Assembly (NCBI RefSeq): GCF_028715765.1
Contig: NZ_JAQURE010000009.1
Span: 1 to 64,000 of the forward strand
Reading direction: 5' to 3'
DNA from: Rhodoferax sp.
GTDB taxonomy: Bacteria; Pseudomonadota; Gammaproteobacteria; Burkholderiales; Burkholderiaceae_C
Length of the DNA: 64,000 bases
Shown here: one piece after another, positions 1 through 64,000 of the stretch
Numbering within the stretch: position 1 is the stretch's first letter
Layout of the letters: every line of letters starts with the position of its first letter
The notes under the pieces: generated by a model
Database searches by the model: none
What the model saw: the letters and a program-made list of their open reading frames with translations, nothing else
Told to the model about the DNA's origin: nothing
Program-made: the position numbers and the translations under genes

Positions 1-121
1 GGCTTTGGCACGACGGCGACGAAAGTGGTTTGAGGGCCTTTGGGCTCAAGCTGAAATTGACCCAAGTCTGCACAAGTTCGGACTCGCTTGAAACATCGAA
101 ATCTCTAATGGATTATCTGGG
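1..121. other. window edge upstream of the type ISP fragment
   Basis: No complete gene is visible here. Two frames are open from the left edge. One, in frame with the downstream gene, stops at the TGA at 89-91. The other stops at the TGA at 123-125, which overlaps the TTG start at 122. Either could be the 3' part of a broken or frame-shifted upstream half of the type ISP gene, but neither short translation shows a motif I recognise. The base composition is clearly less GC-rich than after about position 360. Confidence 0.4.
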
Positions 122-1015
122 TTGAACTTGAAAGCTGCAAAACCGGTGTTGAGCGTTTACCGTGCATTTGACTTGCGTTACATGCTTTATGGCGATTACG
201 CGTTTGACTACCCACGAAGTGAAATCAATGATTTACTTTCTCATGGGTCGCCTGCTTTGGTCACAACGAAACAAACAAAAGAAGAGTTTGCTGCGCTTGT
301 GATTGACAAACCGGCCGCACAGCACAAATTAGTTACGCCTTATGACGGTAGTTATGTGTCGCCTTTGTACCTGTCAGGCGCCACGCCCAACCTCGCTCCC
401 GACTTCCTGGCCGCACTGGCGCAAGCCTTGCGCCGCCCGGTGACGCAGCCGCACGGCCTGCCTGAAGGTGTCACGCCCGAGGACGTGCTGGCTTACGTTT
501 ACGCGGTGCTGCACGCACCCAGCTACCGCAGCCGCTACGCCGGCTTCCTGAAAAGCGACTTTCCCAGAATTCCATTAACAAATCAGGCTCTAGCGCTTAC
601 AGATAAAGCGCATGCAGCTATTGATTTTGAATCAACCTGGCGCGCTCTGCTGCCCTTGGGTCAGCAATTGATTGATCTGCACCTGCTTAAAAATGTGCCC
701 ACCAACGCACGCGTCAAGTTTGCGGTGCAGGGCAGCAATGAGGTGGAGAAACCCCGGTTTGAAGTCTGCAACGGCAGTGGCCGTGTCTGGATCAACGCCA
801 GCCAGTACTTTGAGGGCGTGCCTTTTGACACCTGGCAGTTCAAGGTAGGTGGCTACCAGGTGTGTGAAAAGTGGCTCAAAGACCGCAAAGGCCGCCAACT
901 CGACTTTGCTGACATCCAGCACTACAGCCGAGTTGTGGCAGCCCTCACGCGCACCCGTGAGCTGATGCAAGAGATTGACACTGTGGCCAATGGCCAACTC
1001 TGGCCGCTGGCGTAG
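122..1015 (+). CDS. C-terminal part of a type ISP restriction-modification enzyme (probable remnant)
   Basis: The 297-residue product matches only the C-terminal specificity region of single-chain type ISP enzymes. It has a YRAFDLRY-type segment at the start, YAVLHAPSYRSRYAGFLK followed by DFPRIP near residue 150, and the hallmark GGYQVCEKWLKDRKGR near residue 247. No nuclease, helicase or methyltransferase motifs are present, so it cannot be a full enzyme. The frame is closed by a stop at 89-91 and the proposed start is a TTG. The simplest reading is a truncated or frame-shifted gene whose front half lies outside the window. Residues about 153-171 are encoded by an in-frame copy of the interspersed palindromic repeat. 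They sit where the family normally goes directly from DFPRIPLT to the helix preceding LHLL. Low-GC codons in the first 75 residues suggest horizontal origin. Confidence 0.75.
   Translation: MNLKAAKPVLSVYRAFDLRYMLYGDYAFDYPRSEINDLLSHGSPALVTTKQTKEEFAALVIDKPAAQHKLVTPYDGSYVSPLYLSGATPNLAPDFLAALAQALRRPVTQPHGLPEGVTPEDVLAYVYAVLHAPSYRSRYAGFLKSDFPRIPLTNQALALTDKAHAAIDFESTWRALLPLGQQLIDLHLLKNVPTNARVKFAVQGSNEVEKPRFEVCNGSGRVWINASQYFEGVPFDTWQFKVGGYQVCEKWLKDRKGRQLDFADIQHYSRVVAALTRTRELMQEIDTVANGQLWPLA
578..632 (-). repeat. palindromic interspersed repeat, copy inside type ISP fragment
   Basis: This is a reverse-orientation copy with the recognisable pieces CTCTAGCGCTTA, AAAGCGCATGCAGCTATTG and ATTTTGA. It is read through in frame and contributes about 19 residues to the host protein. 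Confidence 0.8.
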
Positions 1016-1085
1016 CCTTGTTATAGGCACGAAACCAGCCTATACCCCTGGGTTGAAGCGCCGAGATCAACGGCAATTGCATCTG

Positions 1086-1376
1086 CTAAAGGTGGCGTGG
1101 CGCATCCATGCGGTCATGCAAGATGCGAACAACGGCAATGCCGTAGTCTGTGATGCGAAAGTAAATGACGTGCCGCTCGATACTGTGGCGACGATAGCCC
1201 TGTCGAATGTGGTCACAGGCTGGCGCAGTTCTGGGCGACTGCGCCAGGTCGGCAAAAGCCGTTGTCAGGTGGTCGGTGTAGCGATCAGCCTGGTCAATAC
1301 CCCAATGTTCGGCGGTGTAAGTCCAGATGTGTTCAAGATCAATCTCTGCGGCGGGGCTGAGCCGATATTCAGGCAT
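1086..1376 (-). CDS. parE: ParE-family toxin
   Basis: A 96-residue RelE/ParE-superfamily protein. It opens with MPEYRLSPAAEIDLEHIWTY and ends in the family's RHVIYFR and VVRILHDRMD strand pattern. In characterised ParE proteins the target is DNA gyrase. The ATG at 1374-1376 is chosen because it matches the family N-terminus. A longer reading of the same frame, starting at 1469, would run through the antitoxin gene. The start overlaps the end of the upstream antitoxin gene by 8 bp, the usual tight coupling of a toxin-antitoxin operon. It sits directly after the restriction-modification remnant, a common mobile neighbourhood. Confidence 0.9.
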   Translation of the reverse strand: MPEYRLSPAAEIDLEHIWTYTAEHWGIDQADRYTDHLTTAFADLAQSPRTAPACDHIRQGYRRHSIERHVIYFRITDYGIAVVRILHDRMDAPRHL

Positions 1377-1614
1377 GGGCAGCGCGCATTTTCTGCTTGA
1401 ACGCAGAAGCATCGAAAACTTGTGGCTCGCCGCTGGCCTCGCCTTCAACCAGCGCCTGCCGGATGACATCAGTCTCCAAGCTGCGCTCTTGTTCGCGCCG
1501 GATCAGGTCGCGGATGTATTCGCTGTCGTTGGTGTAAAGACCTAAGTGAATTTGCGTTTTGATCCAGTTGTCTTGCTGGTCAGTCAAGGTGATGGTTTTT
1601 CGCAAAGTTGCCAT
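1369..1614 (-). CDS. parD: ParD-family antitoxin
   Basis: An 81-residue ribbon-helix-helix antitoxin of the CC2985/ParD type. The N-terminal part (MATLRKTITLTDQQDNWIK, then LGLYTNDSEYIRDLIRR) is the DNA-binding RHH fold. The C-terminal tail would wrap the ParE toxin. It is the first gene of the parDE operon and its last codons overlap parE by 8 bp. Antitoxins of this family normally repress their own promoter, which should lie in the roughly 90 bp upstream (1615-1704), before the carbonic anhydrase gene. I see no operator there that I would defend. Confidence 0.9.
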   Translation of the reverse strand: MATLRKTITLTDQQDNWIKTQIHLGLYTNDSEYIRDLIRREQERSLETDVIRQALVEGEASGEPQVFDASAFKQKMRAAHA

Positions 1615-1704
1615 GGTGTCGCTTTCCAGGTTGGAGTCAAGGGTGTGATCGATTCATGCTGCTAATGCATTGTTACGCAGAATCGCTGCCAATTTCCTCT
1701 GGCC

Positions 1705-3105
1705 TTACTGCGCCTCGCGCACTGGCCGGCCATTCACAGGTTGCACCGGGCGGGCGTTGTTGGGGAACAGCTGCTGGAACAGGCGGATTTGCTCTTTGCT
1801 GAGCTGGGTGGGGGTTTTCAGCACCATCCACAGCACGCCTTCGGTGCAGGGGGGGGTGGTGAGAGAGCCTATGAACTGGTAGTAACGCTGGTCTTTGGGC
1901 AGCAACAGGTTCATGTCTATCAGGCCACCGGGCATGCGCACCCGGTCATTCAGGTCAAGCGGCATGTAGGTCCACACGGTGTTGATCAGCGGGTTGGCCA
2001 CACCGGGGTCGAGCAGCACGGCCACCACGGCCAGTTGCCCCTCGTTATTTTTGTGCACCAGGTGCGCCACCATGGCGTAGTTGCGGTAGTTCACCTGCTC
2101 TTCAGACGGGGTGTGAAAGTGAAACTGCACCAGTTTGTAGACCGAGCCGCGCACGGTCAGGGTGTTGTCGCCATACAAATCCACCTGGATGGTGTGGCCG
2201 TTGTTGACCACCGTGCCGCTGGAGGCGCTGTAGTTGAACTGCAGTGGCTCGGCAGGCCCTTGCAGGGTCATGGACTCTTCAATGTTGATGGGCGACTGGC
2301 GTTTGCCGATGGCGCACACATTGAATTCAGACTTGAGGTTGCCCCAGGCTTGCGGGCCGTTTTCGCCCTCGTAAGCCCAATGCGGCTCGCCCACATGGCC
2401 GCTGTTGCCATGAGCATCGGCAGCGGCGGAGGCTTCGTGCCCCGTCAAGGCGGCGGCTTTGGTCTGGATGTAGTCGCGGCTGGCACGCGGGTTGATCACT
2501 GGGGTGTGCGCCGGTGCGGCGTGTGCCACGGCGGCGGTGCGCGGGCGTGCCACTGCGGCTGCGGGCGTGTGCACTGGCGCGGCATGGGCGGCTGCCACTG
2601 GGGCAGCTTCTTCAGGTGCCGCGGCTTCAGGCGCTGCATGGGCGTTGGCGGCGGCCTTGCTCGGGCTGGCTTTGGCCACAGGTTTGGCAGCGGCTTTGGC
2701 GGCAGGTTTATCAGCGGCTGGTGTGGGTTTGTCAGTCACCACCAGGGTGAGTTTTTTGCGGCCGATCAGCTTGTCGCGCAAGGCGGCTTTGATGTCCACT
2801 GCCAAGTCTTTGCCCTCGGATGCGGGGTCTGACGCCGCTTCAGCCGACGCTTTGGCCGGGCTGGCTTTTTTGACGGTATGAGCTGGTGCGGCTTCGTGCG
2901 TGGGCTCGGCCGCATGGCTGCGGGGCAGTACCAGCCCGGCCAACATCAGCCAGCTCAAAGCCAGCAGCGCCAGCCGCACCCTGTGGCGCGAGGGCACCGG
3001 CAAATGGCCTTTGACCCGCGCGGTCAACCCAGCTTCTGGGGTACAAGAACGCTGTGCAACGGGTTGCAAAATGGGTTGCGCAAGGGGGCTAAATATGTTT
3101 TTCAT
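1705..3105 (-). CDS. periplasmic alpha-carbonic anhydrase with long Ala/Pro-rich N-terminal extension
   Basis: Zinc enzyme interconverting CO2 and bicarbonate. The catalytic domain starts near residue 242 (HWAYEG) and carries QSPINI, the two zinc histidines of FHFHTPSEE (H329, H331), the third zinc histidine in MVAHLVH (H348), and GSLTTPPCTEG. C263 and C420 can form the conserved disulfide. A hydrophobic segment at about residues 44-60 followed by SHA-A looks like a secretion signal, although its n-region is unusually long. Residues about 66-235 are a low-complexity Ala/Pro/Lys/His linker that makes the protein nearly twice the family's usual 220-250 residues. The start at 3105 is the only ATG before the signal. 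It is divergent from ruvB, 135 bp apart. Confidence 0.9.
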   Translation of the reverse strand: MKNIFSPLAQPILQPVAQRSCTPEAGLTARVKGHLPVPSRHRVRLALLALSWLMLAGLVLPRSHAAEPTHEAAPAHTVKKASPAKASAEAASDPASEGKDLAVDIKAALRDKLIGRKKLTLVVTDKPTPAADKPAAKAAAKPVAKASPSKAAANAHAAPEAAAPEEAAPVAAAHAAPVHTPAAAVARPRTAAVAHAAPAHTPVINPRASRDYIQTKAAALTGHEASAAADAHGNSGHVGEPHWAYEGENGPQAWGNLKSEFNVCAIGKRQSPINIEESMTLQGPAEPLQFNYSASSGTVVNNGHTIQVDLYGDNTLTVRGSVYKLVQFHFHTPSEEQVNYRNYAMVAHLVHKNNEGQLAVVAVLLDPGVANPLINTVWTYMPLDLNDRVRMPGGLIDMNLLLPKDQRYYQFIGSLTTPPCTEGVLWMVLKTPTQLSKEQIRLFQQLFPNNARPVQPVNGRPVREAQ

Positions 3106-3240
3106 GGCAGGCGTGGCTCAAGGGCGGGCAAAAGTGAGGGTCTTTAGTTCTTTATATCGGCAAAGGGCGGCGGTAGCTTAATCTGGCAATACTGCAACGC
3201 GGCGCTATAGTGCCATTTTGTTCCTCACACTGAGTCCGCT

Positions 3241-4332
3241 TTGAGTATCCAAACCGACGATTTTGCCCCTGCGCCCGCCAAACGGGTGGTGTCTAACGCG
3301 CCCGCATCCCCCAACGAGGAGGCCATCGAGCGAGCCTTGCGCCCCAAGCTGCTCGATGACTATGTGGGGCAGGTCAAGGCGCGTGAGCAGCTTGAAATCT
3401 TCATCAGCGCGGCCAAAAAGCGCGACGAAGCGCTAGACCATGTGCTGCTGTTTGGCCCACCTGGCCTGGGCAAAACCACGCTGAGCCACATCATTGCCGC
3501 CGAGCTTGGCGTCAACTTGCGCCAAACCAGCGGCCCCGTGCTGGAAAAGCCCAAAGACCTGGCTGCGCTGCTGACCAATCTGGAAAAAAACGATGTGCTG
3601 TTCATCGACGAAATTCACCGACTTTCACCAGTGGTAGAAGAAATTCTGTACCCTGCGCTGGAAGACTACAAGATCGACATCATGATTGGCGAAGGGCCTG
3701 CCGCACGCAGCATCAAGCTCGACTTGCAGCCCTTCACCCTGGTGGGCGCCACCACCCGCGCGGGCATGCTGACCAACCCGCTGCGCGACCGCTTTGGCAT
3801 CGTGGCGCGGTTGGAGTTTTACACCCCGGAAGAGTTAGCGCGCATTGTCAAGCGCAGTGCGGGCTTGCTCAATGTGCCGACCGACGAGCAAGGCGGCTTT
3901 GAGATTGCCAGGCGTTCACGCGGCACGCCACGCATTGCCAACCGCTTGCTGCGCCGGGTGCGCGACTATGCCGATGTCAAAGGCCGTGGCGAGATCACGC
4001 TGGACATTGCCAACCGCGCCTTGCAGATGCTTGATGTAGACCCGCAGGGTTTTGACTTGATGGATCGCAAGTTGCTTGAGGCGGTGATTCACCGCTTTGA
4101 CGGCGGCCCGGTCGGGCTGGACAACATTGCCGCCAGCATTGGCGAAGAGCGTGAAACCATTGAAGACGTGATCGAGCCCTATTTGATTCAGCAAGGCTAC
4201 TTGCAGCGCACCCCGCGTGGGCGCATTGCCACGCTGGCCGCGTATCGGCATTTGGGGGTCACGCCGCCAGCCAACCAGGGTGCGATTCAAGTTGATGTGG
4301 ACTTATTCCCTCGCCCCTTGGGAGAGGGCTAG
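3241..4332 (+). CDS. ruvB: Holliday junction branch-migration helicase RuvB
   Basis: AAA+ motor of the RuvAB complex, which drives branch migration of Holliday junctions during recombinational repair. Walker [10 protein letters not shown] is at residues 72-80 and Walker B FIDEIH at 121-126. These are followed by the sensor region and the C-terminal winged helix ending at QVDVDLF. A TTG start at 3241 is used because the product then begins MSIQTDDF as in relatives; only a weak GAG precedes it. ruvA and ruvC are not adjacent. The last residues (PRPLGEG) and the stop codon are encoded by a GC-rich dyad at 4308-4328, so the C-terminal tail looks like an add-on after the normal DLF end. Confidence 0.97.
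4308..4328. repeat. GC-rich dyad forming the 3' end of ruvB
   Basis: The segment has C-rich and G-rich half-sites (CCCTCGCCCC then GGGAGAGGG) and is followed by AGGGTGAGGG. Similar dyads are common scattered hairpins in proteobacterial genomes. Here the dyad overlaps the last codons and lies just before the stop of ruvB. It could act as a transcript-end hairpin between the convergent ruvB and phosphatase genes. Confidence 0.5.
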
Positions 4333-4388
4333 GGTGAGGGCTAGAGAGCGGGAGTAAAACCCGCTGCACATCAGTTTGAACGCAGCCC

Positions 4389-5027
4389 TTACACACTGCC
4401 CTCGTCCAGCACCGCCGCTTCCAGGTGCCGGGTGTCGCCCCAACCGACCAGCGTGAAGCCTTCAGGCGTCCACAGCAAGCGGTTGATGGCGGCGTTGCCC
4501 AGGTGCCAGCTGCGGGGCGCTTGCAGCGCTTGCCCGGTGGCCAAACGGTAGAGCTGGTCGAGCACACCACCGTGCGCCACCAGCACAATTTGGCCACCCA
4601 TGTGCCGGTTTGCCAATGTTGACGCAATCTGGCTGATGCGCTCACGCACCGTCAGCAACGACTCGCCCCCGGGCGGTGTCCACTCGGGGTCGCGCTGGCG
4701 CCAAAGCAGTGCCTCCTCTGGGTAGCGGGTGTCAAGCTCGGCGTAGGTGTGGCCCTCAAAGCTGCCAAAAGCGCGCTCGCGCAAGGCTGGCTCTGCCACC
4801 AGCGGCGCCTGGGTGGCGTGGGCAATGGCGTTGGCGGTTTGCCAGGCGCGCAGCAGGTCGCTGGCGTAAACCGCATCAATGGCTTCGTCGCGCAGTGCCT
4901 GAGCCACTTGGCCAGCTTGCCAGATGCCTTGCTCGTTGAGGGCAATGTCGGTGTGGCCTTGCAGGCGGGTCTGGGCGTTCCAGGCGGTTTCGCCATGGCG
5001 GATGACGATCAATCGGGTGGCTTGCAT
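4389..5027 (-). CDS. histidine phosphatase family protein (phosphoglycerate mutase-like)
   Basis: A 212-residue member of the branch that includes GpmB and CobC. The phosphohistidine loop RHGETAWN is at residues 10-17 (H11). R60 lies in SDLLRAWQTA, the acid E84 in RERAFGSFEG, and the second catalytic histidine is H152 in VAHGGVLD. It hydrolyses or transfers phosphate through a histidine intermediate; the substrate cannot be told from sequence. The stop is convergent with ruvB. It lies 12 bp downstream of the DUF4136 lipoprotein gene and is probably co-transcribed with it. Confidence 0.9.
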   Translation of the reverse strand: MQATRLIVIRHGETAWNAQTRLQGHTDIALNEQGIWQAGQVAQALRDEAIDAVYASDLLRAWQTANAIAHATQAPLVAEPALRERAFGSFEGHTYAELDTRYPEEALLWRQRDPEWTPPGGESLLTVRERISQIASTLANRHMGGQIVLVAHGGVLDQLYRLATGQALQAPRSWHLGNAAINRLLWTPEGFTLVGWGDTRHLEAAVLDEGSV

Positions 5028-5039
5028 GGTGCGGGGGCT

Positions 5040-5648
5040 TTAGCGGGGAATGTCGATGTTGACCCGGCGCACCCCTTCGGGCGGGTTGGGGAAACCCTGC
5101 AGCGCAGCGTCCAGCAGGGCGGCCAACACGGTGGCGTGGTCGCTCCAAATGCCGTCGTGCGTGGCATGGCTCTCAAACACCACCGTTTGCTGGGCATTGC
5201 GCATGACCAGGCTCACCTGGCGCCAATAGTTGGTTTGCTGGGCGTCCAACCCCGGAAACAGCGCACCGCGGTTGCCAATGCTGACCGCACCGTTGCCAAA
5301 CACCCAGCCCAGCCCCACGCCAATGTTGACGCCGTTTTGACGCGGGTTGCTTTCTTGCCGCTGCACCGCGGTCACCTGCACGCTCAAAGCCGCAGCAGGT
5401 GAAAACTTCAGTCCTACTTTGGCCAAGGCTTGCTGTGCCAGTTGCTCCAGTTGGTCTTGGTCTGGGTTGTGCTGCTGCGAGGGCAGACGCTCAAAGCGGT
5501 AGCTGGCACCGGTGGCCACAGGTTGCGGGGCAAAGCTGTTGACCTGCGCATCAACCAGCCGGGTGCTGGCGCAGCCGGTGAGTGTAAATGCTATTGTTAA
5601 TATAGCTGCTTGCGCATATTTCATAAGCTCTAGAGGCATATTTTTCAT
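5040..5648 (-). CDS. DUF4136-type lipoprotein whose signal peptide derives from the interspersed repeat
   Basis: Predicted outer-membrane or periplasmic lipoprotein of about 202 residues. The lipobox is LTGC with Cys26. It is followed by a DUF4136-like domain (YRFERLPSQQ near the start, glycine-rich middle, C-terminal VNIDIPR). The start at 5648 is preceded by GAG at a plausible distance; an internal ATG at 5624 is an alternative. Residues about 1-21, which form the n- and h-regions of the signal peptide, are encoded by a well-preserved copy of the palindromic repeat (5586-5646). The export signal therefore appears to have been created by the insertion. The longer reading from 5720 lacks a signal peptide at its N-terminus. 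Confidence 0.75.
   Translation of the reverse strand: MKNMPLELMKYAQAAILTIAFTLTGCASTRLVDAQVNSFAPQPVATGASYRFERLPSQQHNPDQDQLEQLAQQALAKVGLKFSPAAALSVQVTAVQRQESNPRQNGVNIGVGLGWVFGNGAVSIGNRGALFPGLDAQQTNYWRQVSLVMRNAQQTVVFESHATHDGIWSDHATVLAALLDAALQGFPNPPEGVRRVNIDIPR
5586..5646 (+). repeat. palindromic interspersed repeat, copy supplying a lipoprotein signal peptide
   Basis: A forward copy with ATAGCTGCTTGCGC and AAGCTCTAGAGGCATA clearly preserved. The opposite strand is translated as the first ~21 residues of the DUF4136 lipoprotein. Confidence 0.85.
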
Positions 5649-5737
5649 ATAAGTTCTCAAACGTGGCAGTGGCTTGAAGTGCCCCTGTAAAAAGTACGAA
5701 CAGCGAACAATAGCGAACAACTGCGAACCTGTGTGGC

Positions 5738-6712
5738 TTACAGCTGCACCAGCGCTACGCCGGTCAAGCTGGGCAGGGGCAAGTCTTCGGTATCAAAGGC
5801 AATGTCACCCTGTGGGTCGGCCACGCCGGTGCACTGCACGCCCTTGAAGTCGTAGTGTTTACCGTCCATCAGGTGCGACGGCACCACGTTTTGCAGCGCG
5901 GTGAACATGGTCTCGGTGCGGCCGGGGTACTGGCGCTCCCACTGGTTGACCATGCGTTTGATCTCCTGGCGTTGCAGGTTTTCCTGGCTGCCGCACAGGC
6001 TGCACGGGATGATGGGGAACTGCCGGTGCGCGGCCCAGGCAATCAGGTCTTTTTCTGCCACATGCGCCAGTGGGCGGATCACCACATGACCACCGTCGTC
6101 GCTCACCAGCTTGGGCGGCATGCCCTTGAGCTTGCCGGCAAAAAACATGTTCAGGAAAAAGGTGTGCAACATGTCGTCGCGGTGGTGGCCCAGGGCAATT
6201 TTGGTGATCTTGAGTCGGTCGGCCACGCCGTACAAAATGCCCCGGCGCAGACGGCTGCACAGGCTGCACATGGTTTTGCCCTCGGGCACCACTTTTTTGA
6301 CAATGCTGTAGGTGTCCTGGGTTTCGATGTGGTACTCAATGCCCAGTTTGCTCAGGTACTCGGGCAAGATGTGCGCCGGAAAGCCGGGCTGTTTTTGGTC
6401 CAGGTTCACCGCCATGATGTCAAAGTGAATGGGGGCACGGTGTTGCAGTTTCAGCAAGATGTCAAGCAGGCCAAAGCTGTCTTTGCCGCCGCTCACACAC
6501 ACCATCACGCGGTCGCCTTCTTCGATCATGTTGAAGTCGATGATGGCTTGGCCGACCTGGCGGCACAGGCGCTTTTCCAGCTTGTGCACCTCGCGTTCGA
6601 TTTTGATTTTTTGAGCGGCAGTGGGGGCTGTGGGCGCGGGTGCGGTGTGTGCCGCTTCAGGCGCAGTCAGCGTGTCGGTGGGGGTATCGTTGTCAGTCCA
6701 GGGAGCGTTCAT
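5738..6712 (-). CDS. ttcA: tRNA 2-thiocytidine(32) synthetase TtcA
   Basis: PP-loop ATPase that thiolates C32 of tRNA using an iron-sulfur cluster. With the start at 6712 (MNAPWTD) the PP-loop SGGKDS is at residues 74-79. The cluster cysteines are C149 and C152 (TMCSLCSR) and C240 (PCSLCG). The 88-residue spacing between the second and third equals that of the E. coli enzyme. A GTG at 6724 in the same frame would overlap the stop of the upstream PIN gene as GTGA. I prefer the ATG because the family starts there. The gene lies 8 bp downstream of the PIN toxin gene, so ttcA may be read through from the toxin-antitoxin promoter. Confidence 0.95.
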
Positions 6713-6720
6713 GGGGTGTT

Positions 6721-7134
6721 TCACAAGGCTTGCAAGGCTAAAAATTGCGTGGGGGTGTAGGCGCGCACCGGGCTTTGGGCAAAGTCTTTCAGATTGCGGG
6801 TGATGATGGCCTGCGCCCCGGCTTGGTGGGCGCTGTAGGCCAGCACGGCATCTTCAAAATCAGTCATGTCACTTTTGACAGCGGCATCCAGCACATAACG
6901 CGTCACTTTGGCCAACTCCATGACTTGTAGAAAATTCGCTATGGCTTGTCTGGCCCCGGCTTCTCCCAAGGTGCGCCGAGTGACGTAGTGCAGATTGGTC
7001 AATGTGGTTGCGCAAAGTAGGCCAGTGTGGGCCGAGACTTCAGCCAGAGCGACGACCATGGCCGATTCTTTGATAAAAGGCTCGCGCCTCAAAATCACAT
7101 CGAGAATGACATTGGTATCAAAACATAGGTGCAT
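6721..7134 (-). CDS. PIN-domain toxin (VapC-like)
   Basis: A 137-residue PIN-fold ribonuclease. The first acidic residue is D7 in FDTNVILD, and a second acidic cluster is [12 protein letters not shown] near residue 92, followed by [10 protein letters not shown]. Such toxins cleave tRNA or rRNA when freed from their antitoxin. The probable antitoxin gene lies 31 bp upstream in the same orientation. The stop is close to or overlaps the start of ttcA, so the pair sits directly in front of a tRNA-modification gene. Known VapC targets are RNAs, but a functional link to TtcA is only a thought. Confidence 0.88.
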
Positions 7135-7165
7135 GGCAAATCCGTCGCGGGTTTAACCCTGATGA

Positions 7166-7471
7166 TCATTTTGGGGAGTGTTTTTTTTCTAGGTATTGGT
7201 AATAGTCTTCCTCGGTCGGCGGCGGACTGCCGTCTGTGGGGCAGGCAATACCAATCAGACTGCGGGTGAATGGCCCCAGCTTCTGCTCCCAATCAGCGTC
7301 ATCGGTGCTGGGGGCTGCTTGGGCTGGACGATCTTTGTCTTGAGTGAAGTGCCCAAGCGCCGCAAAGTAGTTGGCCACCATTTGCGAGACCGAACTGCCA
7401 TGGGCAGCGGCATAATTTTTGGCGCTGGTAATGAGCGACTCGTCCATGCGCAAGGTGAGTTTTTGGTTCAT
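7166..7471 (-). CDS. antitoxin of the PIN toxin pair (DUF6364-like, ribbon-helix-helix)
   Basis: A 101-residue protein beginning MNQKLTLRMDESLITSAKNY, a ribbon-helix-helix N-terminus typical of the DUF6364 antitoxins found upstream of PIN toxins. The acidic C-terminal half probably wraps the toxin. The start at 7471 fits the family; the frame is open to 7579 but that stretch has no family resemblance. An inverted repeat GACGTAC...GTACGTC lies 10-40 bp upstream and overlaps a probable -10 box, as expected for autorepression. Confidence 0.82.
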   Translation of the reverse strand: MNQKLTLRMDESLITSAKNYAAAHGSSVSQMVANYFAALGHFTQDKDRPAQAAPSTDDADWEQKLGPFTRSLIGIACPTDGSPPPTEEDYYQYLEKKHSPK

Positions 7472-7481
7472 GTGGTGGGGT

Positions 7482-7528
7482 GACGTACTGAGTTTCAATA
7501 ATTGTACGTCTGGCTCAATGAGGGGCAA
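7482..7528 (-). promoter_or_regulatory. promoter and candidate operator of the PIN toxin-antitoxin pair
   Basis: On the minus strand TTGCCC (7523-7528), a 16-nt spacer and TACAAT (7501-7506) form a plausible sigma-70 promoter. Two perfect 7-bp arms, GACGTAC at 7482-7488 and GTACGTC at 7504-7510, flank the start region. One arm overlaps the -10 box, which suits binding by the RHH antitoxin. Confidence 0.55.
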
Positions 7529-7532
7529 ACCC

Positions 7533-7913
7533 TTACCACTGCCCCGTCTCCATGCGAATGGCCACTTCGCAGTCGGCAAAAATTTCTAGCTTGGCAATTT
7601 TCACCCGCACGCCTTTCACATTGGGCAGCTGCATCAGGCGGTGGCACAGCTTGCCGATCAAGGTTTCGAGCAGGTTGACGTGCTCTGCGGTGCATTCGTC
7701 AATGATGATGGTGCGCACCTTGCGGTAGTCCAGCACATGGCAAATGTCGTCGTCGTGGGGCAGCAGCGGCTGCGCGCCCAGGCTCAACTCGGTGTCTACC
7801 TGAATCGGCTGCGGGGCTTGCTTTTCAGCCTCCAGAATGCCCAGGTTGGCATCAAAGCGCAGACCAGTCAGCGTGAGGGTTTGCAGGCCTTGGTGGTAGG
7901 TGATGGGGGTCAT
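7533..7913 (-). CDS. folB: dihydroneopterin aldolase FolB
   Basis: A 126-residue enzyme of folate synthesis that converts dihydroneopterin to 6-hydroxymethyl-dihydropterin and glycolaldehyde. The family pattern is visible: LTLTGLRFDANLGILEAEK near the start, PIQVDTEL, the DYRKVRTIIIDE helix, and the LLETLIGKL segment. The ATG at 7911-7913 gives the normal N-terminus (MTPITYHQG). It lies 55 bp downstream of a pteridine-reductase-like SDR in the same direction, which makes a small pterin/folate operon likely. Confidence 0.92.
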   Translation of the reverse strand: MTPITYHQGLQTLTLTGLRFDANLGILEAEKQAPQPIQVDTELSLGAQPLLPHDDDICHVLDYRKVRTIIIDECTAEHVNLLETLIGKLCHRLMQLPNVKGVRVKIAKLEIFADCEVAIRMETGQW

Positions 7914-7968
7914 GGTGTGGGTGGGGAGTTTGTCAATGAGAACGGTGCATGCGCCAACTCGGCGTGCC

Positions 7969-8781
7969 TTAAAGCAGCGAGAAATCGCGCTCAAACTTCA
8001 TCAAATGCTGGCCGCCATCCACCAGCAGCGTGGTGCCGGTGATCGATGCGTTGCCCAGCGCAAACGCCACGGTGGCAGCCACATCGGCCGGGGTGGACGA
8101 GTGCCCCAGCGGCGAGAGCTTGTGCAAGGCCTCAAACTTTTCCGGGGTCAGCATGTGGCTGGTCAGCGTCAGCCCCGGCGCCACGCCCACCACCCGCACC
8201 CGCGGCGCCAGCGCCAGCGCCAGCATGGTGTTGGCCGACTCCAGCGCGGCTTTGGACAAGGTGTAGCTGACAAAGTCGGGGTTGGGGTTCCACAGCTTTT
8301 GGTCGAGCAAATTCACCACGGCACCGTTGGCCTGGCGGCTGGCCAGATGGTCGTGCAGCGCTTGGCTGAGCAAAATGGCTGCACCGGTGTTGGCGCGCAG
8401 GTGCTTCTCCATGGCGGCAAAGCTGAAGGTTTGCGGCGTGTCGTGCTCAAAGGTGCTGGCACTGTTGACCAAGGCATCCACATGACCCAGCGTTTCGATC
8501 ACTGTGGGGAGCAGGTTGCGAACTGCCGTCTCATTGCCTAAATTGGCACGAAATGAGCTGCTAGCGCCCGCCAGTGCTGCGCAATCAGCTACTGTTTTAC
8601 GAGCATCTTCTACTGAGTCTCGGTAGTGCACCGCCACCCGCCAACCGGCTTTGGCCAGCGTCAGCGCAATCTCGCGGCCCAGCCGTTTGGCCGTGCCTGT
8701 GACCAGCACGGTGGGCTGGCGCACCACGGCCGGGGTGGCAGAGTCAAGCGGGCGGGGGGTGGGGGCAGAGGGGGTAGACAT
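7969..8781 (-). CDS. pteridine reductase-like short-chain dehydrogenase (FolM/PTR1 type)
   Basis: A 270-residue SDR. The cofactor loop is TGTAKRLG (residues 28-35), with R33 in place of the usual glycine, as in PTR1/FolM pteridine reductases (TGxxxRxG). The catalytic set fits the PTR1 pattern: D160 (LLDQ), Y173 and K177 (SYTLSK). The neighbour folB supports a role in reducing dihydro- or monapterin. The start at 8781 is chosen because the upstream extension is not SDR-like. Residues about 61-81 coincide with a degenerate repeat copy. The start lies only 19 bp from the divergent methyltransferase start, so the promoters must lie inside the opposite genes. Confidence 0.85.
   Translation of the reverse strand: MSTPSAPTPRPLDSATPAVVRQPTVLVTGTAKRLGREIALTLAKAGWRVAVHYRDSVEDARKTVADCAALAGASSSFRANLGNETAVRNLLPTVIETLGHVDALVNSASTFEHDTPQTFSFAAMEKHLRANTGAAILLSQALHDHLASRQANGAVVNLLDQKLWNPNPDFVSYTLSKAALESANTMLALALAPRVRVVGVAPGLTLTSHMLTPEKFEALHKLSPLGHSSTPADVAATVAFALGNASITGTTLLVDGGQHLMKFERDFSLL
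8539..8600 (-). repeat. degenerate palindromic repeat copy inside the pteridine-reductase-like gene
   Basis: A weak reverse copy in which AAATTGGCAC, CTAGCGCC, GCGCAATCAGCTACTG and TTTT keep the order and spacing of the consensus. The GC-rich middle has drifted, so the match could be partly chance. Confidence 0.4.
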
Positions 8782-8800
8782 TGGGAGACAATTCCAGGCT

Positions 8801-9937
8801 ATGACAACGCAACCTAGTTTAACGACCGAGCTGTCGCACCACATTGCCCAGGCCATTGCGCACGCCGGGGGTTGGGTCGGCTTTGACGCTTTCATGGACA
8901 TGGCGCTTTACACGCCGGGCTTGGGTTACTACGCCCATGGCAGCGCCAAATTTGGTGCCTTGCCCTACACCGTGCAAGACGGCGTGCGCGTGGCCGGCAG
9001 CGACTTTGTCACCGCGCCAGAAATCACCCCGCTGTTTGGCTGGACGCTGGCCAAGCAAGTGGCGCAGGCCTTTGAGGTGACAGGCACCGACGAGATTTGG
9101 GAGTTTGGCGCGGGCTCTGGCGCGCTGGCGCTGCAGCTGCTGCAAGCCTTGCAGGCCAGCGGTGTGGCCGTATCAAGCTACACCATTGTGGACATATCGG
9201 GCAGTTTGCGCGCCCGTCAACAAGCCACTTTGGCGGCTTTTGCGGCCCAAGTGCGCTGGGTGGATGCCTTGCCTGACCAGCTGCAAGGCGTGGTGCTGGG
9301 CAACGAGGTGCTTGATGCCATGCCTGTCAAACTGCTGGCGCGCGTGGCCGGTGTGTGGCACGAGCGCGGTGTGGTGGTGGGGGCTGCTGATGCTGCCCCC
9401 AGCTTCACCTGGCAAGACCGACCCACGCACCTGCGCCCTAGTTTGGACGTGCCCGGCGAGCACGATTACCTGACCGAAATCCACCCCCAGGGCGAAGCCT
9501 TTGTGCGCACCCTGGGTCACAAGCTGCACCAAGGTGCCATTTTCTTGATGGACTACGGCTTTCCCGAGGCCGAGTACTACCACCCGCAGCGCCACATGGG
9601 CACCGTGATGTGCCACCAGGCGCACCAGGTGGATGACGACCCCTTGGTTCGGGTCGGCCAAAAAGACATCACCGCCCATGTCAACTTCACCGGCGTGGCG
9701 CTGGCCGCTAACGCGGCAGACCTGGGCGTGCTGGGCTACTGCAACCAAGCCCAGTTTTTGATGAATTGCGGTTTTCTGACACAGCTGGAGGCGGCCGACC
9801 TGCCCACCCGCGTGATGGCACAAAAGCTCATCATGACGCATGAAATGGGCGAGTTTTTCAAGGTCATTGGCTTCTTCAAGGGCGAACCTTGGCAGGCCAT
9901 CGGCTTTGATGCCGGCGACAAAACCCACACCTTGTAA
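8801..9937 (+). CDS. class I SAM-dependent methyltransferase, MidA/NDUFAF7 family
   Basis: A 378-residue protein of the family (DUF185) whose mitochondrial member NDUFAF7 methylates an arginine of respiratory complex I. Features are the conserved N-terminal IAHAGGWVGFDAFMDMALYTPGLGYY segment in part, the SAM-binding loop WEFGAGSGALA near residue 103, and NEVLDAMPV near residue 168. The bacterial substrate is uncertain. The start at 8801 has GGAGA about 12 bp upstream. It lies 8 bp before the DUF2905 gene. The very short divergent gap to the SDR is unusual. Confidence 0.88.
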   Translation: MTTQPSLTTELSHHIAQAIAHAGGWVGFDAFMDMALYTPGLGYYAHGSAKFGALPYTVQDGVRVAGSDFVTAPEITPLFGWTLAKQVAQAFEVTGTDEIWEFGAGSGALALQLLQALQASGVAVSSYTIVDISGSLRARQQATLAAFAAQVRWVDALPDQLQGVVLGNEVLDAMPVKLLARVAGVWHERGVVVGAADAAPSFTWQDRPTHLRPSLDVPGEHDYLTEIHPQGEAFVRTLGHKLHQGAIFLMDYGFPEAEYYHPQRHMGTVMCHQAHQVDDDPLVRVGQKDITAHVNFTGVALAANAADLGVLGYCNQAQFLMNCGFLTQLEAADLPTRVMAQKLIMTHEMGEFFKVIGFFKGEPWQAIGFDAGDKTHTL

Positions 9938-9945
9938 GGCTGCCC

Positions 9946-10140
9946 ATGTTTCGCTGGCTGATCGTTGTTTTTTTGGCGCTGGTGCTCATCAACGGCTTCA
10001 CACCGTGGCTGCAAAAGCTGGGGTTTGGCAGGCTGCCGGGCGACCTGCGCTTCAAGCTTTTTGGCCGCGAGTTCTTCATTCCGCTGACCACCACCATCAT
10101 CCTGAGCCTGGTGGCTGCAGCCATTGCCAAATTTCTTTGA
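9946..10140 (+). CDS. DUF2905 family small membrane protein
   Basis: A 64-residue protein with two hydrophobic helices (about residues 4-18 and 46-63) joined by the conserved loop GFGRLPGDLR. The function of DUF2905 is not known. It follows the methyltransferase gene by 8 bp and is almost certainly in the same transcript. Confidence 0.88.
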   Translation: MFRWLIVVFLALVLINGFTPWLQKLGFGRLPGDLRFKLFGREFFIPLTTTIILSLVAAAIAKFL

Positions 10141-10203
10141 CTTTCATGAATCTTGACCAAGCTCAAGACACGGCTGATATTTCACGTTAGTCTTGGTGTT
10201 CTT

Positions 10204-11400
10204 ATGAACCAGCTCTTTGCGCGTTTGAAGGCTCTGCACCGGCAGCATGACTTGGTGCTTGGCCGTGCGGTGGCTGACAACATGAAGCGGGTGCAGTGGA
10301 TTTTTCTCACCCTGGTGCCGCTTTATGCGGCTGGGCTGATGCACTCCTGGGGTCCAGTTTTGGGCGTAGACGTCCTCAAGGCGGCTTCCATGCGCGCCAT
10401 GGGCTGGCTGGATGTGGTGATGCTGGCATGGCTGTTGACATCTATGGCTTTGTTTTATGGCCTGCGCCTTGGTCAGCATGCCACCCCCGTGAAACGACTT
10501 TTCATGGGCATTGCGACTTTTGTTTTCTTGGCTTATGGCGTGCTGGCCACCTGGATTTTGAATGGGCAGCAGCCCACGGTGACCCTGTATGTGTTGGCGT
10601 GTGTGTTTGTCGGGGCTTTGGTGCTGGAGCGCCCCAGCGTGATGTTCGTCATGTTTTTCTTAAGCTACGTCGCGCTGGTGCTTAGTCTGGGGCAGGTTCC
10701 CATGACGGCTTTGATGCTGCGCACCGAGCTGCTCCATGGCAGCATTGCAGCCATGTTGGGTTTTGTACTCTCATTGACTTCATGGCGGCGGTTCTCGGTC
10801 ACTGAGCTTTTGCGAGACCAAGTGGCCGCACAAAACCAAGACTTGCGCCAGCGCAATGCCGAACTGGCGCAGCAAAAAGCCGAGTTCGAGCAGCTCTCAC
10901 AGCACGATGGCCTCACCGGTCTGCTCAACCGCCGCGCCTTCACCCAGCAAGCCCAGTTGCTGTGGCAGCGCGCCGCCAGAGACGGCAGCACGCTGGCTGC
11001 CGTGATGCTGGACCTGGACTTTTTCAAACGGATCAATGACCAATTTGGCCACCCTGCCGGAGACGCGGTCATCATTCACATGGCTCAAATCATTCGCACC
11101 AGCGTGCGCGAAACCGACCTGGCAGCCAGAGTGGGCGGCGAAGAATTCATGCTGGCACTGCCTAACAGCAGCACCGACAACGCCGTCTTGGTGGCCGAAA
11201 AAATCAGGCATCAGTTGACGCAAGCCCCGCTGGTTTTGCCGGACGGTCAGCAAGTGAGTATGACCGTGAGTGCCGGTGTGGTGGCTTGCCAGCCTGACCA
11301 AACGGCAAACTTTGAGGCTCTGTACAGCGCCGCAGACCGCGCCTTGTACCAAGCCAAACAATCTGGCCGCAACTGTGTGAAAGTTGCCATCATGCTATAA
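10204..11400 (+). CDS. membrane diguanylate cyclase 1 (GGEEF)
   Basis: A 398-residue protein with about six hydrophobic helices (residues ~30-195), a coiled-coil linker (~200-232) and a GGDEF domain. The active site is GGEEF (311-315). The inhibitory RxxD I-site is R302-D305, exactly five residues before it, so product inhibition by c-di-GMP is expected. It makes cyclic di-GMP from GTP at the membrane. The start is the ATG at 10204; a TTG at 10153 extends the frame but without a family match. The next gene is a close paralogue. Confidence 0.9.
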   Translation: MNQLFARLKALHRQHDLVLGRAVADNMKRVQWIFLTLVPLYAAGLMHSWGPVLGVDVLKAASMRAMGWLDVVMLAWLLTSMALFYGLRLGQHATPVKRLFMGIATFVFLAYGVLATWILNGQQPTVTLYVLACVFVGALVLERPSVMFVMFFLSYVALVLSLGQVPMTALMLRTELLHGSIAAMLGFVLSLTSWRRFSVTELLRDQVAAQNQDLRQRNAELAQQKAEFEQLSQHDGLTGLLNRRAFTQQAQLLWQRAARDGSTLAAVMLDLDFFKRINDQFGHPAGDAVIIHMAQIIRTSVRETDLAARVGGEEFMLALPNSSTDNAVLVAEKIRHQLTQAPLVLPDGQQVSMTVSAGVVACQPDQTANFEALYSAADRALYQAKQSGRNCVKVAIML

Positions 11401-11483
11401 AAACAGTATTGATTTTTGTCAATTAAATAAGCCTATGGTGTTTTAAAATCAGGCATAACGTGCTATTAAATTTGATAAAAATA

Positions 11484-12683
11484 ATGCTCAATCTTTGGAA
11501 GCAACTGCTGCTCTGGCACGGCCAGCACAACCTGGTGGCGGCACAAGCCATGCAAGACAACATGGCGCGTTTGCCTTGGGTGCTGGGGGTGGTGCAGCTG
11601 TTGCTGGCAGCCGGTATTTACCTGGCCTGGGGCGTGAATGCCAGCACGTCACCCGCTGAAGCACACTTTTCAAACCTGATTGGCTGGGTTGACGTGGCCT
11701 TGATGCTGGGCTTGTTGGTGGTGTTGGTCTGGCTGCTCTGGTGTCAGCGCAGCGCCTGCATGTCGGTCTGGCGGCAGGGGTTGCCGGTGTTTTTGGCGGT
11801 GGTGTTTGTCAGCTTTGGCATCACCTTGTCGATCGCTTCGCAGTGGGTGCTGCCATCCGCCACCATGTATGTCATCAGCTGTGTGTTTGTCGGCACACTG
11901 CTGCTGATTCGTCCCAGCATCATGCTGGTGATTTTTGGCGTGAGCTATGCCGTTTTTTTCTGGCTGTTGGGGCAGACGGCTCAAACTGGCACAGTGTTGA
12001 TCTTGCTGCGTTTTCACGGTGGCATGGCAGCGGCGCTGGGGTTGACGCTGTCACTGGTGCTGTGGCGCCGGCACACGGTCACCGAGCTGCTGCGCCGTCA
12101 GGTGCAGGCGCAAAACACCACGCTGGCGTTGCAAAAGACCCAGCTTGAAGCCCTTTCCCAACGCGACAGCCTGACCGGCCTGCTCAACCGCCGCGCCTTC
12201 ACCGACCAAGCCCACACCGTTTTGAGCCGCACCCTGCGCGACGGCTTGCCGCTGGCTGCGGTGATGTTTGACCTGGATCACTTCAAACAGGTGAACGACG
12301 AGCATGGTCATCCGGCGGGCGATGCCGTGATTCAATTCATGGCACAGGTGATTGCCTCGAGCGTGCGCGACTCAGACCTGGCTGCGCGCGTGGGGGGTGA
12401 AGAGTTCATGCTGCTGTTGCCCGCCACGGGCGCCCAAGCGGCGCAGGGCGTGGCAGAAAAAATACGGCGGCAGGTGGCGCAAGCGGCCGTCGCTGCGGGC
12501 ACAGCAAAGCCGCTGAACATCACCGTCAGCGCCGGTGTAGCCGCTTGGGAGCCCGGGCAGATGAGCGGCTTTGAAGACCTCTACGCGGCTGCCGACAGAG
12601 CTTTATATGCTGCCAAACACGCCGGACGCAACCAGGTGGTGTGCGCGGATGCGTCTGAAATTATATTAAAAATAGGCCTCTAG
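11484..12683 (+). CDS. membrane diguanylate cyclase 2 (GGEEF), tandem paralogue
   Basis: About 399 residues with the same plan as the preceding gene: a six-helix membrane sensor followed by a short linker and a GGDEF domain with RDSD (I-site) five residues before GGEEF. Shared blocks such as VTELLR, LTGLLNRRAFT and GHPAGDAVI show a tandem duplication. The two membrane parts have diverged more than the catalytic parts, suggesting different signals. The start is the ATG at 11484; a GTG at 11460 is possible. The last residues (about ILKIGL) and the TAG stop fall inside a palindromic repeat copy, so the original C-terminus has been replaced. Confidence 0.88.
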   Translation: MLNLWKQLLLWHGQHNLVAAQAMQDNMARLPWVLGVVQLLLAAGIYLAWGVNASTSPAEAHFSNLIGWVDVALMLGLLVVLVWLLWCQRSACMSVWRQGLPVFLAVVFVSFGITLSIASQWVLPSATMYVISCVFVGTLLLIRPSIMLVIFGVSYAVFFWLLGQTAQTGTVLILLRFHGGMAAALGLTLSLVLWRRHTVTELLRRQVQAQNTTLALQKTQLEALSQRDSLTGLLNRRAFTDQAHTVLSRTLRDGLPLAAVMFDLDHFKQVNDEHGHPAGDAVIQFMAQVIASSVRDSDLAARVGGEEFMLLLPATGAQAAQGVAEKIRRQVAQAAVAAGTAKPLNITVSAGVAAWEPGQMSGFEDLYAAADRALYAAKHAGRNQVVCADASEIILKIGL

Positions 12684-12722
12684 AGCTCATTAATCAAGCG
12701 TTAGTAGCTATTGTTTTTGATT
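12665..12722 (-). repeat. palindromic interspersed repeat between two converging reading frames
   Basis: A reverse copy with AGGCCTCTAGAGCTCATTAA, CAAGCGTTAGTAGCTATTG and TTTTTGA preserved. It supplies the stop codon of diguanylate cyclase 2 on the plus strand and of the small minus-strand frame. Confidence 0.8.
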
Positions 12723-12854
12723 TATTTGTGGCGTTGGACTTGAATCTTTGCGCTTGATCAGCATGTAAGGATGAACCGAAGAAACCATCGGGCGCAACTG
12801 CCATCGCCACCATCCCAAGCCCTCATGAATTTCCTCGGTTGAATTCACTTTCAT
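12708..12854 (-). CDS. candidate small protein (48 residues), unknown
   Basis: A short frame in the otherwise empty gap between diguanylate cyclase 2 and trxC. It has a good ribosome binding site (GGAG nine bases before the ATG at 12852-12854). The product begins MKVNSTEEIHEGLGWWRW and contains a VHPYMLIKR stretch. It has no signal peptide and no known domain. Its last ten residues and its TAG stop come from the palindromic repeat. Codon use looks normal, but with 48 residues chance cannot be excluded. Confidence 0.35.
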   Translation of the reverse strand: MKVNSTEEIHEGLGWWRWQLRPMVSSVHPYMLIKRKDSSPTPQINQKQ

Positions 12855-12882
12855 TTCATCCAGCTCCAAAAAAGGCTTCCCC

Positions 12883-13341
12883 ATGACCGACGCACTGCAC
12901 ATTGTTTGCCCCCACTGCCACACCACCAACCGCATTGCGCGCGTCCATTTGAGCAGCGCGCCCAACTGTGGTAGTTGCCACCAGCCCTTGTTTGAGGCGC
13001 ACCCGGTGATGCTCAATGAGGCCCATTTTGATCGCCACATCAGCCGCAACCAGATAGCTGTGCTGGTGGACTTTTGGGCACCGTGGTGCGGGCCATGCCG
13101 CCAAATGGCACCCGCGTTTGAGCAGGCCGCCGCGCAGCTTGAGCCGCTGGTGCGTCTGGCCAAGGTGGATACAGAAGCCGAGCAAAACCTGGGGGCGCGG
13201 TACAACATCCGCAGCATTCCCACGTTGGCGCTGTTTGTCGGTGGGCGCGAGGTGGCACGCCAAGCCGGTGCCATGGGCGCTGCCGACATCGTGCGCTGGA
13301 CGCAGCAGCAGTTGCAGCGCGCCAACGCAGCTCAGCGTTAA
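12883..13341 (+). CDS. trxC: thioredoxin 2 (TrxC)
   Basis: A cytoplasmic disulfide reductase of 152 residues with the TrxC-specific N-terminal zinc finger (C9-x2-C12 and C29-x2-C32), followed by a thioredoxin fold with active site WCGPC (C69 and C72) and the cis-proline segment SIPT. TrxC-type proteins are typically linked to oxidative-stress defence. The ATG at 12883 gives the family N-terminus. The gene stands alone between the small candidate frame and the cupin gene. Confidence 0.95.
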   Translation: MTDALHIVCPHCHTTNRIARVHLSSAPNCGSCHQPLFEAHPVMLNEAHFDRHISRNQIAVLVDFWAPWCGPCRQMAPAFEQAAAQLEPLVRLAKVDTEAEQNLGARYNIRSIPTLALFVGGREVARQAGAMGAADIVRWTQQQLQRANAAQR

Positions 13342-13422
13342 TCCGCCATCGTTTGTACTGCCTTGGTAACCCGCCCACCTGCCAAGAATTAGCATTTCGG
13401 CCTGTTTCACGAAGGCCCCCAC

Positions 13423-13794
13423 ATGCACACAGCTCCCCAAACCCTGGTCCGCATTGACCGCACCCCCCGGCCTTGGGGCTGGTTTGAGACGGTGTCTGAA
13501 GCGCCGGGGCACAAAATCAAGCGCATTGGCGTGCTGCCGGGGCAGCGCATCAGCCTGCAAACACATGCCCAGCGCAGCGAGCACTGGGTGGTGGTGCGCG
13601 GCACGGCACGCGTTACCCTGGGCGCAGACACGTTTGACTTGCAGGTGGGGCAGCACTGCGACATTGCGCTGGGGCAAGTGCACCGCTTGAGCAACCTGAC
13701 CGGGCAGATGCTGGAAGTGATTGAAGTTCAGTTTGGTGCCTATGTGGGCGAAGACGACATCGTGCGCATTACCGACGACTACGGCCGCGTTTGA
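13423..13794 (+). CDS. cupin, mannose-6-phosphate isomerase type II domain protein
   Basis: A 123-residue single-domain cupin that matches the C-terminal isomerase domain of bifunctional mannose-1-phosphate guanylyltransferases. Visible motifs are RPWGWFETV, the metal-site LQTHAQRSEHWVVV and the second cupin box with IALGQVHRLSN. It probably interconverts fructose-6-P and mannose-6-P or acts on a related sugar phosphate. It lies 101 bp before the ROK sugar kinase and ahead of a sugar ABC transporter, which supports a hexose role. Confidence 0.85.
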   Translation: MHTAPQTLVRIDRTPRPWGWFETVSEAPGHKIKRIGVLPGQRISLQTHAQRSEHWVVVRGTARVTLGADTFDLQVGQHCDIALGQVHRLSNLTGQMLEVIEVQFGAYVGEDDIVRITDDYGRV

Positions 13795-13895
13795 GCTGCG
13801 GCACAATCCCAATTTGATAGCTGACCAAGCACCCGTGCGGCGCTGAACCGGCCTTTTTAACCTCAACCCCATCCTTTTTTCAAAGAGACCTCCTC

Positions 13896-14888
13896 ATGAC
13901 CCACAACCTTTTGACCGACGGTTTTAAATTGCCTGCGGGCACCGCGCCAGTGGCTTGCGTAGACATTGGCGGCACCAAGGTGGCGGTCAATGTGGTCGAT
14001 GAGCATGGCGCGCGCGGCAAGGTGGTCGAGCCCACCGCTACCACGGGCGCGCCTGATGCGCTGGGTCAGCAAATCATCCGCCTGATTCATGCCAGCTGCG
14101 ACGCGGCCGACGTGCCGGTGGGGCGCATTGCGCGTGTGGGCGTGTCGTCTTGCGGGCCGTTTGTGTTGAACCAGGGGCTGGTTGAGCTGGCCGCGCCCAA
14201 CATTTGCGGCGGCTTGGCAGGCAAGGCGCGTGGCCTGCCCAACGACTGGCAAACCGCGCTGCTGGAGGCGCCACTGCGCGCCGCTTTTGCCCACGTGCGG
14301 GTGGAAAACGATGGCATTGGCGCGTTGGAGGCCGAGCGCCGCTGGGGTGCGTTGCAGCTTGATGGCGTGCCCATGGCCAACTGCGCCTATGTGACCTGGA
14401 GCACCGGCATTGGCACTGGGCTGTGTGTGGACGGCCACGTGCTGCGCGGCAAAAACGGCAACGCTGGCCACGCTGGGCACTTGTTTGTGAGCAGCAATGC
14501 GGATGCGCTGTGCGGCTGCGGCAATGTGGGTGACGTGGAAGGGCTGGTGGCTGGCAACGCCATTGCCCGGCGCTTTGCGGCGCAAGGGTATGCCGACGCT
14601 GCTTCACTTTTTGTAGCTGCTTACCAAGGTGATAAAAGGGCTATCGGCCTGATTGATGACTTGTGTGAGGTCATGGGTCGACTGCTCTACAACCTGATTG
14701 CCACGCTCGATGTGCAACGCATCAGCCTGGGCGGCAGCGTCTACTGGCATCACCGGGCTTACCTGTTGCCGCGCTTGCAGGCTGTGGTCAAAGGCAAGCT
14801 GCCAGCGCTGACAGACGGCTGTGAGCTGGTCAGTGCTGGCCTGGGCGAGCGGGTAGGAGACTTTGGCGCGCTGGCGCTGGTGGCATAG
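13896..14888 (+). CDS. ROK family sugar kinase (glucokinase-like)
   Basis: A 330-residue kinase. The phosphate-binding loop is DIGGTKVAV (residues ~23-31). The sugar-binding and catalytic region is VENDGIGALEAE, then WSTGIGTGL. The ROK zinc site is GHAGH followed by CGCGN. It most likely phosphorylates a hexose imported by the transporter encoded next. Residues about 237-254 coincide with a degenerate copy of the palindromic repeat (14606-14655), suggesting a tolerated in-frame insertion in a C-terminal helix. The ATG at 13896 is preceded by GAGA (bases 13884-13887). Confidence 0.9.
   Translation: MTHNLLTDGFKLPAGTAPVACVDIGGTKVAVNVVDEHGARGKVVEPTATTGAPDALGQQIIRLIHASCDAADVPVGRIARVGVSSCGPFVLNQGLVELAAPNICGGLAGKARGLPNDWQTALLEAPLRAAFAHVRVENDGIGALEAERRWGALQLDGVPMANCAYVTWSTGIGTGLCVDGHVLRGKNGNAGHAGHLFVSSNADALCGCGNVGDVEGLVAGNAIARRFAAQGYADAASLFVAAYQGDKRAIGLIDDLCEVMGRLLYNLIATLDVQRISLGGSVYWHHRAYLLPRLQAVVKGKLPALTDGCELVSAGLGERVGDFGALALVA
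14606..14655 (+). repeat. degenerate palindromic repeat copy inside the ROK kinase gene
   Basis: TTTTTGTAGCTGCTTA and AAGGGCTATCGGCCTGATTG follow the consensus order. The inner hairpin has decayed. It is read through in frame. Confidence 0.4.
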
Positions 14889-14958
14889 GCGCTCCCGCCG
14901 TTGTTCTGACATCGCCTGCTGGGAGCCTAGGGGTAAATCCCCATAGCGGCTTGCTAAA

Positions 14959-14981
14959 AATTAATTAACAATTAATTAATT
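14959..14981. promoter_or_regulatory. AT-rich dyad upstream of the sugar transporter operon
   Basis: A 23-bp AT-only block built of AATTAATT half-sites separated by AAC lies about 80-100 bp before the gtsA-like start, in a GC-rich setting. It could be an UP element or a regulator site. The gene itself has a strong Shine-Dalgarno sequence, AGGAG, just before its ATG. Confidence 0.4.
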
Positions 14982-15062
14982 CGCGCAACATGGTGTCTGC
15001 ACGAAGCAACCCGCGCCCTGGGAGTCAAGCGTGACTTACCCGGTGGACAAACAGGAGATCAC

Positions 15063-16313
15063 ATGAACAAACTTTCCAAATTGGCTACAGCTGTGGCATT
15101 GGTGGTGGCTGGCTCAAGCGTGCTGGCTGGCGAAGTGGAAGTGCTGCATTACTGGACATCCGGTGGCGAAGCCAAGTCTGCTGCCGAGCTGAAAAAAATC
15201 ATGCAGTCCAAAGGCCATGTCTGGAAAGATTTTGCTGTGGCCGGCGGCGGTGGTGACAACGCAGCCACCGTGCTGAAAAGCCGTGTGGTCTCTGGCAACC
15301 CACCCGCAGCGGCCCAAATCAAAGGCCCTGCCATTCAGGAATGGGCTTCTGAAGGCGTCTTGGCCAATCTGGATTCAGTGGCCAAGGCCGAAAAGTGGGA
15401 CAGCCTGCTGCCAGGCGTGGTGGCCAATGTGATGAAGTACAAGGGCAACTACGTGGCGGCCCCCGTCAACGTGCACCGCGTCAACTGGATGTGGGCCAAC
15501 AGCGCCGTGCTGAAAAAAGCCGGTGTGGCGGGCACGCCCAAGACCTGGGACGAATTTTTTGCCGCAGCTGAAAAAGTCAAAAAAGCCGGTTTGATTCCGG
15601 TGGCGCACGGTGGCCAAAACTGGCAAGACTTCACAACATTCGAGTCTGTGGTACTGGGTGTGGGCGGGGCCAAGTTTTATGGCGATGCCTTGGTCAAACT
15701 CGACCAAAAAGCGCTGACCAGTGCCACCATGACCAAAGCCCTTGAAACTTTCCGCAAGGTCAAGAGCTACACCGACCCCGCATCTCCTGGGCGCGACTGG
15801 AACCTGGCCACCGCCATGGTGATTCAAGAAAAAGCCGCCTTCCAGTTCATGGGTGACTGGGCCAAGGGTGAGTTCACCGCCGCCGGCAAAGTGCCAGGCA
15901 AAGACTACATTTGCGCCGCCGCACCGGGCACGGCCAACGCTTACACCTTCAACGTGGACTCGTTTGCCATGTTCAAGCTGAAAGACGCTGCCGCCCAAAA
16001 AGCCCAGGGCGACCTGGCTGCCGCCATCATGGGCACGGAGTTCCAGGAAGTGTTCAACCTGAACAAGGGTTCCATTCCGGTGCGCCTGAACATGAACATG
16101 GCCAAGTTTGACGACTGCGCCAAGCTCTCCAGCAAAGACTTTGTGGAAACTGCCAAAACCGGTGGCCTGGTGCCCTCAGTGGCGCACGGCATGGCCATCA
16201 AGCCAGCAGCTGAAGGTGCCATCAAAGACGCTGTGAGCCAGTTCTGGAACAACGACAAGATGAGCGTGGCCGACGGTGTGGCCTCTATCGCTAAGGCGGC
16301 TGCGACCAAGTAA
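15063..16313 (+). CDS. gtsA: sugar ABC transporter, periplasmic binding protein (GtsA-like)
   Basis: A 416-residue family 1 solute-binding protein. It has a Sec signal peptide (VALVVAGSSVLAG, cleavage around residue 22) followed by EVLHYWTSGGEAKS, the usual start of the glucose/mannose-type binding proteins. The order binding protein, two permeases and an ATPase, with a sugar kinase upstream, matches the gtsABCD glucose uptake system of pseudomonads. Glucose or mannose is therefore the best guess. It is followed by a long structured spacer rather than directly by the permease gene, which would let the binding protein be made in excess. Confidence 0.88.
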   Translation: MNKLSKLATAVALVVAGSSVLAGEVEVLHYWTSGGEAKSAAELKKIMQSKGHVWKDFAVAGGGGDNAATVLKSRVVSGNPPAAAQIKGPAIQEWASEGVLANLDSVAKAEKWDSLLPGVVANVMKYKGNYVAAPVNVHRVNWMWANSAVLKKAGVAGTPKTWDEFFAAAEKVKKAGLIPVAHGGQNWQDFTTFESVVLGVGGAKFYGDALVKLDQKALTSATMTKALETFRKVKSYTDPASPGRDWNLATAMVIQEKAAFQFMGDWAKGEFTAAGKVPGKDYICAAAPGTANAYTFNVDSFAMFKLKDAAAQKAQGDLAAAIMGTEFQEVFNLNKGSIPVRLNMNMAKFDDCAKLSSKDFVETAKTGGLVPSVAHGMAIKPAAEGAIKDAVSQFWNNDKMSVADGVASIAKAAATK

Positions 16314-16340
16314 GTCGGGCACTTTTGGTTGAACCCGCAA

Positions 16341-16424
16341 CAGGGCTGGGGTGCGTTCCGCCGCGGATGTCCCCCGCCCTGCGGGCTCCTCCTTGATTCC
16401 GCTCTGGAACGCACCCCAGCCCTG
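16341..16424 (+). ncRNA. long hairpin after gtsA (19-bp perfect stem)
   Basis: CAGGGCTGGGGTGCGTTCC at 16341-16359 is exactly complementary to GGAACGCACCCCAGCCCTG at 16406-16424, with a 46-nt GC-rich loop. There is no following T-run, so it is not a simple intrinsic terminator. A 3' stabiliser or processing site that protects the gtsA message fits better. Confidence 0.6.
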
Positions 16425-16471
16425 CTGCTAGACGCTACGAAATCTTTTGTAGGAAGCGATCATGCGCATCG

Positions 16472-16581
16472 AGACCTGACGGAGTGGGTGTTTCCCGCAG
16501 TGAGGTCAAGGAGGAGACCCTAGTTCGAAGAATTAGGGTTGGGGGACACGAACGGAGGGAAATACCCGCTTCGTCAGGTCT
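16472..16581 (+). ncRNA. candidate structured RNA element in the gtsA-gtsB spacer
   Basis: The outer 25-bp arms are AGACCTGACGGAGTGGGTG plus TTTCCC, pairing with a GGGAAATACCCGCTTC... arm. All three departures from perfect complementarity are G-U wobble pairs, which is what conserved RNA pairing would look like. An inner ACCCTA/TAGGGT hairpin with a TTC/GAA extension sits inside. I do not recognise the family. Confidence 0.5.
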
Positions 16582-16657
16582 GGTACACACAACTTTCGCT
16601 CACAACTGGCACGCCAACCATGGACTTTGGAAGTTCAAAACCCAAGGTAAGGTACCT

Positions 16658-17536
16658 ATGAAATCTTTTGAAAACGTGCTCCCCAAGCTGGTGATCGCCC
16701 CAGCCTTTGTGCTTGGCTTTGCCTTCATTTACGGCTTGATGATCTGGAACGGCGTGCTCTCGGTGACCAACTCGCGCATGCTGCCCAACTACGACGAATT
16801 CGTCGGGCTGGAGCAGTACACCAAGCTGTGGGAAATGGACCGCTGGTATGTGGCGCTGAAAAACCTCGGCATTTTCAGCGTGTTGTATGTCGGCGGCTCG
16901 ATGCTGCTGGGCATGCTGCTGGCGATTTTTCTGGACCAGAAAATCCGCTTTGAAGGCGTCATTCGCACCATTTATTTGTACCCCATGGCCTTGTCGTTCA
17001 TTGTCACCGGCACGGCCTGGAAATGGATTTTGAACCCCAGCCTGGGGCTTGAAAAACTCATGCACGACATCGGTTGGACCAGCTTCACTTTTGACTGGCT
17101 GGTGCAATCTGACACCGCCATTTATTGCGTGGTGATTGCCGGCATTTGGCAATCAGCTGGGTTTGCCATGGCGCTGTTTTTGGCGGGCTTGCGCGGCATA
17201 GACGACAGCATCATCAAGGCAGCGCAAATTGACGGGGCCAGCCTGCCGCGCATTTACTGGCGCATCATTTTGCCGATTCTGCGGCCGGTGGTGTTCTCGA
17301 CCATTCTGGTGCTCTCGCACCTGTCCATCAAGGCCTTCGATTTGGTCATGGCGCTCACCGCCGGTGGGCCGGGCTATGCGTCAGACGTGCCCGCCACCTT
17401 CATGTTCACCATGAGTTTTACCCGTGGCCAGATTGGTCTGGGTGCGGCCAGCGCGACCATGATGCTGGCCATGGTGGCGGCGATTGTGGTGCCTTACCTT
17501 TACAGCGAATTGCGCGCCAAACCGCATGAACATTGA
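16658..17536 (+). CDS. gtsB: sugar ABC transporter permease (GtsB-like)
   Basis: A 292-residue MalF-type inner-membrane permease. It has an N-terminal hydrophobic helix (LVIAPAFVLGFAFIYG) and further helices. The ATPase-contact EAA-like loop is represented by the IIKAAQIDGASLPRIYWRI stretch near residue 190. The start at 16658 follows a good ribosome binding site. The longer frame from 16484 translates the structured spacer and is rejected. The next permease gene starts 13 bp later. Confidence 0.9.
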   Translation: MKSFENVLPKLVIAPAFVLGFAFIYGLMIWNGVLSVTNSRMLPNYDEFVGLEQYTKLWEMDRWYVALKNLGIFSVLYVGGSMLLGMLLAIFLDQKIRFEGVIRTIYLYPMALSFIVTGTAWKWILNPSLGLEKLMHDIGWTSFTFDWLVQSDTAIYCVVIAGIWQSAGFAMALFLAGLRGIDDSIIKAAQIDGASLPRIYWRIILPILRPVVFSTILVLSHLSIKAFDLVMALTAGGPGYASDVPATFMFTMSFTRGQIGLGAASATMMLAMVAAIVVPYLYSELRAKPHEH

Positions 17537-17549
17537 TCAGAGGTCACTC

Positions 17550-18404
17550 ATGAACGCTAAAAATCTTTCACGTTTGGGCATTTACACCGTGTTGGGTGTG
17601 GCCGCCTTTTTCTTTCTGGCACCGCTGTATGTGATGCTGGCCACCAGCTTCAAAGATGCCGAGCAAATCCGTTCCGGCAACCTGCTGAGTTTGCCGCATG
17701 GGCTGAACTTTGAGTCGTGGACGCTGGCCTGGTCAACCGCTTGCACCGGGGTGGACTGCCGCGGGCTGCAGCCCTATTTTTGGAACTCGGTCACCATGGC
17801 GGTGCCAGCGGTGCTGATCTCTACCCTGTGGGGCGCTTTGAATGGCTATGTGCTGAGCATGTGGAAGTTCAGGGGCAGTGACTTGCTGTTTGGCTTTATT
17901 TTGTTTGGCGTGTTCATGCCGTTCCAGGTGGTGCTGCTGCCCATGAGCCAGGTGCTGGGGTATTTGGGCTTGAGCAGTTCCATCACCGGCTTGGTGCTGG
18001 TGCACTGCTTGGCGGGCATGGCGGGCACGACGCTGTTTTTCCGCAACTACTACACCGCCATTCCGCGTGAACTCATTCAGGCCGCGCGCATGGACGGCGC
18101 CGGTTTCTGGCGCATTTTTTACCGCATCGTCATCCCCATGAGCACGCCGATTCTGATGGTTACGCTGATCTGGCAGTTCACCAACATCTGGAACGACTTT
18201 CTGTTTGGCGTGGCCTTCAGCGGCGCCGACAGCAAACCCATCACGGTCGGTCTGAACAACATGGCCAACACCACCAGCAGCGTCAAGAGCTACAACGTGG
18301 ACATGGCCGCGGCCATCATCGCCGGCCTGCCCACCATGCTGGTGTATGTGTTGGCCGGTCAATATTTCGTCAAAGGTCTCACAGCTGGCGCTGTGAAAGG
18401 ATAA
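17550..18404 (+). CDS. gtsC: sugar ABC transporter permease (GtsC-like)
   Basis: A 284-residue MalG-type permease partner with six hydrophobic helices and the EAA-loop equivalent LIQAARMDGAGFWRIFYRI near residue 190. It forms the membrane channel with GtsB. The ATG at 17550 follows CAGAGGT. It lies 5 bp before the ATPase gene, so the three genes gtsB, gtsC and gtsD are a tight transcription unit. Confidence 0.9.
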   Translation: MNAKNLSRLGIYTVLGVAAFFFLAPLYVMLATSFKDAEQIRSGNLLSLPHGLNFESWTLAWSTACTGVDCRGLQPYFWNSVTMAVPAVLISTLWGALNGYVLSMWKFRGSDLLFGFILFGVFMPFQVVLLPMSQVLGYLGLSSSITGLVLVHCLAGMAGTTLFFRNYYTAIPRELIQAARMDGAGFWRIFYRIVIPMSTPILMVTLIWQFTNIWNDFLFGVAFSGADSKPITVGLNNMANTTSSVKSYNVDMAAAIIAGLPTMLVYVLAGQYFVKGLTAGAVKG

Positions 18405-18409
18405 ACATC

Positions 18410-19492
18410 ATGGCAGCATCACTTCACATTGCAGGCATTCGCAAGGTTTTCGGCAAGGGCGACAAAGCCGTTGAAATCCTGAAAAAAATCGACATTGAGG
18501 TCGCCCCGGGCGAGTTCTTGATTTTGGTCGGTCCCTCGGGTTGCGGCAAGTCCACCCTGCTCAACATCATTGCCGGGCTGGAAGAACCGACCGAGGGCGA
18601 GCTCAAGATTGCGGGCAAAAACGTGGTGGGCATGGCTCCGGCACAGCGTGACATTGCCATGGTGTTCCAGAGCTACGCCCTGTACCCGACCATGAGCGTG
18701 GCCGACAACATTGGCTTTGCGCTGGAGATGCGCAAAGTGCCGCTGGAGGTGCGGCAAAAACGTATCAAGGAGGTGGCGGCCATGTTGCAAATTGAACACC
18801 TGCTGGACCGCCGCCCGGCGCAACTCTCGGGCGGCCAGCGTCAGCGCGTCGCCATGGGTCGCGCCCTGGCGCGCGACCCGCAGCTGTTTTTGTTTGACGA
18901 GCCCTTGAGCAACCTCGATGCGAAGCTGCGCGTAGAAATGCGCGCCGAGATCAAGCGCTTGCACCAAGTGTCAGGCATCACCAGCGTGTACGTGACGCAC
19001 GACCAAATCGAAGCCATGACACTGGGCAGCCGCATTGCCGTGATGAAAGACGGCATCCTGCAGCAAATTGGCACGCCCGACGACATTTACCGCCGCCCAG
19101 CCAACACCTATGTGGCTGGCTTCATCGGCTCGCCCACCATGAATTTCATAGCTGGTCAGGCAAGCGGCACGGGCGCTACAGGTCAATTTACCTTTGAAGG
19201 TGGGGTGTTGCCCCTGCCCTGTCCAGCGAGTGGCCAAGTGACCCTGGGCCAGCGCCCGGAGCACATCCACTTGGAAAACGATGCCGCCTGGCGCGGCGAG
19301 GTCACGCTGGTGGAGCCCACCGGTGCCGACACCTACGTGGTGGTGAAAACCGCCGCAGGCCTGATCACCGTGCGCACACCACCGAGCACCCTGGTGCAAG
19401 TGGGCGACCAGGTGGGCTTGAGCGTGAGCAGCAAGCACAACAACTGGTTTGATGCCCAAACCGGGCTGCGCTTGGGTTTTGAGGCGGTGTAA
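18410..19492 (+). CDS. gtsD: sugar ABC transporter ATP-binding protein (GtsD/UgpC/MsmK type)
   Basis: A 360-residue ATPase energising sugar import. Walker A GPSGCGKST is at residues 41-49, the Q-loop is in MVFQSYALYP, and the signature LSGGQRQRVAMGRAL starts at 139. Walker B LFLFDEPLSNLD ends at 170, and the switch histidine is in VTHDQ. The C-terminal TOBE/regulatory domain carries an in-frame segment (residues ~245-261) matching the palindromic repeat, in the loop after MNF. It is the last gene of the transporter operon. Confidence 0.93.
   Translation: MAASLHIAGIRKVFGKGDKAVEILKKIDIEVAPGEFLILVGPSGCGKSTLLNIIAGLEEPTEGELKIAGKNVVGMAPAQRDIAMVFQSYALYPTMSVADNIGFALEMRKVPLEVRQKRIKEVAAMLQIEHLLDRRPAQLSGGQRQRVAMGRALARDPQLFLFDEPLSNLDAKLRVEMRAEIKRLHQVSGITSVYVTHDQIEAMTLGSRIAVMKDGILQQIGTPDDIYRRPANTYVAGFIGSPTMNFIAGQASGTGATGQFTFEGGVLPLPCPASGQVTLGQRPEHIHLENDAAWRGEVTLVEPTGADTYVVVKTAAGLITVRTPPSTLVQVGDQVGLSVSSKHNNWFDAQTGLRLGFEAV
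19143..19190 (+). repeat. degenerate palindromic repeat copy inside gtsD
   Basis: TTCATAGCTG, CAAGCG and GGGCGCTACAGGTCAATTTA keep the consensus order, with a GC-rich drifted middle. It is read in frame within the TOBE region. Confidence 0.45.
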
Positions 19493-19534
19493 GGCGGTCT
19501 CAAATCCAAGTCCTGCCGCTTACCGAGATGAATT

Positions 19535-19558
19535 TACAATGCGAAGTTTAAAACTTCG
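19535..19558 (+). promoter_or_regulatory. -10 box and palindromic operator candidate before the DUF4143 ATPase
   Basis: TACAAT (19535-19540) is a good -10 box. It is followed immediately by a palindrome with perfect 8-bp arms, CGAAGTTT and AAACTTCG, around one A (19542-19558). The palindrome covers the expected transcription start 12 bp before the ATG. No convincing -35 box is seen. Confidence 0.5.
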
Positions 19559-19569
19559 ATTTGTAAGAA

Positions 19570-20727
19570 ATGATTCCTCGCCAAGCCACTTCGACGCTGC
19601 ATCGCCTGGCCAGGGGGTTTCCTGTGCTGGCCATCACAGGGCCACGGCAGTCAGGCAAGACGACGCTGGCGCGTGCTGTTTTTTCGACCAAACCCTACGT
19701 GTCGCTGGAAAACCCGCAAGAGAACGAGTTTGCTCGGACTGACCCGCAGCGCTTTCTGGCACGCTTTGTTGATGGTGCCATTCTGGATGAGGTTCAGCGC
19801 TGTCCTGCCTTGCTGTCGTGGTTGCAGCAAATGGTTGATGAGCGTGCTCGCATGGGTGATTTTGTATTGACTGGATCAGCCCAGTTTGATTTGCTGGCGG
19901 GCATCACGCAAAGCCTGGCAGGACGGGTCGGGCGGATTGAGCTGCTGCCCTTGAGTGGTTCAGAACTCGCAAGCGACAAGTTACCTGAAGACTTGGATGC
20001 GCTGTTGTTCACAGGCGGCTACCCGGCGCTGTATGACCGGCCACTGGCTCCGGGCGACTGGTTTGCCAACTACGTGGCCACTTATCTGGAGCGCGATGTG
20101 CGTCAACTGCTGGCGGTGCAAGACCTGAGTCAATTTCATCGTTTCGTGCGCATGTGCGCGGCGCGCTCCGGGCAATTGCTCAACTTGGCTGCGTTGGGAG
20201 CCGATTGCGGCATTGCAGCCGTCACCGCAGCCAAATGGTTGTCGGTGCTGGAAGCCAGTTACCTGGTCATGCGGCTGGCACCCTACCACCGCAACTTTGG
20301 CAAGCGACTGGTCAAGAGCCCCAAGCTGTATTTTCTGGATGTCGGGCTGATGGCCTGGTTGTTGGGCATTCGGGAGGCCTCAAATATTGAGACGCATGCT
20401 GCGCGGGGGGCATTGTTTGAAACCTGGGTGGTATCTGAATTGATAAAGCAGCGCTTCAACAATGGGCAGAGCGCAGAACTCTTTTTCTGGCGCGATAACG
20501 TCGGCCACGAAGTGGATGTGATGTTTGAAACCCCGCAGGGATTGCAGGCGATAGAAATCAAATCTGGCAGTACCTTTGCATCAGACTGGCCGCAAGCCGT
20601 ACACAAATGGGTCGGTCTGGCCGAACCGCCCGCCCTGCCACCGCAAATTATTTACGGCGGCAGCGGGCACTACGCCAGGCAAGGGTGTGATGTGCTGGGT
20701 TGGCGCGAGTTTGCGCTGGGAGCTTGA
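19570..20727 (+). CDS. AAA ATPase with C-terminal DUF4143 domain
   Basis: A 385-residue protein. The Walker A motif GPRQSGKTT (residues 24-32) and Walker B AILDEVQRCP (~70-79) form an AAA_14-type ATPase domain. The C-terminal DUF4143 part has the DVMFETPQ...AIEIKSGS pattern (D, then E-x-K) of a PD-(D/E)XK nuclease-like fold. The role of this widespread family is unknown; many members are solitary accessory genes. The start at 19570 lies just behind a palindrome overlapping the promoter, so a dedicated repressor or self-regulation is likely. It is a stand-alone unit after the sugar operon. Confidence 0.88.
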   Translation: MIPRQATSTLHRLARGFPVLAITGPRQSGKTTLARAVFSTKPYVSLENPQENEFARTDPQRFLARFVDGAILDEVQRCPALLSWLQQMVDERARMGDFVLTGSAQFDLLAGITQSLAGRVGRIELLPLSGSELASDKLPEDLDALLFTGGYPALYDRPLAPGDWFANYVATYLERDVRQLLAVQDLSQFHRFVRMCAARSGQLLNLAALGADCGIAAVTAAKWLSVLEASYLVMRLAPYHRNFGKRLVKSPKLYFLDVGLMAWLLGIREASNIETHAARGALFETWVVSELIKQRFNNGQSAELFFWRDNVGHEVDVMFETPQGLQAIEIKSGSTFASDWPQAVHKWVGLAEPPALPPQIIYGGSGHYARQGCDVLGWREFALGA

Positions 20728-20797
20728 TCTTCTGGCAGGTGTTGTTCCGCTGCTTAGATTTCATACATGCCGGCTTCAGCGCTCTGGCAATTAAACG

Positions 20798-23248
20798 TTA
20801 CGGGTTGATGCCCAGCAATTGCTCAAACTCAGCCGCGGGCACCGGCCGGGAAAACAGGTAACCCTGGCCATAGTCGCAACCGGCGGCGGTGAGCAAATCG
20901 CGCTGGAGTTCGGTCTCAACGCCTTCGGCAATCACCTTCATGCTCAGCGCGTGTGCCATGGCAATGATGGCCTGGCACAGCGCCATGTCGGTGGAGCCGG
21001 CCACCAGCTGGCGCACAAACGACTGGTCGATCTTGACAAAATCAATGTCAAAACGCTGCAGGTAAGACAGTGACGAGTAGCCGGTGCCAAAGTCGTCCAG
21101 CGACACATTGATGCCGTCGTCGCTCAAGCCCAGCAGCTGGTCGAGCACGCCAGCGCTGGTGGACAGCAGCAGCCCTTCGGTGATTTCCACCACAATGCTT
21201 TCGCCGGGCAGCCCCAGCGCAGTGAGCTGCTCAATCCACGGCGTGTGCGCCGGGTTGGGGTTTTCAAACTGCACCGGCGACTTGTTCACGCTGATCTGAA
21301 ACTGCGGATACAGCGTTTTGCGCCAGTGCTTGACTTGCGCTGCGGCTTGGCCAAACACCCATTCACCCAGTTCCACAATCAGCCCACTGCTCTCGGCCAC
21401 TGGAATGAATGCCGCTGGGCTGATGAGGCCGCGTACCGGGTGCTGCCAGCGCACCAGTGCCTCGGCTTTGTGGATGTGGCCGGTGGCCAACGTCACGATG
21501 GGCTGGTACACCACCCGAAACTCTTGGCGCGTCAACGCGCTGCGCAGGTCGGCCATGAGCTGGGCGCGCTCGCGTGCGGCAACTTGCAAGGCGGGGGTGA
21601 AAAAGCTAAAGCGGTTGCGCCCCGCGTCTTTGGCCACATACAGTGCCTGGTCGGCGTTTCTGAACAGGTCTTCGGTGCTTTGGCCGTCGGTGGGGTAGAC
21701 CGTGACCCCCACGCTGGCCGACACATACACCTGGTCTTGCTCCAGCGTAAAGGCAGCACTCAGGGTGTGCAGCAGCTTGGGCAAAATGGTTTGCAGGTGG
21801 TTGGCATCACTCAGCTCGGTGATCAGCACGGTGAACTCGTCGCCGCCCATGCGTGCCACGGTGTCGACCTCACGCAGGCAGGCCTGAATGCGCCGGGCAG
21901 CCTCGACCAGCAGCACATCGCCTTTGGGGTGACCCAGTGTGTCGTTGACCTCTTTGAAGTGATCCAGGTCAATGAACACCACCGCAAGCAGCTGGCCGTC
22001 GCGGCGGCATTTTTTAAGCTCTTGCGCCAGCCGCTCTTGCAACATGCGCCGGTTGGGTAGACCCGTGAGGGGGTCAAAGTGGGCTTGTTGCCAGATCAGC
22101 GCTTCGGCGGCTTTGCGCTCGCTGATGTCGGTGTGAGTGCCAATCATGCGCAGCGGCTCGCCTTGCGCGTTGCGGCTGATGACCAGGCCGCGGCTGTGCA
22201 CCCATTTCCAGCTGCCGTCTTTGCATTGCACCCGGTGCTCGTTGCTGTAGCTGGGGGTCAGACCGGCCAAGTGGTTGTAGCGGTTGAGCTGCATGGCGGG
22301 CACATCGTCTGGGTGGGTGCGCTGGTCGAGCGCGGTCAAGGCTGACGGCAGCTCGCTCTCGGCGTAGCCGTACATGCGCAGCAACTGGGGCGACAAATAC
22401 TCTTCGCCGGTGGGCACATGCAAGTCCCACACGCCATCGCCCACACTCTCCAAGGCCAGTTTCCAACGCGCTTCGGAGTCGCGCAAGGCCAGTTCGGTGA
22501 GCTTGCGTTGGGTGATGTCTTGCACGATGGCGGTGCGTTTCGCCACATGCCCATGCCGCCAGACGGAGGTGCCGCGCGAATGCACCCAAATGCGCCGCCC
22601 GGTCAGGGTGAACATTTCAAGCTCTAACTCGTGGGTGGCGGGCTGGCGCACGCTGTCTTGGTAAGACGCATCCACCAGCGCCTGGGCTTGCGCTGTGAAC
22701 AGTTTGCGGGTGTTGTGCAGGTCGGGTTGGAACTGCTCTGGGGTGGTGTCAAAAATGCGGTAGGTGCCGTCGGTCCAGGTCTCGGTTTGAGCCACAAAGT
22801 CAAGCTCCCAGCCACCCAGTTGGGCCAGCGCCTGGGTGGCAAACAGCAGCTCGTTGGCGCGTTTGCGGGCGGCTTCAGCTTGAATGTAGTCGGTGACATC
22901 GGCAAAAGTGCGCACCATCATGCCACTGGGCAGCACGTTAGAGCGCACTTCAAGCGTGCGCCCGGTGCGGGTTTGGCGCAAAAAGTGAGTTGGCACCGGC
23001 GCTTGGCCACCGGCCAGCACGTAATCGCGGGCCACTTCATCCACCAAAGAAGCGGCGTCGCCAAAGTCGCCACGTTGCATCTGAAAGGCATTCATTTCAG
23101 CCAGGGTGGGGTGCTTGTCGAAAAACGCAGCGGGTATGTCAAGCAGCTCGCACAAGCGTGTGTTGTACAAGCACATACGCCCGTCCGTGCCCAGCATGTA
23201 AATGCCTTGGCTGATGCTACCAAGCAGGGTTTGCAGGGAGTTTTTCAT
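20798..23248 (-). CDS. PAS-PAS-PAS-GGDEF-EAL c-di-GMP turnover protein
   Basis: An 816-residue cytoplasmic signalling protein without clear membrane segments. Three PAS-like modules occupy about residues 5-120, 135-250 and 260-380. The GGDEF domain has MGGDEF at 467-472 and an I-site R459-x-x-D462. The EAL domain has EAL at 596-598, DDFGTGYSSL and QGYLFSRP. Both catalytic signatures are intact, so cyclase and phosphodiesterase activities are both possible and the PAS modules would set the balance. It is the third GGDEF protein in the window, after the two membrane cyclases. Confidence 0.93.
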   Translation of the reverse strand: MKNSLQTLLGSISQGIYMLGTDGRMCLYNTRLCELLDIPAAFFDKHPTLAEMNAFQMQRGDFGDAASLVDEVARDYVLAGGQAPVPTHFLRQTRTGRTLEVRSNVLPSGMMVRTFADVTDYIQAEAARKRANELLFATQALAQLGGWELDFVAQTETWTDGTYRIFDTTPEQFQPDLHNTRKLFTAQAQALVDASYQDSVRQPATHELELEMFTLTGRRIWVHSRGTSVWRHGHVAKRTAIVQDITQRKLTELALRDSEARWKLALESVGDGVWDLHVPTGEEYLSPQLLRMYGYAESELPSALTALDQRTHPDDVPAMQLNRYNHLAGLTPSYSNEHRVQCKDGSWKWVHSRGLVISRNAQGEPLRMIGTHTDISERKAAEALIWQQAHFDPLTGLPNRRMLQERLAQELKKCRRDGQLLAVVFIDLDHFKEVNDTLGHPKGDVLLVEAARRIQACLREVDTVARMGGDEFTVLITELSDANHLQTILPKLLHTLSAAFTLEQDQVYVSASVGVTVYPTDGQSTEDLFRNADQALYVAKDAGRNRFSFFTPALQVAARERAQLMADLRSALTRQEFRVVYQPIVTLATGHIHKAEALVRWQHPVRGLISPAAFIPVAESSGLIVELGEWVFGQAAAQVKHWRKTLYPQFQISVNKSPVQFENPNPAHTPWIEQLTALGLPGESIVVEITEGLLLSTSAGVLDQLLGLSDDGINVSLDDFGTGYSSLSYLQRFDIDFVKIDQSFVRQLVAGSTDMALCQAIIAMAHALSMKVIAEGVETELQRDLLTAAGCDYGQGYLFSRPVPAAEFEQLLGINP

Positions 23249-23290
23249 GGTGAAAAAGTGGGACGCAATAAAAGTGGCTTCACAGAACGT

Positions 23291-23338
23291 GTTTTACCAC
23301 CACGCCTTATCTGTGTGGCTATGGAGGGGGGTAAAAAC
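23291..23338. other. hairpin with a dyad repeated elsewhere in the window
   Basis: TTTTACC (23292-23298) can pair with GGTAAAA (23330-23336). Inside is the dyad sequence at 23296-23318 that recurs at 52118-52140 with one mismatch in 23 bases. It lies in the 99-bp gap between the sensor kinase stop and the GGDEF-EAL start. No T-run follows, so an intrinsic terminator is uncertain. Confidence 0.45.
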
Positions 23339-23347
23339 CACTGAACT

Positions 23348-24784
23348 TTAGCGCGCTGCACCGGCTGGCAACCACAGTTGCACTCGCAGGCCGTGCGGGG
23401 TTTGGTTGAGCACCTTGGCTTGGCCACCATGGCGCTGGGCAATTTCGGCCACGATGGCCAGCCCCAGTCCGCAGCCGCCGGGCAGGGCGCTGGCGCGCCA
23501 GAAGCGCTCAAACACATGGGAGAGGTCGGCATCGGCCAGGCCGGGGCCGTTGTCGGCAACTTCCAGCAGCACCAAGTCGCCTTGCGCTTGCACGCCCACC
23601 GTGACTTCGCAGCCTTGGCCGGCGTAATTCAGCGCGTTGTCGATGAGGTTGCTCAAGGCTTCGCGCAGCAGCAACGGCGCACCGGCCAGCCACAGATGGT
23701 CGGCGCCTTCAAATCCCAAATCCACCCCGGCTTTGAGGGCGCGCGGTGTCCAGTCGCACGCCACCTCGCGGGCCAGCGCGGCCAGGTCCAGCGGCTGCAA
23801 GTTCACTTCAACCTCGTGGCGCGCCAACGACAGCAGTTGGTGCACCAGGTGGGCACTGCGCTGTGCGCCTGAGAGCACTTTGGTCAGCCGCTGGTGCAGG
23901 GCGGCGGGGTCGTGCTCCAGCAGTGCCAGCTCGGTCTGGCTGATCAAGCCCGCCAGGGGGGTGCGCAGTTGGTGTGCGGCATCGTTCAAAAACCGCTTTT
24001 CTTGCCCCAGGCTGCGCCGCACGGTGGTGAGCAACTGGTTCAGCGCGGTGGCCAGGGCGTGCACTTCTTGCGGTGCTTGGGTCAGCTCGATGGGCGACAA
24101 GTCGGTCAGGGCTTGCTTGCGCCGGTCGCCCAGCTGCGCTTGCAGCCGGGTCAGCGGCTGCAGCCCGCGCGAGATGCCGCCATACACCAGCACACTCAGC
24201 AGCGCGCCCAGCAGCAGCAGGGGTGCCAGCATGTCGGCAATCAGCTCGGTGGTCAGGCGCTCTTGCACCGCCAGGCTTTTGGCCAGTTGCACGCGCAGGC
24301 GTTGCGGTGATGCGTCTTCGCCGTAGTTCACCTCCAGCAACGCCACGCGCATCGGTTTGCCGTCAATGGCCACGTTGTAAAGCAGGGTGGTGTTGGCTTC
24401 AATTCGCACGCTGGCGTTGGGGCCGGGCAGCTTGCCATTGCCCAGCAAAAAGCGCCCCGGTGGGCTCGACACCATGTAGCTCACACGGTCTTGGGGGTCT
24501 TGCTCAATGATGTCTTGGGCGGCTTTGGGAAAGTCCACCAGCAGCCCTGAGCCAATCGGTTTGACTTGGCGCGAGAGCGAGCGCACCGACTGTGTGAGCG
24601 ACTGGTCAATGGCTTTTTCGGCGTAGCTCAGCGCAATGCGGTAGGCCAGCGCGCCCCCCACCAAAAACAGCACCAGCTGCGGCAACAGCAGCCACAGCAG
24701 CAGCTGGCGCTTGAGCGACAGGCCGCCCTGCAGCGGGTGAGGGCTGGCCGGTGCAGCGGGAGCCAGCGGCGTGGCAGTGTTCAC
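23348..24784 (-). CDS. sensor histidine kinase (TctE-like)
   Basis: A 478-residue membrane kinase with two transmembrane helices (about residues 28-48 and 183-203) around a periplasmic sensor region. These are followed by a HAMP-like linker, the H-box FLNDAAHQLRTPLAGL with H271, and the ATPase boxes NLIDNALNYA, DNGPGL and GCGLGLAI. It starts with GTG at 24784, which overlaps the stop of the upstream response-regulator gene as GTGA, so translation is coupled. The kinase/regulator architecture matches TctDE of tricarboxylate sensing. No transporter lies nearby, so the signal is unknown. Confidence 0.9.
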   Translation of the reverse strand: MNTATPLAPAAPASPHPLQGGLSLKRQLLLWLLLPQLVLFLVGGALAYRIALSYAEKAIDQSLTQSVRSLSRQVKPIGSGLLVDFPKAAQDIIEQDPQDRVSYMVSSPPGRFLLGNGKLPGPNASVRIEANTTLLYNVAIDGKPMRVALLEVNYGEDASPQRLRVQLAKSLAVQERLTTELIADMLAPLLLLGALLSVLVYGGISRGLQPLTRLQAQLGDRRKQALTDLSPIELTQAPQEVHALATALNQLLTTVRRSLGQEKRFLNDAAHQLRTPLAGLISQTELALLEHDPAALHQRLTKVLSGAQRSAHLVHQLLSLARHEVEVNLQPLDLAALAREVACDWTPRALKAGVDLGFEGADHLWLAGAPLLLREALSNLIDNALNYAGQGCEVTVGVQAQGDLVLLEVADNGPGLADADLSHVFERFWRASALPGGCGLGLAIVAEIAQRHGGQAKVLNQTPHGLRVQLWLPAGAAR

Positions 24785-25485
24785 GGGCTGGTGTGTTCCA
24801 GCATGTAGCCTAGGCCGCGCACGTTGCGGATGTTCAGGCCCGAGTCGACCAGCTTGCGGCGCAGGCGGTGGATGTAGACCTCCAGCGCGTTCGAGGCCAC
24901 GGCACCGGCCTCCGCCGGGGTGCTTTGCCACGACTCCAGCACATCTTCGCGGCTGACCACGCGCCCGGCATGGGTGACCAGCAGCGACAGCAGCGCCCAC
25001 TCGCGCTGGGTCAGCTCTAGCGCTTCGTCTCCCAGCCAGGCTTGCGGCAGGTGGGCATCGACCCGCAGGCCGCGCGCGCTGTGGCTGCTGGCCACTTCCA
25101 GCGAGCCGCCAAAGGCGGGCAGGCGGGCGCGGCGCAGCAGCGAACCCAGGCGGGCTTGCAGCTCTTGCATGTCAAAGGGTTTGGTCAAGTAGTCATCGGC
25201 ACCGGCGTTGAGACCCTGGACGCGGTCTTCAATGCCGTCGCGCGCGGTCAAAATCAGCACCGGCAGCGCAGGCAGGCGTTTGCGCACCCAGCGCAGCACG
25301 TCCATGCCGCTGATTTTGGGCAAGCCCAGGTCCAGCACCACGCCGTCAAAGCGCTGGGTTTCCAGCAAGTGCTGGGCCGCTTCGCCATCGGCCGCGGCGC
25401 TGACGCTGTGGCCGGCTTGCGCCAGCTGCGCGCACAGGCCGTCGCGCAACAATTCGTCGTCTTCAATGATGAGCAGGTTAGACAT
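24781..25485 (-). CDS. OmpR-family response regulator (TctD-like)
   Basis: A 234-residue regulator. The receiver domain has the acidic pair in IIEDDE (8-11), the phospho-acceptor D52 (VVLDLGLPK) and the lysine in LTKPFD. The C-terminal winged helix has LTQREWALLSLL and YIHRLRRKL. It is paired with the TctE-like kinase through a GTGA overlap. Its own start overlaps the end of cca by 8 bp, so the regulatory pair is in the same unit as a tRNA repair gene. The start at 25485 is the family start. Confidence 0.92.
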   Translation of the reverse strand: MSNLLIIEDDELLRDGLCAQLAQAGHSVSAAADGEAAQHLLETQRFDGVVLDLGLPKISGMDVLRWVRKRLPALPVLILTARDGIEDRVQGLNAGADDYLTKPFDMQELQARLGSLLRRARLPAFGGSLEVASSHSARGLRVDAHLPQAWLGDEALELTQREWALLSLLVTHAGRVVSREDVLESWQSTPAEAGAVASNALEVYIHRLRRKLVDSGLNIRNVRGLGYMLEHTSP

Positions 25486-26812
25486 GGGGCGTGAGCATAC
25501 TTGAGGCTGATGGGGGTGCGATGGTTGCAGTGGCCGCCTGCACCGCGGTAACCCGTGCGGCGCGAATGGCTTCACCGACTTTTATGCCGCTAGCGCCGGT
25601 AGTCATTGCCTGAGTAGCTATTTTTTTTGTATCAACTTGTTGCGTTGCAGCGAGCACCTTGAGCAGATGGGCGCGTTGCGGGTAGGCGGCGGCATCAAAC
25701 CCCAGGCGGCCGCGGGCATCGCACTCGCAGGCCAGCAGCAGGTGGGCAAAGCGGGTGGGTTGGCGCAGGGCGTCGCAGCGCTCCAGCAGGCGCATCAGGG
25801 CGGCGGCATTCAGTTCCAGACTGCGGTGGATGTTGCTGTGTTCACGCGCGGTCAGGTCGGCCAGGGCGCGGCACTCTAGCGGCACGCGCAGGCGTTCACA
25901 CAGTGGTTTGAGCAGTTGGGCGCTGCGCCCTTCGTGCCCCAGGTGGCGCGGCAAGATGTCGGCTGGGGTGTTGCCTTTGCCCAGGTCGTGCCCCAGGCAG
26001 GCAAAGCGCACCGGCAGCGGGGCGTGCAGGCGCGCACTCATGTCCAGCACCATCATCACGTGCACGCCGGTGTCGATTTCGGGGTGGTAGTCGGCACGCT
26101 GGGCCACGCCCCATAGGCGGTCAAGTTCAGGCAGCAGGCGTGCCAGCGCACCGCACGCGCGCAGCACGGCAAACATGCGCGAGGGTTGGGGCTCCATCAG
26201 CCCTTTGGCCAGCTCTTGCCACACGCGCTCGGCCACCAGGTGGTCGGCCTCGCCATGCGCCACCATCTGGCGCATCAGCTCGGCGGTTTCAGGCGCCACG
26301 CTGAAGTGGCTGTAGCGCGCGGCAAAGCGTGCCACCCGCAGAATGCGCACCGGGTCTTCTGCAAAGGCCGGCCCTACATGGCGCAGCAGGTGGGCGGCCA
26401 GGTCTTGGGCACCGCCGTGCGGGTCAATCAGCAGGCCAGCTTGTTGCCAGTCTTGTGCTGGGGTTGAAACTTCAGCATGAAATTGGCCTCTAACGCTTGA
26501 TACGTCTGCGTGAACAGCTATCGAGTTTATAGTGATGTCGCGGCGTGCCAAGTCTTCTTCCAGGGTCACGTCTGGGGCTGCGTGGATGGCAAAGCCGTGG
26601 TAGCCGGGGGCGGTTTTGCGCTCCAGTCGCGCCAAGGCATATTCCTCGTGCGTGTGTGGGTGCAAGAACACCGGGAAATCTTTGCCCACGGGGGTAAAGC
26701 CTTGCGCCAGCAGGTCTGCCGGGCTGGCACCCACCACCACCCAGTCGCGGTCTTGCACTGGCAAGCCCAGCAAGGCATCGCGCACCGCACCGCCGACCAG
26801 ATAGACCTGCAT
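25478..26812 (-). CDS. cca: multifunctional CCA tRNA nucleotidyltransferase
   Basis: Adds and repairs the 3' CCA of tRNAs. Of the 444 residues, the N-terminal nucleotidyltransferase domain has VGGAVRDALLG (6-16), DRDWVVVG and RRDITINSIA. It is followed by the RNA-binding helix region and an HD domain (CLGHDLGKG). Two stretches of about 20 residues, ~93-112 just after RRDITINSIA and ~394-412 near the C-terminus, are encoded by palindromic repeat copies, the first well preserved. Both fall in loops known to vary in length in relatives. The gene lies 1 bp after the glutathione transferase and overlaps the response regulator start by 8 bp. Confidence 0.93.
   Translation of the reverse strand: MQVYLVGGAVRDALLGLPVQDRDWVVVGASPADLLAQGFTPVGKDFPVFLHPHTHEEYALARLERKTAPGYHGFAIHAAPDVTLEEDLARRDITINSIAVHADVSSVRGQFHAEVSTPAQDWQQAGLLIDPHGGAQDLAAHLLRHVGPAFAEDPVRILRVARFAARYSHFSVAPETAELMRQMVAHGEADHLVAERVWQELAKGLMEPQPSRMFAVLRACGALARLLPELDRLWGVAQRADYHPEIDTGVHVMMVLDMSARLHAPLPVRFACLGHDLGKGNTPADILPRHLGHEGRSAQLLKPLCERLRVPLECRALADLTAREHSNIHRSLELNAAALMRLLERCDALRQPTRFAHLLLACECDARGRLGFDAAAYPQRAHLLKVLAATQQVDTKKIATQAMTTGASGIKVGEAIRAARVTAVQAATATIAPPSASSMLTPHV
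25578..25634 (-). repeat. degenerate palindromic repeat copy near the 3' end of cca
   Basis: GCCGCTAGCGCC and GAGTAGCTATTTTTTTTGTA match the two ends of the reverse consensus. The inner hairpin is degenerate. It is translated as part of Cca. Confidence 0.4.
26478..26535 (-). repeat. palindromic repeat copy inside the cca catalytic domain
   Basis: AAATTGGCCTCTAACGCTTG and TGCGTGAACAGCTATCGAGT are well preserved. It is in frame and adds about 19 residues after the RRDITIN motif. Confidence 0.7.
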
Positions 26813-26813
26813 G

Positions 26814-27494
26814 TCAGCGCTGTAATCGGTAGGGCTCTTCAAAGGCCAGAAAGTCGTGCTCGGCGCAGGCGGCATCCAGCCAGGCTTTGACGCCAGGCAG
26901 CGCCAAGACGTGTTGCACATAGGCTTGCACATCAGGGGGCAGCGGCAGGGCGTAGCTGACCAGCCGGGTGCAGATCGGGGCGTAGTAGGCATCGACCACG
27001 CTGAAGTTGCCAAACAGCAGCGGGCCGCCGCTTTTTTGCAGGCAGTCGCGCCACAGGCTGACCAGGCGCGCCACGTCGGCGCGCACTGCAGCGTGGTCGC
27101 GCCAGATCAGCGCGCCGGTGTCGGGCAGGCGGGCTTCGATGTTCATCGGGCAGGCGCTGCGCAGGGCGCCAAAGCCGCTGTGCAGCTCGGCGCAAATGCT
27201 GCGGGCGCGGGCGCGGTCGGCGCGCTCGTGCGGCCACAGCTCGCACTCAGGAAACTTTTCAGCCAGGTATTCGGCAATCGCCAAGGTGTCCCACACCACC
27301 AAGTCGCCGTCCACCAGCACCGGCACTTTGCCCGTGGGTGAGACCGCTTTGAGCGTGGCTTTGAAGTTTGACTCTGGCGTGAAGGCATCAAAGCGCACCA
27401 TCACTTCTTCAAAAGGGATGTCGGCTTGGGTCAGCAGCACCCACGGGCGCATTGACCAGGAGGAGTAGTTTTTGTTGCCAATGTAGAGTTTCAT
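26814..27494 (-). CDS. glutathione S-transferase family protein
   Basis: A 226-residue protein with a thioredoxin-like N-terminal domain (MKLYIGNKNYSSWSMRPWV, then VPVLVDGDLVVWDTLAIAEYL) carrying the glutathione-binding pattern, and an all-helical C-terminal domain. The SSWS motif places the probable catalytic serine near residue 12-14, as in the maleylacetoacetate isomerase/zeta-like group. The ATG at 27494 is chosen over the one at 27500 because the product then begins MKLYIG. The gene is followed one base later by cca. Confidence 0.88.
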   Translation of the reverse strand: MKLYIGNKNYSSWSMRPWVLLTQADIPFEEVMVRFDAFTPESNFKATLKAVSPTGKVPVLVDGDLVVWDTLAIAEYLAEKFPECELWPHERADRARARSICAELHSGFGALRSACPMNIEARLPDTGALIWRDHAAVRADVARLVSLWRDCLQKSGGPLLFGNFSVVDAYYAPICTRLVSYALPLPPDVQAYVQHVLALPGVKAWLDAACAEHDFLAFEEPYRLQR

Positions 27495-27524
27495 GTGCAA
27501 GCGGGTGAGGTGGTTGGAGGTAAG

Positions 27525-29519
27525 TCAAGGCAGCTCGCGGTTGACTTGGGCGCTGGCATGGGCGGGCCCAATCTGCCCCAGCCGGGCTTTGAGCGACTGG
27601 GTTTGGCCGCTGATCATGGCGGCGTAAATGGTGGTGTTGGCCAGCACTTTTTTGACGTAGTCACGGGTTTCGTTGAAGGGCACGTTTTCCGCCCAAATGG
27701 CAGCCTCTAGGCTGGGCGTGTCGCCCTGGCCACGCCATTTGCGTGGCCGCCCAGGGCCGGCGTTGTAGGCGGCGGCGGCCATTGGCATGGAGCCAGCAAA
27801 GTCATCCAGCACCAGCTTGAGGTAGCCGGTGCCAATGGCAATGTTGGTGTCGCGGTCATTGAGCTGCTGCGGGGTAAACCCGGTCAGGCCAATTTTTTTG
27901 GCAGTCCAGCGGGCGGTGGCGGGCATGACTTGCATCAGGCCTGAGGCACCTACGCCAGAGCGCGCGTCAGTGATGAAGCGGCTTTCTTGCCGGATCAAGC
28001 CATACACATAGGCCGGGTCCAGGCCAATGGCTTGGGTGCGGGCCAGCACCGCTTGTTTGTGCGGCATGGGAAAGCGCTGGGTCAGGTCGATCACGCTTTT
28101 GGTGCGCTCGCTGGTGTTGATGCAGCGGTCCCACACCTCGTGCTGGCAGGCCAGGTCGGCCGCGGCCAGCAGTTCACGGTCTGACAGGCCGCCGGGGCGG
28201 TGCAGGTTGGTCTGGTAGTTCCACTCGCGCACGCCCTCAGCACGCAAACCGATGGCGATGGCCGTGAGTGCCCGCTGCAGGCCGGGGTTGCTGCGGGCAG
28301 CCTCTTTTTCAGATTCGGTCAAGGCCTCGGGCGAAGGCGGCGGGGTGATGGGCAGCCCCAGCTCTTCTTGCGCCAGCAGCTCATAAAAACCACGCACACC
28401 GGCCATGCTTTGCAGCAGCGCCTGGCCTTCTTGCAACGCCGCCGGGTTGTTTTTGACGTTCAGCAGCCCGCGGGCGCGCCAGTAGACCCAGGTGGGCTCG
28501 GCCGCCACAGCCGGGCTCATGGCGGCAATGGCTGACAGCACCCGCGGCCAGACACCGGCGCGCAGGGCCGCGCGGGCATACCAGGTGAGGTGCTCGTCGC
28601 TCATGTCTTTGGCGCTGCCTTGGGCAAAGTAGCCCATGGCATCAGGTGAGAGTTGCATGGCCGACTGCTTGCCAATGGCACCCCACGCCCAGCCCCGTTG
28701 GTCAGGCGCAAGGGCGGCTGCCCAACGGGTTTTCAGGCTCTGGGCGGCGGCATCTGGGGCGCTGTCGGCCAGCCGCACCAGTGCCAGCAGCGCCAGTTCT
28801 TGCGCCAGTGGCTGGCTGCTGGGGGTGGTGACTTTGAGGTAGTGCGCGGGCTTGGCCAGCAGGGTGCCCAAGGCGCTGCTGGCCTGCGGTGCCACCATGG
28901 CCACCACTTGCTGGGTGGCTCTGGGTTGGCGCGCTTCCAGGCTCAGGCGGGCTTTGCGCCAGAGGTCGGCGGGGGTCAGCAGCTGGTGGTCAAAGTGCAT
29001 TTGTGCGGCCAGGGTGCAGCCGTCGCTGGCGTTTTTTTGTTTGAACCAGAGGTCTTTGGTTTCTTGTGACATGTCCACGCCAGCCAGGGTGTGCTCCATG
29101 GCCAGGGTGTAGCAGCGTACCTCGCGGTCATCTTGCATGCGGTAGTGGGGTGCCTCGGTCACAAACTGACTCCAGTCGCGACGCTGACCCAGCAGCAGCA
29201 GCCAGTCGTTGCGCAGCCGGTCTTCTTGGTAGGTGCCGGCAAAGCGCTTGAAAAAGGCCTGCACTTCGTCGGCATTGGCAGTGTCAAGCCGGGCTTTAAG
29301 CTCCCAATAGGCCGCCCAGGGCGCCAAGGTGTGGCGGCGGGCGGTGGGCAGCAGCTCGGTCAGGCGCTTGGATTGGCCTTTTTTAAAGGCCTCAGCCATG
29401 TCCAGCAGCACCTTGTCTGCGTCCTGTAACTTGGGCTGGGCTGGGGGCTGTGCGGCGCTAGCGGCCAGCGCCGCGGCGCTGGTGAAGACAATCAATGTCA
29501 AAATGGTTCTGAACTGCAT
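27525..29519 (-). CDS. slt: soluble lytic murein transglycosylase (Slt70-like)
   Basis: A 664-residue periplasmic enzyme that cleaves peptidoglycan to 1,6-anhydro products. It has a signal peptide (TLIVFTSAAALAASA) and a long alpha-helical superhelix typical of Slt70. The C-terminal catalytic domain has Glu512 in IRQESRF, GASGLMQVMPATA and AYNAGPGR. The start at 29519 puts the signal peptide at the N-terminus; the longer frame to 30137 is antisense to the cyclo-ligase. Only nine bases separate this start from the divergent cyclo-ligase start. Confidence 0.94.
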   Translation of the reverse strand: MQFRTILTLIVFTSAAALAASAAQPPAQPKLQDADKVLLDMAEAFKKGQSKRLTELLPTARRHTLAPWAAYWELKARLDTANADEVQAFFKRFAGTYQEDRLRNDWLLLLGQRRDWSQFVTEAPHYRMQDDREVRCYTLAMEHTLAGVDMSQETKDLWFKQKNASDGCTLAAQMHFDHQLLTPADLWRKARLSLEARQPRATQQVVAMVAPQASSALGTLLAKPAHYLKVTTPSSQPLAQELALLALVRLADSAPDAAAQSLKTRWAAALAPDQRGWAWGAIGKQSAMQLSPDAMGYFAQGSAKDMSDEHLTWYARAALRAGVWPRVLSAIAAMSPAVAAEPTWVYWRARGLLNVKNNPAALQEGQALLQSMAGVRGFYELLAQEELGLPITPPPSPEALTESEKEAARSNPGLQRALTAIAIGLRAEGVREWNYQTNLHRPGGLSDRELLAAADLACQHEVWDRCINTSERTKSVIDLTQRFPMPHKQAVLARTQAIGLDPAYVYGLIRQESRFITDARSGVGASGLMQVMPATARWTAKKIGLTGFTPQQLNDRDTNIAIGTGYLKLVLDDFAGSMPMAAAAYNAGPGRPRKWRGQGDTPSLEAAIWAENVPFNETRDYVKKVLANTTIYAAMISGQTQSLKARLGQIGPAHASAQVNRELP

Positions 29520-29528
29520 GTGGAGATT

Positions 29529-30128
29529 ATGAATAACTCTGATGAACAAAAGGCGCTGGACAAAAAAGCCTTGCGCCAACGCCTGATTACCCAACGTCTG
29601 CAACTGCCGGACCGCACCCAGCGCATTGCCGCGTTGCAGCAAGTGATGCGCATCTGGCTGGTGGGGCGCGCTGACACCGTGATTGGTGCCTACTGGCCGA
29701 TCAAGGGTGAGTTTGACCCCTTGCCCGCCCTGCACCGCTGGAAAGAGGACGGCGAGCTGATGGAACAGCCCCAGTTGCGCCAGATTGGGCTGCCGGTGGT
29801 GGACAAAGTTCACAAAACCATGACCTTTCACACCTGGTATCCCGGCTGCCCCATAGAAGACGATGCCTTCGGCATTCCCAAACCCAAAGACACCGAAGTG
29901 ATTGTGCCCACGCTGCTGTTTGTGGCGTGCGTGGGCTACGCCCCCGGTGGCTACCGGCTGGGCTACGGTGGTGGTTTTTACGACCGCATGCTGGCGGGCT
30001 TGTCGCCCCGGCCGTTCACCGTGGGGCTGAGTTTTGCCACCGACTTTTTGCCCGACTTTGAGCCTGAACCGCACGACCTGCCGATGGACGCCATCTTGAA
30101 CGACCACGGGGTGGTCTGGCCGGTCTGA
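29529..30128 (+). CDS. 5-formyltetrahydrofolate cyclo-ligase
   Basis: A 199-residue enzyme that uses ATP to convert 5-formyl-THF to 5,10-methenyl-THF, salvaging the folate pool. The family motif GYGGGFYDR and the upstream basic helix KKALRQRLITQR are present. The ATG at 29529 is taken; its GGAG is only 3 bases away, and a GTG at 29520 is an alternative that would abut the slt start. The promoter must lie within the slt coding sequence, or the gene is poorly initiated. The usual neighbour is 6S RNA in many bacteria; I see no 6S-like structure here. Confidence 0.9.
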   Translation: MNNSDEQKALDKKALRQRLITQRLQLPDRTQRIAALQQVMRIWLVGRADTVIGAYWPIKGEFDPLPALHRWKEDGELMEQPQLRQIGLPVVDKVHKTMTFHTWYPGCPIEDDAFGIPKPKDTEVIVPTLLFVACVGYAPGGYRLGYGGGFYDRMLAGLSPRPFTVGLSFATDFLPDFEPEPHDLPMDAILNDHGVVWPV

Positions 30129-30139
30129 GGTTTTCATTA

Positions 30140-30203
30140 TTTTTGCTATTTTTAAAATAGCTATCTGCGCTTATTCTATAAGCGCTAAATGCCAATTTGA
30201 TTC
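30140..30203 (+). repeat. palindromic interspersed repeat immediately upstream of the restriction-modification gene
   Basis: A forward copy with AATAGCTATCTGCGCTTATT and ATAAGCGCTAAATGCCAATT. The inner hairpin is perfect (GCGCTTAT, TCT, ATAAGCGC). It ends six bases before the ATG of the next gene and so forms its whole leader. Confidence 0.85.
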
Positions 30204-30209
30204 ATAAAA

Positions 30210-33200
30210 ATGAGCCTGCTTCTGATCAACCATTACCTGCGTCAGCTAGACCTGATCAAAAAAGTCAGCGGCTCCAACCGTGAAACCATTGTGCGTGAGG
30301 CCTTCAAAGACTTGCTGAAAAATTGGGGCAAGCAGCATGAGCTGGTCTTCATTGCCGAGTACGGTATGAAAACCGCCAGCAAGACCCTTATCAGCGTTGA
30401 CGGTGCGCTCTTGCATGAGCTGCGCATGCCACTGGGCTACTGGGAAGCCAAAGATGCCAACGACAACCTTGATGCTGAAATCGTCAAGAAATTCAAAAAA
30501 GGCTACCCCCAAGACAACATCATCTTCAGCGACGACGCGGTTGCTGTGCTGTGGCAAAACCGCGCAGAAGTGTTGCGCTGCGACATGACCGACACCACCG
30601 CGCTGGCGCATCTGCTGGAGGTGTTTTTCAGTTTTGAGCGCCCCGAGATTGCCGGTTTTCGCACCGCTGTGGAGCAGTTCAAAACGGATTTGCCCGCCGT
30701 GCTGCAAGCGCTGCGCCACATGATTGACGCGGCGCACGTGGCCAACCCCAGTTTCAGGCAGTCGGAAGAAAAATTTTTGCGCCATGCGCAAGAGGCCATC
30801 AACCCTATCTTGACCGAAGCCGATGTGCGCGAGATGCTGATTCAGCACATCTTGACCGAAGAAATTTTTGCCAAAGTGTTTGATGACAGCGACTTTCACC
30901 AGCACAACAACGTGGCGCGCGAGTTGTATGCGCTGGAAGGCGCGTTTTTTACCGGGGCGTTAAAAAAGCAAACTCTCAAAGGCTTGGAAACCTATTACGC
31001 CGCCATTCGGGCTGCAGCAGCCCAAATCAGCAGCCACAGCGAAAAGCAGACGTTTTTAAAGATCATTTACGAAAATTTCTACAAGGTTTACAACACCAAA
31101 GCGGCAGACCGGCTGGGCGTGGTCTACACCCCCAACGAGATTGTGCGGTTCATGATTGACGGGGCAGACTGGCTGTGTGAGCAGCATTTTGGCAAAAACC
31201 TGATTGACCCCGAGGTGGATATTCTTGACCCCGCCACCGGCACTGGCACCTTTATTTGTGAGCTGCTGGAGCACTTTCGTGGCCAGCCGCAAAAGCTGGC
31301 GCACAAATACCGCCACGAGCTGCATGCCAATGAGGTGGCCATCTTGCCCTATTACGTGGCCAACCTGAACATCGAGTCCACTTACGCCGCCATCACCGGC
31401 CAGTACGAAGAATTTCAAAGCCTGTGTTTTGTGGATACGTTAGACAACGTGGGTCTGCACACCGCGGCCAAGGGCACAACGGTCGAGCTGTTTGGCAGCG
31501 TGTCAGAAGAAAATGTGGCGCGCATCAAACGCCAAAACAGCAAGCGCATCAGCGTGGTCATAGGCAACCCGCCTTACAACGCCAACCAGGCCAACGAGAA
31601 CGACAACAACAAAAACCGCACCTACCCGCACATTGATGCCCGCATCAAGCAAACCTACATTGCCCAGAGCACAGCGCAAAAGACCAAGCTCTATGACATG
31701 TATGCGCGCTTCTTCCGCTGGGCGAGTGACCGGTTGAACCAGAATGGCATCATTGCTTTTGTCAGTAACAGCTCTTTCATCGACAGTCGGACATTTGACG
31801 GCTTTCGCAAGGTGCTGACACAAGAGTTCAATGAAATTTGGGTGGTAGACCTCAAAGGTAACGCTCGCACAAGTGGTGAGCGGCGCAGGCAGGAGGGGGG
31901 CAACATTTTTCACAACCAAATTCGTGTGGGTGTGGCGATTTGGTTTTGTGTCAAAAAACAAGGCGCGCGCGGCTGCAAAATCATGTATGAGTCAGTGCCT
32001 GACTACGAAAAAGCAGACGAAAAACTAAGCTATGTCAGCAGTAAACCCCTTTGGGAACATCATTTTGACCACATCAAGCCGGACGAAAAAAACAACTGGA
32101 TCAACCTGACCCACAACGACTTTGACACCTTGCTGCCACTGGCCAGCAAAGAAACCAAAGCCGCCAAGACCAACCGGGATGTGAAGGCCATTTTTCGCAA
32201 GTTTTCTTTGGGGGTTGTGACTGCACGAGATGAGTGGGTTTATGACGTTGACCCGAAACAAGTCGAGCGCAAGGTGAAATGCTTGATTGATGCCTACAAC
32301 CAGCAGCTTAGGGGGTTGAAAGGTACTTTGCGCAGTCGCAAGGGGCTTGAAAACCGCCTGACGAACAACATCAAGTGGTCGCGTGCTGTGAAAAATGACT
32401 TGAGCAAATCGGTGACCTACAAATTTGTAGCCGACTATGTCTGTTCCTCGCTGTATCGCCCCTATGTCGAGCGCAAGCTGTATTTCAGCAAACAGTTGAA
32501 CGAAATGCAGTATTTGCTGCGTGAGATATTTGGGCCCGGGCAGGGCAGTCAGGCCATTTGCATTTCTGGCGTGCCTGCAGCCAAGCCTTTTCAGACCTTG
32601 GCAGTCAACAGCATTCCTTGCTACGACATGCTCGAAAAAACCCAGACACTGCCTCTGTATCGTTATGAACTTGGGCAGCGCGTTGACAACATCACCGACT
32701 GGGCGCTCAAGCAGTTCACCGCGCACTACCGCACGGCTCAGTCCCCTGCACCAACTGAGCCCCCAGCGCAAGGCCGTCAGACGCGTGGCAAGGCGCCTCA
32801 AAAAATCACCAAAGAAGCCATCTTTCACTACTGCTACGCGGTCTTGCACGACCCCATTTACCGCGAGAAATACGCCCAAAACCTGAAACGGGATTTTCCG
32901 CGCATGCCGTTTTACCCCGATTTTTGGCAGTGGGCCGCCTGGGGCGAGAACCTGATGGCGCTGCACATTGGGTTTGAGAACGCGGCGCCGTTTGCGCTGC
33001 AGCGCATTGACATTCCCGACGAAAAATCGCGTGCGGCGGGCTTGCCACCTAAAACCTTGCTGCGTGCCGACCCCACTGCGGGCAGCATTGCCATCGACAC
33101 CGAGACAACCCTGCGCGGCATTCCGCCCGAGGCCTGGGCTTACAAGCTGGGCAACCGCAGTGCCTTGGACTGGGTGCTGGATCAATACAAAGAAAAAAAG

Positions 33201-33347
33201 CCCAAAGATCCCACCCTGCGCGAGCAGTTTGACACCTACCGCTTCGCCGACCACAAAGAAAATGTCATCAACCTACTGATGCGTGTCACCACGGTGAGCC
33301 TAGACACTGTGCATTGCACCACCGCCATGCAGCAGACCAGCCGTTAA
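30210..33347 (+). CDS. single-chain nuclease/N6-adenine methyltransferase (type ISP-like, no helicase)
   Basis: A 1045-residue protein. The N-terminal PD-(D/E)XK-type nuclease has D64, E79 and K81 in VDG...YWEAKD. A helical spacer follows. The methyltransferase core has GVVYTPNEIV (303-312), motif I DPATGTGTF (340-348) and motif IV NPPY (453-456). A C-terminal target-recognition region with the type ISP-like YAVLHDPIYREKYAQNLK and DFPRMPF begins near residue 875. Classical type ISP enzymes such as LlaGI carry a helicase/translocase domain between nuclease and methyltransferase. No Walker motifs are visible here, so it may act more like a type IIG enzyme. The leader is a palindromic repeat. 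A tacAT toxin-antitoxin pair follows. Confidence 0.88.
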   Translation: MSLLLINHYLRQLDLIKKVSGSNRETIVREAFKDLLKNWGKQHELVFIAEYGMKTASKTLISVDGALLHELRMPLGYWEAKDANDNLDAEIVKKFKKGYPQDNIIFSDDAVAVLWQNRAEVLRCDMTDTTALAHLLEVFFSFERPEIAGFRTAVEQFKTDLPAVLQALRHMIDAAHVANPSFRQSEEKFLRHAQEAINPILTEADVREMLIQHILTEEIFAKVFDDSDFHQHNNVARELYALEGAFFTGALKKQTLKGLETYYAAIRAAAAQISSHSEKQTFLKIIYENFYKVYNTKAADRLGVVYTPNEIVRFMIDGADWLCEQHFGKNLIDPEVDILDPATGTGTFICELLEHFRGQPQKLAHKYRHELHANEVAILPYYVANLNIESTYAAITGQYEEFQSLCFVDTLDNVGLHTAAKGTTVELFGSVSEENVARIKRQNSKRISVVIGNPPYNANQANENDNNKNRTYPHIDARIKQTYIAQSTAQKTKLYDMYARFFRWASDRLNQNGIIAFVSNSSFIDSRTFDGFRKVLTQEFNEIWVVDLKGNARTSGERRRQEGGNIFHNQIRVGVAIWFCVKKQGARGCKIMYESVPDYEKADEKLSYVSSKPLWEHHFDHIKPDEKNNWINLTHNDFDTLLPLASKETKAAKTNRDVKAIFRKFSLGVVTARDEWVYDVDPKQVERKVKCLIDAYNQQLRGLKGTLRSRKGLENRLTNNIKWSRAVKNDLSKSVTYKFVADYVCSSLYRPYVERKLYFSKQLNEMQYLLREIFGPGQGSQAICISGVPAAKPFQTLAVNSIPCYDMLEKTQTLPLYRYELGQRVDNITDWALKQFTAHYRTAQSPAPTEPPAQGRQTRGKAPQKITKEAIFHYCYAVLHDPIYREKYAQNLKRDFPRMPFYPDFWQWAAWGENLMALHIGFENAAPFALQRIDIPDEKSRAAGLPPKTLLRADPTAGSIAIDTETTLRGIPPEAWAYKLGNRSALDWVLDQYKEKKPKDPTLREQFDTYRFADHKENVINLLMRVTTVSLDTVHCTTAMQQTSR

Positions 33348-33380
33348 TCTCCATGCCCTGGCACAGGCCGATGTGCGTCA

Positions 33381-33409
33381 TTGTCAGTACGTCGTCCGGA
33401 CGCTATGAT
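33381..33409 (+). promoter_or_regulatory. sigma-70 promoter with palindromic operator for the tacAT pair
   Basis: TTGTCA (33381-33386), a 17-bp spacer and TATGAT (33404-33409) form a near-consensus promoter 29 bp before the antitoxin start. The spacer contains the perfect 10-bp palindrome CGTCCGGACG (33393-33402), a natural site for the RHH antitoxin. Confidence 0.7.
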
Positions 33410-33437
33410 CTGTCAATCCACTCCCCATGAGCCTGCC

Positions 33438-33716
33438 ATGAACACCTTGAACCTCTCCAAAACCCAACGCATTGACGTTCGCGCCAGCGAAGCGGTGAAG
33501 CTGCTGTTGCAAGAAGCAGCGCGGGCGAGTCACAAAAATGTCAGTGAATTTTTGCTTGACGCGGGTGTGGTGGCGGCCAACCAAGCCTTGGCTGACCGAC
33601 AGCGGTTTTTGCTCTCGCCCACGCAGTGGCAGGTGTTTGAAGCGGCACTGGATCGACCGGTTCAAACCAAGCCACGCTTGAAACAATTGCTGTCTGAGCC
33701 TGGGGTGCTGGATTGA
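33438..33716 (+). CDS. DUF1778 (TacA-like) antitoxin
   Basis: A 92-residue ribbon-helix-helix protein of the DUF1778 family. It has RIDVRASEAVKLLLQEAAR and the VSEFLLDAGVVAANQ helix, then a C-terminal toxin-binding tail with LDRPVQTKPRLKQLL. It neutralises the acetyltransferase toxin encoded next and usually represses its own promoter. The ATG at 33438 gives the family start. The TGA overlaps the TTG start of the toxin gene. It lies 90 bp behind the restriction-modification gene with its own clear promoter. Confidence 0.9.
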   Translation: MNTLNLSKTQRIDVRASEAVKLLLQEAARASHKNVSEFLLDAGVVAANQALADRQRFLLSPTQWQVFEAALDRPVQTKPRLKQLLSEPGVLD

Positions 33717-34219
33717 GTGCAGTTTATGAGCAGGTTCGCAAGCTCAGCCATGTCGACCGTGTGGATGCCTTTGATTGCGGTGTGCTGGCGCTGAACCAGT
33801 TTCTGCAACGGTTTGCACTCAGCAGCCAAAAAGCCCACAGTGCGCAAACTTATGTCAGTTGCCAAAGCGACTGTGTGGCGGGTTTTTACAGCCTGGCAGT
33901 GGGCAGTGTTGAACACGATGCAAGTCCCAACCGAGTGACCAAAGGCTTGGCGCGGCACCCTGTGCCGGTGATGATTTTGGCCAGACTGGCGGTTGACTTG
34001 TCGCACCAAGGCCAAGGTTTAGGCCGTGCACTGCTCAAAGATGCGCTGCGTCGCACCGCTTTTGCTGCAGACATTGCAGGCATCCGATGTCTCTTGGTGC
34101 ATGCCAAAGACGATGCCGCCAAGCGTTGGTATGAAAGCTGGGACTTTGAGCCCAGCCCAACCGATGCGTTTCAGCTCTTTTTGCTGATCAAAGACATCAA
34201 AAGCCTGCTCGACGGGTGA
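33713..34219 (+). CDS. GNAT acetyltransferase toxin (TacT-like)
   Basis: A 168-residue GNAT-fold protein. The core is FDCGVLALNQFLQRFA near the start, the acetyl-CoA loop HQGQGLGRALL (residues ~100-110), and the catalytic tyrosine in RWYESWDF. TacT-type toxins acetylate the amino group of charged tRNAs. It starts with TTG at 33713, overlapping the antitoxin stop as TTGA, which is typical coupling. Third toxin-antitoxin pair of the window. Confidence 0.9.
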   Translation: MSAVYEQVRKLSHVDRVDAFDCGVLALNQFLQRFALSSQKAHSAQTYVSCQSDCVAGFYSLAVGSVEHDASPNRVTKGLARHPVPVMILARLAVDLSHQGQGLGRALLKDALRRTAFAADIAGIRCLLVHAKDDAAKRWYESWDFEPSPTDAFQLFLLIKDIKSLLDG

Positions 34220-34287
34220 TGATTTCACCGCCTTTTGTTTCGCTTCCCTACCATCATACTCACACTCAAAACCCCACGGAGGTTCCC

Positions 34288-35721
34288 TTGAACGCCACCC
34301 CAGACATTTTTTCGACCGCTCCCATTGACGTGCTCATCATGGCCGCAGGCAAAGGCACACGCATGAAAAGCAAGCTGCCCAAAGTACTGCACCAGCTGGG
34401 TGGGCGCGCTTTGCTGCAGCATGTGGTGGACACGGCGGCGCTGCTCAATGCCCGCCAAGTTACCGTCATTACCGGTCATGGCGCTACAGAAGTAGAAGCT
34501 GCTTTGGCAGTAAATACGGGCGCTGCAGGCCAATTTGACTTGAATTTTGTGCGTCAGGAGCCGCAGTTGGGCACTGGCCACGCGGTGCAGCAAGCGGTGC
34601 CGGTGCTGCGTGACGATGGTTTGGTGGTGGTGCTCTCTGGCGATGTGCCTTTGACGCAAGCCGCCACGCTGCAGCAACTCATTGATGCCAGCGCGGGCAA
34701 GCAACTGGCGCTGTTGACCATCGACTTTGCCGACCCCACTGGCTATGGCCGCATTGTGCGCGAGGGGGCTGCGGTGAAAGCCATCGTGGAGCAAAAAGAT
34801 GCCTCGCCAGCGCAACGCCAAATCACCGAGGTTTACAGCGGCATCATGGCGGTGCCTGCGCTGCAACTTAAAAAATGGCTGGCGCGGCTGGACAACCAAA
34901 ATGCCCAGGGCGAGTATTACCTGACCGACATTGTGAAATTTGCTGTGGCTGATGGTGTGCCGGTGGTGGCGCACAAAATTTTGGACCCGGTGCAGGTGGC
35001 TGGGGTCAACAGCCCGGTGCAGCTGGCTGAGTTGGAGCGCGCTTACCAAAAGCGCATCGCGCTCCAGCTCATGGAGCAAGGTGTGCGCCTGGCCGACCCG
35101 GCGCGGCTGGATGTGCGCGGCAGCTTGAGCTGCGCCACCGATGTGTCGATTGACGTGAACTGCGTCTTTGAAGGCCAGGTCAGCCTGGGCGAGGGTGTAA
35201 AGATTGGCCCCAACTGCTGCATCAAAAACGTCAGCATTGCGGCCGGTGCGGTGATTCACCCCTTTACCCACATCGAAGGCGGCGCGCCCGGCAGCAAGGA
35301 CGCAATTGAGGTAGGTGCCGGCAGCTTGATTGGCCCATTTGCCCGCCTGCGCCCGGGCGCCCGGCTGGGGGCTGAGGTGCACATTGGCAACTTTGTGGAG
35401 GTCAAAAACTCAACCCTGGCCAAGGGCGCCAAGGCCAACCACCTGGCCTATTTGGGCGATGCCACGGTGGGTGAGCGCGTCAACTATGGCGCCGGGTCAA
35501 TCACCGCCAATTACGATGGGGCGTTCAAACACCGCACCGTCATTGAGGCCGATGTGCACATTGGCAGCAACTGCGTGCTGATTGCCCCGGTGACCATTGG
35601 CGCGGGCGGCACGGTGGGCGGTGGCTCCACCATCACCAAAGACACCGCGCCGCTCACGCTGGCCGTGGCGCGCGGCCGCCAGGTGAGCATTGCCAACTGG
35701 AAACGGCCAAGCAAGAAGTGA
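34288..35721 (+). CDS. glmU: bifunctional GlmU (GlcN-1-P acetyltransferase / GlcNAc-1-P uridyltransferase)
   Basis: Makes UDP-GlcNAc for peptidoglycan and LPS. Of the 477 residues, the N-terminal uridyltransferase has MAAGKGTRMKSKLPKVLH. The C-terminal left-handed beta-helix acetyltransferase has NFVEVKNS, HLAYLGDA and NYDG. The start is a TTG at 34288 because GGAGG lies five bases upstream and the product then has normal length. Residues about 72-88, after VITGHGATEVEAAL, match a degenerate palindromic repeat copy and lengthen a surface loop before FVRQEPQLGTGHA. The last bases overlap the histidine kinase start (GTGA). glmS lies 2.3 kb downstream. Confidence 0.95.
   Translation: MNATPDIFSTAPIDVLIMAAGKGTRMKSKLPKVLHQLGGRALLQHVVDTAALLNARQVTVITGHGATEVEAALAVNTGAAGQFDLNFVRQEPQLGTGHAVQQAVPVLRDDGLVVVLSGDVPLTQAATLQQLIDASAGKQLALLTIDFADPTGYGRIVREGAAVKAIVEQKDASPAQRQITEVYSGIMAVPALQLKKWLARLDNQNAQGEYYLTDIVKFAVADGVPVVAHKILDPVQVAGVNSPVQLAELERAYQKRIALQLMEQGVRLADPARLDVRGSLSCATDVSIDVNCVFEGQVSLGEGVKIGPNCCIKNVSIAAGAVIHPFTHIEGGAPGSKDAIEVGAGSLIGPFARLRPGARLGAEVHIGNFVEVKNSTLAKGAKANHLAYLGDATVGERVNYGAGSITANYDGAFKHRTVIEADVHIGSNCVLIAPVTIGAGGTVGGGSTITKDTAPLTLAVARGRQVSIANWKRPSKK
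34500..34548 (+). repeat. degenerate palindromic repeat copy inside glmU
   Basis: GCTGCTTTGGCAGTAAATAC followed by GGGCGCTGCAGGCCAATTTG retains the consensus end (GCGCT.GAGGCCAATTTG-like). It is read in frame. Confidence 0.5.
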
Positions 35722-36464
35722 ACACGCTGCCAGAGCTGCAGCGCCAGCTGGACGACGCGCGCGCCGAGCTACAGGAATTTACTTACACCGTCTCGCACGA
35801 CTTGCGTGCCCCGCTGCGCCACATCACCGGCTACGCGCAAATTTTGGCGGAAGACTGGCCCGACATGCCTGCTGAAGCGGCTAGCCACTTGGGGGTGATC
35901 ACCCAGTCTGCGCAGGTGCTGGCCAGCCAGCTGGAAGGCTTGACACAGCTCTCGCGGCTGGGGCTGCAGCCGCTCAACTTGCAAGCGGTGGATGTGGCAG
36001 CACTGGCGCAAGATGCCGCGCAAGAAGTGGCAGCACGCTACCCGCAGCAAGTGGTGCAGTGGCAGCTGGCCGCTGACGTGCCGCTGGTGCTGGCCGACAG
36101 CGCGCTATTGCGCCAGGTGCTGGTGCAGGTGCTGGACAACGCCGTCAAATTCAGCCGGGGTTGTGACCCGGTGGTGGTGGAACTGAGCTGGCAGCAAGCA
36201 GCCCCGCAGCACTGTCAGTTGAGCATTTGCGACCATGGCGTAGGTTTTGCGCCTGAGCAAGCCAAAGCCTTGTTCAAGGTCTTTGGCAAGCTGCACCCGG
36301 CACGCGAGTTTGCCGGGCTGGGCTTGGGGCTGGTGACTTGCCGCAAGATCATGCAGCGGTTGGGGGGGACGGTCGCCATTGAAGGCGTGCCAGCCAATGG
36401 TTGCAGCGTCACGCTGGTCCTTCCGTGGGCAGCGGCAGCGCTGCCCCAAACTTGCTGCGCTTGA
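35718..36464 (+). CDS. small soluble sensor histidine kinase
   Basis: A 248-residue kinase consisting only of a DHp helix pair with SHDLRAPLRHITGYA (H27) and an ATPase domain with LDNAVKFS, GVGFAPEQA and GLGLGLVTCRKI. It resembles the output part of phytochrome-type kinases, but no sensor domain precedes it. It starts with GTG at 35718, overlapping the glmU stop by 4 bp, so it is translationally coupled to glmU. Its 3' end overlaps the convergent Lrp-family gene by 56 bp. No response regulator is adjacent; its partner and signal are unknown. Confidence 0.88.
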   Translation: MNTLPELQRQLDDARAELQEFTYTVSHDLRAPLRHITGYAQILAEDWPDMPAEAASHLGVITQSAQVLASQLEGLTQLSRLGLQPLNLQAVDVAALAQDAAQEVAARYPQQVVQWQLAADVPLVLADSALLRQVLVQVLDNAVKFSRGCDPVVVELSWQQAAPQHCQLSICDHGVGFAPEQAKALFKVFGKLHPAREFAGLGLGLVTCRKIMQRLGGTVAIEGVPANGCSVTLVLPWAAAALPQTCCA

Positions 36465-36906
36465 GGCTGAAAAAGCTTTTCACATTGCGCACATTGACGT
36501 CTGTGGTGAACAGGCGCTGGGTCAAGGCCAGGTAGTCGGGCATGTTGGCCGCGTGGACGATCAGCACAAAATCGGGTCCGGGCGAGACCCGGTAGCACTG
36601 TTGCACAGCGTCTTCTGGCAGCACTTTTTTCTCAAACGCCTCCAGCGCGTGCTGGTCTTGCCGGTCTAGCGTGATTTCCACCACCACACTCAGCCCATGC
36701 CCGGCCACCTTGGCCAAGGTGTCCACGCTCAGAATCGCAATTTTTCGCTCAATCAGCCCCGTCTCTTGCAACCGTTTGACGCGGCGCAGGCACGTAGGGG
36801 GTGAAATGTGCACCAGCTCAGCCAATGCCTGGTTAGACAAAGCGGCATCTTTTTGCAGCTGGCGCAGCAGCAGCAGGTCGGTCGGGTCAAGGTGGAAAGG
36901 GGTCAT
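36409..36906 (-). CDS. Lrp/AsnC family transcriptional regulator
   Basis: A 165-residue regulator. The N-terminal winged helix-turn-helix is DLLLLRQLQKDAALSNQALA followed by SPPTCLRRVKRL. The C-terminal RAM domain begins near residue 70 and probably binds an amino acid. The upstream gene in the same direction is an EamA transporter, a common partner for export of the sensed amino acid; a palindromic repeat copy separates the two. Its last 56 bp overlap the 3' end of the convergent histidine kinase. Confidence 0.9.
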   Translation of the reverse strand: MTPFHLDPTDLLLLRQLQKDAALSNQALAELVHISPPTCLRRVKRLQETGLIERKIAILSVDTLAKVAGHGLSVVVEITLDRQDQHALEAFEKKVLPEDAVQQCYRVSPGPDFVLIVHAANMPDYLALTQRLFTTDVNVRNVKSFFSLKRSKFGAALPLPTEGPA

Positions 36907-36911
36907 GATCT

Positions 36912-36965
36912 TGTATTTGATAGCACCTCATGCTCTATTCATAAGCTCTAGAGGCCAATTTGTCA
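36912..36965 (+). repeat. palindromic interspersed repeat between EamA and Lrp genes
   Basis: A forward copy with TTTGATAGCACCTCATGCTC and CATAAGCTCTAGAGGCCAAT well preserved. It fills the whole 60-bp gap between the two minus-strand genes. Confidence 0.8.
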
Positions 36966-36966
36966 C

Positions 36967-37854
36967 TTATTTCTTGCGCCGCTGCAGCCACCATGGCCAG
37001 AGCAGGTTGAGCGCCAGGCCACTCAGCACCAGGGCGGCAGCGATCAGCTTCCAGGCGGGCAAGCCTTCACCCAGCCACAAGGCCGAGCCGCCCATGCCAA
37101 ACAGCGGCACCAGCAGCGCCATCGGGGTGATGGTGGCGGCGCTGTAGCGCGCCAGCAGCCAGCCCCAGGCGGCATAGCCAAACAGCGAATTGCCCCAGGC
37201 CTGCCAGGCCACGGCGCCCCAGGTGAACGCATCGGCCTGCGCCAAACTGCCCAGCACCACCTCCCAGCCCTCCATCCACAAGGTCAGCAGCAGCAACGGT
37301 GGCACGGCAAACAAGCTAGACCACACCACGTAGGCCACCATGTTGATGCGCCCAGCCGCCCGGCTGACCAAGTTGCCGCCCGCCCAAGACAACGCAGCCA
37401 GCAAAATCAGCCCCAAACCCAACAGCGTGGTGCTGCCGTCGGTGTGGGTCACGATCACGCCCAGGCCTGCCGCGCCCAGCGCCAGCGCCCACAGTTGCAC
37501 CCTTTGCAAAGACTCGCCCGCCAGCAGCATGGCCAGGCCAATGGTGAAAAACACCTGCATCTGAATCACCAACGAGGCCAAGCCGGCTGAAATGTGGCCG
37601 TTCATGGCCACAAACAGCAAGCCAAACTGCCCCACACCAATCAGCAGTCCGTAGCCCGCCAGGTTGCGCCACGGCACGGCTGGGCGTTTCAGAAAAAACA
37701 CCATGGGCAGCACCACCACCACAAAACGCAGCGTGGCAAACAGCAGCGGCGGCATCTGCCCCAGCGCCAGTTTGATGACCACAAAGTTGCTGCCCCACAC
37801 CGCCACCACCGCCAAGGCCAGCCAAAAATGGCGCAAAGAGAGTGAAGTTTTCAT
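36967..37854 (-). CDS. EamA/DMT-family transporter
   Basis: A 295-residue inner-membrane protein with ten hydrophobic helices arranged as two EamA repeats. The first repeat includes VWGSNFVVIKLALGQ, the second SWAGGNLVSRAAG. Members export amino acids or other metabolites. The adjacent Lrp-type regulator downstream suggests amino-acid export. The start at 37854 is 139 bp from the divergent glmS start, with an AT-rich gap that could carry regulator sites. Confidence 0.88.
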   Translation of the reverse strand: MKTSLSLRHFWLALAVVAVWGSNFVVIKLALGQMPPLLFATLRFVVVVLPMVFFLKRPAVPWRNLAGYGLLIGVGQFGLLFVAMNGHISAGLASLVIQMQVFFTIGLAMLLAGESLQRVQLWALALGAAGLGVIVTHTDGSTTLLGLGLILLAALSWAGGNLVSRAAGRINMVAYVVWSSLFAVPPLLLLTLWMEGWEVVLGSLAQADAFTWGAVAWQAWGNSLFGYAAWGWLLARYSAATITPMALLVPLFGMGGSALWLGEGLPAWKLIAAALVLSGLALNLLWPWWLQRRKK

Positions 37855-37946
37855 TCAAAAAATAAATTTATTTGGAATATTAAATCACACAGTTCATTTT
37901 GTGAAATTTAAAAACTAAAAAACCAAAAAATAGACTGCTTATTTCA

Positions 37947-37960
37947 TAGTGAAGTCACTA
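37947..37960. promoter_or_regulatory. inverted repeat upstream of glmS
   Basis: TAGTGA and TCACTA arms around AG, 34 bp before the glmS ATG, in an AT-rich divergent region shared with the EamA gene. It could be an operator, for example for the nearby Lrp-type regulator. The assignment is speculative. Confidence 0.35.
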
Positions 37961-37993
37961 CGATGCAATTTTCATTTTCATGGAGCAGTCTTT

Positions 37994-39862
37994 ATGTGTG
38001 GCATTGTCGGCGCCGTTTCCAACCAAAACATCGTTCCCATTCTGGTACAGGGCTTGGCTCGGCTGGAGTACCGCGGCTACGACTCCTGCGGCGTAGCGGT
38101 TTACGCCAACGGTTTGCAGCGTGCGCGCAGCACGGCGCGGGTGTCAGAGCTGATGGACCAAATTGCCACCACGCACCTGGAAGGCAGCACCGGCATTGCC
38201 CACACCCGCTGGGCCACGCATGGCGCGCCCGCTGTGCACAACGCGCACCCGCACTTCAGCCACGGCCCGGGCGCTGATGCCTACAGCAAGCCGGGCCGCG
38301 TGGCGCTGGTGCACAACGGCATCATTGAAAACCACGACGCCTTGCGCGCCGCCCTGCAAGCCAAAGGCTATGTGTTTCAAAGCCAGACCGACACCGAGGT
38401 CATTGCCCACCTGATTGACAGCCTGTACGACGGTGACTTGTTTGAAGCGGTCAAGGTGGCCATTGGCAGCCTGCGCGGGGCGTATGCCATTGCCGTGTTT
38501 TGCAAGGACGAGCCGCAGCGCTTGATAGGTGCGCGCGCTGGTTCCCCTTTGATTTTGGGCGTGGGGGTGGACGGCCAGTCGCACTACCTGGCCAGCGATG
38601 CCATGGCGCTGGCCGGTGTGACCGACCAGATTGTTTACCTGGAAGAGGGCGATGTGGCCGATATTCAGCTGGGCAAATACTGGCTGGTGGACAAGGCCTT
38701 CAAGCCACTGAGCGCCGCCCAGCGCCCGGTGAAAACCGTGCACGCCCACAGCGGCGCGGCCGAGCTGGGGCCGTATCGCCACTACATGCAAAAAGAAATT
38801 TTTGAGCAGCCACGCGCCATTGCCGACACCCTGCAAGGCGTCGACAGCATCGTGCCCGAGCTGTTTGACGGCGCACAAGCCAGCGCCGCGCGCGTGTTCA
38901 AAGACATCGACTCGGTGTTGATTCTGGCCTGCGGTACCAGTTTTTACAGCGGCTGCACCGCCAAATACTGGTTGGAGTCCATTGCCAAAATCCCGACCCA
39001 GGTGGAAGTGGCCAGCGAATACCGTTACCGCGACTCGGTGCCCAATGCGCGCACGCTGGTGGTCACCATCACGCAGTCTGGCGAAACCGCCGACACGCTG
39101 GCTGCCCTGCGCCACGCGCAAAGCCTGGGCATGCCGCACACCCTGACCATTTGCAACGTGGCCACCAGCGCCATGGTGCGCGAGTGCGAGCTGGCCTACA
39201 TCACCCGCGCCGGAGTTGAAATTGGCGTGGCCAGCACCAAAGCCTTTACCGCACAGCTGGCGGGCTTGTTTTTGCTGACCCTGGCGTTGGCGCAGTCGCG
39301 CGGCTTGCTGTCAGATGCCGAAGAGGCACGCCACATCAACGCCATGCGCCACTTGCCGGCTGCGCTGCAGGCGGTGCTGGCGCTAGAGCCGCAAGTGATG
39401 GCCTGGGCGCAAGACTTTGCAGCCAAAGAAAATGCGCTGTTTTTGGGGCGCGGCTTGCATTACCCCATTGCGCTGGAAGGCGCGCTCAAGCTCAAGGAAA
39501 TTAGCTACATCCACGCCGAGGCTTACCCCGCTGGTGAGCTCAAACACGGCCCGTTGGCGCTGGTGACCAGTGCCATGCCGGTGGTGACCGTGGCACCCAA
39601 TGACGTGCTGCTGGAAAAACTCAAAAGCAACATGCATGAAGTGCGCGCCCGTGGCGGCGTGCTGTATGTGCTGGCCGATGCCGACAGCCAGATTGAGAGC
39701 AGCGAAGGCGTGCACGTGATCCGCATGCCCGAGCACTATGGCGAACTCTCGCCCATGCTGCACGTGGTGCCGCTGCAGCTGCTGGCTTACCACACCGCCT
39801 GTGCCCGTGGCACCGACGTTGACAAACCGCGCAACTTGGCCAAGAGCGTGACGGTGGAGTGA
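37994..39862 (+). CDS. glmS: glutamine-fructose-6-phosphate transaminase GlmS
   Basis: Makes glucosamine-6-phosphate from fructose-6-P and glutamine, the first step to UDP-GlcNAc. Of the 622 residues, the N-terminal glutaminase begins MCGIVGAV (catalytic Cys2, exposed after Met removal), with RWATHG and HNGIIEN. Two SIS isomerase domains follow ([17 protein letters not shown] in the form TQSGETADT) and the end is KSVTVE. The ATG at 37994 has GGAG eight bases upstream; the in-frame extension from 37949 is rejected. No glmS ribozyme-like leader fits the 45-bp AT-rich upstream part. Confidence 0.97.
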
Positions 39863-39869
39863 GGCTGCT

Positions 39870-41036
39870 TCAACCCCGTTGCGCCGCTGGCCGGGTTGCC
39901 AGCCAAACAATAGCCGCCCCGGTCAGCAGCACGGGCAGCATAGACCCGGCGTTGAGCCACAGCCAGCCTTGGGTGGTGACCAGCACGCCAGAGGCCAATG
40001 AACTCAGCGCGGTGGTGGCAAACACAAAGAAATTGAGCGCACCTTGCGCCCGGTCTTTTTCCTGCGGGGTGTAGGTTTGCAGCGACAAGGTGGTGCTGCC
40101 GGTGAACAAAAAGTTCCAGCCCACGCCCAGCAAAAACAAGGCAATCAAAAACTGATGCAAATCCACGCCCGTGAGCGCAATGCCAATGCACGCCGCATTC
40201 AGCACCACACCCACACCCATAATGGGCAGCACGCCAAAGCGTTTGATCAAATGCCCGGTGAAAAAGCCCGGCGCAAACATGCCAATCACGTGCCACTCCA
40301 GCACCAAAGCCACATCAGAAAACGGCAAACTGCACTGCTGCATGGCCAGTGGTGTGGCCGCCATCAGCAGGTTCATCACCCCAAAACCCAGTGCCCCGCA
40401 GGCGGCAGCCACCATGAAGGCAGGTTGGCGCATGATCTCTTTGAGCGTGCGACCTTGGCTGTGGTGCGAGGGCGCAGGCGCCGGGGGAAAAGTGATGAAG
40501 GCCAGCACCAGCATAGACAGCAGCGCTACCACGGCCAGGGCCAGATAAGCGCCCATGAACGGCACCGCAGTCAGAGCGCGGGTTTGGGCGGCCAAGTTGG
40601 GGCCGGCCACCGCGCCAATCAGCCCACCGGCCATCACCATCGAGACCGCTTTTTCTTTGGCACCGGCATTGGCCAGCTCGGCGGCGGCAAAGCGGTACAA
40701 ATTGGCGTTGGCGTTGTAGTAGCCGGCCACCAGCGTGGCAGCGCACAACAGCCAAAAGTTGCGGCTCCAGGCGGCATAGGCGCACAGCAGGGCGCTCAGG
40801 CAAGCCACCACCAGCCCCATTTGGAACGATGTTTTACGGCCGTAGCGTTGCTGGGTTTGGGCCACCAGGCTGGTGGAAAAGGCGCCTCCCACCACATAAC
40901 CCATCACCGGTAGGGTGGCCATCCAGCCCAGCGGTGCCAAGCTCAAGCCCACCAGCCCATTGATGGCAATGAAGGTGACGTTGTTGGTCAAAAAAAGGCC
41001 TTGGCAAATGGCCAAAAGCCAGAGGTGTCGGTTCAT
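39870..41036 (-). CDS. MFS transporter
   Basis: A 388-residue major facilitator with twelve predicted helices. The conserved loop between helices 2 and 3 is visible as QTQQRYGRKTSFQMG, and a long central loop separates the halves (PPAPAPSHHSQGRTLKE). The substrate is unknown. It starts with ATG at 41036, preceded by GAG; a TTG at 41048 is possible. It is convergent with glmS, the two stops being 7 bp apart. Confidence 0.85.
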   Translation of the reverse strand: MNRHLWLLAICQGLFLTNNVTFIAINGLVGLSLAPLGWMATLPVMGYVVGGAFSTSLVAQTQQRYGRKTSFQMGLVVACLSALLCAYAAWSRNFWLLCAATLVAGYYNANANLYRFAAAELANAGAKEKAVSMVMAGGLIGAVAGPNLAAQTRALTAVPFMGAYLALAVVALLSMLVLAFITFPPAPAPSHHSQGRTLKEIMRQPAFMVAAACGALGFGVMNLLMAATPLAMQQCSLPFSDVALVLEWHVIGMFAPGFFTGHLIKRFGVLPIMGVGVVLNAACIGIALTGVDLHQFLIALFLLGVGWNFLFTGSTTLSLQTYTPQEKDRAQGALNFFVFATTALSSLASGVLVTTQGWLWLNAGSMLPVLLTGAAIVWLATRPAAQRG

Positions 41037-41160
41037 GAAAAAACTCAAACGTTAAATAAGAAGAGGCTGATTGTCGGTAACTCAAAGCCATGCCGCAGGC
41101 CACGGTTTATTGCCCTTGGGTTCCGGCAACTGCCGTTCTGCAAAGGGCTTTTTCAGCGCT

Positions 41161-41856
41161 TTACCAAGGCAAGCGTGCGCCGTCATAAGCCACAAAAGAG
41201 CCGGTGTCGGCAGGGGTCAAGCTGTTTAAAGTTTGCAGCATCTCATGCACAGCCAGCATGGCTTGGCGGCCAATTTGTTCACCCTTGAAAGGTTTGGACA
41301 AGGCACTGTTGACGGTGCCAGGATGCAGGCTGACCAGCACCGCCTGTGGGTTGCTGCGCTTGACCTCAATGGCGGCAGTTTTCAGCAGCATGTTGAGCGC
41401 CGCTTTGGAGGCGCGGTAGCTGTACCAGCCGCCCAGGCGGTTGTCTTCGATGCTGCCCACTTTGGCCGACAGCAGGGCCAGCACACTGCGCTGGGCATCG
41501 AGCAGCGCAGCGAAATGGCGCAGCACCAAGGCTGGGCCAAAGGTGTTGACGCGAAAGGTGGTCTCTAATTGGGCATAACTCAGGTCACCGAGTTTTTTCT
41601 CAGGCATGAAACCGGCGGTGTGCAGCACGCCAGCGGCATTGATGATCAGGTGAAACTTGCCACCTGCGCGCAAGGCGTCAGCGGCGTTGGCGATGCTGGC
41701 CTCGTCGTCAAAGTCAAGGCTAGGCGCAGACTTGCGGTGCAGCCCGATCACCTCGCTGCAGCGTGGGTTGGCTTGCAGCAGCGCTACAAAAGCCTGCCCA
41801 ATGCCGCCTGATGCGCCAAGCACCAAGGCGCGAAAACCGTCTGGAAATGTGTTCAT
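41161..41856 (-). CDS. C-factor-like short-chain dehydrogenase
   Basis: A 231-residue SDR with the cofactor loop LGASGGIGQAF (residues ~13-23), NAAGVLH, and the catalytic YSYRASKAALN. The overall pattern resembles the CsgA/C-factor SDRs that often accompany photolyase genes, consistent with the photolyase cluster that follows. The ATG at 41856 is chosen because the upstream extension has no SDR character. The reaction is unknown. It lies 163 bp from the divergent nucleotide cyclase gene. Confidence 0.85.
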   Translation of the reverse strand: MNTFPDGFRALVLGASGGIGQAFVALLQANPRCSEVIGLHRKSAPSLDFDDEASIANAADALRAGGKFHLIINAAGVLHTAGFMPEKKLGDLSYAQLETTFRVNTFGPALVLRHFAALLDAQRSVLALLSAKVGSIEDNRLGGWYSYRASKAALNMLLKTAAIEVKRSNPQAVLVSLHPGTVNSALSKPFKGEQIGRQAMLAVHEMLQTLNSLTPADTGSFVAYDGARLPW

Positions 41857-42019
41857 GGTGTGTGCTGAATGTTCAGTCAAGCGCTGCAGTCTAGGCGATA
41901 TGGGGGTGGGCGTGGCAGCAGTCCGCGTGCTAGGGGTTTGCAGACAAGCAGGGTGATGAAACACGGCTCAAAGCGCAATAATCATTGCTGACTGCTCACC
42001 TCATGATTACCCAGACCTT

Positions 42020-43027
42020 ATGCCATCGCAAAACCATTTATTGATTGCCGACAGCAACGCCTACACCCGCTCACTGCTGGTCGAGCGCATGGTGCGGCTT
42101 GAGGGCTGCGCTTTGCACGTGCACGCGAGCTTGGCCGACATACAGCTGGCACCATCGGCACAGTGCAGCGCCATTTTGTTGCTCAACCACCATGCCACCG
42201 ACGCACCACCGGCTGATTTATTAGCGCACTTGAAACACGTCTGCCCGACCACGCAGGTGCTGGTGATCGTGAGCCCCGGCACTGAAAAAAGAGCCTTGGA
42301 GCCATTGCGCAAGGCAGGCCATATTCAGGGGTTGATTGAAAAACCGATTGACCCTGATGCGCTTGCCCGGCAAATTCAAGACGAGATGGCCAGGCAAAAC
42401 TTGGCCAGAAAACTCAACTCAGAGCACCTGAACCTGTTGCGGTTTTTGCCCACCGGTGGTTTGCGCCGCATTTTCAAGCACCCCGAGCCCGGCCATGCAG
42501 AACTGTTTGACATGACGGTGATGTTCACCGACATCCGCGACTCGTCTCGCCACATTGTGGCGTCGACCGCGCAAGATTATTTTGTCCGGCTCAACCGCAT
42601 TTTGGGCGAACAAGCCCGGCTGATTCGTGCCCATGACGGCATGGTGGTCAAAACCACGGGCGACGGGCTGTTGGCGGTGTTTGAGGGTGCTGCACGCTGC
42701 CATTTGGCCTTGAAATGCGCCCAAGCCATTCAGTGCACGAATCGGGCAGATGCGATCGGCATTGGCATTGGCTTGAGCGATGGGCTGGTGCTGACTGGCA
42801 TTTTGGGCACCCATGAGCATGTGCACTTTGATGTGATTGGCAAGCATGTGCACGTGGCCGCCAGGCTCTGCGCTTTGGCTGCTGGCGGCGAGATTTTGGC
42901 GACCCAAGACACTGCTGCCAAGGCACATTTTGATTTTGTCAACACGCCCATGACCGAGGCCATTCAGGTCAAAGGTTTTGCCAAGCCGGTGGCTTGTGCG
43001 CACATTCAACCCGTCCCCAAGGAATGA
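42020..43027 (+). CDS. class III nucleotide cyclase with degenerate receiver domain
   Basis: A 335-residue protein. Residues ~5-120 fold like a receiver domain: an Asp at 11 and the lysine of IEKPID (K108) are kept, but the phosphorylation site is N56 (LLLNHH), so it cannot be phosphorylated in the usual way. Residues ~160-330 are a class III cyclase domain with both metal aspartates (D171 in MFTDIRDSS, D215 in KTTGDGL) and the purine-recognition lysine K211. The transition-state asparagine of the VNxAAR motif is histidine (H278 in VHVAAR). Activity may be altered or lost. ATGA overlap with the next gene. Confidence 0.85.
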   Translation: MPSQNHLLIADSNAYTRSLLVERMVRLEGCALHVHASLADIQLAPSAQCSAILLLNHHATDAPPADLLAHLKHVCPTTQVLVIVSPGTEKRALEPLRKAGHIQGLIEKPIDPDALARQIQDEMARQNLARKLNSEHLNLLRFLPTGGLRRIFKHPEPGHAELFDMTVMFTDIRDSSRHIVASTAQDYFVRLNRILGEQARLIRAHDGMVVKTTGDGLLAVFEGAARCHLALKCAQAIQCTNRADAIGIGIGLSDGLVLTGILGTHEHVHFDVIGKHVHVAARLCALAAGGEILATQDTAAKAHFDFVNTPMTEAIQVKGFAKPVACAHIQPVPKE

Positions 43028-43335
43028 TTTTGAAGACCCAATTTTCAGACAAACAGCTCAGTCACATTCTGGATCAGTCGCTGATTTACCAGTGTGCCTG
43101 CCCCGCCCAGGTGGCTAAACATCTGATTGGCTTGCGTGATTTGTTTGCTTACCAACAAGACTGCCTGAACCAAACCGATACCGACGTGGCCGTGCATCAG
43201 CGCATTGCGTCAGACGCGCAACGCGCCCACGCTGCGCTTGAGGAGTGCTTGCATGCGGTGTTGGTGCTGGAGCAGTGGGACATGCAGACCCTGCAAATGC
43301 CCGTGAGCTTGCAAAAACCTATGCGCAGCATTTAG
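43024..43335 (+). CDS. hypothetical protein coupled to the nucleotide cyclase
   Basis: A 103-residue, mostly helical soluble protein with no recognised domain. It contains YQCACPAQVAKHLIGLRDLF and further cysteines (C35, C37, C53, C83 approximately), and no signal peptide. Its ATG overlaps the cyclase stop as ATGA, so the two are made together and may interact. It ends just before a strong hairpin shared with the convergent cryptochrome operon. Confidence 0.7.
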   Translation: MILKTQFSDKQLSHILDQSLIYQCACPAQVAKHLIGLRDLFAYQQDCLNQTDTDVAVHQRIASDAQRAHAALEECLHAVLVLEQWDMQTLQMPVSLQKPMRSI

Positions 43336-43354
43336 TCAATCGCATATCTTCACT

Positions 43355-43375
43355 CCTTCCCCCTTTGGGGGAAGG
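43355..43375. terminator. hairpin between convergent cyclase and cryptochrome units
   Basis: CCTTCCCCC (43355-43363), loop TTT, GGGGGAAGG (43367-43375): a perfect 9-bp stem in the 66-bp gap between two converging stops. There is no T-run on either side, so it may act as a stability hairpin or a rho-linked end rather than a classical terminator. Confidence 0.5.
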
Positions 43376-43401
43376 CAGGGATAGGGGCAGGCTTTGAGCT
43401 C

Positions 43402-45045
43402 TCAAAGCGCATCAAGCCGCTGGCGTGTGGCGCTGGCCTGGGCTTGCAGCGCGGCTAGTTCTTCTGGCGGCATTTTGGCCAGCTGGCGGTAGGCCATGCC
43501 GATGCGCGGGTTGCGTTCCAGTTTGTCGGCGTTGCGCTGGTAAAAGTCCCAGTACAGCGCATTGAACGGGCAGGCAGAGTCCCCCAGGCGCTGTTTTTTG
43601 TCATAGGCGCAGCCTTTGCAGTAGTCGCTCATGCGGTCAATGTAGGCGGCGCTTGACACATAGGGTTTGGTGGCCAGCAGGCCGCCGTCGGCAAACTGGC
43701 TCATGCCCAGGGTGTTGGGCAGCTCCACCCACTCAAACGCGTCGATGTAAATACCCAAATACCAGCGGTGCAGCGCCTGCACATCCAGCCCAGCGAGCAG
43801 GGCAAAGTTGCCAATCACCATCAGACGCTGAATATGGTGCGCGTGGGCGGTTTGCAGCGAGCCGGTGATGGCGGCAGCCAAGCAGTTCATGCGCGTGTTG
43901 CCCGTCCAAAACCATTGGGGCAGCGGCCTGGTGTGTGCAAAGTAGTTGTGCGCGTCATAGCCCGGCATTTGCGCCCAGTAAATGCCGCGCACATACTCGC
44001 GCCAGCCAATCACCTGGCGGATAAAGCCTTCAGCGGCGGCCAGCTCCACGCGGCCAGCGCGCCACTCGGCCTCAACGCGCTGCACCACTTCACGCGGGTT
44101 GAGCAGTTTCACGTTCATCACAAAAGAGAGCAGGCTGTGGAACAACCGCATGGCTTTGCGGCTCATGGCATCTTCATAGTCGCCAAAGTGGGGCAGGGCG
44201 TGGGTGATGAAGTGGTCAAGCTGCTGCAAGGCCTCCAAGCGGTTCAGGGGCCAGCGGAAGTTGGCAGCATTGGGCTCGCCAAAGCTCTGTACGCCTGCGG
44301 CTTGAATGCTGGCCCACAGGGCGCTGTGGTCGTGCTGCGGGCGCAAATCGGGTGGCTCGGGGGGTGAGCCTTTCCAGGGCTTGCGGTTCTCGGCGTCAAA
44401 GTTCCATTGGCCACCGGCGGGCTTGTCGGCCCCGTCAATCAGCACGCGGTGGCGTTTGCGCATGTGGCGGTAAAAGGTCTCCATCAGCCACTGCTTGCGC
44501 CCAGCAAACAGCTCTGCCACTTCATGGCGCTGGGTGTAGAAGTGTTCGCTGTCAACGCCGCAACTGCTGGCGTTGATGTCAACGCGCTGACCCTCATTGC
44601 TATTAATAGCAGAGCTGCTTGCGCTTATTCCATATGGTCTAGAGGCACAAAACGCTTGCAATTGTTGGTCTAGGCGGTATTCGTCGGGGTCTTGGTATTG
44701 AAACACCTGCACGCCGTAGTGGCGGATGAGGGCGCTCAAGTTGTCCGTCAGGCTTTGGGTGTTGGCCGCGTCGTCAATGGCCAGGTAATGCACGCGGTGG
44801 CCAGTCTCGCGCAGCAGCTGTGCCAGCGCGCGCATGCCAGCAAAAATGGCGATGATTTTTTGCGCATGGTGCAACACGTAGTCAGTTTCCTGGCGCATCT
44901 CCATCAGCACGTAGATCACGCTGGTGTCTGCTTTTGAAAACCAGCTGTGCAGCGGGTTGAGCTGGTCGCCCAGAATCAGCCGCAGGGTGTGGGCTGGGGC
45001 TGGCGCTGGATAGGGGGCAAGGTTTGCTTTCACGGTCACGGTCAC
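43402..45045 (-). CDS. FeS-type bacterial cryptochrome / (6-4) photolyase (PhrB/CryB family)
   Basis: A 547-residue flavoprotein of the FeS-BCP group. It has the N-terminal antenna-binding domain (LRLILGDQLNPLHSWF), the FAD-binding helical domain, and four cluster cysteines C388, C476, C479 and C492. Their spacing (88, 3, 13) is identical to that of Agrobacterium PhrB. Expected role: light-driven (6-4) photoproduct repair or light signalling. Residues ~132-151 are encoded by a well-preserved palindromic repeat copy. They are followed by about ten unusual residues before VDSEHFYTQRHEV, so the linker between domains is lengthened. The start is GTG at 45045. Last gene of a unit with Cry-DASH and DUF2256. 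Confidence 0.92.
   Translation of the reverse strand: MTVTVKANLAPYPAPAPAHTLRLILGDQLNPLHSWFSKADTSVIYVLMEMRQETDYVLHHAQKIIAIFAGMRALAQLLRETGHRVHYLAIDDAANTQSLTDNLSALIRHYGVQVFQYQDPDEYRLDQQLQAFCASRPYGISASSSAINSNEGQRVDINASSCGVDSEHFYTQRHEVAELFAGRKQWLMETFYRHMRKRHRVLIDGADKPAGGQWNFDAENRKPWKGSPPEPPDLRPQHDHSALWASIQAAGVQSFGEPNAANFRWPLNRLEALQQLDHFITHALPHFGDYEDAMSRKAMRLFHSLLSFVMNVKLLNPREVVQRVEAEWRAGRVELAAAEGFIRQVIGWREYVRGIYWAQMPGYDAHNYFAHTRPLPQWFWTGNTRMNCLAAAITGSLQTAHAHHIQRLMVIGNFALLAGLDVQALHRWYLGIYIDAFEWVELPNTLGMSQFADGGLLATKPYVSSAAYIDRMSDYCKGCAYDKKQRLGDSACPFNALYWDFYQRNADKLERNPRIGMAYRQLAKMPPEELAALQAQASATRQRLDAL
44596..44652 (+). repeat. palindromic interspersed repeat inside the FeS cryptochrome gene
   Basis: A forward copy with AGCTGCTTGCGCTTATTCCA and TGGTCTAGAGGCACAAAA intact. 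It is antisense to the gene and translated as about 20 residues including SASSSAINSN. Confidence 0.85.
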
Positions 45046-45072
45046 GGTCTCACGGTCATGTTGCTCTTGGGT

Positions 45073-46386
45073 TCAAACTTGTTGCCACAGCTTTTGGTAG
45101 CGCTGATCCGGGTCATGGTCATGCGCCTGTTTGGCCACGTTGAAGCGGCGCCCGCCACGTGGGTCGCATCCCATGCCGGCAATGTAGAGCCAGTTGCCTT
45201 GGTTGTTGTACACATCGTAGTCAAACAACTGCGCCTCAAACCAGGCGGCACCAGCGCGCCAGTCGCCACCCAACTCATGAATCAAATAGCTCGCTGCCAC
45301 CTGGCGCAGGCGGTTGGACAAGTAGCCGGTAGCCAGCAGTTCATGCATGGCCGCGTCCACCAGGGGTTCCCCCGTGCGGCCCAGGCACCAGCGGGTGAAT
45401 TGCGCCGGGTCGTGGTGCACCGGCGGCACTTTGTCGCGCAGGCCGCGGTACCTGAACAAGGTGTCGCCATGCTGCAGGTGCAAAAACCGGAAGTAGTCGC
45501 GCCACAGCAGTTCTTTTTGCAGCCATTCGGTGCCCTCGTTGGTGCCATGCGTGTGCTCAAAGTCAACCATCGACTGGTGCAGCCGGCGCACCGACAGCGC
45601 GCCAGAGGCCAGCCAGAGTGACACTTTGCTGGAAAAGTCTGTGCCTGTGAGCCCGTTGCGCGTGGCTTTGTAGCGGGGCGGCAAGTTGGACGCAAAGTAG
45701 CGTGCCAGGTGGCCAAGTGCGGCACGCTCGCCCCCGGCAAAGTCGCCCAGCCAATAGGGCACGCTGCTGCGTGGCTCGAGAGTGATGTCGCCCAGCTTGG
45801 CCAGTGCCTGCGCCAGGTTGACGCAGGCATAGCCGTGCGCGGTGCGCGGCAAGGGCGGCAGCTGGGTGGGCGCGGGCAGGGGTGCTGCCACGGGCGTGTG
45901 GGCGTGGCTGAGTGCCTGGCAAAACTGGGTGTAAACCGGGGGCAGGTCTGGCACTTTGAAGGGCAGAGCGGCGGGCTCAAACAGGCTGGACTGCCAGTGG
46001 CTTGCCACGTTCAACCCCGCTTGTTGCAGCCCATCAACCTCAGAGCGTTCATGGGTGGCGGCGATGTGTTCGCAGTGCACGGTGCGCACATTCAGGGCTT
46101 GGGCCAGCTTGGGCAGCATCTCACCCGGGGCGCCGTAGAGCACGGTCAAGGCACTGCCCAAGCGGCGCAGTTGTGCGTCAAGGTCTTGCAAACTGTCAAG
46201 CAAGACGCGCTGGCGGTGCACGCTGGGCTGCATCACGCCCCAGCGTGGCTCACCATTGTGGGTGGCGCTGGCACTGCCCAGGCAGTACACCGGCAGCACG
46301 GCGCTGGCTTGCGCGCAGGCTTGGGTCAAGGCCGGGTTGTCGTGCAGGCGCAGGTCGTTTCTAAACCAGTAAATCAGGGTGGTCAT
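45073..46386 (-). CDS. cryptochrome DASH
   Basis: A 437-residue member of the Cry-DASH subfamily. Diagnostic stretches are [13 protein letters not shown] at the N-terminus, [31 protein letters not shown], and [20 protein letters not shown] near the C-terminus. Cry-DASH proteins bind FAD and an antenna pterin and repair pyrimidine dimers mainly in single-stranded or looped DNA. Its start overlaps the DUF2256 stop by 4 bp. The stop lies 27 bp before the FeS cryptochrome gene, so the three form an operon. Confidence 0.95.
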
Positions 46387-46538
46387 GGCTGGTTTCCTGA
46401 AGGGCTAGGGCCACTGCGGCGGCAGCGCTCTGAGCAGTATTTGACGTTGTCCCAATCACGCTCCCATTTTTTACGCCAGGCAAAGGGCTTGTGGCATATG
46501 GGGCAAATTTTGCTGGGCAGGTCTGATTTCTTGCGCAT
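46383..46538 (-). CDS. DUF2256 small zinc-finger-like protein
   Basis: A 51-residue protein beginning [19 protein letters not shown] and continuing [19 protein letters not shown]. It has four cysteines in two CxxC/CxxxC pairs (C12, C15, C35, C39), the complete DUF2256 signature. The family is typically found beside cryptochrome and photolyase genes; its role is unknown, but metal and nucleic-acid binding are plausible. Its TGA overlaps the ATG of Cry-DASH, so the two are translationally coupled. Confidence 0.88.
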
Positions 46539-46557
46539 GTAGATGATTTTTGTGTGC

Positions 46558-46612
46558 TAAATATGCCTCTAGAGCTTATGGATAAAGCGTAAGCAGCTAT
46601 TGAAATTGATTA
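46558..46612 (-). repeat. palindromic interspersed repeat upstream of the DUF2256/Cry-DASH unit
   Basis: A reverse copy with ATGCCTCTAGAGCTTATGGA and AAAGCGTAAGCAGCTATTGA intact. It lies between the third photolyase gene's 3' end and the DUF2256 start. Confidence 0.85.
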
Positions 46613-46705
46613 ACTTTGCTGGCAAGTGTCAGATTGACGTTGGGTGGATGGGGACGTTGCGGGTCAGCCATTGGATAGGTGGTAGTTTTGGGTACTTTGC
46701 GCTGG

Positions 46706-48307
46706 TTAGAGGGACTCATCAAACAACCCAATTTGCCGGCTGTCTGCAGCGGGCTTGCGGTTTGGGGCGCGCGTGCCACTGTCGCGCCCTTTGCGTGAGG
46801 CGTGTTTTTCCACTATGGCCGCTTTGCCTGCGCGCACCTCTGGCGCACGGCGCAGTTTGTGCAGGCGGTCTTTGGCGGCGCGGGTGGCGGCTTCCAGGTC
46901 GACGGGCGGCAGCGGCCAGGCGTCTGGTGCACCTGCTGGTGCATCGGCACACACACGCACGCCGCAGGCGGCTTGCACACTCTCAGGCATTTTCCAGGGC
47001 TCGAGCAGCCAGCTGTCGGGCACGTGGCGCAGGGCGGGGCACCAGCGGCGCACAAACAGACCGCGCGGGTCGTGGTCTTGCGCTTGCTTGACCGGGTTGT
47101 AGACGCGGGTGGTGTTGATGCCGGTGGTGCCACTTTGCATTTGCAGCTGGCTCCAGTGGATGCCGGGCTCATAGTCTAAAAATTGGCGTGCCAGCCACTG
47201 ACCCACTTCATGCCAATGCAGCCACAGCGGGTACGCTGCCACCGAGACCAGCATGGCGCGCATGCGAAAGTTGAGCCAGCCGGTGTCACGCAGCATGGCC
47301 ACGCAGGCGTCCACCATCGGCCAGCCGGTGCGCCCGGCTTGCAAGGCGGCAAAGTGGGCCGGGTTCCAGTCGGGTTCACGCAGGCCGTCGTAGCCGCGGT
47401 GCACGTTGCGCCACTCCAGCTCGGGCTCAGACTCCAACTTCTGGATGAAATGGCAGTGCCAATGCAATCGGCTCAAAAATGCCTCTAGCCCTTTTGCTTC
47501 TTGCATAGAGTGCTCTTGAAGTTGAAGCGCCTTTTGCTCGGTGGCTTGCACCACTTCGCGCAGGCTCAGGCACCCAAAGCTGAGGTACGGTGACAAGCGC
47601 GAGCAGGCCTCAGGCGCCGACAGGGGTGACGAGATGCCGCCCCGGTAATGGCGGCAGCGGTCTAGCAAAAAATCATCCAGCACGGCCAGCCCCACACTGC
47701 GCCCACCGCGCTGACGCCGGGGTGGGTCAAACGCCGCCAGCCCCAGGTCTTGTGCAGCGGGCACGGTCTGGGCGGGCCAGGGCGAGGGCTGAAACTGCAG
47801 TAGGCCCATGCCCATGCCTGCACATGCACTCGTGCCGGGGCAAGGGTGCTGTTTAGCGCTGGTGTGTGTGACCCAGTGGCTGTGCCAGAGGTTGCGGTTT
47901 TGCAGGCGGCGCACCACGCCAAACTGGGCCGACTCTTGCCACGTCACAGCGTGCCGCTGGCACCACTGGGCCACGGCCGTGTCGCGCGCATAAGTGAAAG
48001 CGTTGCCAGTTTCCTCGTGCGAAAAAAGGCCGTTGAACGGTAGCAGGGCGTGCAGTTCTGACAACACCGCAACCACGTCGCCGGTGCGCACGTGCAAGCG
48101 GCCGCCCAGGGCTTTCAGCGCACGCGCCAGCTCGCGCAAGCTCTCCAGCACAAATTCATAGTGTTGGCGAGCGGCATCGGGCTGTGCCCACAGGCCGGGC
48201 TCGATCACATACAGGCACAGCACCGGGCCGCAGGCAGCGGCTTGCATCAGCGCGGCGTGGTCGTGCAGGCGCAAGTCGCGCTTGAACCAGACCACGCTGA
48301 TGTTCAT
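46706..48307 (-). CDS. cryptochrome/photolyase family protein
   Basis: A 533-residue FAD-type photolyase homologue. Its N-terminal antenna domain is VVWFKRDLRLHDHAAL. The catalytic domain has LHWHCHFIQKLE, GRTGWPMVDACVAML, LNFRMRAMLVS and TGINTTRVYNPVKQA. It is distinct from both neighbours, being neither Cry-DASH nor the FeS type. The exact subclass and lesion cannot be fixed by eye. The C-terminus carries a basic tail of about 70 residues ending in DSRQIGLFDESL. Residues ~261-277 coincide with a degenerate repeat copy. Its start overlaps the HupE-like gene's stop as ATGA. Confidence 0.88.
   Translation of the reverse strand: MNISVVWFKRDLRLHDHAALMQAAACGPVLCLYVIEPGLWAQPDAARQHYEFVLESLRELARALKALGGRLHVRTGDVVAVLSELHALLPFNGLFSHEETGNAFTYARDTAVAQWCQRHAVTWQESAQFGVVRRLQNRNLWHSHWVTHTSAKQHPCPGTSACAGMGMGLLQFQPSPWPAQTVPAAQDLGLAAFDPPRRQRGGRSVGLAVLDDFLLDRCRHYRGGISSPLSAPEACSRLSPYLSFGCLSLREVVQATEQKALQLQEHSMQEAKGLEAFLSRLHWHCHFIQKLESEPELEWRNVHRGYDGLREPDWNPAHFAALQAGRTGWPMVDACVAMLRDTGWLNFRMRAMLVSVAAYPLWLHWHEVGQWLARQFLDYEPGIHWSQLQMQSGTTGINTTRVYNPVKQAQDHDPRGLFVRRWCPALRHVPDSWLLEPWKMPESVQAACGVRVCADAPAGAPDAWPLPPVDLEAATRAAKDRLHKLRRAPEVRAGKAAIVEKHASRKGRDSGTRAPNRKPAADSRQIGLFDESL
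47478..47525 (-). repeat. degenerate palindromic repeat copy inside the photolyase gene
   Basis: ATGCCTCTAGCCCTTTTGC and AGTGCTCTTGAAGTTGAA follow the reverse consensus loosely. In-frame translation gives a QEHSMQEAKGLEAF stretch. Confidence 0.4.
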
Positions 48308-49485
48308 AAGAGTTTCAGGTTGAAGGCGCGCTCGGCCAGCCACACCGCAGCCAGCAGCAGGGTCAGCACCGAGCCACCCACAAACACGCCGCGACGGTAA
48401 AAGCGGCTGTGCCGCAGCCAGTAAGCTGCCGGCAAAAACGCCGCCACAATGGCCAGTTGACCCACTTCCACGCCCAGGTTAAAGCCCAGCAGCGACAACA
48501 CCAGCGCCTCTTGCGGCAGGCCCAGCTCGGCCAACACGCTGGCAAAACCAAAGCCGTGGATCAGGCCAAACCCAAAGGCCATCATCCAGCGCCGCTGGGT
48601 GATGACGGGTTTGAGGTTGTTGGCCGCGGCCAGCACCACCGACAACGCAATGGTTGACTCCACCAGCCTGGACGGCAGCTCCACCAGCCGCAGTGCGGCC
48701 AGTGTCAGGGTGATGGAGTGTGCTGCGGTAAACGCCGTGACCACCCATAAAACTTCATGCAGGGCCTGGCCAAAGCTGTGCACAGCGACCCATTTGCGCT
48801 GTTCTATGACCAGTACCGCGGGCAGCAGCAGCGAGAGCAAAAACAAAATATGGTCAAACCCCATCCAGATGTGCCACACGCCTTCCACCAGGTACTGAAC
48901 AAAATGGGTGAAGCTGGAGACCGACTGTGCCTTGAAGGTCTGGCTGGGTTGCGTGGGCGACAGCACGGCGGTGTGGGTGTGGCCGTCGAGCTGCAGGCGC
49001 AGCAGGCCGCGGTGCAGGGCATCTTGGTCAAACAGCAGCTGGTAGGTCAGGTTGACATCAGCCGTGGCGCTGGGGCATTGGCCGCCTAGCTGCAGCACGG
49101 CATAGCCGCCGTCGGTGTGTTCGTCAACTTGCAGTTGCGCCACCTGCAGCGTGCAGGCGCCGCCGCGCTGCAGGCTTAAATGGGCCAGCGCCCAGCTGTT
49201 CAGGGCTGTCTGGTGCTGGCGCAGTTCGCCCCAGGTGATGTCGCCGTTGCCGTCAACGTCTAGCCCCAAGGCAAAGTCGATGTCGCGCAGGGCAATGTCC
49301 CACTGGCCGCTGAGGGTTTGCCCCTGCACGTTCAACATCAGCAAACTGTCGCTGGCTTTGTGGGCGCTGGCCGGGCCAGTCAAGCCCAGTGTCAGCCCCA
49401 GAGTAAGTGCCAGCAGGGTCAAGGTGCGGCGCACGCACAAGCGCAAGAGTGAAAGAGCGTGCGAGAAGAGGATCCGGGTGCTCAT
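48304..49485 (-). CDS. HupE/UreJ-like membrane protein with periplasmic EF-hand
   Basis: A 393-residue protein. It has a signal peptide (TLGLTLGLTGPASAH, cleavage near 41) and a periplasmic domain of ~150 residues containing a canonical EF-hand loop, D76-x-D78-x-N80-x-D82-I-x3-E87. A HupE/UreJ_2 membrane domain with about seven helices follows (HIWMGFDHILFLLSLLLP, LIHGFGFASVL). HupE-type proteins are implicated in metal transport. The EF-hand suggests calcium sensing or structural calcium. It is translationally coupled both to the upstream TPR gene and to the downstream photolyase (4-bp overlaps). Confidence 0.85.
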   Translation of the reverse strand: MSTRILFSHALSLLRLCVRRTLTLLALTLGLTLGLTGPASAHKASDSLLMLNVQGQTLSGQWDIALRDIDFALGLDVDGNGDITWGELRQHQTALNSWALAHLSLQRGGACTLQVAQLQVDEHTDGGYAVLQLGGQCPSATADVNLTYQLLFDQDALHRGLLRLQLDGHTHTAVLSPTQPSQTFKAQSVSSFTHFVQYLVEGVWHIWMGFDHILFLLSLLLPAVLVIEQRKWVAVHSFGQALHEVLWVVTAFTAAHSITLTLAALRLVELPSRLVESTIALSVVLAAANNLKPVITQRRWMMAFGFGLIHGFGFASVLAELGLPQEALVLSLLGFNLGVEVGQLAIVAAFLPAAYWLRHSRFYRRGVFVGGSVLTLLLAAVWLAERAFNLKLL

Positions 49486-50711
49486 GGTGTCAGGGTGTTG
49501 AGGGTTTGCGCCATGCTTTGCAGGCGGGTGTCTTCAAAGCCGCTGTTGCGCAGCCAGTCCAGCGCCGCCTGGGCTTGAGCCGGGGCTTGGGCGGCCAGCG
49601 CTGCCTCTAGCAAGATGCGGGCATCGCGTGGCTCGCGCTGCACTTGGTAGTTGGCCTGTGCCAGCGTCAAAGCCGCTTGGGGGTTGGCGCGCAGGTGCAT
49701 TTCAAAGCGGGCTTCTTCCGCGCGGTGGGTCACATCGCCACGCAAGCGGGCGGCTTCAAAACGGTTGGCCATGGCTTGCCGGTGGGCGGCGGCGGCGGGC
49801 AGTTTGAGCTGCTGCTCGGCTTGCGCCAGGCGCAGCAGCAGGCTGTCGGAGGCTTCCCAGGGTTTGAGCAACTGCACCACTTCAGCGGGGCGCGCCGTGT
49901 CAAGCAAAAAGTCGCTCCAGGCGGCCAGCAGGTAGCCGTCGTCCAGCCCCAGTGCCAAGGCGGCTTTGAAATGCTGCTCGGCTTGAACGGGCTGGCCGCG
50001 CCAATGCGCCACTTCACCCAGGCGGGTGTGCAGCCAAAGCTGGCTGTCCGCATCTGTGCTGACGTTCAAGGCCTGCTGCAAAGTGGCTTGGGCGCGACCC
50101 AGGTCACCGGTGTAGGCCTGCAGCAAGCCCTGACACGCACCGCCCAAGGCGGTGCGCCCCAGGCTGTGCAGGGCTTGACACACTTCACGGGCTGCCGGGT
50201 AGTTGGCCTGCACCAAAAAAATGGCACCGCGCCAGGCCTGGGCTTGCGCTAATTGTGGGTTGGCTTGCAGTGCCGCGGCAAAGTCGGCCAAGGCGGCCTC
50301 GAATTGGTGGCTGTATTGCTTGAGCTGGCCACGCACCAGCAGCAACTCAGCCGTCATGGTTTTGGCAAAGGGCTGCAGGCTGGCCTGCGCATAGCCAATG
50401 TAGCGCGGGTCGCCTTGCGCCATGGCTTGGTCAAAGTAGGCCTGTGCCAAGGCACGGGTGGCTTCGGCATCGGTTGGGGTTTGAGCCACTTGCGCACGCA
50501 AGGCAGCCAGGTGCTGGGTGGACGCATCGCCAGGCCGCGTTGGCAAGCGCGCCAAGACTTCGGCATCATCACGCGGTGTGCGTGGGGCAGCTTGGCTGTG
50601 TGGGCTGGCACACGCCAGCCCAAGGCACAGCATCAGCCCCCGGGCAATAAGCCCAGCTTGGACAAGCCTTTGAGGCGCTACAAAGTTCAATTTTTTCAGG
50701 CTGCGGTACAT
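49482..50711 (-). CDS. secreted TPR-repeat protein
   Basis: A 409-residue protein with an N-terminal hydrophobic signal (LIARGLMLCLGLACA) and then several tetratricopeptide-like repeats, such as EAALADFAAALQANPQLAQA and QAEQHFKAALALGLDDG. It is probably a periplasmic scaffold; no enzymatic motif is seen. First gene of a three-gene unit with the HupE-like protein and the photolyase, each joined by an ATGA overlap. Partnership with the HupE-like protein is likely from the coupling but otherwise unsupported. Confidence 0.82.
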   Translation of the reverse strand: MYRSLKKLNFVAPQRLVQAGLIARGLMLCLGLACASPHSQAAPRTPRDDAEVLARLPTRPGDASTQHLAALRAQVAQTPTDAEATRALAQAYFDQAMAQGDPRYIGYAQASLQPFAKTMTAELLLVRGQLKQYSHQFEAALADFAAALQANPQLAQAQAWRGAIFLVQANYPAAREVCQALHSLGRTALGGACQGLLQAYTGDLGRAQATLQQALNVSTDADSQLWLHTRLGEVAHWRGQPVQAEQHFKAALALGLDDGYLLAAWSDFLLDTARPAEVVQLLKPWEASDSLLLRLAQAEQQLKLPAAAAHRQAMANRFEAARLRGDVTHRAEEARFEMHLRANPQAALTLAQANYQVQREPRDARILLEAALAAQAPAQAQAALDWLRNSGFEDTRLQSMAQTLNTLTP

Positions 50712-50761
50712 TATTTCTGCGCTCGGTTTGGGCGTTTCATAGATTCACTTGGAGAGCTGGT

Positions 50762-50950
50762 ATGACGAAATTATTGTCTGCTTTGGTTTTGGCTGCGTTT
50801 GCCACGGGTTCTTTTGCAGCTTCTCATGGCGGTGCCATGAAAGATGCCAAGGCCATGGAAGAAAAAATGGCAGCTTGCAAAAAGATGGATGCAAAAGCTG
50901 ATGACAAGATGAAAGCTGAATGCAAAAAAATGATGGAAACCAAGAAGTAA
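50762..50950 (+). CDS. small exported Lys/Met-rich protein
   Basis: A 62-residue protein with a signal peptide (LLSALVLAAFATGSFA, cleavage after residue 19). The mature part is strongly charged, rich in Lys and Met, and contains two cysteines in MAACKKM and KAECKKM. The two-cysteine, Lys-rich layout recalls PsiF-like small periplasmic proteins, but the match is too weak to name it. GGAG lies just upstream of the ATG, and a textbook terminator follows the stop, so this is a real single-gene unit. Confidence 0.8.
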   Translation: MTKLLSALVLAAFATGSFAASHGGAMKDAKAMEEKMAACKKMDAKADDKMKAECKKMMETKK

Positions 50951-50968
50951 TTCCTGGTTGCTCACTTT

Positions 50969-50997
50969 AAAAAAACGAGCTGCGGCTCGTTTTTTTT
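50969..50997 (+). terminator. intrinsic terminator, bidirectional
   Basis: A stem ACGAGC (50975-50980), loop TGCG, GCTCGT (50985-50990), with an A-tract before and a run of T (to 50997) after it. It ends the small exported-protein gene and, read the other way, can also end the DUF3429 unit. Confidence 0.9.
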
Positions 50998-51008
50998 ATG
51001 GCTCAAAC

Positions 51009-51488
51009 TCAGGCGTTGAGCAAACTGGGTGGCGCGTTGGGCGTTAACACGTAGACCGATGCCAGGCAGGCACAGGCCACTAACGTCAGCTGCAAGCGCA
51101 GGGGGAGGTACCAAGGCGGCAAGGCCAGCACCCGTGTCAGACGCACATCTTGTCGGTATTGCGCCAAAAAACCGGCCATCAGCAAGGTGACCGCTGCACC
51201 CGGGTGCACCAGCAGCGCCGCCCAACCCAGCAAGGACGGCATCACGCTCCAGGCATACATGCCGTTCATTGATTTGCCAGCAGTGTCAGGGTGCACCATG
51301 GCAAAGCCCCAGTGCAGCGCCCCGACAAAACTCAAAATGACAGCGCCATAGCCCACCAGCATGTCTTGCCAAAAACTGCGGTGGTTTGGCTCAAGCCAGC
51401 TCACCAGCGCTGTGGCCACAAAGGGCAGCAAGCCGCCGTAGCCGAGCCAGGCCACCAGGGTGGGTCGAGAAGGGGTGGCAGTGGTCAT
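51009..51488 (-). CDS. DUF3429 family membrane protein
   Basis: A 159-residue protein with five hydrophobic helices. The family stretch FVGALHWGFAM is present near residue 57. DUF3429 proteins have no known function; they are often found near photolyase and cryptochrome genes, as here. It starts 1 bp after the DUF2237 stop on the upstream side (same strand) and is probably co-transcribed with it. Confidence 0.85.
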   Translation of the reverse strand: MTTATPSRPTLVAWLGYGGLLPFVATALVSWLEPNHRSFWQDMLVGYGAVILSFVGALHWGFAMVHPDTAGKSMNGMYAWSVMPSLLGWAALLVHPGAAVTLLMAGFLAQYRQDVRLTRVLALPPWYLPLRLQLTLVACACLASVYVLTPNAPPSLLNA

Positions 51489-51489
51489 G

Positions 51490-51864
51490 TCAGTCAGGGC
51501 TCAATTCGGTGGCATGGGCTTGCAGTTGCGCCAGTGTGACGCGCTCCAGCGCCTTGATGTGCGTGCTGCGCAATTCAACCGGCGGTGCCACCTGCGCCTG
51601 CAGTGCTTCAAGCCAGCGCAGCACGCACAAGCACCAGCGGTCACCGGGTTTGAGCCCGGCAAAGCGATGATCAGGTCGCGCTGTGATCAAGTCGTTACCC
51701 TGGGCCAGCGAGAAGTCAAGAAACTCACGCGTCATGCGGGCGCACACCACATGGGTGCCGTGGTCTTGCGCGTCGGTGTGGCAGCAGCCGTCACGAAAAT
51801 AGCCGGTGAGGGGGTCGTAAGAGCAAGGCACAAGGGGTGTGCCCAACACATTGAGTGCGGTCAT
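51490..51864 (-). CDS. DUF2237 family protein
   Basis: A 124-residue soluble protein with the family block LNVLGTPLVPCSYDPLTGYF, then RDGCCHTDAQDHGTH, VCARMTREFLDFS and PGDRWCLCVLRWLEA. Conserved cysteines suggest metal or redox chemistry; the function is unknown. The start at 51864 is taken because the 87 residues upstream in this frame are low-complexity and not part of the family. It is directly followed by DUF3429. Both families recur near photolyase loci. Confidence 0.87.
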   Translation of the reverse strand: MTALNVLGTPLVPCSYDPLTGYFRDGCCHTDAQDHGTHVVCARMTREFLDFSLAQGNDLITARPDHRFAGLKPGDRWCLCVLRWLEALQAQVAPPVELRSTHIKALERVTLAQLQAHATELSPD

Positions 51865-52117
51865 GGTGGTGAGAATGTCGAATGCGTGATGGTGATGACA
51901 TTGTGAAACAAGCGCTTGGCAAAAGGCCTGGGCACGCGCCAAACACCCCGTCAATTCATGGGCATTGGGTGGGTGTGGGTCGCAGCGGTGTGATTTTTCA
52001 GGTGCGGCTGCTGTGGGGGTGTCTCTGGCTGCCCTGGTGCTTTGGTGGCTCTGGCACGGCGCGGCGGCTGGGTCAGGTTCGCGCGCTTTTACCCCCAAAG
52101 CCCGGTCACCTGACCCA

Positions 52118-52140
52118 ACCACCACGCCTTATCTGCGTGG
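52118..52140. repeat. 23-bp dyad element, second copy
   Basis: ACCACCACGCCTTATCTG followed by CGTGG; the copy at 23296-23318 differs only by T for C. CCACGC can pair with GCGTGG, so it folds into a small hairpin. Confidence 0.5.
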
Positions 52141-52160
52141 ATGGTGCGTTGTAAAGTGAC

Positions 52161-52211
52161 CAAAATTCATAGCTGCTCACGCTTTTTGGATATGCTCTAG
52201 AGGCTGTTTTC
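52161..52211 (+). repeat. palindromic interspersed repeat downstream of maeB
   Basis: A forward copy with AAATTCATAGCTGCTCACGC and ATATGCTCTAGAGGCTGTTT. Confidence 0.8.
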
Positions 52212-52270
52212 TTATAAATCTTTGAGTCCAGTCGCCCTGCCGGGTTAAACCCTCACTCTCACCTTCACCC

Positions 52271-52315
52271 CAAAAAAAAGACCACGCCAATTTTTCGTGG
52301 GATTGGCGTGGTCTT
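52271..52315 (-). terminator. intrinsic terminator of maeB
   Basis: The 14-bp stem AAGACCACGCCAAT (52278-52291) pairs with ATTGGCGTGGTCTT (52302-52315). On the minus strand the stem is followed by a run of eight T. It lies 24 bp beyond the maeB stop. Confidence 0.92.
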
Positions 52316-52338
52316 AGCTCAGCATCAGTTGTGCGGCA

Positions 52339-54642
52339 TCAGCGCATTGCGTTGACATCTGCCACGGCCAGGGCGGTCATGTTGACCACGCGGCGCACGG
52401 TGCTTGACGGGTTGAGCACATGGGCGGTGGCGGCTGCACCCAGCAGGATGGGGCCAACGGTGACGCCGTTGCTGCCAGTCATTTTGAGCACATTGAACAA
52501 AATGTTGGCGGCATCCAGGTTGGGGCAAATCAGGATGTTGGCCGAGCCGCTGAGGGTGCAGTCTTGCAGCGTGGCGTGGCGAATTTCTTCAGACAACGCG
52601 GTGTCGCCTTGCATTTCGCCGTCGCATTCAACGTCTGGACAAGCGGCTTTGAACAAGTCGCGTGCGGCGCGCATTTTGCGCGCCGAAGCGCGCGAGGACG
52701 AGCCATAGTTGGAATGTGACAAAAACGCCACTTTGGGCTGCAGGCCAAAGCGTTTGACTTCAACCGCAGCCATTTGCGCAATGTGCACCAGTTGCTCGGC
52801 GCTGGGGTCTTCATTGACATAGGTGTCGGCCACAAACAGGCTGTGGTGCTCCAGCATCAGGGCATTGAGCGTGGCAAAGTTACTGATGCCCGGGGCGTAG
52901 CCAATGACATCGCGCACGTGGTCCAGGTGCACGTCAAAGCGGCCATGCATGCCGCACAGCATGGCATCGGCGTAGCCCAGTTTGACGCTGAGTGCTGCAA
53001 TGGTGGTGGTGCTGCGGCGCACGGCGGCTTTGGCGGCCTCGGGGCTGACACCGTCGCGGCCTTTGAGCTGGTGGTAGGTTTCCCAATATTGCCTGAAACG
53101 CGGGTCGTCTTCGGGGTTGATCACATCGACATCTTTGCCCAGTTGCAGGCGCAGGCCAGCTTTGGCAATGCGGGCTTCCATCACCGCTGGGCGGCCAATC
53201 AAAATGGGGCGTGCCAGGCCACCTTCGATGACGATTTGAGCCGCACGCAGCACGCGCTCGTCTTCGCCTTCGGCATAGGCCACGCGCTTGGCAGCGGCTG
53301 GTGCCAGCCGGGCGGCGTTGAACACCGGCTCCATCAGCATGCCGGTGGAGTAAACAAAGCGCGAGAGTTCGCGCCGGTAAGCGTCCATGTCCTTGATCGG
53401 GCGTTTGGCCACGCCAGAGGCTTCAGCCGCGGCCGCCACCGCCGGGGCAATGCGCAAGATCAGGCGCGAGTCAAAGGGTTTGGGGATGATGAAGTCTGGG
53501 CCAAAGGCCAGCTCTTGGCCAGCGTAGGCGTGCGCCACTTCTTCACTGATGTCGGCCTTGGCCAAGTCGGCAATTTGGCGCACACAGGCCAGCTTCATGC
53601 TATCGGTGATCTGGGTCGCACCGCAGTCCAGCGCACCGCGAAAGATGTACGGGAAACACAGCACATTGTTGACCTGGTTCGGGTAGTCCGAGCGGCCGGT
53701 GGCAATGATGCAGTCTGGCCGCACGGCTTTGGCCAGCTCGGGGCGAATCTCGGGCTCGGGGTTGGCCAGCGCCAGGATGATTGGGCTGGCCGCCATGGTT
53801 TTGACCATGTCTTGCGTCAGCACCCCGGCGGCAGAGCAGCCCAGGAACACGTCGGCGCCGTTGACCGCATCGGCCAGCGTGCGGGCGCTGGTGTCTTTCT
53901 CGAAGCGGGCTTTGGAGTGGTCGTAACCCCCTGGACGACCCAGGTAGACCACGCCTTTGGAGTCGCAAAGGTAGACATTTTTTTCTTGCACGCCCAAACC
54001 CACCATCACGTTCAGGCAGGCCAGCGCTGCTGCGCCTGCGCCAGAGACTGCCACTTTGACGGCTGCAATGTCTTTGCCCACCAGCTCCAGCGCGTTCACC
54101 AGTGCGGCGCTGCTGATGATGGCAGTGCCATGCTGGTCGTCGTGAAACACCGGAATGCCCATGCGGGCTTTGAGCTTTTCTTCAATGTAAAAACACTCGG
54201 GTGCTTTGATGTCTTCGAGGTTGATGCCGCCCAGGGTGGGCTCCAGCGCGGCAATGATCTCGATGAGTTTGTCGGGGTCGCGCTCGGCCAGCTCAATGTC
54301 AAACACGTCCACGCCGGCAAATTTCTTGAACAGGCAGCCTTTGCCTTCCATCACCGGCTTGCCCGCCAGCGGACCAATGTCGCCCAAACCCAGCACGGCG
54401 GTGCCGTTGGTCACCACGCCCACCAGGTTGCCACGGCTGGTGAACTCATAAGCCAGGTCAGGGTTGGCTTGAATGTCCAGGCACGGGTAGGCCACGCCAG
54501 GGGAGTAGGCCAGCGCCAGGTCGCGCTGGTTGAACAGGGGTTTGGTGGCGTTGACCGAAATTTTGCCGCGGGTCGGCAGGCGGTGGTAGTCGCGCGAGGC
54601 ATCGCCCAAGGCTTGTTCGGCGGCGGATAGTTGTTTGCTCAT
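52339..54642 (-). CDS. maeB: NADP-dependent malic enzyme with C-terminal phosphotransacetylase-like domain
   Basis: A 767-residue cytoplasmic enzyme that oxidatively decarboxylates malate to pyruvate with NADP. The N-terminal malic domain includes [12 protein letters not shown] and [10 protein letters not shown], with the acidic segment HDDQHGTA for metal binding. The NAD(P) fold includes [12 protein letters not shown]. The C-terminal third is a phosphotransacetylase-like domain (from about residue 445) that in MaeB proteins has a regulatory rather than catalytic role. GGAG stands seven bases before the ATG. A 101-bp MITE-like insertion lies 29 bp upstream in the leader, and a strong terminator follows the stop. 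Confidence 0.96.
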
Positions 54643-54670
54643 CAGGGTCTCCGGTTGAAATAAATGGCAC

Positions 54671-54771
54671 AGGACTTACGCAAAACCGCACCAACGTTGT
54701 TGCCCCGACTTGCCGTACGCTTGTACTGTCTCCGTCGGGGCGCCTAGTTGGAGCAATTTTGCGTAAGTCCT
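54671..54771. mobile_element. MITE-like element in the maeB leader
   Basis: A 101-bp element with perfect 15-bp terminal inverted repeats (AGGACTTACGCAAAA at 54671-54685, TTTTGCGTAAGTCCT at 54757-54771). The inner arms are also complementary (GCCCCGAC with GTCGGGGC, CCAA with TTGG), so nearly the whole element folds on itself. ATGGCA flanks it on both sides (one extra base on the left), a possible target duplication. It has no coding capacity, so it would need a transposase elsewhere. Confidence 0.8.
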
Positions 54772-54858
54772 ATGGCAAATACTTTACACCGCGGGGTGGC
54801 TGGTTTTCTGACAAACCAGCCTTGGGTTTCAGGGCGCGTCGGCCTGCGCCCAGCGGTT

Positions 54859-55383
54859 TTACATTTGACCCTCGGTGAGGGTGTCGAGTTGGAATAGACC
54901 GCTTTTGTGCCAGAGCCAGGTGTCGGTGTAGGTGACCCGACCCATGCGCACCGGGGCGGGGTAGGGTTCGGCTTGACGCACGGTACGTTCAATTTCGGCC
55001 ATTACTTCGGGGGCGTGTTTGGGGGCACGCATCCAGCTGGTGCTGGTGACCCGGCCTTGGCTGTTGACTTCAACTTGCAGCACGCCCACGGCGTAAAGCA
55101 AGGGCGGCATTTTGCCGCGGTACACACGGTTTTGGTTTTTGCCATACAGGTGGGCGGCGGCGTCCATGCGGTAGTCACGCGGGCTGCGCGCTTGTGAGAC
55201 CAGGGCAGGGGTGGGTGGTGGTGCAATGATCACCACCGGGGGCAATACCGGCGCTGGTTTGGGTGGGGGTGCCATGGGGGGTAGCGGGGTGGTGGTGCAG
55301 CCTGCCAGAAAAGTGGCAGTGACGGCGCACCAACGCAAGCTTCGGTTGGTTAGAAAGGTGCATGGCGAGGTGGCTGTGGTCAT
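54859..55383 (-). CDS. lipoprotein with TonB C-terminal-like domain
   Basis: A 174-residue protein. The N-terminus leads to the lipobox FLAGC, then a proline-rich spacer (PLPPMAPPPKPAPVLPP), then a C-terminal domain resembling TonB_C: VLQVEVNSQGRVTSTSWMR, the helix PEVMAEIERTVRQ, and PYPAPVRMG. Stand-alone proteins of this build are often periplasmic and of unknown partner; no ExbBD genes lie nearby. The start at 55383 is preferred; one at 55413 adds ten residues. Confidence 0.75.
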   Translation of the reverse strand: MTTATSPCTFLTNRSLRWCAVTATFLAGCTTTPLPPMAPPPKPAPVLPPVVIIAPPPTPALVSQARSPRDYRMDAAAHLYGKNQNRVYRGKMPPLLYAVGVLQVEVNSQGRVTSTSWMRAPKHAPEVMAEIERTVRQAEPYPAPVRMGRVTYTDTWLWHKSGLFQLDTLTEGQM

Positions 55384-55438
55384 GGTGTGTCTCAGGCTGA
55401 GGAAAGGCTGCAATTCAAAACCCGTAATGTGCCCGAAA

Positions 55439-55467
55439 AAGCCTGCGTTGTGGCTTATGGCAGGCTT
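55439..55467. other. hairpin in the divergent gap before the CZB gene
   Basis: AAGCCTGC (55439-55446) and GCAGGCTT (55460-55467) form a perfect 8-bp stem with a 13-base loop. It is the only structure seen in the 265-bp gap between the TonB-like lipoprotein and the CZB gene; its role is unclear. Confidence 0.4.
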
Positions 55468-55648
55468 AAATAGGTAAAGCTTTGTATCGTCTCTCGTTCC
55501 TGGATGGCTCTGGTTACGCGCGCCCGATGAGATCCAGTGGGCGCATGCCCAGGTGAAAAAATGTCAAATGTGACAACAAGTTCCGCTTCTTCGTTCGCAG
55601 TTTTGGTTTGAATTTTTTCCTGAAAGTTAAGTTCTTTAACATCCAAAT

Positions 55649-56227
55649 ATGACAAAAGAACTCACCGTGCGTCGCCTTGTGGTCGAGCCTCATGCCGGCT
55701 TGACGGGTGTCACGCACGGTATTGAATTCATCCCTTTTTTTGAATACGTTGGAACACAAGTGATTGGATCGTTAAAAAAATACCTCAACCCCGCTAAGTT
55801 TTCCAAGCCGAGTCAGCGCATCCTGACGCCATTGGCCGCGCAAGCGCTCAACGACTTTGACGTCGATGCTGCCATGGCAGCGCATCAAAACTGGAAATAC
55901 CGTTTGCAAGCGTATTTGAAAGGCCAGTCCAACGAAGACTTTTCACCCGACGTGATTTGCTTCGATGACCGTTGTGATTTAGGTCGTTGGTTGCACGGCC
56001 CAGGCAAGGCGCATTTGGGACATTACCCTGGTTTTACTGCCCTGATGGGGCACCACAAAATGTTTCATTACGCCGCCTCCAACGTGGTGGCTTTGTACAA
56101 GGCCGACAAATTGATGCATTCCCACCAAATTTTGAATGGGCAGTATGCTGCTTACTCAAAAGCCTTGGTTCAGGACTTGGAGCGCATGCGTCATGCTGTC
56201 AAAAGGGTGAAAAGATCCTCTGTTTGA
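55649..56227 (+). CDS. stand-alone CZB (chemoreceptor zinc-binding) domain protein
   Basis: A 192-residue soluble protein. Residues ~75-150 carry the CZB zinc site: H79 in AHQNWKYRL, C109 in DRCDLGRWL, and H136 and H140 in LMGHHKMFH. CZB domains usually sit at the end of chemoreceptors or beside GGDEF domains and sense zinc or hypochlorous acid. Here the domain follows a ~70-residue N-terminus of unknown type, so it may be a free regulator of a c-di-GMP or chemotaxis protein elsewhere. The start at 55649 lacks a clear ribosome binding site, so it is uncertain. Confidence 0.8.
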   Translation: MTKELTVRRLVVEPHAGLTGVTHGIEFIPFFEYVGTQVIGSLKKYLNPAKFSKPSQRILTPLAAQALNDFDVDAAMAAHQNWKYRLQAYLKGQSNEDFSPDVICFDDRCDLGRWLHGPGKAHLGHYPGFTALMGHHKMFHYAASNVVALYKADKLMHSHQILNGQYAAYSKALVQDLERMRHAVKRVKRSSV

Positions 56228-56304
56228 GCAGGCTCTTGACACCAACCCAGCCGCAAGCTTGGAGAACTGTGTGGAGAAGCTACGCGCCGCCTCAGTGGCA
56301 ACTT

Positions 56305-57339
56305 TTACTTGTCAGCTTCTGAGGTGAATGAATCTGCAAAAAATTCACTGTCAGGCAAACCAGCCTGAAAGTAATCTTTGTGTGCAGACTCCACCACAAT
56401 CGGCGCGCCGCAGGCGTAGACCTGAAAGCCGGACAGGTCAGGAAAATCTTGCAATACCGCCTGGTGAACAAAACCGGTGCGACCGTGCCAGCCGTCTTCG
56501 GGCAAGGCATCAGACACCACGGGCACATAGCGCAGCTGGGGTAGTTCGGTCAGTTTGGCTTCTACCCAGTCATTCAAATACAAATCATGGGGTCTGCGCC
56601 CGCCCCAGTAAAGCGTGGTGGGGCGGGTGATGTTGGTAAATTGCATGTGCTCAATGAGCGCTTTGATGGGGGCAAAACCGGTGCCTGAGGCCAACAGAAT
56701 GATGGGCTTGGCGCTGTCTTCGCGCAGGTAAAAGCTGCCATAGGGGCCTTCAATGCGCATGATGTCGCGCTCTTTCATGCTGCCAAACACCTGATCTGTG
56801 AATTTGCCACCCGGCATGTGGCGAATGTGGAGCTCTAGCCCCTGCTTGATCAAATGCGGCGCGCAAGCCATGGAGTAGCTGCGGCGAACGTTGTCGCGCA
56901 GCAAAAATTCGATGTATTGACCCGCATGGTAGTCAAACGCCTCGGTGGCAGGCAGTTGCAACACCATGCGCATCACGTCGGGCGATTTTTTTTCAAGCAC
57001 GGTCACACGGGTCGGCATTTTTTTGATGGGGAAGGCATTTTGAGCGGTCACCTGGCGCGACTCCAGCACCACGTCGCTGTGCGCAGTGGCGCAGCAGGTC
57101 AACACATAGCCCTGGGCTTCTTCTAGGTCGCTCAAGGCTTTGCTTTGGTGTGTGCCGTGGGTGATGTGGCCACTGATTTTTTTGCACTTGCATGAGCCGC
57201 AGGCACCATCTTTGCAGCCGTAGGGCAGGTTGATGCCTTGGGCAATGCCCGCCGCCAGCAGGGTGTCTGCCTCGGTGACGGTAAAACTTCTGCCGCTGGG
57301 CTCTATGGTGATTTGAAAGGGTGTGTTGCGTGCGGTCAT
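56305..57339 (-). CDS. 2Fe-2S ferredoxin-NAD(P)H reductase (CDP-6-deoxy-glucoseen reductase-like)
   Basis: A 344-residue electron-transfer flavoprotein. The N-terminal plant-type ferredoxin domain has C42, C47, C50 and C82 (YGCKDGACGSCKC, then TCCATA). The FAD-binding part includes RRSYSMACAP and GGKFTDQVF. The NAD(P) part includes LLASGTGFAPIKA and YACGAP. It likely feeds electrons from NAD(P)H to a partner oxygenase or reductase, as in AscD-like or phenol-hydroxylase-type reductases. No partner oxygenase is adjacent. It starts with ATG at 57339, preceded by AGGA. Confidence 0.9.
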   Translation of the reverse strand: MTARNTPFQITIEPSGRSFTVTEADTLLAAGIAQGINLPYGCKDGACGSCKCKKISGHITHGTHQSKALSDLEEAQGYVLTCCATAHSDVVLESRQVTAQNAFPIKKMPTRVTVLEKKSPDVMRMVLQLPATEAFDYHAGQYIEFLLRDNVRRSYSMACAPHLIKQGLELHIRHMPGGKFTDQVFGSMKERDIMRIEGPYGSFYLREDSAKPIILLASGTGFAPIKALIEHMQFTNITRPTTLYWGGRRPHDLYLNDWVEAKLTELPQLRYVPVVSDALPEDGWHGRTGFVHQAVLQDFPDLSGFQVYACGAPIVVESAHKDYFQAGLPDSEFFADSFTSEADK

Positions 57340-57383
57340 ATTCTGGTTATCCTCATGGTGCATGTTTGATCAAGGAGCCAATT

Positions 57384-58322
57384 TTGCCTGTAACGCGAAG
57401 CCCACACCCTCAGTTGTATGCCGCGCGCCCCACTGCCATGCCCGCCCGCTTCAGACGCCAGCGGGTGCTGCTGGTGGGCTGTGGCGATGTCGGCGTCAGG
57501 GTGGCCAAACTGTTGCGCCCACGCATGCGTCTGCTGGCGCTCACCTCCAGCCCAGCACGCTTGGGTGAGTTGCGGGCGTTGGGGGTGACCCCGCTGCTGG
57601 GTAACCTTGATCAGCCTGGCAGCCTCAGGCGCCTGAGCGGTTTGGCCAACCAGGTGATTCACCTGGCACCACCACCCAATGCAGGCGAGGCCGATCCGCG
57701 AACCCAGGCGTTGCTGCATGTGCTGCGCAGGCGCACCCCGGCACAGGCCTTGGTGTATGGCTCTACCAGTGGCGTGTATGGTGATTGTCAAGGTGAGGTA
57801 ACTACAGAAACAAGAGCTACTCATGCACTCACAGCAAGGGCTAGAAGGCGAATTTATGCTGAAAAAAGCGTGCGCCACTTTGGCCGTGCCAGCGGCGTGC
57901 GCACCAGTATTTTGCGCATTCCAGGCATTTACGCGCCCGACCGCGAAGGCGGCACTCCGCACGCTCGGCTGCTTAAAGGCACGCCGGTGCTGCAGCCACA
58001 AGACGATGTGTTCACCAACCACATTCATGCCGACGATCTGGCGCGCGCTTGCGTGGCGGCGCTGTGGCGTGGGCGCTCAGGCCGGGTCTTTAACGCGAAT
58101 GACGACACGTGCATGAAGATGGGGGACTACTTTGATTGGGCCGCTGATGTGTATGGCCTGCCACATCCGCCACGTGTTTCGCGCGAAGCCGCCCAAAGCC
58201 AATTGCCGGCCATGATGCTGAGTTTCATGGGCGAGTCTCGCCGCATGGACAACACCCGCCTGAAAAAAGAGTTGCGCTTGACGCTGCGTTACCCCACCGT
58301 GCAGCAGGGTTTGCCAGGCTGA
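57384..58322 (+). CDS. NAD(P)-dependent epimerase/dehydratase-like protein (YeeZ-like)
   Basis: A 312-residue extended SDR-like protein. The Rossmann loop is VLLVGCGDVGVRVAKLL. STSGVYGDC contains the SDR-type serine and tyrosine, and HADDLARACVAAL lies in the substrate domain. The function is unknown; relatives are annotated as nucleoside-diphosphate-sugar epimerases. The TTG at 57384 is chosen as start because AGGAG lies 5-9 bases upstream. The first ATG (57438) would remove 18 residues without losing the fold. Residues ~139-157 are AT-richer and resemble a repeat copy, but align without an insertion. Its stop abuts the convergent GH18-like gene. Confidence 0.8.
   Translation: MPVTRSPHPQLYAARPTAMPARFRRQRVLLVGCGDVGVRVAKLLRPRMRLLALTSSPARLGELRALGVTPLLGNLDQPGSLRRLSGLANQVIHLAPPPNAGEADPRTQALLHVLRRRTPAQALVYGSTSGVYGDCQGEVTTETRATHALTARARRRIYAEKSVRHFGRASGVRTSILRIPGIYAPDREGGTPHARLLKGTPVLQPQDDVFTNHIHADDLARACVAALWRGRSGRVFNANDDTCMKMGDYFDWAADVYGLPHPPRVSREAAQSQLPAMMLSFMGESRRMDNTRLKKELRLTLRYPTVQQGLPG
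57800..57852 (+). repeat. possible degenerate repeat copy in the epimerase-like gene
   Basis: GAGCTACTCATGCACTCACA and GGGCTAGAAGGCGAATTTA resemble the consensus ends. The protein alignment does not require an insertion here, so this may be chance. Confidence 0.25.
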
Positions 58323-58323
58323 C

Positions 58324-59409
58324 TCAGGGTTGCACTGCCGGTGTGGGTGCAGCAAGCCAGGCAAAGGCTTGGGTGAAAGCCAACTTGTCAAGACCCGCGA
58401 GCCCGTGACAGGTGGGCGACACCTGCGTGCTGGTCTCTTTGCAGCCGACATCCCGGTTCAATGACCAAAAATGCAACCCGCCTAAACCGTAGGTTTTGGC
58501 AAATGTGGCCAGCCTATGGGCATCTTCCAGCGTGAAGACATTGCTGGTCTCGTCGTTGATGCCCAGCATGGGTGTGACTTCAATCCGATGCAGCGGCAAA
58601 TGGTAAGTGCGGCTGAGGTTGTTGACCGCGCGAATGGCCGAGGCCACCATGTCGCATTGTCCGTTGCGCACCACGCAGTTGCCACGGTCGGCATGGCCGT
58701 AGTTCATGACCATCAGATTGATGTGAAAGTTTTCCATTTCCGCTTTGGCCAACGCGTGCATGACCTTCTTGCCTGTTGGGTTCAAGCTGTTTTCTTCTCC
58801 GGTGCCAATGGCAGCCAGCGTGAAGCTGTAGCGCAATGCTGGGTAACGTTTTGCCGCCAAACTTACCTGGTGCACCAGGTCTTGGATCATGGCTTCGGTT
58901 TGTTGGGCTTCGATGTTGAAGTCAAACCCGAGCAAATGGCTGGATTGATAGCGCTTGATGAACGTCTCCATGCCGGTTTCAGAGCTGCAAGTGAACATGT
59001 CGTCAGCCCCACCCGTGGAGATCATGTAGCCCACATTGGCTTGCTGCAAGGCTAGAAGATTCGCCGTAGCCAGCTTTTGAGCGCTCAGCCCTCCCCAGCG
59101 TTCCTGACCGCATTCACCACTGGCAAAAGCCAAGGTCAAATTTTGAAACCCCTTGAATGTTTCGCCTTTGGGCAAGCGCACCGTGGATTTTGTGTTGGAA
59201 GCAAAAAATGTATCTGTCAGCGGAGGTGTCACCTCAATAGCCAAATTCAAATCAAGGTAGGGGCTGAAATGAAAGGGCTCTTTGGCCGTCTCGAAAAAGA
59301 ACTCGGTTTTGGCAAAAGAAAAATAGACCAAAAGTGCTGCAATTGCCAGTAAGCTCACCATGCTTGAAAACACGCCTAAGCGGAATCTAGAAAAGATGTA
59401 ATGCCTCAT
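58324..59409 (-). CDS. membrane-anchored GH18 (chitinase)-like protein
   Basis: A 361-residue protein. An N-terminal transmembrane anchor (VFSSMVSLLAIAALLVYFSFA) is followed by an exported (beta/alpha)-barrel-like domain. The stretch LLGFDFNIE corresponds to the catalytic DxxDxDxE of glycoside hydrolase family 18, with the final E and the middle D kept but N and L at the other positions. MNYG and FWSLNRDVGC fit later GH18 strands. It may bind or cleave chitin-like or murein glycans, or be inactive. The start at 59409 is used; the frame upstream runs through the tRNA gene and is not coding. Confidence in the family is moderate. Confidence 0.7.
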   Translation of the reverse strand: MRHYIFSRFRLGVFSSMVSLLAIAALLVYFSFAKTEFFFETAKEPFHFSPYLDLNLAIEVTPPLTDTFFASNTKSTVRLPKGETFKGFQNLTLAFASGECGQERWGGLSAQKLATANLLALQQANVGYMISTGGADDMFTCSSETGMETFIKRYQSSHLLGFDFNIEAQQTEAMIQDLVHQVSLAAKRYPALRYSFTLAAIGTGEENSLNPTGKKVMHALAKAEMENFHINLMVMNYGHADRGNCVVRNGQCDMVASAIRAVNNLSRTYHLPLHRIEVTPMLGINDETSNVFTLEDAHRLATFAKTYGLGGLHFWSLNRDVGCKETSTQVSPTCHGLAGLDKLAFTQAFAWLAAPTPAVQP

Positions 59410-59503
59410 GAAACGATCTTGCTCTTCAAGGTTGGTGGCAACTGTAAAGGTAACTACAAAAGTTTGAGCTGCATGGGTGCAAACTGACAACCGATGAGGC
59501 AAC

Positions 59504-59538
59504 AAAAAACCCGCTGGCCTATAGGGAAAGCGGGTTTT
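59504..59538 (-). terminator. terminator downstream of tRNA-Leu
   Basis: AAAACCCGCT (59506-59515) pairs with AGCGGGTTTT (59529-59538). In minus-strand sense the stem is followed by a T-run, 33 bp beyond the tRNA 3' end. Confidence 0.85.
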
Positions 59539-59570
59539 GAGGTGTTTTGACACTGTCTGAAAGCGTCGAA

Positions 59571-59655
59571 TGGTGCCCGGGGCCGGAATCGAACCGGCAC
59601 GCCTTGCGGCGGGGGATTTTGAGTCCCCTGCGTCTACCAATTTCACCACCCGGGC
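59571..59655 (-). tRNA. tRNA-Leu (anticodon CAA)
   Basis: An 85-nt class II tRNA read on the minus strand. The acceptor stem is GCCCGGG/CCCGGGC with encoded CCA. The D-arm has GGTAGACGC. The anticodon stem GGGGA/TCCCC surrounds the loop CTCAAAA, giving anticodon CAA (UUG codons). The long variable arm and GGTTCGAATCC T-arm are typical of tRNA-Leu. On the minus strand CATAAT at 59673-59678, about 18 bp before the mature 5' end, is a good -10 box. The promoter would overlap the leader of the divergent cysM gene. Confidence 0.97.
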
Positions 59656-59692
59656 AACGCTTGAAGCCCTGAATTATGGCACAGTGTGGGGT

Positions 59693-60595
59693 ATGAACTA
59701 TTCAACCATTGAAAATTTGATCGGAAAAACCCCGTTGGTGCAGCTTCAGCGCATCGGCGCGGCCGCCAATCAAACCAAAAACAACGTGATTTTGGGCAAA
59801 CTGGAGGGCAACAACCCTGCAGGGTCGGTCAAAGACCGAGCCGCCATGTCGATGATTCAACGCGCGCAAGAGCGCGGCGACATCCAACCTGGCGACACCC
59901 TGATCGAGGCCACTTCAGGCAACACTGGCATTGCGCTGGCCATGGCTGCGGCCATCAAGGGCTACCGTATGATTTTGATCATGCCTGAAGACCTGTCGAT
60001 TGAACGGGCTCAAACCATGAAGGCATTTGGTGCTGAGCTGATCTTGACCCCCAAAAGCGGCGGCATGGAATACTCGCGCGACTTGGCCGACCAAATGTCG
60101 CGCGAGGGCAAGGGCTTTGTGCTAGACCAGTTTTCCAACGCCGACAACCCGCGCATTCACGTGGAAACCACCGGGCCCGAGATTTGGGCAGACACCAAGG
60201 GCAAGGTGACCCATTTTGTCAGTGCCATGGGCACCACCGGCACCATCACCGGCGTGTCGCAGTACCTCAAAAAGAAAAACCCGGCCGTCAAAATCATTGG
60301 CGTACAGCCCACTGAGGGCTCGCGCATTCCTGGCATTCGCAAGTGGCCTGAGGCCTATTTGCCCAAAATTTACGATCCCACCCATGTGGATGAATTGGTT
60401 TATGTGAGCCAGGAAGATGCCGAAGACATGTGCCGCAAACTCGCGCGAGAAGAGGGCATTTTTGCAGGCATTTCTGCCGCGGGTGCCTGCTGGGCGGCAC
60501 AGCAAATTGCCTTGCGCGAAAAAAATGCCACCATTGTTTTCATTGTTTGCGACCGAGGTGACCGCTATTTGTCCACCGGCGTTTTTCCGGCTTGA
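59693..60595 (+). CDS. cysM: cysteine synthase B (CysM)
   Basis: A 300-residue PLP enzyme forming cysteine (or S-sulfocysteine) from O-acetylserine and sulfide or thiosulfate. The PLP lysine is K47 in NNPAGSVKDRA. The substrate loop is ATSGNTGIALA, the PLP phosphate loop is GTTGTITGVS, and the CysM-type features are the EGSRIPGIRKW region and the short C-terminus. It starts with ATG at 59693; the frame open to 59570 runs through the tRNA. Only 37 bp separate it from the tRNA gene. The tusA gene follows after 27 bp, giving a sulfur-related pair. Confidence 0.95.
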   Translation: MNYSTIENLIGKTPLVQLQRIGAAANQTKNNVILGKLEGNNPAGSVKDRAAMSMIQRAQERGDIQPGDTLIEATSGNTGIALAMAAAIKGYRMILIMPEDLSIERAQTMKAFGAELILTPKSGGMEYSRDLADQMSREGKGFVLDQFSNADNPRIHVETTGPEIWADTKGKVTHFVSAMGTTGTITGVSQYLKKKNPAVKIIGVQPTEGSRIPGIRKWPEAYLPKIYDPTHVDELVYVSQEDAEDMCRKLAREEGIFAGISAAGACWAAQQIALREKNATIVFIVCDRGDRYLSTGVFPA

Positions 60596-60622
60596 TTCAG
60601 TCTTATTAAAACCCCATACACC

Positions 60623-60850
60623 ATGCAAACCGACAAAGAAATTGATGCCAGCGGCTTGAACTGCCCCCTGCCCATTTTGAAGGCCAAAAAAGCGTTGGCA
60701 GAGCTTGTCAGCGGCCAAACCCTCAAGGTGGTGGCCACTGACAAAGGCTCGTTGCGCGACTTTCAAGCCTTTGCCAAACAAACTGGCAATGAGTTGCTAG
60801 ACCAACAAACGGTGGGTGAATCTTTCATTCACGTGTTGCGCCGCCGCTGA
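60623..60850 (+). CDS. TusA-family sulfurtransferase
   Basis: A 75-residue protein with the family signature CPLPILKAKKAL and the persulfide-carrying C14, followed by the LKVVATDKGSLRDF strand-helix. TusA-type proteins hand sulfur to tRNA thiolation and other sulfur pathways. It lies 27 bp after cysM, so the two are probably co-transcribed. The gene is convergent with valS, 11 bp apart. Whether it is the tRNA-thiolation TusA itself or a paralogue cannot be settled here. Confidence 0.92.
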   Translation: MQTDKEIDASGLNCPLPILKAKKALAELVSGQTLKVVATDKGSLRDFQAFAKQTGNELLDQQTVGESFIHVLRRR

Positions 60851-60861
60851 CCCTCGCGTGC

Positions 60862-63800
60862 TCAGCCCAGCCGTGCCAACTGGTCTTTGACCTTGGTCAC
60901 GGTGGCTTCAAAATCAGCCAGACGTTTGCGCTCTTGCTCAATCACGTTAGCTGGCGCGCGCGCCACAAATGATTCGTTGCCCAGCTTGCTGTTGGCTTTG
61001 GTGATTTCGCCCTCTAGCCGCGTGAGTTCTTTGTTCAGGCGCACTTTTTCCGCGACCACATCGATTTCCATGAACAGGCACACGCGCGCTTCACCCACCA
61101 CCGCCACCGGGGCGGCTTGCGCAGCGGCGGCCCAGTCGGTCCCAGACTCAAATACCTTGACTTCGCTGAGCTTGGCCAGCGCTTGCAGCACCGCTGCGCT
61201 CTGGCGCAAAAACGCAGCCTCAGCAGCGCTTTCAGCCAAGGCAAACAGCGGCAGGCGTTGCGCGGGAGAGACCTGCATTTCGCCGCGCAAATTGCGGCAC
61301 GCATCCACCAGCGTCTTGAGCTTGGCGACGTGCGCGATGGCCGCTGCGTCAATGCGCTCAGGCTGCGCCAGCGGGTAAGCGGCCACAGCGATTGAATCAC
61401 CACCGCGCCCAGCCACCGGCGCGACCTTTTGCCACAGCTCTTCGGTCACAAACGGAATGATGGGGTGTGCCAGCCGCAAAATGGTTTCCAGCGTGCGGAT
61501 CAGGGTGCGGCGCGTGGCACGCTTTTGTGCGTCTGAGCCTTGCTGGATTTGGACTTTGGCAATTTCCAGATACCAGTCGCAGAACTCGTTCCAGACAAAG
61601 TCGTAAATGGTTTGCGCCACGTTGTCCAGACGGTAGTCGGCAAAGCCTTGCGCCACGGTGGCCTCGGTTTGCTGAAGTAGCGAGACGATCCAGCGGTCGG
61701 CCTGGCTGAAATCAAGGTAGCTGGCGCCGACTTCACATTCGGCCGCAGTGTGCTCTTTGAGTCCACAGTCTTGCCCCTCGCAGTTCATCAGCACAAAGCG
61801 GCTGGCGTTCCAGAGTTTGTTGCAGAAGTTGCGGTAGCCTTCGCAGCGTTTGCTGTCAAAGTTGATGGAGCGGCCCAGCGAGGCGAGTGACGCAAAGGTG
61901 AAGCGCAGGGCATCTGCGCCAAAGGCGGGGATGCCAGTGGGGAATTCTTTTTCGGTGTTTTTGCGCACCTGCGGTGCGGTTTCGGGCTTGCGCAGACCCT
62001 CACAGCGTTTGACCAGCAGTTCGGGCAGGGCAATGCCGTCAATCAAGTCCACCGGGTCGAGCACATTGCCCTCACTCTTGCTCATTTTGTGACCCTGCGC
62101 GTCGCGCACCAGGCCGTGAATGTAGACGTGTTTGAACGGCACCTGGCCGGTGAAATGGGTCGTCATCATGATCATCCGGGCAACCCAGAAGAAGATGATG
62201 TCGTAGCCGGTGACCAGGACGCTGCTGGGCAAGTAGAGGTCGATGTCGTTGAGCTTGTTGCCGGCTTGTGAATCTGCTTGAGCGTTGGTTCCGCGCTGGG
62301 GGTAGGCGTACTGGTTTCGGGCCAGCCCATGGTGCTGAAGGGCACTAGCGCGCTGGAGTACCAGGTGTCAAGTACATCTTCGTCGCGTTTGAGTGCGCCA
62401 GAGTAACCTGCTTTTAGTGCTTTAGCCCTTGCCTCTTGTTCGTTTCTTGCTACAAATACCGTACCATCTTCGGCGTACCATGCCGGAATCTGATGGCCCC
62501 ACCAGAGTTGGCGGCTGATGCACCAGTCCTGGATGTTGTTCATCCACTGGTTGTAGGTGTTGACCCAGTTCTCAGGCACAAACTTGACTTGGCCAGACTG
62601 CACCGCGTCGATGGCTTTTTGCGTGATGCTTTTTCCCGTGGGGTCTTGTTCAGACACTTTGGACATCGCCACAAACCACTGGTCGGTCAGCATCGGCTCA
62701 ATCACCTGGCCGGTGCGGGCGCAGCGCGGCACCATCAGCTTGTGTTTTTTGATTTCGACCATCAGCGCCAGCGCTTGCAGGTCTTTGACGATTTTTTTGC
62801 GGGCTTCAAAACGGTCTAAGCCCACATAGGCGCCGGGTGCTTTGCTCTCAATTTTGGCATCAAGTGTCAGCACGCAGATCATTGGCAGTTGGTGGCGTTG
62901 GCCGACTGCATAGTCGTTTTGGTCATGTGCGGGCGTGACTTTCACCACGCCGGTGCCGAAGGCTTTGTCGACGTAGTCGTCGGCAATGATCGGAATGGTG
63001 CGCCATGCTGCAGGTGTGTCGCCCGACAAGGGCAGGGTGACGTGTTTGCCAATCAGGTGCTTGTAGCGCTCGTCTTCCGGGTGAATCATTGCGGCCACGT
63101 CGCCCAGCAGGGTCTCGGGGCGTGTGGTGGCCACGACCAGGCCGGGGGCCAGTTCGCCGCCCACCAGTTGCGGGCCGTCGGCAAACGGGTACAGGATGTG
63201 CCACAGGCTACCGTCTTCTTCTTCAGATTCCACTTCCAGGTCAGACACGGCGCTCATCAGCACTGGGTCCCAGTTGACCAGACGTTTGCCACGGTAGATC
63301 AGGCCTTGCTCGTACAGGCGCACAAAGGTCTCGGTCACGGTTTTGGACAGTTTCGGGTCCATGGTGAAGTATTCGCGGCTCCAGTCCACCGTGTCGCCCA
63401 TGCGGCGCATTTGGGTGGTGATGGTGTTGCCGCTCTTTTCTTTCCACTCCCACACCTTGCTGACAAAGTTTTTGCGGGCTTCTGCGGGTGTTGGTCCCAT
63501 GTCGTGGCGGCTGATGCCTTGGGCTTGCAGCTGGCGCTCCACCACGATTTGGGTGGCAATGCCGGCGTGGTCAGTGCCCGGAATCCAGGCGGTGTTAAAG
63601 CCCGCCATGCGGTGGTAACGCGTCAGGCTGTCCATGATGGTCTGGTTGAACGCGTGACCCATGTGCAGCGTGCCGGTCACGTTGGGCGGTGGCAGCTGAA
63701 TGCAAAAGTTGTCGCCGCGTGCGGCTGCGTCTGCACTGGGTGCGCCCGTGCCGCGAAACCCGGCCACGCCGTAACCGCGCTTTTCCCATTTCGGCCCCCA

Positions 63801-63878
63801 GTGGGCTTCCAGAGCGGCGGGCTCAAAAGATTTCGACAGGCTGTCTAAGCCAGGTTGCAAGCGGGTGGTATCGGTCAT
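60862..63878 (-). CDS. valS: valyl-tRNA synthetase, reading frame interrupted once
   Basis: Charges tRNA-Val. The N-terminal frame (from the ATG at 63878) has the class I HIGH-type motif as HMGH in [13 protein letters not shown] and continues to [18 protein letters not shown]. The C-terminal frame begins in register at [13 protein letters not shown] and carries KMSKS ([10 protein letters not shown]), the anticodon-binding domain and the C-terminal coiled coil. The two frames differ by one base. The break lies between about 62240 and 62320, most simply at the five-G run 62298-62302. Adding one base there gives a single normal protein of 1005 residues. Because the gene is essential and both halves are well conserved, a sequence error is the likeliest cause. 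Confidence 0.92.
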
Positions 63879-64000
63879 GATAGTGTGGGTTGGGGTGCGG
63901 TGACGCTTCGAGAGGCGGCATCAAAACGCTCAGCGGGGGGTTGATGCGAGCCAACACAAGACGACAAGCAGACAGTGCTTGTAGCCTTTGAATTTTATTC
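63879..64000. other. window end upstream of valS
   Basis: 122 bp presumably holding the valS promoter. No gene, tRNA or convincing promoter box is recognised, and no clear ribosome binding site precedes the valS ATG. Confidence 0.4.

Follow-up and report, generated by a model that had tools for sequence, protein, structure and literature searches.

The window analyzed here, a stretch of 64,000 nucleotides from Rhodoferax sp. (contig NZ_JAQURE010000009.1, positions 1 to 64,000), contains 15 copies of a palindromic repeat, as detected with an iterated nhmmer profile. The initial annotation had described such a repeat family at 15 sites in this DNA. Fourteen were recovered, with bit scores of 21.8 to 53.1, and the site at 14606 (14600..14656, + strand, 14.3 bits, E 0.015; within the ROK-family gene 13896-14888(+), PF00480) is borderline. 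The remaining copy, absent from the earlier list, lies at 57798..57866 (+, 32.6 bits) within an epimerase-family gene (57414-58322(+)), with a net difference of 0 residues from the orthologue in G242, a nearly motif-free congener.

Other copies are also found within genes. The copy at 565..636 (-, 47.9 bits) lies within gene 146-1015(+), which carries a type ISP C-terminal specificity domain (PF18135), and is translated antisense in frame 2 as NQALALTDKAHAAI. At 8540..8609 (-, 25.6 bits), a copy is located in a short-chain dehydrogenase ORF (7969-8901(-), PF00106), which was missed by our own gene finder but is present as an ORF. The ABC-transporter ATPase gene 18410-19492(+) contains a copy at 19136..19199 (+, 28.2 bits); its DNA alignment with G242 is ungapped, showing no insertion, and the protein is 3 residues shorter than the top solved homologue. 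Two copies occur in a CCA-adding-enzyme-like gene (25478-26842(-)): the first (26465..26536, -, 39.9 bits) corresponds to 11 extra residues compared to G242 and 18 compared to 1vfg, and the second (25571..25637, -, 28.5 bits) to a net 0 residues compared to G242. In glmU (34288-35721(+)), the copy at 34481..34552 (+, 31.0 bits) encodes VEAALAVNTGAAGQFDL, with 3 residues more than G242 and 7 more than 5vmk. A copy at 44595..44666 (+, 46.3 bits) in the photolyase-related gene 43402-45045(-) (PF04244) is translated antisense in frame 0 as ASRPYGISASSS, and a weak copy (47473..47531, -, 21.8 bits) is found in the DNA-photolyase-family gene 46706-48307(-) (PF03441).

The locations in the initial annotation were right, except that the copy at 5586, listed as intragenic, lies across the start of a small gene, 5040-5624(-), and supplies that start as called. 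The N-terminal residues of the product, part of a lipoprotein-like signal peptide (MKYAQAAILTIAFTLTGC), come from this copy (5585..5656, +, 53.1 bits); the start is that of our own gene finder, and the signal peptide was judged by eye. The copy at 12654..12719 (-, 45.4 bits) covers the 3' end of gene 11484-12683(+), the stop of which lies within the copy. The copy at 30143..30215 (+, 46.4 bits) lies between divergent genes and reaches the start of 30210-33347(+). Another (36914..36977, +, 37.7 bits) fills a tandem spacer of 60 bp, which is 15 bp in G242. An intergenic copy is also present between tandem genes at 46546..46608 (-, 48.4 bits). A further intergenic copy, at 52161..52226 (+, 46.0 bits), also belongs, by flank comparison, to a longer mosaic repeat.

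The family is real, and exact-pattern counts exceed those in shuffled sequence. In the window, the left-arm pattern matched 10 times, against a shuffle mean of 3.9 (0 of 100 shuffles reached at least 10), and the right-arm pattern 12 times, against a mean of 1.8 and a maximum of 6. When up to one mismatch is allowed, TAGCTGCTNRCGCTT occurs 180 times in the whole genome and the same pattern read backwards once. The profile was seeded with 69 pattern matches from the Rhodoferax genome, a few of them probably due to chance, and then iterated. It detected 172 copies of at least 16 bits in 841,767 bases of the genome and 0 after sequence reversal; with the seed model before iteration, the counts were 151 and 0, respectively. 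E-values of weak copies are optimistic because such copies entered the iteration and help define the model; the safeguards are the reversed control and G242, which gave 1 match in 1.56 Mb. From 76 copies in 406,767 bases (contigs C1, C2 and C9, each taken nearly whole), a total of approximately 640 copies per 3.41 Mb genome was extrapolated. Rfam gave no match in the window except tRNA. A search of PLSDB plasmids with one 80-base copy, a single query and hence a weak test, gave no match, and the exact motif pattern was found in 8 stretches of a viral collection of 2.9 million contigs.

Architecture and reading frames of the motif

The motif has a footprint of approximately 70 bases, in which a dyad core of ~36 bp (AGCTGCTTRCGCTTAT-nnn-ATAAGCGCTAGAGGCC) is flanked on either side by an AT-rich block, the left one including GCT. 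The two strands are used almost equally (86 plus and 91 minus copies). Of 177 copies, 85 are intergenic, 22 lie at gene edges and 70 within predicted genes. The intergenic copies are mostly in tandem spacers (62, with 15 convergent, 5 divergent and 3 unassigned); 77 of the 105 gene 3' ends that flank them are at most 50 bases from the copy, and 27 gene ends are located within one. Copies were only slightly more evenly spaced than expected by chance (P 0.01-0.27, depending on which of six settings was used, and 0.08 when restricted to intergenic copies), and even spacing was set aside as a hallmark of uptake sequences, the signal being weak. Sequences of the uptake type should be scarce in newly acquired DNA. 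In copy-free gaps of at least 12 kb, 44 of 181 genes had an orthologue in the fetched half of G242, compared to 235 of 607 elsewhere, but the largest gap resembles a flagellar-chemotaxis cluster.

The initial annotation had also reported in-frame translation of intragenic copies in either orientation, and this holds for the larger set. Indeed, 56 of the 70 intragenic copies use two frames, one per orientation, yielding I-A-A-x-A-x-x-I-S-A-R-G-Q-F on one strand and N-x-P-L-A-x-x-x-K-A-Q-A-A-I on the other as favoured peptides. Frame usage departs from that predicted by the open frames of intergenic copies (chi2 63, 67 copies). The two-frame preference is not general: antisense frame 0 accounts for 10 of 34 coding copies in Acidovorax-type genomes, versus 2 of 70 here.

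Site retention and probable loss among congeners

Among the 89 congeners examined, 51 are motif-rich and 38 motif-poor. Between this genome (G000) and G121, 10 of the 11 distinct alignable sites (11 in all) are common, at an HSP identity of 78.0% and a fourfold-site identity of 0.526. Between G000 and G242, 0 of 37 sites are common (77.2% and 0.522, respectively). The one unshared G121 site faces a 42-base gap in G000. Simulated neutral change left 18-36% of copies detectable after 0.2 substitutions per site, 8-20% after 0.25 and 0-1% after 0.4. In copies common to G000 and G121, identity was observed at 178 of 206 high-information positions, 118 of 178 low-information positions and 2763 of 3476 flanking positions (Fisher p 3e-6), the most informative motif positions changing least. 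Motif copies are therefore under position-specific constraint, and the same sites are kept in related species at strong divergence.

Presence of the motif was compared at 30 UvrC loci, where 50 copies (E ≤0.05) were detected in 99 kb of 20 motif-rich genomes and 0 in 46 kb of 10 motif-poor ones. Three sites recur in position across this panel, and also in orientation except for two reversed UvrC copies. In the UvrC tree, the 10 motif-poor genomes form one clade (98/96), itself placed in a 100/100 group together with six rich genomes, G000 and G121 among them. This is best read as one loss, on a tree that covers 30 of the 89 congeners, is drawn at midpoint and takes the root to lie outside the poor clade. 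Loss is the simpler reading because other genera carry closely the same motif. Spacers and genes alike contain copies in either orientation, whereas a single clade has almost none.

Retention of the same sites over long times, together with near-total loss in one lineage, makes the motif look like a site read by something in the cell. We propose, with somewhat less than even confidence, that it is a long dyad-shaped duplex-DNA motif, read and maintained by the cell at hundreds of chromosomal sites, rather than a decaying mobile repeat, and, less certainly, that a DNA-uptake-like drive maintains it. A trans-acting DNA-binding factor would recognise the motif; the motif-rich ancestor of the poor clade would have lost this factor, or its effect, and the sites would then have decayed.

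The motif might instead be the binding site of a chromosome-organising or nucleoid-associated DNA-binding protein, kept in place by ordinary selection acting weakly on each of many sites, with no uptake drive. A dyad core flanked on both sides by AT-rich blocks, strand-neutral orientation, conserved sites and their wholesale loss in one clade would all suit such a protein. However, the unusual peptides in conserved enzymes (EPSP synthase, UvrC) are costly, and weak selection at each site would have to compensate for this; no candidate protein was identified, so that we regard this explanation as rather unlikely, if still credible. That the motif is maintained and read is common to this explanation and to the uptake-like drive.

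Extra residues, mobility and folding at motif sites

Rickettsia and Wolbachia palindromic elements are palindromic repeats found in frame in many unrelated genes, in either orientation. The Rhodoferax motif resembles them in being translated in frame inside genes in either orientation, and the initial annotation had suggested a comparable insertion, clean and in multiples of three, that adds peptide segments. When, in line with the refuting test set out in that annotation, 29 coding copies were aligned with their orthologues in G242, 17 differed by at most 3 residues and 12 were longer by 4-29 residues; none was shorter, and 5 of the 29 gained at least 15. Only 4% of 1257 control windows were longer by at least 4 residues. 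Compared to solved structures, ten copies in nine proteins corresponded to differences of -9 to +18 residues, whereas a full copy would be 21-23. On these orthologue and structure alignments, clean insertion was rejected as a general rule. The part of the suggestion that stood concerns particular sites with real extra residues. The UvrC loop measures 77-104 residues in 17 congeners and 43-60 in 13 (30 examined), and among the full-size loops at this one site 15 resemble a forward copy and 2 a reversed copy. Only sites such as UvrC looked like insertions when set beside orthologues without the copy.

Spacers with a copy are longer than in G242 by a median of 45 bp (control 4.5), with extra DNA in 15 of 19, and in 9 of 37 DNA alignments with G242 the copy coincides with a gap of 16-45 bases. 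Uptake-type motifs arise in existing sequence; 17 of the 29 coding copies fit this pattern, but the other 12 add residues and spacers lengthen. Since extra DNA is present at 12 of 29 coding copies, 15 of 19 spacers and the one unshared G121 site, pure point substitution is insufficient. A further test, in which residual scores of G242 segments were compared with those at shifted positions, was set aside; its null is unfair because homologous segments share bases by descent.

These lengths bear on whether the motif is a Rickettsia-type mobile palindromic element, which would transpose, be tolerated in genes thanks to two open frames, and vary in length through later deletions of host residues. 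The full-size extra UvrC loops in two orientations, the coding copies that are longer and never shorter, the lengthened spacers and the alignment gaps all argue for it. Nevertheless, most coding copies have no full-size insertion, even compared to distant homologues, which largely refutes the coding case. Moreover, no target-site duplication of the kind expected for a MITE was detected (in 12,370 offset tests, no more than 6 of 140 copies ever matched), and the arms do not covary: 70.6% of 980 cells were paired, versus 70.8% after shuffling. No stable palindromic stem of the Rickettsia type was found, RNA folding being weak (mean z about -1). The motif also differs from Rickettsia elements in that its sites and position-specific constraint are kept over long divergence, and in its comamonad hosts. 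A RAYT-like gene, finally, is found in 76 of the 89 congeners, motif-poor ones included. We thus consider a mobile element of this type distinctly unlikely.

REP/REPIN sequences are imperfect palindromes moved by a RAYT transposase, and are extragenic. The present motif shares with them an imperfect palindrome, hundreds of copies and a genome with one RAYT-like gene, a Y1 tyrosine transposase whose 3' end is overlapped by a 43.6-bit copy. Yet a copy near a gene end is common here, copies are widespread within genes, the arms lack covariation, and G242, although nearly motif-free, likewise has the RAYT-like gene (80% identity). A family moved by this transposase is thus very improbable, and RAYT was rejected as the mover, its gene occurring in rich and poor genomes alike.

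A transcription terminator or 3'-UTR RNA hairpin is hardly plausible: gene ends are favoured (62 tandem and 15 convergent spacers of 85, and the gene ends inside copies), but only 20 of 88 copies fold below a z of -2 on the forward strand, no consensus RNA structure was found across copies, the arms do not covary and many copies lie within genes in both orientations. An RNA or cruciform hairpin was rejected on the same lack of consensus fold and covariation. The absence of arm covariation indicates that the sequence, not a hairpin, is read.

Relation to known motif systems

For a duplex-DNA motif that is read and maintained, an uptake-like drive is the leading, though unproven, mechanism. By analogy with the uptake sequences of Pasteurellaceae (USS) and Neisseriaceae (DUS), and with less certainty than the existence of a reader, maintenance may be self-favouring: motif-bearing DNA would be preferentially taken up or recombined, so that motifs would build up in spacers and in those parts of genes where the encoded peptide is tolerated. 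To our knowledge, motif self-recognition systems of the uptake kind are known only from these two families, and no report of one in Comamonadaceae was found among the matches listed in the open-licence literature. Like USS and DUS, the motif has many copies, some 640 per genome here, in spacers and genes. Unlike them, it has a ~36-bp dyad core, a 70-bp footprint and a loose consensus, in place of strict cores of 9-10 bases; its hosts are Comamonadaceae and part of its copies add residues. By the same alignment test as used here, coding USS were reported not to be insertions, and AT-rich segments were described next to their core (PMC1626085).

Competence genes did not behave as the lost factor. 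ComEC is present in 83 and DprA in 86 of the 89 congeners, motif-poor ones included, and GspH/FimT-like and HHH_3 were found in 21 and 23, respectively, of 23 chosen genomes, both rich and poor. Neither the transposase family nor any competence family that was tested followed the presence of the motif, and no putative reader was found among ComEC, DprA, GspH/FimT-like, HHH_3 and RAYT-like proteins. Motif-poor lineages could have changed the receptor alone.

The initial annotation knew of no description for this group; in fact, the core had been published in 2017 as an unexplained motif pair of Acidovorax ebreus, GCTTAT(N)5AAGCG (PMC5217627, Table 7), which as printed there is exactly the centre of the Rhodoferax motif. 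The table gives 114 copies, with 5 in genes, 44 convergent, 4 divergent and 59 co-oriented. A second pair from the same source, listed for Polaromonas naphthalenivorans (ATAGCT(N)22CAAAAG; 125 copies, of which 18 lie in genes), has the ATAGCT arm in common with the Rhodoferax motif; its spacing does not fit the consensus exactly and the likeness is by arm only. The section of PMC5217627 on both pairs is silent on frames, host proteins, retention and loss. BRE, the beta-proteobacterial repeat element, is described as a dispersed short repeat of Bordetella and Comamonadaceae, partly in genes, and in Bordetella as ~90 bp long, 69% GC on average and sometimes tandem (PMC3110155). The Rhodoferax motif is AT-rich, and identity with BRE was set aside on this reported GC content. 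Among the matches listed in the open-licence literature (titles and abstract starts), none described in-frame or maintained copies in Comamonadaceae.

Annotators should be aware that the motif can be the source of unusual A-rich peptides in comamonad proteins, of which IAACAYSISARGQF is an example. If the proposed reading is true, a DNA-level motif with a footprint about 7 times that of an uptake-sequence core shapes protein sequence in dozens of genes, and the origin and loss of such motifs become directly testable. If the motif is maintained by a drive or a reader protein, the 51 rich and 38 poor genomes would constitute a matched natural experiment for a reader gene, by presence and absence. 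Altogether, it is possible, and we suggest this only tentatively, that Comamonadaceae possess a self-recognition or self-propagating motif system, in which a dyad of ~70 bp would be driven or selected to hundreds of sites, rewriting short stretches of essential enzymes and even supplying signal peptides and gene ends, and would be erased genome-wide when its putative reader is lost.

Abundance, anatomy and distribution of the motif

The repeat proposed in the initial annotation proved to be real and to extend far beyond the window, as pattern counts exceeded those of shuffled sequences. Near-exact left arms occurred 180 times in the 3.41-Mb genome of the window (G000), versus once for the backward-read pattern. 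A nucleotide profile, seeded from 69 pattern matches in 40 fetched stretches of G000 and then iterated, detected 172 copies in 841,767 bases at a cut-off of 16 bits. The reversed sequence gave no match. Extrapolation from three contigs taken nearly whole gave about 640 copies for the genome; the remaining stretches were mostly picked for holding pattern matches, so the 172 copies form a non-random sample. The window contained 15 copies above threshold, one of them new (57798-57866). The sites originally proposed there passed the profile search, except for the weakest, at 14606 (E 0.015).

In the footprint of about 70 bases, GCT and an AT-rich block precede AGCTGCTTRCGCTTAT and ATAAGCGCTAGAGGCC, which are three bases apart; a second AT-rich block, containing ATTT and TATAAA, follows. 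Positions differ greatly in information: AGC, GC, one G and CTA-AG are almost invariant, adjacent positions are free, and the invariant positions are largely identical in coding and intergenic copies. The motif centre has already been published for Acidovorax ebreus as GCTTAT(N)5AAGCG, in a passage that leaves it unexplained (PMC5217627).

Near-exact arms were found in 49 of 200 family genomes drawn, with a maximum of 135 in one genome (single matches may be due to chance). Among the matches listed, carriers of an exact pattern included Acidovorax, Simplicispira, Giesbergeria, Extensimonas, Paenacidovorax, Comamonas jiangduensis and Alicycliphilus, alongside bins with names at higher rank only. 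The 859 kb surrounding the listed matches held 234 copies, including 114 seeds; the 120 non-seed copies gave a consensus closely resembling that of G000, with the right arm more often GCGGCTAT.

Other repeats were also observed in the window. A mosaic dispersed repeat (CCACGCCTTATCTGCGTGGA ... CGAGTCC ...) at 52110-52260, with a motif copy mid-way, also occurs on G000 contigs C2, C5, C8 and C11; the left or right flanks of seven members agree at 44-49 of 50 bases. At 10864-12413, segments with 71-77% identity recur in the neighbouring genes 10204-11400 and 11484-12683, which are apparent tandem paralogues. An inverted repeat at 54658-54784 (38-base arms, 79% complementary, 51 bases apart) lies between genes 52339-54642 and 54859-55275, and overlapping inverted repeats surround GCAACAGGGCTGGGGTGCGTTCCGCC at 16337-16519, in the spacer separating gene 15063-16313 from gene 16658-17536, whose start is uncertain.

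Addition and overwriting of DNA

Copies had been proposed to be clean insertions into genes. This held in part, as at UvrC, but not generally. UvrC, matched in 87 of the 89 congeneric genomes examined (G000 included), is the best single case: among 30 loci, 17 had a long loop (15 with a forward-like and 2 with a reversed-like copy) and 13 a short one, and the profile scored the loop site in 16 of the 17 long-loop loci. Compared with orthologues in G242, a congener with one profile match in 1.56 Mb, 17 of 29 coding copies differed by at most 3 aa in net length (13 of them by 0), 7 were longer by 4-14 aa and 5 by at least 15 aa, and none was shorter. Net differences were 0 in 92% of 1257 control windows and +4 aa or more in 4%. 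Median residue identity beneath the core was 0.23, versus 0.85 in controls. In work on uptake signal sequences (USS), the same alignment test for insertion was applied (PMC1626085).

G242 probably descended from a motif-bearing ancestor. Therefore, copies were also compared with the top solved homologues. The ten copies compared showed differences of +5 aa (EPSP synthase), +18 aa (CCA-adding enzyme), +18 aa (tryptophan synthase alpha), -3 aa (ABC ATPase), +5 aa (shikimate dehydrogenase), +12 and +4 aa (acyl-CoA synthetase, two copies), +7 aa (GlmU), -9 aa (IleS) and +6 aa (TilS), AlaS and a third acyl-CoA synthetase copy lying outside structure coverage. None of the ten reached the 21-23 aa expected from a full copy. 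Where a spacer had a copy in G000 but not in G242 (19 cases), the G000 spacer was longer by a median of 45 bp (15 of 19 positive), versus 4.5 bp for 68 copy-less spacers, and a gap of 16-45 bases was present at the copy in 9 of 37 DNA alignments with G242, a set biased against large gaps. Altogether, the protein alignments, longer spacers and gapped DNA alignments indicate that copies in part add DNA and in part overwrite existing DNA.

Genomic context and reading frames

Genes were called with a home-made finder (802 genes, 90% coding), which overlooked at least one real window gene. By these calls, 177 copies (E ≤0.01) were distributed as 85 intergenic, 22 at gene edges and 70 intragenic. 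The intergenic copies lay in tandem (62), convergent (15) and divergent (5) spacers, with 3 unassigned, versus 222, 34 and 80 available spacers of at least 70 bp. Divergent spacers are thus avoided in G000, and again around the listed matches in other genomes (126 tandem, 43 convergent, 7 divergent).

As initially described, copies within genes are translated in frame in both orientations, mainly in sense frame 0 (30/70) and antisense frame 2 (26/70). The open frames of intergenic copies predicted another split (67 copies of at least 20 bits), most visibly in antisense frame 0, with 17 cases predicted and 2 observed; frame use therefore seems to depend on the encoded peptide as well as on freedom from stops. 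On Acidovorax-type contigs, 34 coding copies were split between sense 0 (14), antisense 0 (10), antisense 2 (6) and other frames (4). Thus, the two-frame preference of G000 is not general.

Eleven copies lay at protein N-termini and 27 gene ends fell inside a copy. By eye, the peptides encoded by three N-terminal copies look like lipoprotein or Sec signal sequences (a lipobox-like ending in two, Sec-like in one): in window gene 5040-5624 (-), with the copy at 5585-5656, and in G000 stretches at L036:8426-9844 (+) and L016:14250-14858 (-). The motif may thus have been recruited as a leader sequence.

Maintenance, probable loss and candidate readers

Maintenance of the motif is the strongest result of this analysis. 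The motif-rich congener G121 and the nearly motif-free G242 lie at equal distance from G000, with identities of 0.526 and 0.522 at fourfold sites and of 78.0 and 77.2 across HSPs, respectively. Distinct alignable sites were common to both genomes in 10 of 11 cases for G121, versus 0 of 37 for G242; the single unshared G121 site lies opposite a 42-base gap in G000. Under simulated neutral change, 18-36%, 8-20% and 0-1% of copies were still detectable at 0.2, 0.25 and 0.4 substitutions per site. Copies are thus retained in G121 far more often than neutral change would allow, and are missing from G242 no less completely than after neutral decay. Within shared copies, identity was 86% at the most informative positions, 66% at the least informative and 79.5% in the flanks.

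The 89 congeners split into 51 rich genomes, with at least 31 counts, and 38 poor genomes, with 20 or fewer (up to 52 candidates scored per genome). Around UvrC, 50 copies were present in 99 kb of 20 rich genomes and none in 46 kb of 10 poor ones, with three sites recurring in place, mostly in the same orientation. In a midpoint-drawn UvrC tree of 30 of the 89 genomes, the 10 poor genomes formed one clade beside rich relatives. Among genomes with a usable DprA Pfam match, the match broke near profile position 45 in 44 of the 48 rich ones; of the 36 poor ones, it was interrupted in 9, three of them members of the poor clade, and continuous in 27. Judging from these matches, DprA is probably a further host gene, and its interruption in poor genomes would fit ancestral presence and later loss.

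An uptake-type drive, like that of the USS and DUS uptake sequences, is the leading candidate mechanism. Such a drive would place motifs in spacers and coding sequence, and is preferred because it is, to our knowledge, the sole process that seeds hundreds of costly coding motifs without insertion. Genes in copy-free gaps of at least 12 kb had orthologues within the fetched half of G242 less often (44/181 versus 235/607), which would point the same way, but the largest gap, a 22-kb stretch (L010/L011, contig C2 9089-27970), resembles a chemotaxis and flagellar cluster, as judged from six proteins. A passage of DUS work reports core-genome bias and doubts an origin by pure point mutation (PMC2397512). 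Against such a drive, the competence genes ComEC and DprA did not follow motif presence across the 89 congeners, and copy spacing in G000 displayed no clear regularity.

A chromosome-organising protein reading the motif is a serious rival to uptake-type drive. G000 holds one Y1 (RAYT-like) transposase gene, L293:2145-2849 (+), whose end lies inside a copy (2829-2894), but Y1 was rejected as the mover of the motif, orthologues being present in 76 of 89 congeners, rich and poor alike. Moreover, arm covariation was absent (70.6% of cells pair, versus 70.8% after shuffling), RNAalifold predicted 0 pairs on motif copies, copies folded barely better than shuffled ones, and no target duplication was seen at copies. 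Together with the transposase distribution, these results are most simply explained if the motif serves as a duplex site recognised by a putative DNA-binding factor.
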